A DNA stretch of 22,575 nt from a virus, in IMG/VR virus record IMGVR_UViG_3300028008_001775, positions 1 through 22,575 of that record, one strand, 5' to 3'. The notes under the pieces are model-generated. The model was given only the letters and a program-made list of their open reading frames with translations. It was not told the origin of the DNA and did not search any database. Each line of letters begins with the position of its first letter. Within the stretch, counting starts at the first letter, position 1. Below, piece by piece: positions 1-22,575 of this stretch. The translations under genes and the position numbers were made by a program.

Positions 1-173
1 TATTACTTGCACACAGTGCAAGTACAACTTACAAGTATATGCAAGAAGAAGGCGACAGTACTGATAAATTGTATTGCAAAATTCCATCTAATAGTATCGT
101 AGTAGATCCGTGGAGGAACTTTAGTTCCGATACATCTAAAGTAATACACTACGGTAACACAAGATATGGATAA
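1..173 (+). CDS. C-terminal fragment of an unknown protein (5' end outside window)
   Basis: An open frame with codons starting at base 3 runs from the left edge to a TAA at 171-173, giving about 56 residues. Near its end it reads SIVVDPWRNF and then HYGNTRYG. A hydrophobic strand followed by DPWR near the C-terminus is compatible with the last strand of a Rossmann-type protein such as a nucleotide-sugar dehydrogenase, but this is a weak resemblance and I do not assign a function. The downstream gene starts 2 bases after this stop, so the two are probably co-transcribed. Codon use looks like that of its neighbours. Confidence 0.6.
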   Translation, partial: LLAHSASTTYKYMQEEGDSTDKLYCKIPSNSIVVDPWRNFSSDTSKVIHYGNTRYG

Positions 174-175
174 TT

Positions 176-844
176 ATGTACGACATTGTATTCATAAGTT
201 ATCAAGAGCCTAATGCAGATGAAAACTATGCTGCACTAAAAGCACGATTTCCTATGGCTAAACGTGTACACGGAGTTAAAGGAATACACCAAGCACACAT
301 AAAGGCAGCAAAGAAATGCTTTACTAAGATGTTTTGGATTGTAGATGCTGATGCAATAATCGTGGACGACTTTAACTTTGATTATATTGTCCCTGATCAC
401 CAGTTAGATCATGTACATGTATGGAGAGCAAAGAATCCTATTAATGGATTAGAATATGGTTATGGAGGAGTAAAGTTATTTCCTCGCAAACTTACAATAG
501 GAATGGATACAACTAAACCAGATATGACTACAAGCATAAGCGAACATTTTATTGCTGTAGATAAAGTTGCAAATATTACAAAATTTAACACAAGTCCATT
601 TGAAACATGGAAAGGTGCATTTAGAGAATGTGCTAAACTAAGCAGTAAGACAATTACGAGACAAAACAATGAAGAAACCGAAAGTAGACTTGAAACATGG
701 TGTACAAAAGGCTCTGAGGAACACTATGGTAGCTACGCTCTTAATGGCGCTAATGCTGGCAGGAAGTTTGGGATTTCTAATAGGAGCAATATTGATCTTA
801 TAAATGATTTTGATTGGCTAAGGGAACAGTTTGATGCAGAATAG
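176..844 (+). CDS. Glycosyltransferase-like protein with a DxD motif
   Basis: A 222-residue protein. It opens with a short strand (YDIVFISYQEP) and has the segment FWIVDADAIIVDDF at about residues 53-66. A hydrophobic strand ending in D-x-D is the metal and nucleotide-sugar binding signature of GT-A glycosyltransferases, and the N-terminus fits a Rossmann-like half. The predicted job is sugar transfer to a phage or host acceptor. It follows the truncated gene by 2 bases and overlaps the next gene (an rSAM) by 11 bases, so it is part of the same transcript. GGA lies 5 bases before the ATG. I see no membrane segment. The fold call rests on one motif and could be wrong; proteins of this kind in marine phages are often left as hypothetical. 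Confidence 0.5.
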   Translation: MYDIVFISYQEPNADENYAALKARFPMAKRVHGVKGIHQAHIKAAKKCFTKMFWIVDADAIIVDDFNFDYIVPDHQLDHVHVWRAKNPINGLEYGYGGVKLFPRKLTIGMDTTKPDMTTSISEHFIAVDKVANITKFNTSPFETWKGAFRECAKLSSKTITRQNNEETESRLETWCTKGSEEHYGSYALNGANAGRKFGISNRSNIDLINDFDWLREQFDAE

Positions 845-1820
845 TTACGACAAAATACCATGGACTGATATAACTAATTTTGGACAGCAAACCATGCTTA
901 AGAGCCATCTTTTTACAGTCTCATGGATATTGGCTAGATTTTGTAATTATTCATGCAGTTATTGCTGGCCATACGCTAGATCTAGTACCCCGGATCACCA
1001 AGATTTAGAAATTTACTTAAAGGCCTTAGATAGTATCAAAGCACAAGCTCGTGCAAACGAGTTTACAGACTTTCATTTTAGCTTCTCAGGAGGCGAACCT
1101 ACAGCGTATAAGTACTTTGGGGAGATCATAGATCATTACTGTAGTGATACAGCACCCGATTACCAAAGTATCCACATGACGACCAATCTTAGCCCGGGAA
1201 GCAAATGGTGGAACAAATGGTTAGAAAGTACTAAGACTCTGCACCGCAGAAGTATAACAGCAAGTTACCATGCAGAATTTGCAAATGAACAGGAGTTTGG
1301 AGATAAATGTCTCCAATTAATAGACAATGAAACATTCGTTACAATTAATCAAGTTATGGTTCCGGAACAGTTTGACGAACTTTACCAACGGCTTGAACGA
1401 TTTGCCACCAGAGGTATTAATGTTACTCTCAAGCCAATGTCCGATCCAACCGCCAGTTACGTGGTACACGGATATACAGAAGACCAAATCGCAAAAATGC
1501 GACAAGGATTTCCACAAAAGTGGAACGGCGAGCAAATAGCACAAATTGCACTATATGATAGTAAAGGTACAAAATACGAATTAGATCAAGCAGAACGTTT
1601 CAATGCATTTGGATTCAATAAGTTTCATGGATGGGAATGTAATGCAGGATATCAAGGATGCGTTATTCGAGAGAATGAAGTTAAACGGAGCTATAGTTGC
1701 CATGATGCTCCTTTAGGCACGTTAGACGGAGGATTTGAGCTGTTTAAAGCACCACAAGAGTGTATAACCTATAGTTGTGTAAGCAGTGCAGATAGTAAGA
1801 TACCAAAGAGAAAAGTATGA
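834..1820 (+). CDS. Radical SAM enzyme with C-terminal cysteine-rich domain
   Basis: A 328-residue protein. The CX3CX2C motif that binds the SAM-cleaving 4Fe-4S cluster is at C37, C41 and C44 (CNYSCSYC). The GGEP motif that contacts the SAM amino group is at 86-89 (FSGGEPT). The C-terminal part has C269, C276, C289, C310 and C315, a spacing that suggests one auxiliary cluster of the SPASM/twitch kind. The segment GWECNAG around 267 recurs in two other rSAM proteins of this window (10703-11674 and 11652-12563). The ATG at 834 is preferred to a TTG at 831 because AGGGA lies 8 bases upstream. The gene overlaps the glycosyltransferase-like gene by 11 bases and the methyltransferase-like gene by 4. 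Such enzymes modify peptides or small molecules by hydrogen abstraction; the substrate is unknown. Confidence 0.85.
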   Translation: MQNSYDKIPWTDITNFGQQTMLKSHLFTVSWILARFCNYSCSYCWPYARSSTPDHQDLEIYLKALDSIKAQARANEFTDFHFSFSGGEPTAYKYFGEIIDHYCSDTAPDYQSIHMTTNLSPGSKWWNKWLESTKTLHRRSITASYHAEFANEQEFGDKCLQLIDNETFVTINQVMVPEQFDELYQRLERFATRGINVTLKPMSDPTASYVVHGYTEDQIAKMRQGFPQKWNGEQIAQIALYDSKGTKYELDQAERFNAFGFNKFHGWECNAGYQGCVIRENEVKRSYSCHDAPLGTLDGGFELFKAPQECITYSCVSSADSKIPKRKV

Positions 1821-2419
1821 AAGTTGATATACAAGATGTACTATTCTGGATGGACGCAATTCGTAACAGCGATAACAAATATCGCACACTTGAAAGTTTT
1901 TGGAAAGGCCAAATAAACAGCAAAGTTTGGTTAGCAAAAGAATTGTACAGTATAATACCTAAGACAAAACTAAATGATATAGTTATATACGGTGGTTGGA
2001 ACGGAGTGCTGGCAAGTATATTGTTTAACAGTCGCTTACCGTTAAACAGCATTACAAGCGTGGACATAGATCCTGTGTGCAAAGATATTGCTTGTACAGT
2101 AAACAGACGATATGAAATAGAAAGAAAGTTTAATGCTGTAACAGCAGATATGTGCAAGTATACCCAACCTGCTGATGTTGTTATTAACACAAGTTGCGAA
2201 CACATTACTCAAGAACAATATGAACAATGGTTATCTAATCAACCAGACGATGCATTATTTGTAGTGCAGAGTAATAACTATTTTGAATTAGAAGAGCATG
2301 TACGATGTGCAACAGACTTAAATAACTTTATGCATATGAGTAAAATTAAGCCGCTATGGAGAGGTATATATGATACTCCTAAGTACACACGTTACATGAT
2401 AATAGGTAAAAAGAAATGA
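1817..2419 (+). CDS. Class I SAM-dependent methyltransferase-like protein
   Basis: A 200-residue protein. The central part fits a Rossmann-fold methyltransferase: a strand into a glycine-rich loop (IVIYGGWNGVLAS, about 55-67), a second strand ending in acidic residues (SVDIDP, 81-86), a D at 111 after VTA, and NTSCEHI at 124-130 in the motif IV region. The glycine loop YGGWNG departs from the usual GxGxG, so SAM binding is likely but not certain. It lies between two rSAM genes with 4-base ATGA overlaps on both sides, which argues for translational coupling and a shared pathway. The substrate is unknown; the size suits a small-molecule or protein methyltransferase. The N-terminal 50 residues are probably helical substrate-side elements. 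Confidence 0.6.
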   Translation: MKVDIQDVLFWMDAIRNSDNKYRTLESFWKGQINSKVWLAKELYSIIPKTKLNDIVIYGGWNGVLASILFNSRLPLNSITSVDIDPVCKDIACTVNRRYEIERKFNAVTADMCKYTQPADVVINTSCEHITQEQYEQWLSNQPDDALFVVQSNNYFELEEHVRCATDLNNFMHMSKIKPLWRGIYDTPKYTRYMIIGKKK

Positions 2420-3273
2420 AGCCTACCTTAAAATATTCAGAATTAAATATTACAAATGTATGTAACTATAGTTGTACACATTGCCAAAGTTTTAATAATT
2501 ATAACTTTAAAGGTCATCAGCGTTGGGACGACTATAAAGATGAATACGAACTATTAAGTAAACAAATTGACATTGACGTAATACAAATTATCGGCGGAGA
2601 ACCTACACTTAATCCTGATTTTTACAAATGGCTCGAAGGTATATCTAATTTATGGCCAAAGTCTCAGTTGCAAATTTCTACTAACGGAACGGCTCTTCGT
2701 AAAATAACAGATGATGTTTATAACATTTTAGCAAGGAACAATGGTACACTTTGGATAACATGCCATGATATAAAACTATATGATAGTTTTTTAGAATTTA
2801 GTAAAACGTTCCTTGATGTAATTGTATCCGATACCGGCGAAGCACCTGCTCGCAAAGTGTCTAGAATATTTGTTGACAAAAACGGTGTTGAAGTAATACT
2901 TGATTGGACGCAAACATTTAGATCTAGTGCTGTAGATTTAATAGACAATAAGTTAACAATGAAGTACGATAGTGATCCAGTTGATGCACATGAAATTTGT
3001 GGATTTAAATCTTGTCATCAAATGAATAAAGGCAAATTATACAAATGTCCATTAGTAAGTGTACTACCAGACTTTTTAGATCAATTTAATGTTGCAGTCT
3101 CAGATAAAGAACTGGCTCATTCATACAAGCCGATGTCACACAATGATGATGTTGAGAAATTTGTAAACGATTTAGTTAATCATATACCGCAATGTAAGTT
3201 TTGTCCTAGTAATTATAACGAAGCTCATGATTTTGTAGGTACAGATAAAAAAATTAAAGTACATTTATTATGA
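2416..3273 (+). CDS. Radical SAM enzyme
   Basis: A compact 285-residue rSAM protein. CX3CX2C is at C16, C20 and C23 (CNYSCTHC), GGEPT at 60-64 and STNGT at 88-92, all in the order expected for the partial TIM barrel. The C-terminal third carries C195, C200, C211, C260 and C263 (ending CKFCP), consistent with an auxiliary iron-sulfur cluster. It lacks the GWxCN segment found in three other rSAM proteins here, so it is a separate subfamily. The start overlaps the methyltransferase-like stop by 4 bases, and its own stop overlaps the next small gene by 4. The substrate is unknown. A peptide or a small metabolite are both possible. Confidence 0.85.
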   Translation: MKPTLKYSELNITNVCNYSCTHCQSFNNYNFKGHQRWDDYKDEYELLSKQIDIDVIQIIGGEPTLNPDFYKWLEGISNLWPKSQLQISTNGTALRKITDDVYNILARNNGTLWITCHDIKLYDSFLEFSKTFLDVIVSDTGEAPARKVSRIFVDKNGVEVILDWTQTFRSSAVDLIDNKLTMKYDSDPVDAHEICGFKSCHQMNKGKLYKCPLVSVLPDFLDQFNVAVSDKELAHSYKPMSHNDDVEKFVNDLVNHIPQCKFCPSNYNEAHDFVGTDKKIKVHLL

Positions 3274-3524
3274 TTAGTTTACAAGAAGCTTGGATTTTAG
3301 TAGAAGAATTAAATGACCAGGCTAATCAGCAAACTAGTTGGAAAGACATTGAACAAGCCATTTTAAATCAATCTGAGTATTTTAAAAATAGTATTACACA
3401 GTTAGACGATGGCAGCCGGCTTGCAATTAAATATTGGTTACAGCAAGATGACGAGTTTTACGATTATTGTAATTGTTTATCTAATAATATGATTGTGGAT
3501 CTTGTCGGCAAAGACTATGTGTGA
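3270..3524 (+). CDS. Small hypothetical protein (84 aa)
   Basis: An 84-residue acidic, soluble protein, rich in Q, N, D and E, with no signal peptide or membrane segment. The C-terminal third contains YDYCNCLSNN, two cysteines one residue apart. I do not recognise the family. It begins inside the stop of the upstream rSAM gene (ATGA), so translation is probably coupled; there is no good SD sequence. Its last 48 bases overlap the 3' end of the convergent SGNH hydrolase gene, the largest such overlap in the window. Being short and directly downstream of an rSAM gene, it could be a partner or substrate of that enzyme, but there is no recognisable leader peptide or core repeat. Confidence 0.55.
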   Translation: MISLQEAWILVEELNDQANQQTSWKDIEQAILNQSEYFKNSITQLDDGSRLAIKYWLQQDDEFYDYCNCLSNNMIVDLVGKDYV

Positions 3525-4055
3525 ACGCTCGCCAGGATGACATCTGTCATCTGCTTCGTCTATTTTTTCAAACAATCCTAATATATCTACAGTATTCCAT
3601 TCTGGAGATTTGTCTTCGTGGGTTTCTATAACGTAATTGAGACTTTTAATATTTTTATTTTGTAAATATGTATTAACATGATTTAATCTAGTGTAAAAGT
3701 CCAACAACATATCATTTCTATTACTATAATTCATATAGAACGGTTTATCTCGGTCATTCCAGGGGTTAATTCTTTGTGTTGTGTTAGACTTAATAATACA
3801 AAATCTACTATAATATGTCCAAGTAACTAAGGCAATATCACCTTCCTTAAAATCAAAATTTAAAATATCATTCCAAATTTCTTTATTACTATTACCAGAT
3901 TTTCCTAAATTTATACATTCATAATCTAACTTTTGTGCTAATAATGTAGGAAACGCTAACTTACTATAGTTAGGACCAGGATGTCCGTTATTGTCTAGAC
4001 AACCAGGTAACCCGTGCCCATACGTATAACTACATCCAAATGCAACTATTCTCAT
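3477..4055 (-). CDS. SGNH/GDSL-type hydrolase
   Basis: A 192-residue protein with the SGNH layout. Block I is GCSYTYGHG with the presumed nucleophile S9. Block II is GKSGNSN at 51-57, supplying the oxyanion Gly/Asn. Block V is D170-R-C-H173, the catalytic Asp and His. A clear GxND block III is not seen (a TWTYYSRF segment lies in that region), which is common in distant members. Likely activity: esterase, or acyl/acetyl removal or transfer on a sugar or lipid. It is the last gene of the - strand block, 1 base after the SpeD-like gene, and its 3' end overlaps the convergent small gene by 48 bases. A TATAAATA about 40 bases upstream, inside the SpeD-like gene, may give it an extra promoter. Confidence 0.75.
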   Translation of the reverse strand: MRIVAFGCSYTYGHGLPGCLDNNGHPGPNYSKLAFPTLLAQKLDYECINLGKSGNSNKEIWNDILNFDFKEGDIALVTWTYYSRFCIIKSNTTQRINPWNDRDKPFYMNYSNRNDMLLDFYTRLNHVNTYLQNKNIKSLNYVIETHEDKSPEWNTVDILGLFEKIDEADDRCHPGERSHIVFADKIHNHIIR

Positions 4056-4056
4056 G

Positions 4057-4428
4057 TTACTTAACTTCTTTCAACCCAAATTCTCTATCCAAATATTTAT
4101 ATTCTACTTTGGTAGGGTTCCATTGTTCTAGTTCTTTAAAAATAATATCTTTGTCTAGTGTACTACATGTATAAACATCGAGTTGTACAAGTGCAGGATC
4201 TACAGCGTCCCATACATGTATTGCAATGTGACTAGTTTCTATTACAATTACACCTGTTAATCCTTCGTTGCCTGGCATATCTACATATGCAGTGATAGGT
4301 CCTCTACAAACTTTCATTCCAATTTTTTCAACTAATTGTTTTAGCCAATTATGTAACCATACTTCGTCAGTTGGCGGACTCTTAACTTCTGCTCGAATAA
4401 TTAAATGTTTGTGTTCTAATACTTTCAT
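4057..4428 (-). CDS. speD: SpeD-family pyruvoyl-dependent decarboxylase (S-adenosylmethionine decarboxylase homologue)
   Basis: A 123-residue protein, the size of class 1b SpeD. The processing and active-site region is ETSHIAIH followed by DVYTC. S66 should become the pyruvoyl group after self-cleavage, H71 matches the processing histidine and C88 the catalytic cysteine. Two differences from the bacterial and archaeal class 1b sequences I remember: Thr replaces Glu just before the serine, and the region between H71 and C88 is two residues longer and lacks the W-P-E-x-G-Y-A stretch thought to hold the SAM ribose. The substrate may therefore be SAM, or another amino acid such as arginine or ornithine, as described for some SpeD homologues. 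It overlaps the amidinotransferase stop by 4 bases, which points to joint amine/guanidine metabolism. Confidence 0.85.
   Translation of the reverse strand: MKVLEHKHLIIRAEVKSPPTDEVWLHNWLKQLVEKIGMKVCRGPITAYVDMPGNEGLTGVIVIETSHIAIHVWDAVDPALVQLDVYTCSTLDKDIIFKELEQWNPTKVEYKYLDREFGLKEVK
4094..4101 (-). promoter_or_regulatory. Internal TATAAATA, possible late promoter for the SGNH hydrolase gene
   Basis: An exact TATAAATA on the - strand inside the SpeD-like coding region, about 40 bases before the ATG at 4055. It encodes part of EYKYLD, so the match may be due to codon choice. If active, it would express the SGNH hydrolase apart from the rest of the block. Confidence 0.25.
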
Positions 4429-5507
4429 ATAATGGTTCTTTTATTGCCTCGTCTTTTAGTATCTAGTGTGCCGCAGTGAATGCCTCCTTCCCAAAATAAC
4501 ATATGTCTTTGATCAACAGTGTGACAATCAATACCGTGTGTTTTTAAAAATTTAAATAAGTCTGGTAATTCGCGCCCGAATATTATATTGTTTCGATCTA
4601 CAATTAATACATTAAGATCAAAACAGCAGTCTTGATTGTAACCTGTCCAATTACCTAAATAATTTTCAACCCAGTCTAATTCATATCTGCCGCCCTTTGC
4701 AATAAAGTTTGTTTTGTATTCCTTTGTTTTTGGCGAAGGAATAAATTCTTTAGCGTCAATTAATTTTAAATGTCGTAGTGCTTGAGGAACCCAGTTTATA
4801 CCAGCATGTAAAACTGTTTCGTCGTCGATCATAATAAACCCGTGATCAATATGACCATAGTTTTCGGCGTGTCCGCCTACGTTTTTTATAAATTCAAATT
4901 CGGGTAGATTACGTTTAAGCCATTCGTATCCTTTTTTACTGCCGGGACCGTCACTGTCTATGATAATTTTATCACCTACTGGAAACATAGTTGCTGTATG
5001 AAATAATACTCTGTCATTTAATTTACTATAGTAAATATTAGTTCCAGGATCTTGTCCTGGCATATACCATATATCGCTCGGTGTAACAGGAACTAACGGT
5101 GGCGCCGCTTGACTAATCCAATTATACCCTTGGTCAAACATATCTGAAAATATATTATAGTAACTTAGACCGTCAAAGTATCTATCAGTTAAACTAGTGT
5201 ATGTTTGCACAATAGTTTTACCTGCTACTTTGTACTGATCTCTAGGAACTGTTGGCCCCATTGGAAACTTTACATCAAACCCTGGCATTGCAATATGTCC
5301 ATCATAATGATGTACATCTGGTCTTTTAACTGTGACTCCGCCTGCTTTTAAGAAGTCTGCTAATTTGTCAAAGTCTTCTTTTGTTTCATCTAGTATTTGA
5401 TTAAACTGTGACAAGTTCTCATCTGGAAATAAATGATCTAAGTCACCGCCTGCATACGAGTCTGCAACAATAACTTCTTCTAGTGGGTCGTATTCTGTGT
5501 AAACCAT
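4425..5507 (-). CDS. Amidinotransferase family protein (glycine amidinotransferase-like)
   Basis: A 360-residue pentein-fold enzyme. It begins DPLEEVIVADS, typical of the family, has FPMGPTVPRDQ at 81-91, the catalytic histidine and aspartate as G-H219-I-D221, and the catalytic cysteine C345 in WEGGIHCGTLD. The overall shape matches arginine:glycine amidinotransferase and related cyanobacterial enzymes rather than agmatine deiminase. Expected chemistry: the cysteine takes the amidino group from arginine, releasing ornithine, and passes it to an amine. The ATG at 5507 has a strong SD, GAGGAG, at suitable spacing, and the gene starts 28 bases inside the 3' end of the aminotransferase gene. The acceptor is not known; a product of the neighbouring aminotransferase or decarboxylase is a reasonable guess. 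Confidence 0.85.
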   Translation of the reverse strand: MVYTEYDPLEEVIVADSYAGGDLDHLFPDENLSQFNQILDETKEDFDKLADFLKAGGVTVKRPDVHHYDGHIAMPGFDVKFPMGPTVPRDQYKVAGKTIVQTYTSLTDRYFDGLSYYNIFSDMFDQGYNWISQAAPPLVPVTPSDIWYMPGQDPGTNIYYSKLNDRVLFHTATMFPVGDKIIIDSDGPGSKKGYEWLKRNLPEFEFIKNVGGHAENYGHIDHGFIMIDDETVLHAGINWVPQALRHLKLIDAKEFIPSPKTKEYKTNFIAKGGRYELDWVENYLGNWTGYNQDCCFDLNVLIVDRNNIIFGRELPDLFKFLKTHGIDCHTVDQRHMLFWEGGIHCGTLDTKRRGNKRTII

Positions 5508-6631
5508 TGTAGGTTCTCCTCTAATGCTTCGAAGTATTCGTCATCTGCAGCTATTGGAACAACATAAAAATGTTTCTCTAACCAAGAGTCGTGTTGCTTT
5601 CTAATTTTATAATGTAATCCGAATCTATTAAATACTGTGTAACCGGCATCTTCAAATATTTTTGTAGCACGTTCTACTATACTATCATGATTTTCTAATA
5701 ACTTATCGCGTTCTAAAATTTCTAAATATTTTACAGCAGATGCAACTCCTGGCAAACTAAAACAATATGTGAAACCGTGTTCCCAATTAAAGTTCTTAGG
5801 TAATGCATCTCTAATTTTATCATTAAACAGCACCATACTTAGCGGAAAAAATCCTCCAGTAATTGCTTTACCCATTGTTGAAATATCAGGACGTATGTTC
5901 ATATTTTCCCAACCAAGATAAGTTCCAGATTTGCCACCACCCATAAAGATATCATCAATAATTATTATTACATCGTGTTTTTTTCTTATTTCATCTAAAC
6001 TTGCCCAAAACTCTGCACTAGGAGGAGTCATGTCGCCGCCGTATGCACATGTTTCGATAACTATTGCTGCTACTGAATCCCAATCAACTTCGCCAAACTT
6101 ACTAGTATCTCTAGGTATTCGTTTCACTGAAGGATTAGGGTCTAGGGTATAAAATGGATCATCCATAAAATTATCATGTCCGATACTTCCAGTAAGATTT
6201 GTACTACCGTGGTAACTATCCAAAAAACCTACAATAGTTTTTTTGTGGTAATTTTCCTTTTGGAACTGGTATGCACATGCAAGTTTAACTGCTCCTTCAT
6301 TAGCATCAGATCCACTAAGAGCATAAAAAGAATTCATTCCTGAAATTTCACGTACTCTGTCAGCAAGCTGAAAGCTAAGATGATTTAATCTCAAAGTATC
6401 AGTTTTAGGCATAAAATGTTCGCCTATTTCTGGTTTGTTATACTTCATAGTGTTGTATACATAATCAATAATTTCTTGGTTATGATATCCTAATACATAA
6501 CATCCGTATTGTAAAATTGGATCAACAACTTTTCTTCCGTCTCGTACTTCACCAAATTTCCAATATGGCAACGGAAGTTCTAATTCCATATTGTCTGGTT
6601 GTACTTCTGGTAATAATCCGGTGTATTTCAT
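5480..6631 (-). CDS. Class III (omega) PLP-dependent aminotransferase
   Basis: A 383-residue fold-type I aminotransferase. GSDANE at 107-112 binds the PLP phosphate, SYHG at 139-142 stacks on the cofactor, D226 in IIIDDIFMGGG contacts the pyridine nitrogen, and K255 in TMGKAITGG forms the Schiff base. Class III members act on omega-amino groups of amino acids, diamines or polyamines, or as glutamate-1-semialdehyde type mutases. The start at 6631 is preferred to an in-frame start at 6670 because it follows the upstream stop by 1 base and has GAGGA 5 bases before the ATG; the longer form would add 13 residues overlapping the upstream gene. It is upstream of the amidinotransferase and SpeD-like genes, so a pathway through an amine or a guanidino compound is likely. 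Confidence 0.88.
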   Translation of the reverse strand: MKYTGLLPEVQPDNMELELPLPYWKFGEVRDGRKVVDPILQYGCYVLGYHNQEIIDYVYNTMKYNKPEIGEHFMPKTDTLRLNHLSFQLADRVREISGMNSFYALSGSDANEGAVKLACAYQFQKENYHKKTIVGFLDSYHGSTNLTGSIGHDNFMDDPFYTLDPNPSVKRIPRDTSKFGEVDWDSVAAIVIETCAYGGDMTPPSAEFWASLDEIRKKHDVIIIIDDIFMGGGKSGTYLGWENMNIRPDISTMGKAITGGFFPLSMVLFNDKIRDALPKNFNWEHGFTYCFSLPGVASAVKYLEILERDKLLENHDSIVERATKIFEDAGYTVFNRFGLHYKIRKQHDSWLEKHFYVVPIAADDEYFEALEENLQWFTQNTTH

Positions 6632-6632
6632 T

Positions 6633-7250
6633 TTAGTCCTCAATGTAATCTTTAAATATTTCCAATCCACGTTGGAAAGTTAATGGTTTTTTATTTTCTA
6701 AAAGTGTAAAACATAATGTCCAACGATGTTCAACAGGCGAAGGGTTCCATGTAGAATGTAATTGACTAATGTTAAGTAAACTAGGACGATCAATAACAAC
6801 TTCGTGTACTAAATCAGCATCATTATGATCTGCAAATAATACATACTCTATATCTATATCAGGTTTAATACCTGCTTTGTAAAATTTTTGATTAGCGTCT
6901 GCTTCGTCTAAGTAATGTTTTTTTATTTTAGAGTCGTCTTTAATCTTATACCACTGGGTTGTGCTATCCGGTGACCCCCATGTAAAGTTTAATTTACAGC
7001 AATCATTATCACCAGGCATAGAAGATGTGTCTGAATGTAAAGGAACTCTTCCGCCGTTTGGAGGTGTATAAAATCCTTCTAATACATTTGATATAGTTAG
7101 ACCGACACTTTCTATCCATTCTCTAAAAGGAGGATGAATGTATTTGTCTTCTATTAGTGCCGTATAATTTTTTGAACCTTCGTTAAAAATTTCTGGTTTA
7201 GGATATTCAAACGGTACGCTTACATAGCGGTGGTATATATTGTCTGTCAT
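6633..7250 (-). CDS. 2OG-Fe(II) oxygenase-like protein
   Basis: A 205-residue protein with the iron-binding H-x-D at H72 and D74 (VPLHSDTSS) and a distal histidine at H165 followed by R176 (SQLHSTWNPS, then EHRWTLCF), the Arg being the expected 2-oxoglutarate anchor. This is the double-stranded beta-helix arrangement of Asp/Asn hydroxylase or prolyl-hydroxylase-like enzymes. The predicted reaction is hydroxylation or oxidative tailoring of an unknown substrate, with 2OG and oxygen consumed. It overlaps the upstream CPFA-motif gene by 4 bases and precedes the aminotransferase by 1. A strong AAGGAG lies 11 bases before the ATG, at the long end of useful spacing. Confidence 0.7.
   Translation of the reverse strand: MTDNIYHRYVSVPFEYPKPEIFNEGSKNYTALIEDKYIHPPFREWIESVGLTISNVLEGFYTPPNGGRVPLHSDTSSMPGDNDCCKLNFTWGSPDSTTQWYKIKDDSKIKKHYLDEADANQKFYKAGIKPDIDIEYVLFADHNDADLVHEVVIDRPSLLNISQLHSTWNPSPVEHRWTLCFTLLENKKPLTFQRGLEIFKDYIED
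6637..6641 (-). promoter_or_regulatory. Ribosome binding site fixing the aminotransferase start
   Basis: GAGGA on the - strand, 5 bases before the ATG at 6631. It decides the start in favour of the shorter frame, which begins MKYTG. Confidence 0.75.
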
Positions 7251-7684
7251 TGGTTCAAAATCTCCTTCAAATATGCTCTATCCCAGTGTGTATAATATGC
7301 TGTTTTAGACAGTTTATCTCTGGCAACTTGTAGTTCGCTGCGTTCTTGGCATAGCATTAAATTATACTTATTGTTATTAGTTTGTACACCATTAATATGT
7401 GAATAACGATGTTTACTATCGGGTAGGAACACTAGAGTAGGAAATTGTTTGTTATACTTTATTGATAATTGCTCTACTTGTTCAAAGCTATAGCTACTAT
7501 TCACTATGTAAAGTATTACTTCTACTGTACTAAAATCTGGATTCAATACTTCTTCGTCTGCTAAATCTATTATTTTATATTTTGCTTTTTTAGCAAAAGG
7601 ACAAACAGGCGAACTGTTTAATTTATCCTGAGGCGTTGAGAGATGATCAATCCACTCAGCTACACTTTTTTCTATATTATTCAT
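7247..7684 (-). CDS. Conserved-looking hypothetical protein with a CPFAKKA motif
   Basis: A 145-residue protein I do not firmly recognise. It has VAEWIDHL near the N-terminus and VCPFAKKA at 27-34, then alternating strands (VEVILYIV, PTLVFLP) and helices, and NGVQTNNNKYNLMLCQ in the second half. The pairing of a short N-terminal helix with CPFA recalls the DUF1415 family (LCPFA), but length and the rest do not match well enough to name it. The single cysteine in CPFA may be functional. It sits between two 2OG oxygenase genes, overlapping the upstream one by 8 bases and the downstream one by 4, which suggests it works with them, possibly as substrate carrier, partner or an unrecognised enzyme. 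Confidence 0.6.
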   Translation of the reverse strand: MNNIEKSVAEWIDHLSTPQDKLNSSPVCPFAKKAKYKIIDLADEEVLNPDFSTVEVILYIVNSSYSFEQVEQLSIKYNKQFPTLVFLPDSKHRYSHINGVQTNNNKYNLMLCQERSELQVARDKLSKTAYYTHWDRAYLKEILNQ

Positions 7685-8183
7685 GTAATGTAACCTGTAA
7701 TACTACTCGAGGTGTAGATCCTATATTAGCCGCACCATGAAGCGCAGCACTATTTGCGTATTGAAATATATCGCCTTTTTTGTAGTCAGTTGTAACATAG
7801 TCTTCGTACATAAAAATGTGTCCAGGTTGCCAGTCTTGTAATGGTATCCAAAATCTATCTGCATTTTGTTGTTGCACAGCATGAGGATCTACATGCATCG
7901 GCATAAAGTTTCCTGGCATCATCTTAGTAATCCACCAGTGTTGCTGTCTACCACATGATGAAATATTAGGAACGTCTATTTGTAAATTGTCTTTAGTAAA
8001 CATTTGAAAGTATACAGCGTTAGGATCATACCCGGCATTGATTGCGTTTTGCCATTCGCTTTTGCCCTTATTTCCTTCAGGCACACCGCCTTGTTTAGGA
8101 CGTAATATGCCTTCTTTAGACATTACCTGGTCCACTATAGAGTTAATCCATATATTATTTTTTATATTTCCTATACATTCCAT
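7677..8183 (-). CDS. 2OG-Fe(II) oxygenase / cupin-like protein
   Basis: A 168-residue single-domain protein. The facial triad is clear: H97 and D99 in MPMHVDPHA, H149 in AALHGAAN, and R159 in STPRVVLQV as the 2OG-binding Arg. DRFWIPLQDWQPGHIFMYED supplies the middle strands, a pattern seen in phage and marine bacterial 2OG oxygenases. It is the first gene of the seven-gene - strand block, reading divergently from the rSAM block. There is no SD; a CATAAATA late-promoter-like box lies 7 bases before the ATG, so the transcript may be almost leaderless. The substrate is unknown. Its position suggests regulation as a late phage gene. Confidence 0.75.
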   Translation of the reverse strand: MECIGNIKNNIWINSIVDQVMSKEGILRPKQGGVPEGNKGKSEWQNAINAGYDPNAVYFQMFTKDNLQIDVPNISSCGRQQHWWITKMMPGNFMPMHVDPHAVQQQNADRFWIPLQDWQPGHIFMYEDYVTTDYKKGDIFQYANSAALHGAANIGSTPRVVLQVTLHE

Positions 8184-8190
8184 TTAAATA

Positions 8191-8198
8191 TATTTATG
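8191..8198 (-). promoter_or_regulatory. T4-late-like promoter box CATAAATA
   Basis: On the - strand the intergenic region reads CATAAATATATTTAAATG, with the final ATG being the start at 8183. CATAAATA differs at one base from the T4 late core TATAAATA. If the start point lies 6 bases past the box, as in T4, the mRNA would begin about 2 bases before the ATG. Confidence 0.5.
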
Positions 8199-8235
8199 TA
8201 ATTAAACTACCAGTTAACTACATAACTGATAAACT

Positions 8236-8243
8236 TTTAAATA
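8236..8243 (+). promoter_or_regulatory. T4-late-like promoter box TTTAAATA
   Basis: TTTAAATA, one base from the T4 late core TATAAATA, lies 10 bases before the ATG at 8254. No SD is present in the short leader. It is the best candidate in this 70-base divergent region for driving the three-gene rSAM block. In such AT-rich DNA a one-mismatch match is weak on its own. Confidence 0.35.
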
Positions 8244-8253
8244 AGTACAATAC

Positions 8254-9321
8254 ATGTTTACATTTAATCAATTACAAAATATTCATTTAGAAATTACAAA
8301 TCGCTGTCAGGCTAGTTGTCCGATGTGCAGTAGAAACTACCATGGCGGATTAGAAAATCCATTAATTAAAAATCAAGACTGGACAATTGATGATTTCAAA
8401 CAGATTTTAAACAGTGAAGTACTGCATCAAATAAACGGTTTTTACTTTTGTGGAAACTTCGGCGACCCTATTATTAACAATGATTTAGCAGAAATGTGTA
8501 GTTATGCAACTAATGTTAATCCTAATTTAGAGATTAGAATACATACAAACGGCGGAGCAAGAAGTACAGATTGGTGGAAGAAACTTGCAAAAGCATTGCC
8601 TAGTAACCATTGTGTTATTTTTGCAATTGACGGATTAGCAGATACACACAGTTTATATCGTATTGGTACTGACTTTAACAATGTATTAAAAAATGCAAAA
8701 GCATTTATTCAAGCAGGCGGAACAGCAGAATGGGCGTTTATAAAATTTAAACATAATGAACATCAACAACTTGCTTGTGAAGCACTAGCAACAGAACATG
8801 GCTTTGCTAGATTTACATGTAAAGACAGTGCAAGATTTGTTGCTACTGATAAGTTTGAAGTTTTAGATAAAAAAGGTCAGCTCGAATATTACATAGAGCC
8901 TCCTACAGGAAGCAACATAACTCTTATAACACAAGATGTAATTGACAATTATAAAGATGTAGTAGACGCTAGTGAAATAGACTGTTTTGTTTTAAAACAG
9001 AAAGAAATTTATATAACTGCACAAAGAAACATTATGCCTTGCTGTTTTTTAGCAAGTGCCCCGTATAATTATATACACCCTAATGATTTAGCCAAAGATA
9101 TTAGACAAAAGATAAAATCACAGCACTCTAGTCTTATTGCAGATTTAGGAAATATTAATGCTCTTGATCGTTCTATAAAAGATGTAATAGATTCTGATGC
9201 TTGGCAAACAGTATGGCACAAGTATTGGGGTGCAGAAAAACTAATTACATGTGCAAGAACGTGCGGAGTTAACAAACTTAGTAAACCAAAAGATCAGTTT
9301 ATAGACAAGGTAGAAATATAA
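8254..9321 (+). CDS. Radical SAM enzyme with GNFGDP variant motif
   Basis: A 355-residue rSAM protein. CX3CX2C is at C18, C22 and C25 (CQASCPMC). The GGEP position is replaced by CGNFGDP at 66-72, a variant I associate with a group of rSAM proteins in marine phages and bacteria. The C-terminal part has C244, the pair C263-C264 in IMPCCFLAS, and C333/C337 in CARTCG, which could hold a SPASM-type auxiliary cluster. It heads the + strand rSAM block, has no SD, and overlaps the next gene by 1 base (TAATG). The substrate is unknown; SPASM-containing relatives often modify peptides. Confidence 0.85.
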   Translation: MFTFNQLQNIHLEITNRCQASCPMCSRNYHGGLENPLIKNQDWTIDDFKQILNSEVLHQINGFYFCGNFGDPIINNDLAEMCSYATNVNPNLEIRIHTNGGARSTDWWKKLAKALPSNHCVIFAIDGLADTHSLYRIGTDFNNVLKNAKAFIQAGGTAEWAFIKFKHNEHQQLACEALATEHGFARFTCKDSARFVATDKFEVLDKKGQLEYYIEPPTGSNITLITQDVIDNYKDVVDASEIDCFVLKQKEIYITAQRNIMPCCFLASAPYNYIHPNDLAKDIRQKIKSQHSSLIADLGNINALDRSIKDVIDSDAWQTVWHKYWGAEKLITCARTCGVNKLSKPKDQFIDKVEI

Positions 9322-10706
9322 TGTCAGATTTAGAAAAGTATCAAGCTGAAATTGCAGAAGTAAGCGGCACAGAAACATTTTGTGTATTACCTTGGATACA
9401 TATGGCAACTAGACCAAACGGCGATATGCGATTATGCTGTACGTCTAATGCAAGCGGCGCTGGCGATAATCATGAAGTGGGCCTTGTAAAAATGGAAGAT
9501 GGCAAACCTGCAAACTTTGGTAAACATACTCCTTTAGAAGCATGGAATAACGATTACATGAAAAGTGTACGTACAACTATGCTTAATGGTGAAATTCCTG
9601 CAAGCTGTACAGGTTGCTTTAAAGAAGAAAGCCAAGGTATTGTAAGTAAGCGTATCTGGGAAACAGGCACTTGGCACCGAGACGATAATGGTGTAGATAT
9701 TCCTGAACTTATTCGTCAAACAAAAGAAGACGGCACTGTGCCGGAAAATTTAAAATATTTGGATCTAAGATTAGGACATACTTGCAACATAAAGTGTGTA
9801 ATGTGTAGCCCACATGATTCAAGTAAGTGGGTTGCAGACCATAAAAAACTTATTCCGGTATTACAAGATCCTGAAGTTAAAAGACAAATGCAATGGGATC
9901 GCAAATTGTTTAATAACAAGTGGCATGAGAAAGTTTCATTCTGGAAAGAAATTAATGCACAAATTCCTAATCTAAGACAAGTATACTTTGCTGGAGGCGA
10001 GCCTCTAATGATCAAAGAACACAAAATGTTTATTAAAGAAATTATTCGTCAAGGCTATCAAGATAAAATACTATTACGTTATAACTCAAACGGATTGCTT
10101 GTAGATGAAGAATTAATTGAGCTATGGTCAAAGTTTTATAAAGTTAAATTTGCTGTTAGTGTTGATGCAAGTTTTGAACGTGATGATTATATTCGCTTTC
10201 CTACAAAGTTTGCTGATGTAGAACGTACACTACATATGTTAGATAACACTCCAGACAACATACACATTAGTATGGCAACGGCTGTACAGATATTTAATAT
10301 CAAACATATGCCTGATTTTATAAAATGGAAAATAAACAGTAATTTTAAAAAGATGAATATTGGTTTAGTAGGCGGAGTAAAAATGGGAGGCGGATTGGTC
10401 AACATGCATCTAGTACATATACCAACGTTTCTTAATATTACAATACTACCAGAACACGACAAACAAGAAGTGCGTGAACGTTTTGCAGAACTTAAAACAT
10501 GGCTATGGGAAAACTATACACAAGACGATGATTTTTGGATACATAATCCATCTGGTTGGCCCAAATGGGAAGGCTTGTTAGCACATATGGATTCGGCAGA
10601 TAACAGTCATTTACTTTCTGGATTTAAAGAGTATGTAAACAAACTCGATGCTATCCGCGGATTAAACGCAGCAGCTATATTTCCTGAACTAGCACACTTG
10701 CTATGA
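9321..10706 (+). CDS. Twitch-domain radical SAM protein (N-terminal twitch)
   Basis: A 461-residue protein with two parts. The N-terminal 100 residues form a twitch-like cysteine domain: C21 in FCVLPW, C39-C40 in MRLCC, and C96/C99 in CTGC, with LEAWNND between them, a signature of this family. The rSAM core follows: CX3CX2C at C155, C159 and C162 (CNIKCVMC) and FAGGEPLM at 223-230. Having the auxiliary domain before the core is the reverse of classic SPASM proteins. It is a paralogue of the protein at 12556-13821. It overlaps both neighbours, by 1 base upstream and 4 downstream; AAGG lies 10 bases before the ATG. The function of the family is unknown to me. Confidence 0.88.
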   Translation: MSDLEKYQAEIAEVSGTETFCVLPWIHMATRPNGDMRLCCTSNASGAGDNHEVGLVKMEDGKPANFGKHTPLEAWNNDYMKSVRTTMLNGEIPASCTGCFKEESQGIVSKRIWETGTWHRDDNGVDIPELIRQTKEDGTVPENLKYLDLRLGHTCNIKCVMCSPHDSSKWVADHKKLIPVLQDPEVKRQMQWDRKLFNNKWHEKVSFWKEINAQIPNLRQVYFAGGEPLMIKEHKMFIKEIIRQGYQDKILLRYNSNGLLVDEELIELWSKFYKVKFAVSVDASFERDDYIRFPTKFADVERTLHMLDNTPDNIHISMATAVQIFNIKHMPDFIKWKINSNFKKMNIGLVGGVKMGGGLVNMHLVHIPTFLNITILPEHDKQEVRERFAELKTWLWENYTQDDDFWIHNPSGWPKWEGLLAHMDSADNSHLLSGFKEYVNKLDAIRGLNAAAIFPELAHLL

Positions 10707-11674
10707 AAGATCTAATTAAAATAGAAACAATGGAGGCTAAAAATAGGCTCCGTATAGAGTATATGGTAGGAAACTATTGTAACTATAAATGTTTATATTG
10801 CGGTGATTATGCTAACGGCGGAGATACTAGGTGGCCAAATGATTACGAATTATTAATAAAACATTTTACTCATCTATTAGATTTCTATATAGCAAACGGT
10901 AGAGATAGATTTGAAGTTAATCTGTTAGGCGGCGAACCTACACTTTGGCCAAACGTTGCTAAATTTGCTAGAGACTTAAAAGCAATGTATAACGTAAAAG
11001 TTACAATGACTACAAATGGTAGTAGAACTATTCGATGGTGGGAGAAAAATGCTAAAGCATTTGATAAAATATTATTCAGCTATCATCACAAAGAAGCTGA
11101 CTTACCGCATTTTATAAATGTACTAGACACTGTTTACGATCAAGGAATTCCAATGAACACATTAGTAATGATGGATCCTACTGTTTGGGATGAGTGTATA
11201 GATGCAATAGAACAAATGAAACAAAGTAAAAGACGTTGGTTTATTAGTGCAATGGAAGTTCATCCTCCCCAATATACCGCAGAGCAGCGTGAAGTATTTA
11301 AAAAACATGCTAAGAGAAGACCGCCTGTCTTAAAGGTTTTAAAAGACGAATGGGAAAATATTATTAAAGGAAAGACTAAACTAATATATAGTGACGGATC
11401 TAAAAAGAGTGTAGAACGTAACTATCTTTCAACAAACAATTTAAATAATTTTAAAGGATGGATGTGTAATATAGGATTAGAAAATATTAATATACAAAAA
11501 GATGGAAGAATTACAGGGACTTGCGGAAATTTTGTATATGGCGAACAACAGCATTATAATCTATATGATCCTAAATTTACTGAAATATTTAATCCACAAC
11601 TTGTACCTAGTCTTTGTACAAAAACTGATTGTTGGTGCCAGCCCGAAATGCTTATGTCAAAGTGGAAACTTTAG
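10703..11674 (+). CDS. Radical SAM enzyme with C-terminal GWxCN cysteine domain
   Basis: A 323-residue protein. CX3CX2C is at C26, C30 and C33 (CNYKCLYC), with GGEPT at 76-80 and TTNGS after it. The C-terminus has GWMCNIGLENINI, then GTCG, then C305, C310 and C312 in CTKTDCWCQPE. The same order (GWxCN, aromatic/hydrophobic strand, xTC, CTxxxCxC) occurs in the convergent protein at 11652-12563, and GWECNAG occurs in the one at 834-1820. These cysteines probably bind an auxiliary Fe-S cluster. It is the last gene of its block, starts in the stop of the twitch rSAM gene (ATGA), and its 3' end overlaps the convergent rSAM gene by 23 bases. The substrate is unknown. Confidence 0.85.
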   Translation: MKDLIKIETMEAKNRLRIEYMVGNYCNYKCLYCGDYANGGDTRWPNDYELLIKHFTHLLDFYIANGRDRFEVNLLGGEPTLWPNVAKFARDLKAMYNVKVTMTTNGSRTIRWWEKNAKAFDKILFSYHHKEADLPHFINVLDTVYDQGIPMNTLVMMDPTVWDECIDAIEQMKQSKRRWFISAMEVHPPQYTAEQREVFKKHAKRRPPVLKVLKDEWENIIKGKTKLIYSDGSKKSVERNYLSTNNLNNFKGWMCNIGLENINIQKDGRITGTCGNFVYGEQQHYNLYDPKFTEIFNPQLVPSLCTKTDCWCQPEMLMSKWKL

Positions 11675-12563
11675 TTAACGGAATGTCAGCAGCACATGTA
11701 CACCATTTGCGTGTACATATAATAGGAGCAATAGGAGATTCGAAAGTTCCTTTATAAATGTTACCTAAACTACCGCCTACTCTACACGTAGCACGATGTA
11801 CATCACCGTCCCAGTTGATCATTAAACTTTCTAAACCTGCATTGCAGCTCCAACCTTCGAAAGCATTTAGTTTATGTTTAATTACATCATTTGCATGTAT
11901 TAGATCTTTGTTATCTACGACACAATTTGCTTTTACTGTTGATTTTTTACTTAATATCCATTCTAAATCTTTTTCTTTATAACGCATATCATCAAAATAA
12001 TCTCGATCTTCAGTTTCGGTCCAACGTATACGTCTACAAACATACGGAATGTTATGACCATCTAATAGATTTGCAGCAGCTCTAACGTTATCCATGTGTT
12101 CGTGATGACACATTAGATTTACTTGAAATTTAGTATCTTTACTGTTCATGTCTAACAACTGGCTATAATGAACAATATTTTCAGCTGCTCGTTGACTATG
12201 TTCGTTATCGAAGTGCAAACTAAACACCCATTGGTCCACTGGCTGCTTTGCATACCACTCAGGCATACGAAGTGCGTTGGTAGTAATACTAAGCCATTGT
12301 AATCTTGCTTTTGCACATTCTATTATTTTTTCTATCTTTGGATGTACAGTAGGCTCACCGCCGGTTAAACTTAGGCGTACAGGTTTACCAATTTTTTCTA
12401 ATTCGTAAATAGTATTAACCATAACGTCTAAGTCAGTATGCGGACTAAAGTTATCGTGTATTTCTGCAGGACAGTATCCGCAATCTAAATTACAGCGTTT
12501 GCCTATATTCCATTCTACGTGAATACTGGTGTGATGTCCCCAACGACTTTCTACTTTAAACAT
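11652..12563 (-). CDS. Radical SAM enzyme with C-terminal GWxCN cysteine domain
   Basis: A 303-residue protein from the ATG at 12563. CX3CX2C is at C24, C28 and C31 (CNLDCGYC) and GGEPT at 68-72 (LTGGEPT). The C-terminus contains GWSCNAGLESLMI, ATCRVGG, and CTRKWCTC, closely parallel to the convergent gene product at 10703-11674, so the two are paralogues. A GTG at 12605 would add 14 residues but overlap the upstream gene by 50 bases; the ATG at 12563 overlaps it by only 8 bases, like several other joints here, and puts the CX3CX2C motif near the N-terminus as in the paralogue. No strong SD precedes it. Likely an auxiliary-cluster rSAM enzyme of unknown substrate, working with the twitch rSAM upstream. 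Confidence 0.83.
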   Translation of the reverse strand: MFKVESRWGHHTSIHVEWNIGKRCNLDCGYCPAEIHDNFSPHTDLDVMVNTIYELEKIGKPVRLSLTGGEPTVHPKIEKIIECAKARLQWLSITTNALRMPEWYAKQPVDQWVFSLHFDNEHSQRAAENIVHYSQLLDMNSKDTKFQVNLMCHHEHMDNVRAAANLLDGHNIPYVCRRIRWTETEDRDYFDDMRYKEKDLEWILSKKSTVKANCVVDNKDLIHANDVIKHKLNAFEGWSCNAGLESLMINWDGDVHRATCRVGGSLGNIYKGTFESPIAPIICTRKWCTCAADIPLTKVSTLT

Positions 12564-13821
12564 ATGGAGTAAACTCTGGATTAGCTGCAAGAAAGTCTTG
12601 TCCACGAGTTTTGTCTAAACGCTTGTTAAACTCTATACAGTCTTGCCAGTGCGTTTCGTACATACATTTTGCTTCTAAGAAATTAATATTATCTTGTATT
12701 TGTTGTAGTGTTACAGTTTCTAATAGCTTGTGTTGCTTTACTAAAGGATATTCTAATACTTCTGTTTTCATTTTTTCTAAACGTGCTATTACTTTTTGTT
12801 TTAGTTTTGGAGGCAATACTTGCGCACTTAAACTCATAGGATAGTTTACTCTATGCGAATAAAACACAATGCCCATTTTATTAATAAAGTATTCAATAAC
12901 TTTATCAATTTGCATTATATTATTTGCTTGTACAGTAAACGCACCAACTACTCTGCTTACATTAGGAAAACTTTTAAATATCTCAACGTTTTCTTCTATT
13001 TCAGTAAACTTGCCATTGCCCCTAATGTATTCATATGTGTCGTGTATGCCGTCTATACTTACGTTTACAGCGATGCTACGAAACTTAGGCCAATAGTCGT
13101 GTACAGTACGTCCGCCTTTAATACCTAGCGTAGTGCCGTTTGTAGCATACTTTAGTTCTATGTTATCACCGTACTCTGCAAGTTTGTCTAGTATTTTATA
13201 ATGATATGGATCCATTAGCGGCTCACCACCTGCAAACTCTACACGTCTAAAGAACGGTAGTAGTTTTTCAAAACTTGTCCACCAGTTGTCTGAGTTATCA
13301 AACGGACCAATATATTGCCCTGGTTTAGTTACAAGTGCATCAACAATTGGAATTAATATATTGTCTTCTTTTTTATAAAAATCTGTTACTTGATCCCAAT
13401 CTTTCCAACTTGTACTATCTAAAGGATTACACATACGACACTTCAAATTGCATAAGTTGTTTAGTTTAATTTCCATAGTAGGAAATTCAAAAGGCATACT
13501 ATAATCGTCGTCTAAAGCGTCAAGTGCATCAGGGTATAAGTTGACCCTAGCTTCGGGTATTACCCCTGCTGTATGACGCTGTCGTAAGCTCTGTACACCC
13601 TGATCTTCTAAGTCAAAACACGGTTTGCACACTACTGGACGTTCGTTATTAAGAACTTGTCTGCGTACTTCACGCATAGCATCATTATTCCACGCTTCTT
13701 CAAGAGTTTCTTTTTGTATGTAACTAATAGGCGCACTTCGACAGCATACCTTAATAGCGCCATCTTCTCTAGTAGCAAGACCTGTGAAAGGATGCATACA
13801 GAATGTACAACTTTTAGACAT
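12556..13821 (-). CDS. Twitch-domain radical SAM protein (N-terminal twitch)
   Basis: A 421-residue paralogue of the protein at 9321-10706. The N-terminal domain has CTFCMHPFTGLAT, C26-C27 in KVCC, LEEAWNND at 40-47, and C65/C68 in CKPC. The rSAM core has C124, C128 and C131 (CNLKCRMC) and FAGGEPLMDP at 196-205; SIDG marks a later barrel strand. It follows the PP-loop gene with an 8-base overlap and is followed by the GWxCN rSAM gene with another 8-base overlap. Pairing of a twitch rSAM with a GWxCN rSAM is repeated on the other strand. Substrate and product are unknown. Confidence 0.88.
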   Translation of the reverse strand: MSKSCTFCMHPFTGLATREDGAIKVCCRSAPISYIQKETLEEAWNNDAMREVRRQVLNNERPVVCKPCFDLEDQGVQSLRQRHTAGVIPEARVNLYPDALDALDDDYSMPFEFPTMEIKLNNLCNLKCRMCNPLDSTSWKDWDQVTDFYKKEDNILIPIVDALVTKPGQYIGPFDNSDNWWTSFEKLLPFFRRVEFAGGEPLMDPYHYKILDKLAEYGDNIELKYATNGTTLGIKGGRTVHDYWPKFRSIAVNVSIDGIHDTYEYIRGNGKFTEIEENVEIFKSFPNVSRVVGAFTVQANNIMQIDKVIEYFINKMGIVFYSHRVNYPMSLSAQVLPPKLKQKVIARLEKMKTEVLEYPLVKQHKLLETVTLQQIQDNINFLEAKCMYETHWQDCIEFNKRLDKTRGQDFLAANPEFTPYV

Positions 13822-14494
13822 TATCTATTCCCCATTGACGTTCCCTGCACCAAAAACATTCTCCACATTCTGGCACATGTTGTCCTGGTATATATGTAGT
13901 ATAATCCAAACCTTCAAACTCTCCTTCGCAACTTCGAGTAAGATTTAATAAGTCTACGATATCGTTTTCGTAGTATTGCCGTATGATCCAATCCTTTTTA
14001 GTATACACGAAAGGATGACAAATGTCAACTCCGTTATGTACAAAATGAGGATCTAATACACTTTCGTTACGTTCTTCCATTTCCCCAGGTATAGATATAT
14101 CAGGATTCATATTTACACCACCGTATAATGCATCTAAGTTATATTGGTGTGCAATATATTCGTTATGCGAACGTAGTATAATCCTATTACCTGATTTCAT
14201 TTTACCATATTCGTCTTTAATAAGATAATCAGTTGGCTCTTCTAATTCAGGTGGCACTAAGTTTTTATGCACTATAAAATTATTGTCAAACTTATTTCCA
14301 AGCCAGTCAATTACTCCGTCAACAACAGGGCCTTGCCATGGTCTTGTCTTCCACATGCGTATTTGGTTAGTAATATGTATATCTGTAGTTGTACTTACGT
14401 TTTTGCATATTAAATAAGCAAGTAATGCACTATCAGCACCACCGCTCAAACTTATGCCTATTCGTTTCCACTTTTGATTTAGATATATGTTCAT
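13814..14494 (-). CDS. PP-loop ATPase, QueC/asparagine-synthase-like, with C-terminal zinc site
   Basis: A 226-residue protein. The PP-loop SGGADSA is at 17-23, binding ATP for adenylation. At the C-terminus C189, C210, C213 and C216 (CGECFWC) resemble the zinc site of QueC, where the spacing from the first cysteine is shorter. QueC makes preQ0 by activating a carboxylate and adding ammonia, so an amide- or nitrile-forming ligase is possible. I do not name it queC: no QueD, QueE or FolE partner is visible, and the middle of the protein (GGVNMNPDISIPGE, HFVHNGVDICHPF) has its own pattern. It heads the - strand rSAM block. It has no SD; a GATAAGTA box lies 5 bases before the ATG. Confidence 0.72.
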   Translation of the reverse strand: MNIYLNQKWKRIGISLSGGADSALLAYLICKNVSTTTDIHITNQIRMWKTRPWQGPVVDGVIDWLGNKFDNNFIVHKNLVPPELEEPTDYLIKDEYGKMKSGNRIILRSHNEYIAHQYNLDALYGGVNMNPDISIPGEMEERNESVLDPHFVHNGVDICHPFVYTKKDWIIRQYYENDIVDLLNLTRSCEGEFEGLDYTTYIPGQHVPECGECFWCRERQWGIDNV

Positions 14495-14499
14495 AACAA

Positions 14500-14507
14500 T
14501 ACTTATC
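14500..14507 (-). promoter_or_regulatory. Late-promoter-like box GATAAGTA
   Basis: On the - strand GATAAGTA, two bases from TATAAATA, is 5 bases before the ATG at 14494. The spacing equals that of the perfect box on the other strand of the same 39-base region. The match is weak, but no better promoter or SD is visible for the PP-loop gene. Confidence 0.3.
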
Positions 14508-14520
14508 TATTAACTACGCA

Positions 14521-14528
14521 TATAAATA
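14521..14528 (+). promoter_or_regulatory. Perfect T4-type late promoter box TATAAATA
   Basis: An exact TATAAATA lies 5 bases before the ATG at 14534. In T4 late promoters the box covers about -13 to -6, so transcription would begin at or next to the A of the start codon. There is no SD between box and ATG. It serves the two-gene 2OG oxygenase block. Confidence 0.65.
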
Positions 14529-14533
14529 CATAT

Positions 14534-15211
14534 ATGATAACACAAACTGCATACTTTGTCAATGATGATATTAAACAGCAGTTAAAGTCTGCTGATATAG
14601 ATGTTAACTTTAAGTTGCCGTTAAACGAGCCAACTGGAGATTTTTTCTACGATGCTTGGACTATCAAACAAGAATTCAAAGGTACAGTATGGGACAAATT
14701 AGTATCTACATTGCCTAGCAACATCGGCGAAGCACGTTTAATAAAACTAGACCCCGGACAAGCATATCTTTCTCATGCAGATATGGATGACAGATATCAT
14801 TTTAATATCCAAGGCGAGCGTAGCTTTGTATTATATACTGATGCTAATTTAATATATCCCCAAGTAGAATCGAGCTATTGGTCTGATATGAATGCCGGCG
14901 AACTGCATAGTGCAGTAAATACAGGAAGTATTGACAGAATACAATTAGTAGTTAGGAAATTACTTAATAAAAATATATTAATAGATCCTGTACATATATT
15001 AATGACACTAAAAGAACCAAAGCCCGATTACAGATATGTGTTTGATGAGTTTTACAGTCCTTGGCTTAATTCAGCAAACAAAAATGGAATAGTAAATAGC
15101 TTTGTATATAATACCGATTACGTTTCGTTTAATATTGAACGTAGTCATGTAGAAGAGTTTAAATTGATTAAAACTTCTTATTTTAATATAGCAGTAGAAA
15201 CATCAGTATGA
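14534..15211 (+). CDS. Aspartyl/asparaginyl beta-hydroxylase-like 2OG oxygenase with C-terminal extension
   Basis: A 225-residue protein. Residues 65-140 carry the Asp/Asn hydroxylase pattern: H81 and D83 in YLSHADMDDRYH bind iron, HFNIQGERSFVLY forms a core strand pair, H125 in NAGELHSAVNTG completes the triad, and R135 in SIDRIQLVV binds 2-oxoglutarate. Residues about 145-225 form an extra C-terminal part (PKPDYRYVFDEFYSPW and beyond) that I cannot assign. The gene is the first of a two-gene + strand block behind a perfect TATAAATA, without an SD, and its stop overlaps the next ATG by 4 bases. Substrate unknown; a protein or peptide residue or a free metabolite is possible. Confidence 0.78.
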   Translation: MITQTAYFVNDDIKQQLKSADIDVNFKLPLNEPTGDFFYDAWTIKQEFKGTVWDKLVSTLPSNIGEARLIKLDPGQAYLSHADMDDRYHFNIQGERSFVLYTDANLIYPQVESSYWSDMNAGELHSAVNTGSIDRIQLVVRKLLNKNILIDPVHILMTLKEPKPDYRYVFDEFYSPWLNSANKNGIVNSFVYNTDYVSFNIERSHVEEFKLIKTSYFNIAVETSV

Positions 15212-15780
15212 AACATTATTTAGGAAAAATATCTACAGATATATGTGATTCATTAATTGATGAATGTATACAACATACTGTGACACCGTTTACTGGTAAT
15301 AGAGATCTTGATCCCGACCATAAATTTTATCAACATCATTTAGAACAAAAACAACTAGCAGATGAGAGTGGTTACACAGATGGCGATAGTATAGAATTTT
15401 TTCATTATAAACCAGATCATCAATACAGCAATAATATTCATACAATAATAAATGATATAATTGGTGGTAACGTATTACAAAGTTTTATCAGTGAAATACG
15501 TCAGGGAAAGTGCGCACCTTGGCACTGGGATATTCCTAGTTTAGATGAAGATGTAGGCGTAGTACAAGGTTACGATCCTAACGATTTAGTAAGATGTATC
15601 TGTTTTATAGACAAACCAAAACCTGGTCAAGCGTTTATGGTTGAAGACGAATGTTTCTATATGGAACCGCAAGGCGCGATATACAAATATCCTAAGTTAG
15701 ATAGCTGGCACGCCGGATTTAACGCAGGACTTGAAACTAAGTTTCTTTTAACTTTTACAGCCTTAGTAAGTTCCACTTAG
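15208..15780 (+). CDS. 2OG-Fe(II) oxygenase-like protein
   Basis: A 190-residue protein. H106 and D108 in APWHWDIP and H168 in SWHAGFNAG give the iron triad. At the place of the 2OG-binding arginine there is K178 (GLETKFLLTF), a substitution also tolerated in some 2OG enzymes. CFIDKPKPGQAFMVED forms the strand before the loop, as in prolyl-hydroxylase-like folds. It starts in the stop of the upstream oxygenase gene (ATGA), so the two are probably made together. Its last 18 bases overlap the convergent oxygenase gene. The substrate is unknown. Confidence 0.7.
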   Translation: MKHYLGKISTDICDSLIDECIQHTVTPFTGNRDLDPDHKFYQHHLEQKQLADESGYTDGDSIEFFHYKPDHQYSNNIHTIINDIIGGNVLQSFISEIRQGKCAPWHWDIPSLDEDVGVVQGYDPNDLVRCICFIDKPKPGQAFMVEDECFYMEPQGAIYKYPKLDSWHAGFNAGLETKFLLTFTALVSST

Positions 15781-16572
15781 TTTTAATTTTTCTCTAAATG
15801 CTTCAGTAAACTTCCCGTCAATGCGCATACCGTATGTAGGCGACATTACACGATTGCCACCGTGCCAATCTTGGTCATTCCAAAACGCAGCTCTAGTGTT
15901 AATGCCGTGTTTCATCTTTTTGTCAGGATCCCATATATAAAATTGATTACGTGTATCCGGACGTATGTGTATAAATTCGTTGTTGTGCGGTTCATACTTG
16001 TCTTTAGGCCATGTGCCGTTATGTGCGCCTAAGTCTCTATGTTCAAACGGTAATCCATCTGCTTCACAGTGGAAGAACATTACTCGTCCAAAGGATTCAA
16101 ATATTTCATTATCTTTAAATCCTTGTAACCATTTCATTGTATTAGGAAAGAACTTTGACTCTTCTGTTTGTTTTTTCTCTTCAGGACGATCATCCCATTC
16201 ACCTTCTTCGTGTAAGAAATAATAGATGTAAGGGTCGTATGCTTCCATTGCCATTTTAAGATAACGTGTAATTACATTACGTTGTTTATAGTCTTTAAAG
16301 TCTGTAGGCCATATTTTCATACCTTCTACTTTAATAGGATGGTCGTCGGGTAATGCTTCAAATTCTTCCATTGCAGCATATATAGGTTTCCAATTAAGTG
16401 TGTAACTCATGTCTTTAAATTCAAAGCCCGGTTTCATCCAAGTACCTTCTTTTGCGAACCATCTTGCTTCAGCAAAGCCTCGCATAATTTCTGGCTGCAA
16501 TTGTTCAAACGTTTTCATGTCTACGTGCTGTTCCATATCTAAGTATGGTTGATTATTAATACCTTTAATCAT
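15763..16572 (-). CDS. Probable 2OG-Fe(II) oxygenase
   Basis: A 269-residue protein. The second half has FFHCEADGLPFEHRDLG, with H178 and D180 as an H-x-D, then EFIHIRPDTRNQFYIWD, then H237 in DWHGGN and R250 (R241 is an alternative) downstream. This spacing fits a 2OG oxygenase barrel with an inserted loop. The N-terminal 160 residues are mostly helical and contain a Glu/Lys-rich stretch around 121-140; their role is not clear. It is the last gene of a five-gene - strand block, overlapping the zinc-knuckle rSAM gene by 8 bases, with GAGAG before the ATG, and it meets another oxygenase gene tail to tail. Confidence is lower than for the smaller oxygenases because of its unusual length. Confidence 0.6.
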   Translation of the reverse strand: MIKGINNQPYLDMEQHVDMKTFEQLQPEIMRGFAEARWFAKEGTWMKPGFEFKDMSYTLNWKPIYAAMEEFEALPDDHPIKVEGMKIWPTDFKDYKQRNVITRYLKMAMEAYDPYIYYFLHEEGEWDDRPEEKKQTEESKFFPNTMKWLQGFKDNEIFESFGRVMFFHCEADGLPFEHRDLGAHNGTWPKDKYEPHNNEFIHIRPDTRNQFYIWDPDKKMKHGINTRAAFWNDQDWHGGNRVMSPTYGMRIDGKFTEAFREKLKLSGTY

Positions 16573-17782
16573 TTGGTGTCTCTCTATTATATAATGATAG
16601 TAAATCTAATGGTTCTTTGGTTGGATTTCTAGTAAACATATGTCGTTCGATTGGACTATCAGGAAGGGTATTGCCTTTATTTTTCCAAGCATCTCTTCTG
16701 ATAATTTGATGTAAGAAATTTGTTATACCTCCCGGTACAAAATCGCACCATGGTCCAGATCGAAGTTCTTCCATGTCGATGTCTGTTTCGTCACACCATT
16801 GAATAATTCTTATGTCTTTGCCGTCTACTTTAGCCATAACATGATATATGTTATTGTCAGCTTCTATGATTCTTTCGAATGACTTGTTATTATCGTTACA
16901 CCACTGTTCGATTGCTTTATATACATCACTAACAAATATACGAACTTGCCCAGGATTCCTTCCAATGTCTGATCCGTAACGAATCCTAAAGTTTTTACTT
17001 CGCCATTCGTTGCTACATATTTCGTTCATTATAAAATCAACTTCTTGTAGAGTCATCATAGTATAACTGATATAACTTATATGCAAACCTTCTGCATGTG
17101 CATTGTTGATAGCTTCAAGTTGTTTTCTTCTAATTACTTTGTGATCATTATAACTTGGATGATTCAACCCTATATTAACACTACTTAATCCGCTTGCAAT
17201 TGCCGACTTTACATAGTTTCTATCTGAAAACCGAATACCGTTAGTCATTACAGACACAGTAATACTAGGATCTAAAGCATTAATTTGTTCAACAAGACTA
17301 TTAAAGTCCTTACGTAAAGTTGGCTCTGCTCCGCTAAGAATAACTCGATGTATAGCGTCTTCGCCAAGGGGCCACTTTTTAATTTGTGAAATAATTTTTT
17401 CAGCTGATTGATCTGTAAGTGCATTATCAGGTTCGTGATAACAATGAGGACATGCTAAATTACATCTATCAGTTACTTCTATTAGCACTCCGCCGTTAAA
17501 GTTATATTGAGGATTATCTTGTGTATAGTATATATTACGATAAAATTCGTAATCACTTTCGATCATATGGTGACTTGTACCGTGTGTTTCACAATGTTTA
17601 GCTATGAATACTTGATTGTCTTTATGATACCGTAATGCAGGAACGTGGTAATGACAGTGGTGACATAGACTAACAGTAGGCAATAATTCAGTACCTCCTA
17701 CATCTATTATTGCAGAACGTATAGTATCAATTGCAGTCTGCGTAAATTGATTTATACCAACTATTTTAATTTGATTTAACAA
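16565..17782 (-). CDS. Radical SAM enzyme with N-terminal zinc-knuckle (MJ0619 / tetraether-synthase-like)
   Basis: A 405-residue protein. The N-terminus has CHHCHYHVPA at 40-49 and then VFIAKHCETHG at 58-68, that is C40, C43, C64 and H67. This C-x2-C ... K-x-C-x2-HG pattern is typical of the MJ0619-type rSAM family, which includes pterin methylases and archaeal tetraether lipid synthases. The rSAM core follows: C107, C111 and C114 (CNLACPHC) and SGAEPT at 150-155, then MTNG. Later cysteines (IIQWCDE, GPWCDF) may hold further clusters. It starts with TTG at 17782: no ATG occurs before the knuckle, and AAAGGA lies 8 bases upstream. It overlaps the upstream gene by 7 bases and the downstream oxygenase by 8. 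The substrate could be a lipid, pterin or other metabolite. Confidence 0.82.
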   Translation of the reverse strand: MLNQIKIVGINQFTQTAIDTIRSAIIDVGGTELLPTVSLCHHCHYHVPALRYHKDNQVFIAKHCETHGTSHHMIESDYEFYRNIYYTQDNPQYNFNGGVLIEVTDRCNLACPHCYHEPDNALTDQSAEKIISQIKKWPLGEDAIHRVILSGAEPTLRKDFNSLVEQINALDPSITVSVMTNGIRFSDRNYVKSAIASGLSSVNIGLNHPSYNDHKVIRRKQLEAINNAHAEGLHISYISYTMMTLQEVDFIMNEICSNEWRSKNFRIRYGSDIGRNPGQVRIFVSDVYKAIEQWCNDNNKSFERIIEADNNIYHVMAKVDGKDIRIIQWCDETDIDMEELRSGPWCDFVPGGITNFLHQIIRRDAWKNKGNTLPDSPIERHMFTRNPTKEPLDLLSLYNRETPND

Positions 17783-18483
17783 TTATTAGTTCCTTTATTG
17801 TATATTTGTTTTGCTGCATCTATAAAGTCGTCAGTGTAGTTTTTTCTAAAACTTTCAAAACATAAATGTTGTAATGTATTTAACGATTCTGGCTCGTCCC
17901 AACTTATGCCCATAGTCTCTATTTGTGTACGCATTATATCTTGTCTTGTACTGTATATATGACTAGCATGATCTGAAATCTTAATTGGACCTTCGCTTTC
18001 ATGATAACAGAAGAAATGGTTAAAGCTCTTTAGTTTTCCGTCTACTATAAAGTAACTGCTAGGATGCAAACTGTATTTGTATATTCCTAAGTCTCTATAT
18101 GCTTGTAATATTTCAAGCATTTGTTCTCGCCAGTCGGGCAGCACATTATCATAATTTTCTACACTACAGTTAGCACGATTCCAAAAGTCAATCCCGTCTA
18201 CTTCTAAATAAAGTTTACGGAGTTCTACGTTAATATCTTTAATTACAGGAACATATTGCGGATAATGTTTTTCCATAAGCAACGAGTATGAAACTTCTCT
18301 GTCAAATTTTTCTTGCATTAGTTTTGGATCAACTACTTGATTTTGTCCACCATGATACTTTTTATCATTGTAAAACCATTGACAAAATGTTTGAGTATCT
18401 CCGCTCATAAGACTTGTGTAAATTAAATTGTTGCGACACTTTCCTTCACCTGGAATATCGTTCCAATAGTAATTGTAATTCAT
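17776..18483 (-). CDS. Kinase-like protein lacking the catalytic Asp (possible pseudokinase)
   Basis: A 235-residue protein. The order of elements recalls a small protein-kinase or aminoglycoside-phosphotransferase fold: KFDREVSYSLLMEKHYPQYVP (59-79) like the C-helix and following strand, LYLEVDG (91-97) like the hinge, QMLEILQAYRDLGIY (121-135) like the E-helix, then YSLHPSSYFIVDGKLKSFNHFF (137-158) in place of the catalytic and metal-binding loops. In active enzymes the latter region has H-x-D-x-x-x-x-N and D-F/D-x-x; here the Asp and Asn are absent (Ser, Tyr and Asn stand there). It may be inactive, bind a partner, or use another chemistry. It overlaps the upstream oxygenase gene by 4 bases and the zinc-knuckle rSAM gene by 7. 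The fold assignment is an inference by eye. Confidence 0.45.
   Translation of the reverse strand: MNYNYYWNDIPGEGKCRNNLIYTSLMSGDTQTFCQWFYNDKKYHGGQNQVVDPKLMQEKFDREVSYSLLMEKHYPQYVPVIKDINVELRKLYLEVDGIDFWNRANCSVENYDNVLPDWREQMLEILQAYRDLGIYKYSLHPSSYFIVDGKLKSFNHFFCYHESEGPIKISDHASHIYSTRQDIMRTQIETMGISWDEPESLNTLQHLCFESFRKNYTDDFIDAAKQIYNKGTNNC
17791..17796 (-). promoter_or_regulatory. Ribosome binding site supporting a TTG start
   Basis: AAAGGA on the - strand, 8 bases before the TTG at 17782. It supports this rare start codon for the zinc-knuckle rSAM gene, which has no ATG before its first conserved cysteines. Confidence 0.6.
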
Positions 18484-19124
18484 ATATATAATGCCTTGTC
18501 TTTGTATTTTTCTAAACTGCGATTAATTAATGCAGCGTGTTTTTCGTTATCTATAATACCAGCAGTAGTTAAGATTATTTTTGGTCTATGTGTTTCTGTT
18601 GCCCCGTGCCATACATCGTTATTATTAAATGCAAAACATGGACTTTGAATATTTGGATAGTACTTTTCTCCGTTTTCTTCTTTACTAAAATAAAATGTAT
18701 TATATTTTGGATCTGTTAAATAAATTGTATAACGCCTTGGCTCCAACGGATTATGAGGATCATGCGCATCTTGATGATTTGGAATAGGTCCTAGTTGATA
18801 AAGCATGCCACTTACAGTTAGTTGTTTAAATGGTAACTGTCTAATACAATTTGCAAGACTAGGAAACGCTTCCTCAAAACCAGGATGAAAAAATACTCCT
18901 TCGTTTACTCCATCGGTTCTGCGATTGTCCCACATTTCTTTATCAAATCTACGCCAGTCTTTAGGTTCCTTACAAGTTGAAGTCATTGCCCATGCATGGC
19001 GATTAGATGTTAATTCCCAATAGTCGTCGTCTAATAATTTATGATCTTCAAACCATTTTAGTATTAATTCTTCATCGGGCCATTCTACGTCAATGTCTAT
19101 AGGTAAGTATGCTAGGTGTTTCAT
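18480..19124 (-). CDS. 2OG-Fe(II) oxygenase-like (Asp/Asn hydroxylase type)
   Basis: A 214-residue protein. H117 and D119 in IPNHQDAHD, strands PRRYTIYLTD and NTFYFSKEE, and H173 in DVWHGATETH form the iron site; R180 or K182 in HRPKIILTTAG would hold 2-oxoglutarate. The N-terminal 100 residues include LTSNRHAWAMTST and a Trp-rich stretch that may recognise the substrate. A strong AAGGA 5 bases before the ATG supports the start. It overlaps the oxygenase gene upstream and the kinase-like gene downstream by 4 bases each, so it is the second gene of a coupled five-gene block. The substrate is unknown. Confidence 0.72.
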   Translation of the reverse strand: MKHLAYLPIDIDVEWPDEELILKWFEDHKLLDDDYWELTSNRHAWAMTSTCKEPKDWRRFDKEMWDNRRTDGVNEGVFFHPGFEEAFPSLANCIRQLPFKQLTVSGMLYQLGPIPNHQDAHDPHNPLEPRRYTIYLTDPKYNTFYFSKEENGEKYYPNIQSPCFAFNNNDVWHGATETHRPKIILTTAGIIDNEKHAALINRSLEKYKDKALYI

Positions 19125-19726
19125 ATAGTTCCTTCCAAAGATAATAACTCATTAAGATTATCTTGTTTTAATCTAAAAATAATAGTAACTCTATCTTCAT
19201 TACTAGAATTAAATGTATGATGAGATTTTGTAGTATCTAACAAGTAAGCACTACCGTCTGCAACTAGTTCATATTCCTTGTCAAATGTTATTGCAGGCCC
19301 ACTAGTGTAAATAGGTAACCAAACAGTATATTCGTCATCAGCATCAGTATGCTCGCTAACCTTTCCACCAGTTGGCTGTACACTTACACTCCAACGATAT
19401 CCAAACGGTATCTTATCTTGTAAACGGCTAATTATGCCAAACGCTAATTCTGTATTTCGATATTCTACAGTTTCGTGTGTACTAATATTCCAAGGCGGAC
19501 ACGGTAATGTAATATCTTTTAAATTACTCTGTATAGCCCATCCGTGTGTTAGTAAGTTAGCAGGATCCTCATAAGCAGCATCTCGCCATTGTTTAACAAT
19601 GTCATTGCCGCACTTTTCCCAACTCCAATCTAAATGTTGATAATCTGTATTTAATTTATCATAATACTGTCGTAGTTCGGTAATGTTTAATTTAAAATTT
19701 AATTGTGTTACAATACTATTCAACAT
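19121..19726 (-). CDS. 2OG-Fe(II) oxygenase-like (Asp/Asn hydroxylase type)
   Basis: A 201-residue protein. H126 and D128 in VSEHTDADDEY, YTVWLPIYTSGPAITF as core strands, H169 or H170 in TKSHHTFNSS, and R179 in EDRVTIIFRL give the complete triad and 2OG anchor of an Asp/Asn beta-hydroxylase-like enzyme. The ATG at 19726 is chosen over an in-frame TTG at 19732 because AAGGAG sits 6 bases before the ATG and touches the TTG. It heads the five-gene - strand block, and its stop overlaps the next ATG by 4 bases. Unlike the other block-leading genes it has a true SD and room for a leader. Confidence 0.75.
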   Translation of the reverse strand: MLNSIVTQLNFKLNITELRQYYDKLNTDYQHLDWSWEKCGNDIVKQWRDAAYEDPANLLTHGWAIQSNLKDITLPCPPWNISTHETVEYRNTELAFGIISRLQDKIPFGYRWSVSVQPTGGKVSEHTDADDEYTVWLPIYTSGPAITFDKEYELVADGSAYLLDTTKSHHTFNSSNEDRVTIIFRLKQDNLNELLSLEGTI

Positions 19727-19732
19727 TAACAA

Positions 19733-19738
19733 CTCCTT
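19733..19738 (-). promoter_or_regulatory. Ribosome binding site fixing the oxygenase start
   Basis: AAGGAG on the - strand, 6 bases before the ATG at 19726 and directly adjacent to the rejected TTG at 19732. Confidence 0.75.
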
Positions 19739-19751
19739 AAATATATTTAAG
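19736..19751. promoter_or_regulatory. 16-base palindrome with late-promoter-like half sites
   Basis: CTTAAATATATTTAAG is a perfect 16-base palindrome in the 38-base divergent region. Each strand reads CTTAAATA, two bases from the T4 late core, so it could act as a bidirectional promoter or as a site for a dimeric regulator. Its inner 12 bases, TAAATATATTTA, also occur at 8185-8196 in another divergent region. The region is so AT-rich that chance is possible. Confidence 0.45.
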
Positions 19752-19757
19752 TAAATA
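19750..19757 (+). promoter_or_regulatory. Late-promoter-like box AGTAAATA
   Basis: AGTAAATA followed by CACTATA leads to the ATG at 19765, 7 bases after the box. It differs at two bases from TATAAATA, and the bases after it partly resemble the CTATT that follows the core in T4. No SD is seen before this ATG. A weak candidate promoter for the acyltransferase-like, desaturase and sulfotransferase genes. Confidence 0.35.
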
Positions 19758-19764
19758 CACTATA

Positions 19765-20385
19765 ATGGCCTATAGATACGACTTAACAAACACGCACGTT
19801 AAAATTTATTACGAGTCTACACCCGAGTTTGAAAAAGTAAGAGATATTTGCTTAGAAGAAGATAACTGGCTTCGCAATAATTATATTAAAGATAATTTAA
19901 AAGTAGAAGAACACACAGGGTATGGTGTGCTTTACCAAACTAGCACAGGTAAACCTATGGTGATGGGAGGTGTATTTAACGACAGTAGATATCCTCCTAA
20001 CGTTGCTAAACAGATTAACAGGTTATATACTTTTCCAGACTTTAGAATGACTGCTACAGATATGACAGACGGATTTCGTTGCACTTGTAAACTAATAGAT
20101 GCATTAGAAGAAGTAAATACGTATGAAGTATACTTAATTACAATGCAAAATCGCCCTGCAAGACCAAATAGAGGTTTTTGGAAAGTATGGTGTAAGCATA
20201 TGGACATTGCTAGTAAAGGTGCATGGGCACTAGGAACAAATGGATATATACAAACTTGTCCATGGAACGTGCAAAAGTGTTGGCAAAATTTTGTATGGAA
20301 AGAGACTAAACAAGGTGCCTTTGACAATTGGGCGCCAAAGACAATTACTCATTCTGAATGGAAAGAGTTAGAGGAAGGTAAATGA
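19765..20385 (+). CDS. Phage hypothetical protein, possibly GNAT acyltransferase-like
   Basis: A 206-residue protein. The middle (YGVLYQTSTGKPMVMGGVFNDS, then QINRLYTFPDFR) resembles the two-strand hairpin plus the strand before the acyl-CoA loop in GNAT N-acyltransferases. RPARPNRGFWKVWCKH later in the protein is a basic and aromatic patch. I see no clear acetyl-CoA pyrophosphate loop (Q/RxxGxG/A), so the assignment is tentative. It leads a three-gene + strand block, has no SD, and its stop overlaps the desaturase start by 4 bases. If acyltransferase activity is real, it may act with the desaturase on acyl chains; if not, it is a phage protein of unknown role. Confidence 0.4.
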   Translation: MAYRYDLTNTHVKIYYESTPEFEKVRDICLEEDNWLRNNYIKDNLKVEEHTGYGVLYQTSTGKPMVMGGVFNDSRYPPNVAKQINRLYTFPDFRMTATDMTDGFRCTCKLIDALEEVNTYEVYLITMQNRPARPNRGFWKVWCKHMDIASKGAWALGTNGYIQTCPWNVQKCWQNFVWKETKQGAFDNWAPKTITHSEWKELEEGK

Positions 20386-21152
20386 ATTTAAACACCAAAG
20401 TAAGACTGCTACAAGCATTTAACCATTTAGTAACTGTTCCAGCAATTGCATATGCAATATATACACAGCAATATTACCTATTTGCGATTGCTGCTATTTC
20501 TTGGCTAATTATTGGTCCTATCAGTAGTGTTATAACATTACATAGATTATTGACACATAGAAGTTTTAAAACATACCCGTGGCTAGAAACTGTACTAAGT
20601 TATATTAGCGTTATCAGCACAGTAGGACCTACAATGAGTTGGGTAGCTTTACACAGACAACATCATGCACAATCAGATAGAGATGGCGATCCGCATAGTT
20701 CGTGGGCCGATGGCAAGTTTAATTTTAAAGAAGCAATTAAAGTTTGGTTAGGATATGATTGGAAAGTGCCAGCTATCCCAGTAAAATATATTAAAGATCT
20801 AATGCGTAGTCCTACACATAAGTTTATTTTTAAGCACTACTTTAAAATTATATTTGCATTTTCTGCTGTATTGTTATTGATAGATCCTGCACTATGGTTA
20901 TTTGCATATGTTGTTCCTGCGAGCATGACAGTGCATCTAATCGGTGTAGTTAATGTGCTTGGACACTATCACGGTTATAGAAATCATGAAACAAAGGATC
21001 ATAGTTCTAATAGTTGGATTGCTAACATTGTTAGTTTAGGCGAAGGATGGCACAACAACCATCACGCAAAACCTATGAATTATCATACCGGCGAAAAATG
21101 GTGGGAGTGGGACTTAATGGGATCATTGATTAAAATAATTAAGATTGATTAA
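20382..21152 (+). CDS. Membrane fatty acid desaturase (acyl-CoA/acyl-lipid delta-9 type)
   Basis: A 256-residue membrane di-iron desaturase. The three histidine boxes are complete: HRLLTH at 54-59, HRQHH at 91-95 and HNNHH at 224-228, with GHYHGYRNH giving further histidines. Hydrophobic segments at about 15-52, 70-90 and 155-195 fit the four-helix membrane layout. Length is near that of bacterial delta-9 desaturases. It inserts a cis double bond in membrane acyl chains, which phages may use to keep host membranes fluid during infection. GAGGAAGG before the ATG is a strong SD. It overlaps the upstream gene by 4 bases and the sulfotransferase by 1. Confidence 0.93.
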   Translation: MNLNTKVRLLQAFNHLVTVPAIAYAIYTQQYYLFAIAAISWLIIGPISSVITLHRLLTHRSFKTYPWLETVLSYISVISTVGPTMSWVALHRQHHAQSDRDGDPHSSWADGKFNFKEAIKVWLGYDWKVPAIPVKYIKDLMRSPTHKFIFKHYFKIIFAFSAVLLLIDPALWLFAYVVPASMTVHLIGVVNVLGHYHGYRNHETKDHSSNSWIANIVSLGEGWHNNHHAKPMNYHTGEKWWEWDLMGSLIKIIKID

Positions 21153-21757
21153 TGGGTACATTCTATATAGATAAACCTGAATTAGCATATGTACATGTTC
21201 CTAGAACTGGCATGGCAATGAAGAAGGTTATTGCAGATTGGTTACATCCTAATTTTAATGTATTATCACACGTAGATTGGATGGTAGATCATCCACACTT
21301 AGGAACAGTACGCGAACACTATCCAAATGCTAAAACTATTAGTGTAGTGCGTAACCCATGGCAAAGAGTGTTTAGTTTATATCGTAAAGTGCGTGATGAA
21401 GGATATTGGTTAGACTGGAATGGAAAAACTGTATTAGAACTAAAGCCAATTAATGAATGGGTTGCAGACTATTGTAATCCAGATATACCTTTTGAATTTC
21501 CAAGATGGTTTAATCGTTTTACTAATCAAGTAGACTTTATTAATGTAAACAACGAATGGGTTGATTACATATGTAAAGCAGAAACTCTAGAAGAAGATTT
21601 AAAACCTGTACAAGAATATCTAGGATGTGAATTAGCATTACCTGATATCTCAGGGTACGATCATTGGGAATTTAAAGAACATTTTAACAGCGCAAGTATT
21701 ACAGCCATAAAAAAAGTCCACGCACGAGACGTAGACTTATTTAATTATAAAGTTTAG
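21152..21757 (+). CDS. Sulfotransferase family protein
   Basis: A 201-residue protein. YVHVPRTGMAMKK at 13-25 is the 5'-phosphosulfate binding loop (P-loop-like) and ISVVRNPWQRVFSLYR at 63-78 is the 3'-phosphate binding motif (RxPxxRxxSxY). These are the two PAPS-binding elements of the sulfotransferase 2 type, and the order and spacing are right for a short member. Expected role: sulfation of a carbohydrate, lipid or other hydroxyl compound in the host cytoplasm or at the membrane. Its start overlaps the desaturase stop (TAATG). It ends 3 bases from the stop of the convergent fibre-like gene, with no terminator visible. Confidence 0.82.
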   Translation: MGTFYIDKPELAYVHVPRTGMAMKKVIADWLHPNFNVLSHVDWMVDHPHLGTVREHYPNAKTISVVRNPWQRVFSLYRKVRDEGYWLDWNGKTVLELKPINEWVADYCNPDIPFEFPRWFNRFTNQVDFINVNNEWVDYICKAETLEEDLKPVQEYLGCELALPDISGYDHWEFKEHFNSASITAIKKVHARDVDLFNYKV

Positions 21758-21760
21758 TTA

Positions 21761-22575
21761 TTAGTTTAAATCTACCCAAGCACTACCTGTGTAACCTTGG
21801 AATTTAGTACCTGTCGAGTTAAACACCATCATACCTGCTGTCGGAGTAGTAATTGCTGCATCACGTGCAGCGTCATCGGCATACACACCTGGTTTAATAA
21901 ATGATGTAGTTTCAACTGGCTTGTTACCAGTTAGTACATTATTCCAGCCATCTGTATCATGATAATAACTTAATCCAGAAAGTGTTGTATCGTATACTAT
22001 TGTACCTTGTAGACCTATTCCGCCACTTACTTTAGCAAGTAGTCCAGTTTTATCTGTAGTTGATATACCTGGTGTTTGAATTGCTCTTACTGTAAATATA
22101 CCATTTGATTCTAATCGAGCAAATGCATTATCATATGTGCCGTCATCATCTAGTAGAGCAATATCTAGTCTACCTGGTAGTGCTTCTGATCCAACAGTAT
22201 TGTCAGATACATTAAAATTTAGAAGTCCACTCGATCTATATTCAGTTCCGTTATGTGATTGAGCTATTAATGAAAATAATGAGTCGCTGTTGTTAACAGC
22301 AATTGGAGAAGTAACTGTTCCTCTTGAAGTAGTAGCGTCAAATACTCCTCCGGCAAAAAAGCTGTCTCCATCAGTAGTTGCTAACATAGTAGACTGTGAA
22401 GATGTAATTTTTAACTTGCCTGTACCTTCTGGGTTTAACAATAAGTCATTAGATGAAGTAACTTGTGATGTAAAAATATTACCACTTATGCCGTCTACAA
22501 TTAATGTACTATCATCACTAAATACGCTACCTTGTATATCACCAGTTACGTTGCCCTCTACACTACCAAACAATA
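21761..22575 (-). CDS. Phage fibre-like / structural protein, C-terminal part (5' end outside window)
   Basis: An open frame of about 271 residues that continues past the right edge; the first in-frame start-like codon near the edge is a TTG and is not taken as the true start. The N-terminal end of the visible part has GxVx tetrads (GSVEGNVTGDIQGSVF) followed by SDDSTLIVDG, a pattern I know from fibre and structural proteins of marine T4-like phages. The middle is rich in Ser, Thr, Gly and Asn with beta character (NDLLLNPEGTGKLKI), and the end reads GMMVFNSTGTKFQGYTGSAWVDLN, a common C-terminal trimerisation or tip segment. A role in host binding or virion decoration is likely. Confidence 0.75.
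   Translation of the reverse strand, partial: LFGSVEGNVTGDIQGSVFSDDSTLIVDGISGNIFTSQVTSSNDLLLNPEGTGKLKITSSQSTMLATTDGDSFFAGGVFDATTSRGTVTSPIAVNNSDSLFSLIAQSHNGTEYRSSGLLNFNVSDNTVGSEALPGRLDIALLDDDGTYDNAFARLESNGIFTVRAIQTPGISTTDKTGLLAKVSGGIGLQGTIVYDTTLSGLSYYHDTDGWNNVLTGNKPVETTSFIKPGVYADDAARDAAITTPTAGMMVFNSTGTKFQGYTGSAWVDLN

Follow-up and report, generated by a model that had tools for sequence, protein, structure and literature searches.

Enzymes encoded in the island

The window analysed here is a complete 22.6-kb fragment from IMG/VR (IMGVR_UViG_3300028008_001775, 22,575 nucleotides), in which an earlier note had recognised a phage-like island rich in radical SAM (rSAM) enzymes and probable 2OG-Fe(II) oxygenases. 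The eight rSAM genes hold up: all eight ORFs exceed the curated cut-off of PF04055 with the CX3CX2C motif intact, and the translations confirm the division into seven proteins with GGEP or SGAEP and one with GNFGDP. The cluster motif is also retained in homologues of the main families (163/163, 81/81, 67/67, 51/53, 58/58 and 17/17). On the plus strand lie rSAM1 (834..1820; PF04055, 43 bits), rSAM2 (2416..3273; 49 bits), rSAM3 (8254..9321; 33 bits), which carries the GNFGDP motif, and rSAM5 (10703..11674; 49 bits); rSAM6 (11652..12605; 48 bits) is on the minus strand. The minus-strand rSAM8 (16565..17782; PF04055, 69 bits; PF23545, 41 bits) has an N-terminal zinc ribbon and is HMPTM/Tes-like, matching tetraether synthase in the PDB (3e-14). 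The remaining two, rSAM4 (9321..10706, plus strand; 380 bits) and rSAM7 (12556..13821, minus strand; 326 bits), are N-terminal-twitch enzymes well above the curated cut-off of 170 bits for NF033640 (N_Twi_rSAM). Both have the N-terminal auxiliary-cluster cysteines, and the cluster cysteines of rSAM4 are invariant. We found no substrate or product for any N_Twi_rSAM.

Seven 2OG oxygenases had been called. The H-x-D...H...R/K pattern is present in all seven and conserved across their homologues, except for a distant OG6 relative (L026) that lacks the His, but only four have strong family or profile relations to proven members, one has a moderate relation and two rest on the motif. The strong cases are OG2 (7677..8183, minus strand), OG3 (14534..15211, plus), OG4 (15208..15780, plus) and OG6 (19121..19732, minus), the last exceeding the cut-off of Asp_Arg_Hydrox (PF05118, 26.8 bits). 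In OG3, H81/D83/H125/R135 are invariant, and profile comparison matches it to solved beta-hydroxylases of the PDB (E 5e-14) as well as to L-proline cis-4-hydroxylase (E 1e-3); OG2 is related to OG4 (E 1e-24) and also to the OG3 family (E 3e-6). OG5 (18480..19124, minus) is the moderate case (E 9e-5). Profile relations are weak or absent for the candidates OG1 (6633..7250, minus), with H72/D74/H165/R176 invariant in five aligned rows, and a 269-aa protein (15763..16572, minus) with invariant HRD, H237 and R250. On a Bdellovibrionota contig, a 24% relative of the latter adjoins an N_Twi rSAM.

The window also encodes a putative ligase and candidate transferases. The PP-loop protein (13814..14494, minus; AlphaFold2 pLDDT 90), with SGGADS and C-x20-CxxCxxC motifs, was called ligase-like in the earlier note, and its predicted structure agrees, matching QueC (3e-7) and Cap9 (8e-6). 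Aligned to a true QueC, it keeps SGGxDS and CxxCxxC, whereas YxQxHxxE, VPxRN, YPDC and the C(x)8CxxCxxC signature are not kept; a by-eye pairing of YPDC with NPD was dropped after the real alignment. By its predicted fold, the protein would work like a QueC-type ligase that lies outside canonical QueC. The first gene of the window, g01 (176..844, plus; pLDDT 90.8), encodes a GT-A glycosyltransferase-like protein matched by fold only (Foldseek E about 1e-4, TM about 0.4); its DxD-type residues D57/D59 are invariant, and in relatives it is the core gene downstream of rSAM1/rSAM3. The protein g03 (1817..2419, plus) is conserved in 72 loci with invariant GGWNG and NTSCEH, and its nearest named phage match is annotated 'putative methyltransferase'. 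The motif sustains the proposed class-I SAM-methyltransferase likeness, but Pfam gave no match and the best PDB match, itself a methyltransferase, is weak (E 0.37).

Three further calls were confirmed. The pyruvoyl decarboxylase is an S-adenosylmethionine decarboxylase-like SpeD protein (4057..4428, minus; PF02675, 1.7e-13), the aminotransferase is a class-III PLP enzyme (5480..6670, minus; PF00202, 1.6e-43), and the amidinotransferase (4425..5507, minus), with a GGIHC motif, matches HsvA (9e-24), StrB1 (2e-18), AGAT and SxtG in the PDB. Other genes of the window are an 84-aa ORF coupled to rSAM2 (3270..3524, plus), an SGNH/GDSL-like hydrolase slightly below the Pfam cut-off (3477..4055, minus), a DUF6875-like protein (7247..7684, minus) and a protein with a kinase-like fold (17776..18483, minus; profile match to kinases, 2e-5). 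At its right end lie a 206-aa protein (19765..20385, plus), a fatty acid desaturase (20382..21152, plus; PF00487, 6e-21), a sulfotransferase-like protein (21152..21757, plus) and a tail-fibre-like ORF at the island border (21761..22573, minus), similar to an ORF of a relative that likewise lies at the island border (G001 ORF 22).

Conservation and genomic position of the island

Relatives of one core enzyme are encoded in 283 IMG/VR stretches, and gene order was counted in the best 80 of these. By the earlier note, its reading would fall if most of the rSAM or 2OG calls proved false or if the genes never occurred together in related phages. Neither condition refuted it, and in these 80 loci the island genes do co-occur, with conserved order. 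Around rSAM7, rSAM6 lies on its 3' side in 80/80 loci, rSAM4 is found in 53/53, OG3 within 8 kb in 40/40 and the PP-loop gene in 63/68, while the methyltransferase-like gene, rSAM1 and rSAM3 are together in 43/53, 38 of these 43 also having the glycosyltransferase. The conserved core comprises the QueC-like ligase, the two N-twitch rSAMs, three other rSAMs (rSAM1, rSAM3 and rSAM6), the methyltransferase-like protein, the 2OG hydroxylase OG3 and the GT-A glycosyltransferase-like protein. Flanking blocks are freely exchanged. NDP-sugar epimerases or dehydrogenases occur in 23 of the best 80 loci, a tryptophan-halogenase-family gene (5e-93) occurs in close relatives, and a 169-kb relative has HldE-like, HAD phosphatase, epimerase and carbamoyltransferase genes.

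Among 69 protein pairs, rSAM7 ranks second in conservation (88%, versus 83% for the capsid protein), and with a dN/dS of about 0.055 it is the most constrained gene tested. Recent transfer as the source of this high identity was rejected because synonymous sites are near saturation (dS about 1.6).

The label "phage-like" proved correct when judged by relatives, the fibre-like ORF being the only phage feature of the window itself. The T4 capsid gene gp23 (PF07068) is not in the fragment and is present in two long relatives of 160 and 169 kb, in which the island lies between tail-fibre genes and adjoins fibre-like ORFs; the window shows one such border only. For the genome scan, a four-sequence alignment was usable, whereas the broad nine-sequence alignment had no sufficiently conserved stretch. 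A blastn search of GenBank phages with the first 8 kb of the window gave no match, and neither did a tblastn search of 50,697 phage records with the PP-loop, glycosyltransferase and kinase-like proteins. Matching contigs binned as Rickettsiales, Gammaproteobacteria or Thermoplasmata look like mis-binned phage contigs and gave no host assignment; among these, gp23 and an rSAM array were demonstrated on one contig for G022:C3 only. The island is probably optional, since it seems to be missing or reduced in some relatives whose capsid proteins are nearly identical.

Orthologous core cassettes are also found on Bdellovibrionota chromosomes, with rSAM1 orthologues at 46-52% identity and, side by side with them, rSAM4 orthologues at 40-50%. 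These rSAM1-rSAM3-rSAM4 cassettes often include the same glycosyltransferase and methyltransferase families as the island, but unlike it they are cellular; we found no described function for them. In the rSAM1 tree, window-type phages group together at 100/100, a topology that leaves the direction of exchange with Bdellovibrionota unresolved. The gene order kept in relatives, the purifying selection and the chromosomal counterpart together give good support to the view that these genes form one coherent system, for biosynthesis or modification, and are no random accumulation of unconnected genes. This part of the earlier reading stands, with two qualifications: T4-like phages carrying dense rSAM islands had been described before (PMC2853527, PMC5332604, PMC7029224), and the island is one that a phage can probably do without.

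Possible functions of the island

From the enzyme families, gene order, selection and position in relatives observed above, we infer a substrate, an order of steps, a target and a purpose. Our leading explanation, which we put forward tentatively and at somewhat below even chances, is that the island is a host-recognition-region pathway of uncultivated marine T4-like phages, whose conserved core would build and attach one unusual tailored sugar or sugar-conjugate, with swappable blocks (amidinotransferase, aminotransferase and SpeD; halogenase; further 2OG and rSAM enzymes; NDP-sugar enzymes) adding phage-specific decorations. Host or phage NDP-sugar enzymes would supply an NDP-sugar or uronate, which rSAM enzymes might rearrange, epimerise, dehydrogenate or C-methylate; the QueC-like enzyme could then activate a carboxylate with ATP for coupling to an amine, and 2OG enzymes could hydroxylate the product. 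Glycosyltransferases would transfer it to a host surface polysaccharide or, less likely, to a virion fibre, and the altered receptor might exclude other phages or help to evade host defences. The link to sugars comes from the NDP-sugar genes in relatives, the HldE-like gene and its companions in the 169-kb relative, the GT8 genes of Vibrio phage K566, the sugar-transferase domains of Campylobacter phage CP220 and an ArnB-like gene of Pelagibacter phage Mosig. Against it count the lack of any NDP-sugar biosynthesis gene within the window, the low TM of the fold-only match of g01, and the fact that no substrate or product was found for any N_Twi_rSAM. Peptides are frequent substrates of SPASM/twitch rSAMs and of AspH/proline-type hydroxylases, the protein modifier Cap9 is among the closest relatives of the QueC fold, and a fast-diversifying O-antigen system would not predict so strongly conserved a core.

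A second reading is modification of a phage or host polypeptide, for example a tail fibre, by the twitch rSAMs, the hydroxylases and the QueC-like ligase, with sugars added later. Fibre genes border the island, OG3 is similar to beta- and proline hydroxylases, Cap9 joins deazaguanine to a protein N terminus (PMC13279940), and the zinc motif C-x20-CxxCxxC is closer to the published spacing of QatC than to that of canonical QueC. We regard this as unlikely: only 145 bases between 176 and 22573 are uncovered, leaving no room for a precursor peptide, the only small ORF (84 aa) could not be found in the best 80 loci, no PqqD-like recognition protein was recognised, and one modified motif common to large variable fibres is hard to envisage. 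A RiPP gene cluster in particular was rejected because there is no intergenic room for a precursor and no conserved small ORF. The close packing and variety of tailoring enzymes, the halogenase-family gene of close relatives and the genes for the amidinotransferase, the aminotransferase and SpeD would suit a diffusible small molecule made during infection, such as an antibiotic, signal, siderophore-like compound or protective metabolite, and a similar proposal has been made for a cyanophage cluster (PMC7824862). However, neither in the window nor among the ORFs tested in the 169-kb relative was an NRPS, a PKS, an obvious scaffold synthase or an exporter recognised, and glycosyltransferases and NDP-sugar genes recur instead, which makes this a rather doubtful alternative.

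The free exchange of flanking blocks and the patchy presence of the island could also mean that unrelated cargo genes of general auxiliary metabolism have gathered in a hypervariable region, an improbable account in view of the fixed core order, the strong purifying selection and the Bdellovibrionota counterpart. Least probable is hypermodification of phage DNA or RNA with the QueC-like protein in a deazaguanine route. Apart from the QueC fold itself, it could draw on QueE-like rSAMs encoded elsewhere in two relatives, which fall below curated cut-offs; yet only one of nine relatives reaches the QueC Pfam cut-off, none of the nine has a QueD-type PTPS gene, and no transglycosylase was recognised. 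Canonical QueC/deazaguanine DNA modification was rejected because the QueC motifs are not kept and QueD is missing.

More speculatively, and with rather low confidence, T4-like phages and Bdellovibrionota may share an undescribed pathway in which N-twitch rSAMs and a divergent QueC-type ligase make conjugates of a new class, attached to protein or glycan, which phages would use to remodel the host surface or counter defences. The island joins several rSAMs without assigned function to a ligase, a hydroxylase and a glycosyltransferase-like protein in one conserved, strongly selected cassette, part of which is also found on bacterial chromosomes. It thereby offers a well-delimited set of genes with which to find out what N-twitch rSAMs produce. 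It also bears on the recurrence of multi-rSAM modules close to fibre or glycosyltransferase genes in unrelated T4-like phages, those of Campylobacter, Pelagibacter and Vibrio as well as those of uncultivated marine hosts. If surface-glycan tailoring is correct, the chemistry would be unusually elaborate for a phage-driven receptor change.

Comparison with known systems

Multi-rSAM T4-like phages are already known from Campylobacter CP220, a TARA genome and pelagimyophage host-recognition clusters, and the island is a further variant of that kind. Campylobacter CP220/CPt10 (PMC2853527; NC_027997) are likewise T4-like, with 11-12 rSAM genes and a swappable five-rSAM module together with an amidinotransferase, CP220 having two sugar-transferase-domain genes as well. 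Similarity to the CP220-type module is low in the genes that matched (amidinotransferase, 26% over 98%; rSAM1, 22% to CP21). Unlike the window, these phages yielded no match to the N-twitch rSAM queries, the PP-loop query matched no GenBank phage record, and the stretch of their annotation that was covered lists no 2OG-rich set; moreover, the known modules of this type come from phages of gut bacteria. The marine T4-like genome TARA_ERS488813_N000010, whose 12 rSAM genes are reported only as a number, given in connection with Fe-S (PMC5332604), resembles the window's relatives by its published description, and on that description it perhaps belongs to the same phage group.

Pelagimyophage and cyanomyophage host-recognition clusters (PMC7029224) lie between fibre and baseplate genes, a position like that of the island in the two long relatives, and contain rSAM cassettes and 2OG, carbamoyltransferase and desaturase genes. 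In Mosig, ArnB-like aminotransferase, carbamoyltransferase, MoaA-like and 2OG genes lie between fibre and VrlC genes, but rSAMs are far fewer, and of the core proteins used as queries the methyltransferase-like protein alone gave a match there (28%). In Vibrio phage K566, the GT8 genes are interleaved with N-twitch rSAMs. The S-SSM6a-type cyanophage cluster (PMC7824862), interpreted in that paper as serving polysaccharide decoration or a secondary metabolite, shares carbamoyltransferase, halogenase, 2OG and methylase genes with the island group; in contrast, the term radical SAM is absent from the paper, and its passage on the cluster includes no QueC-like ligase. Finally, QatC and Cap9 (PMC13329287, PMC13279940) resemble the PP-loop protein of the window in fold, SGGxDS loop, CxxCxxC zinc motif and the QatC-like C-x19/20-C spacing. 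The window protein differs from QatC in lacking its extensions and from QueC and Cap9 in lacking the canonical substrate residues, and, unlike those of QatC and Cap9, its gene is linked to rSAM genes instead of a defence operon.

Enzyme content of the island

The window is a complete IMG/VR virus record, itself a fragment of 22,575 bases, with a coding share of 98.6% and genes arranged in short coupled operons on both strands; a tRNA search of the window found none. All eight radical SAM (rSAM) ORFs claimed in the earlier note exceeded the Pfam cut-off, and two of them, rSAM4 (9321-10706) and rSAM7 (12556-13821), are N-terminal-twitch enzymes (N_Twi_rSAM, NF033640), with auxiliary and core cysteines invariant among the paralogues. 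The seven 2OG oxygenases proposed alongside them all kept the HxD...H...R/K triad in homologue alignments; family or profile support extended to four, was moderate for one, and left two with the motif alone. Judged by sequence, the enzyme list is real. The nearest matches of the amidinotransferase are HsvA and StrB1, and that of rSAM8, which has an HMPTM zinc ribbon, is tetraether synthase.

The modeled structure of g01 (176-844; pLDDT 90.8) matches GT-A glycosyltransferases by fold, and that of the PP-loop protein (13814-14494; pLDDT 90) has QueC as its top match, followed by NcsA and Cap9. When aligned to a true QueC, the PP-loop protein retains SGGxDS and CxxCxxC; the motifs that have been tied to preQ0 synthesis (PMC13329287) are not kept. 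On these fold matches and the partial motif retention, we read it as a putative ATP-dependent carboxylate-activating ligase.

An 84-residue ORF coupled to rSAM2 (3270-3524) had no homologues in the 80 compared loci, and the fatty acid desaturase and sulfotransferase-like genes adjoining the island (20382-21757) are kept in the closest relatives only.

Conservation in viral relatives

An IMG/VR scan with rSAM7 found 283 stretches encoding relatives, of which the best 80 were compared; having been chosen by rSAM7, these give co-occurrence conditional on rSAM7 rather than overall frequency, with loci of sufficient flank as denominators. Co-occurrence of the families in metagenomic contigs was borne out: rSAM6 followed rSAM7 in 80/80 loci, as did rSAM4 in 53/53, and the 2OG hydroxylase OG3 (14534-15211) lay within 8 kb in 40/40. 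The PP-loop gene was present in 63 of 68 loci (directly upstream in 49), and the methyltransferase (1817-2419), rSAM1 and rSAM3 occurred together in 43 of 53, in 38 of these with g01. Loci of at least 20 kb held a median of eight rSAM and five 2OG genes. Few loci contain the amidinotransferase block, a swap-in whose place is taken in close relatives by a tryptophan-halogenase-family gene; such a gene (PF04820, 5e-93) was seen within the islands of L016, L017, L020, L022 and L038.

Two long relatives, contigs of 169 and 160 kb, both encode the T4 capsid protein gp23 and 15 rSAM matches each, and their islands adjoin fibre-like genes. In a comparison of the two, rSAM7 ranks second in conservation among 69 reciprocal pairs, ahead of the capsid protein. 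Its synonymous sites are close to saturation and its dN/dS of 0.055 is the lowest among the 14 genes that could be estimated, which indicates that the function has been maintained and the substrate has stayed constant. HldE-like, HAD phosphatase, epimerase, NDP-sugar dehydrogenase and carbamoyltransferase genes are also present on the 169-kb contig. Ten contigs whose capsid proteins are 83-94% identical, among them contigs 132, 176 and 186 kb long, hold 0-4 rSAM matches, so the island is probably optional, absence not being provable from fragments.

The 160-kb relative has a second rSAM island (G002:C1:112630-122655; L107-L108) of nine CX3CX2C ORFs, six in tandem directly after tail-fibre ORFs and some too divergent for the Pfam cut-off. 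Beyond the island, both long relatives encode a QueE-like rSAM (L093:3375-4331 and L102:2645-3652), for which no accompanying QueD gene was found.

Cellular counterpart and host clues

Searches with N-twitch rSAMs also reached Bdellovibrionota genomes, with 15-33 N_Twi_rSAM matches per genome (G023-G026; L173-L176, L267). In one of them, on a 936-kb contig, homologues of rSAM1, rSAM3, rSAM4, g01 and the methyltransferase are grouped. An rSAM1 orthologue (47-55% identity) occurs in 16 of 241 genomes of the phylum; among 14 regions examined, 12 have an rSAM4 homologue in the same stretch, 12 an rSAM3-like gene, six g01 and seven the methyltransferase. Two genomes have a PP-loop relative near such arrays. 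No earlier description of this counterpart was found in the literature searched. The N_Twi_rSAM genes often form tandem arrays, one adjoining a homologue of the amidinotransferase.

A 108-kb contig in a gammaproteobacterial bin (G022:C3; L170-L172) carries gp23 and an N_Twi_rSAM array and is, on sequence grounds, a T4-like phage contig. A 3.5-kb contig in a Thermoplasmata bin (L114) encodes rSAM4 at 70% identity and is probably phage contamination. Single-cell-derived fragments of Marine virus AG-345-D19 (L112, L113) gave distant amidinotransferase and N_Twi_rSAM matches, and the sorted cell's identity might reveal a host.

Possible role of the island

The island is a real, conserved and probably optional biosynthetic unit. 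Its most likely role, which we propose tentatively, is a predicted tailoring of glycans or sugar conjugates; its serious rivals are modification of a protein and production of a free metabolite. In cultured phages, the parallels suggest sugars more often than peptides, and they are our main ground for preferring glycan or sugar-conjugate tailoring. Campylobacter phage CP220 groups five rSAMs with an amidinotransferase and two sugar-transferase-domain genes, in what has been reported as a swappable module (PMC2853527); Vibrio phage K566 interleaves GT8 genes with N-twitch rSAMs; and in Pelagibacter phage Mosig, MoaA-like, 2OG, sugar-aminotransferase and carbamoyltransferase genes are flanked by fibre and VrlC genes.

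Follow-up and report, generated by a model that had tools for sequence, protein, structure and literature searches.

A convergent array of radical SAM enzymes with a conserved core, a variable slot and a QueC-like partner in viral loci

The four radical SAM genes that meet tail to tail in the virus record examined here (22,575 bases; this whole stretch is called the window below) form an arrangement that is real and strongly conserved. The data support a core-plus-slot array with a QueC-like partner and do not support a mirror duplication. Genes A, C and D are the conserved core, B is a slot whose gene is often swapped or lost, and the QueC-like gene is a fifth, ATP-using member of the array (Table 1). 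The initial annotation described two mirror-image pairs, each a twitch enzyme followed by a short enzyme. Its coordinates for the four genes, the tail-to-tail meeting of the two strands and the overlap of 23 bases were all confirmed by the open reading frames. The picture of two equal pairs did not hold. It also overlooked rS1 and the QueC-like gene, which belong to the same set.

Table 1. Genes and features of the array and its surroundings in the window.
Feature	Coordinates	Strand	Description	Score or basis
Glycosyltransferase-like gene	176..844	+	Weak assignment	Weak Pfam matches only
rS1	831..1820	+	Third member of the B/C family (GWECN)	B/C profile 359 bits
mt	1817..2419	+	Methyltransferase-like	Assigned by eye
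rS3	8254..9321	+	Radical SAM enzyme directly 5' of A	phrog_21308 82 bits
A	9321..10706	+	N-terminal-twitch radical SAM enzyme; constant arm of the array	NF033640 380.4 bits
B	10703..11674	+	Short radical SAM enzyme, C-terminal Cys region (GWMCN); variable slot	Radical_SAM 48.6 bits
B/C tail-to-tail overlap, 23 b	11652..11674	.		ORF coordinates
C	11652..12563	-	Short radical SAM enzyme, C-terminal Cys region (GWSCN); constant partner of D	Radical_SAM 48.0 bits
D	12556..13821	-	N-terminal-twitch radical SAM enzyme; second constant arm	NF033640 326.3 bits
QueC-like ATP-pyrophosphatase	13814..14494	-	First gene of the queC-D-C operon	PF06508 20.5 bits, under cut-off 22

The reading frames of A, B, C and D are all open and the genes are tightly packed, with overlaps of 4 b for A/B, 8 b for D/C and 8 b for queC/D. 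An overlap of B and C similar to that in the window (17-23 b) recurs in most loci that have a B-type gene. Both A and D score above the curated cut-off of the NCBIfam model N_Twi_rSAM NF033640 (170 bits, over the full model) and keep all of the twitch and radical SAM cysteines. In A, cysteines C21, C40, C96 and C99 of the twitch and C155, C159 and C162 of the radical SAM motif are without variation. The N-terminal twitch cysteines and CxxxCxxC were invariant among 46 aligned members of the twitch family, and the radical SAM motif was present in 84 of 84 A and 84 of 84 D proteins. B and C match the Pfam family Radical_SAM, and the alignment of their family shows C240, C260, C283 and C288 to be invariant, with a C-terminal Cys-rich region. 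Median dN/dS values of 0.08-0.12 across the four families indicate purifying selection. The invariant cysteines and the low dN/dS indicate that A, B, C and D are working genes. That A and D, and likewise B and C, are paralogues was borne out by pairwise searches (A versus D, 30% identity, E 5e-46, or 28% in the twitch family alignment; B versus C, 24% identity, E 1e-15). The shared motifs LEAWNND, CC and FAGGEPLM are indeed present, but they occur family-wide in the consensus and are not a mark specific to the pairs.

Two scans of IMG/VR for relatives of A and D recovered 344 and 283 stretches, and a profile scan added more distant ones. The conservation counts below refer to 84 distinct viral loci, each holding A, C and D. 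As the loci were retrieved via their twitch genes, adjacency to twitch genes is enriched by design. The convergent order, with A on one strand facing C and then D on the other, was found in 84 of the 84 loci. This indicates that the layout is conserved rather than due to chance, and bears out the suggestion that the arrangement is under selection. C is present in every locus at 48-95% identity and adjoins D in 69 of them, one intervening gene of ∼275 aa being found in the other 15. The slot occupied by B is less constant, holding a B-type gene in 58 of the 84 loci, other genes in 19 and nothing in 7. A fixed two-enzyme unit, which had also been suggested, is thus seen for D with C but not for A with B. 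Median identities to the window across the loci were 78% for A, 85% for D, 63% for C and 38% for B. Distance correlations, which ignore shared phage ancestry and so rank the genes without proving interaction, were highest of all pairs for A-D (0.80), followed by C-D (0.60), and were 0.25-0.34 for B with any partner. They suggest that A and D (with C) form the tight unit and that B is exchanged. A general rule that a twitch gene is paired with an SH gene (TW-to-SH) was considered and dropped. At contig level such pairs numbered 117 against 57.7 in shuffles, but SH lies directly downstream in only 12 of 72 twitch families, and the excess comes mainly from the A and D families being counted many times.

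The genes around the array show that A has further companions. The third member of the B/C family, rS1, is a conserved partner of A in other phages, and 90 members of the A family have rS3 next to them on the upstream side. Considering loci with enough sequence, the methyltransferase-like gene lies upstream of A in 24 of 26 loci with near orthologues of A and in 15 of 18 with distant ones; in the window this gene gave no Pfam match and no family match. The glycosyltransferase-like gene precedes A in 15 of the 18 distant loci. Other genes of the window include a sulfotransferase, a desaturase, an aminotransferase and a 2OG-type oxygenase, which were counted in favour of a tailoring pathway. Searches of the window for Rfam families and tRNA genes found none.

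The window lacks a capsid gene and gave no megablast match to cultured phages, and the phages carrying the array were placed via long relatives, as marine T4-related phages. Two such relatives, G001 (169 kb) and G002 (160 kb), have a T4-type portal, and G001 also has a T4-type capsid and sheath; two more relatives were found as contigs 358 and 364 kb long. The G001 capsid is 67-72% identical to those of the jumbo phages 2.275.O, Phosso and the PA5oct group, which suggests an affinity with jumbo phages and not with pelagimyophages. The close cultured relatives by capsid, namely Vibrio phage 2.275.O, Sinorhizobium phage Phosso and Pseudomonas phage Paride, lack twitch genes that exceed the cut-off. 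Among cultured phages A was matched weakly and only in Vibrio phages K566 and K567 (plus one single-cell virus record). In K566, five twitch genes are interleaved with GT8 and GT4-like glycosyltransferase genes, and LpxC and a PagP-annotated gene lie beside them. The twitch genes of K566 share only 20-24% identity with A and D and belong to other subfamilies, which was counted against the glycan or metabolite reading given below.

Bacteria, too, carry related genes. On a Bdellovibrionales contig (L190; contig C275 of G013) the order is repeated, with an A-like gene convergent with an SH gene and a D-like gene, and QueC-like genes are present. The same contig carries a seryl-tRNA synthetase gene and an EPSP-synthase-family gene (MurA-like by eye), which indicates that it is chromosomal. 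A search for a T4 portal in this genome was negative, though it had no positive control. Counting by hand gave ∼17 twitch genes over the cut-off in the Bdellovibrionales genome and ∼19 in a Bdellovibrionia MAG. The cultured alphaproteobacterium Poseidonocella has two twitch genes beside genes for a polyketide synthase, a carrier protein, an NDP-hexose 2,3-dehydratase and a B12 radical SAM enzyme.

What the conserved convergent array does can be proposed only tentatively. We consider, with slightly less than even confidence, that its enzymes may carry out a multi-step tailoring of a surface glycan or of a sugar-like metabolite, with B varying the product. One strand would contribute A with its old neighbours rS1, the methyltransferase-like gene and often rS3, and the other the QueC-like protein, D and C, all of them acting in a single multi-step pathway. 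The QueC-like protein would activate a carboxyl group with ATP and the product would be handed to D and C, while A and rS1 would work on the same scaffold and the enzyme of the B slot would make a final, lineage-specific modification. The scaffold would most likely be a cell-surface glycan or a sugar-like metabolite, and its alteration during infection could exclude competitors or evade recognition.

The choice of a glycan or sugar-like metabolite over a peptide is made because of the best structural match of C and the settings of the relatives, namely the glycosyltransferases and LpxC of K566 and the polyketide and sugar genes of Poseidonocella. The models of A (pLDDT 91.5) and C (pLDDT 93.3) are confident radical SAM folds. 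The best match of the C model is BlsE, a cytosylglucuronate decarboxylase acting on a sugar nucleoside, with Z 18.5 and rmsd 3.7 over 266 of 303 residues, but at only 10% identity and with other SPASM enzymes within a few Z units. The peptide maturase SkfB is second at Z 17.3. This low identity, with SkfB so close behind, was counted against the glycan or metabolite reading. For the A model the peptide-modifying anSME and CteB are level with the small-molecule enzymes BlsE and viperin at Z 12-13, and this tie makes the choice a lean and not a proof.

The same structural matches bear on the alternative of a protein substrate, such as the tail fibre of the phage itself or a ribosomal peptide, by analogy with other SPASM and twitch radical SAM enzymes. 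Twitch and SPASM domains are frequent in peptide maturases, anSME and CteB head the fold matches of A at Z 13, and the putative tail-fibre gene close to the site fits protein modification and so counts against a glycan or metabolite. In pelagimyophages, radical SAM cassettes have been placed in a host-recognition island with tail fibres (PMC7029224). Nevertheless, no precursor peptide gene was recognised in the window among ORFs of 60 aa or more, no RiPP maturase model reached or came near its cut-off for the window proteins, and the relatives sit among glycosyltransferase and polyketide genes. Protein modification is therefore regarded as somewhat unlikely.

The QueC-like gene ties the array to a second class of enzyme. 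Its protein falls short of the gathering cut-off of PF06508 (Table 1), and its PADLOC score is weak; a Bdellovibrionales relative scores 23.0 against PF06508. It resembles the QueC family, including Cap9 and QatC, in its SGGADS loop, which conforms to the SGGxDS phosphate loop, and in a C-terminal CxxCxxC. It differs in having C(x)20CxxCxxC in place of the canonical zinc motif C(x)8CxxCxxC, in that neither of the canonical substrate motifs YPDC and VPxRN was seen in it (the zinc motif and YPDC are from PMC13329287), and in its twitch radical SAM partner. Of the 119 members of its own family, 111 immediately precede a twitch gene, 13 of 17 QueC-like families have the two kinds of gene side by side (counted by hand), and the two are fused in two other phage loci (L268 and L269). 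QueC-like and twitch enzymes are thus linked by adjacency and by two fusions, an association from which no interaction is claimed. A broader idea would be that the twitch radical SAM enzymes and QueC-like ATP-pyrophosphatases constitute an undescribed two-component chemistry, ATP activation followed by radical modification, common to marine phages and Bdellovibrionota, in which the fixed core builds a scaffold and the swappable radical SAM slot diversifies the product. This is considered rather doubtful.

In type IV CBASS and Qat, members of the QueC family attach deazaguanines to proteins (PMC13279940, PMC11996544, PMC13329287). By analogy with the defence proteins Cap9 and QatC, the QueC-like protein, D and C might link a 7-deazaguanine to a protein or nucleic acid. 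The three genes share an operon, and genes for GTP cyclohydrolase and QueE-like proteins occur in G001, a relative of 169 kb. FolE and QueE were, however, seen in that one genome only, and the absence of the canonical YPDC and VPxRN motifs and the weak PF06508 and PADLOC scores also argue against such a reaction. HUP ATP-pyrophosphatases are moreover not confined to deazaguanine chemistry and serve many other reactions. A deazaguanine conjugate is accordingly judged improbable, and the tailoring of a glycan or sugar-like metabolite remains the reading that we prefer.

The origin of the array was addressed with a twitch tree of 40 rows and by comparing loci with near and distant orthologues of A, using a 7 kb length filter. 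The initial annotation had favoured an old inverted duplication of a two-enzyme pair followed by divergence, to be refuted by trees placing the members in separate clades. The paralogy and symmetry of A/D and B/C agree with such an origin. Copies arising in this way should be mutual closest relatives, and for B and C as sisters this was rejected (p-AU 4.7e-5); grouping the whole B clade with C was marginally rejected (p-AU 0.037), this group having been named after seeing the tree. The best tree also parts A from D. A lies with its own orthologues and then with other A-like families, while D is elsewhere with one phage and one Bdellovibrionales protein, and the separating branch has support of 98/97. 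Forcing the A clade and D together cost 16.4 lnL (p-AU 0.111) and is disfavoured but not formally rejected. Separate clades are thus clear for B/C, and for A/D are given by the best tree. Furthermore, A is 27-34% identical to a dozen other twitch families and no closer to D.

The neighbourhoods point the same way. Of 68 loci with A of at least 54% identity, 64 had a convergent D, but D was beside none of the 20 distant orthologues of A (39-50% identity) that had enough downstream sequence. The distant orthologues nevertheless retain the old neighbours of A (rS1 in 13 of 18, the methyltransferase-like gene as given above), which indicates that D is no local copy of A. The boundary is not sharp, since two shorter loci below the length filter (L263 and L265, with A at ∼44%) have both C and D. 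At the DNA level, only short AT-rich inverted arms, 71-89% complementary, were found in 9321-13821, with no trace of a duplicated block. An inverted duplication is therefore very unlikely. The data are read most simply if A, rS1 and the methyltransferase-like gene form an older neighbourhood and queC-D-C either was added to it on the other strand or disappeared from the distant lineages. The results show D to be an ancient paralogue that either moved in next to A or stayed there, and not a local mirror copy.

Finally, a viperin-like antiviral or superinfection-exclusion chemistry on nucleotides is hardly credible, as the prokaryotic viperin model NF038283, although among the best weak matches (B 45.5 and C 49.2 bits), has a cut-off of 180 bits and is matched over the N-terminal radical SAM core only, and as viperin, BlsE and SPASM enzymes alike match the fold.

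A description of the A-B-C-D array was not found in the open-licence literature, and a phrase search for phage-encoded radical SAM enzymes returned no paper. The family model NF033640, to which A and D belong, gives no function, and the convergent array with B, C and the QueC-like gene lies outside it. The closest published systems are the radical SAM-rich islands of marine T4-like phages. In the portions of these sources available, T4-like marine phage genomes are reported with up to 12 radical SAM genes, for example TARA_ERS488813_N000010 (PMC5332604), and radical SAM cassettes are placed in the host-recognition cluster of pelagimyophages (PMC7029224). The array resembles these islands in its many radical SAM genes, variable surroundings and gain and loss of cassettes. 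It differs in that those portions give gene counts and cassettes and do not describe an A/C/D core, a B slot or a link between twitch and QueC-like enzymes (PMC5332604, PMC7029224). The radical SAM genes of marine T4-like phages are thus known to be numerous and their organisation has been read as loose cassettes, whereas here a fixed core can be distinguished from a variable slot, and the twitch enzymes are linked, through an operon and through fusions, to a QueC-like partner of a different enzyme class. The chromosomal island of the Bdellovibrionota and the cultured Vibrio phage K566 provide entry points for experiments. If the product were a surface glycan, then the array would give the phage a means of remodelling the surface of its host.

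Bdellovibrionota MAGs harbour large islands in which twitch radical SAM genes occur together with QueC-like (ATP-pyrophosphatase) genes. A carbamoyltransferase gene is present in one of these, the L302 island, and the L300 island holds a gene which by eye is similar to window 4425-5507. In a Poseidonocella isolate, a polyketide cluster holds two twitch genes; an NDP-hexose 2,3-dehydratase is encoded there too, as is a B12 radical SAM enzyme. Fusion of a twitch radical SAM enzyme to a QueC-like domain was observed in two open reading frames.

Features of the window and of related loci.
Feature	Location	Strand	Remark
Twitch island	L302-L304		contig C275 of G013 (Bdellovibrionales)
Twitch island	L300-L301		contig C192 of G014
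Polyketide cluster, Poseidonocella isolate	L305:1305-20000		two twitch genes
Twitch-QueC-like fusion ORF	L268:10547-13045		832 aa
Twitch-QueC-like fusion ORF	L269:10544-13036		830 aa
Gene inserted between C and D	L010:10257-11108		likewise in L016, L037, L053, others
AdoMet decarboxylase, 360 aa enzyme, class III aminotransferase	window 4057-6670	-	one operon
Repetitive protein	window 21761-22573	-	island edge

The interval between genes C (short GWxCN radical SAM) and D (twitch) holds an extra gene of 272-283 aa in 15 of the 84 loci; this gene has no clear family, its sole Pfam match being a weak one to MUG113. The 169 kb phage contig G001, which carries the array, has GTP cyclohydrolase and QueE-like genes (L169:2644-4331).

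Within the window, the operon containing the AdoMet decarboxylase gene was found in only a few related loci and is therefore a cassette; its 360 aa enzyme is unassigned and looks amidinotransferase-like by eye. The repetitive protein resembles phage fibre proteins by eye, and its sole PHROG match is weak, to a PHROG of unknown function.

The cultured Vibrio phage K566 (OZ196521.1; L299) contains five twitch genes with glycosyltransferase genes interspersed, in a region adjoining LpxC and a gene annotated as PagP. This phage offers a tractable system.
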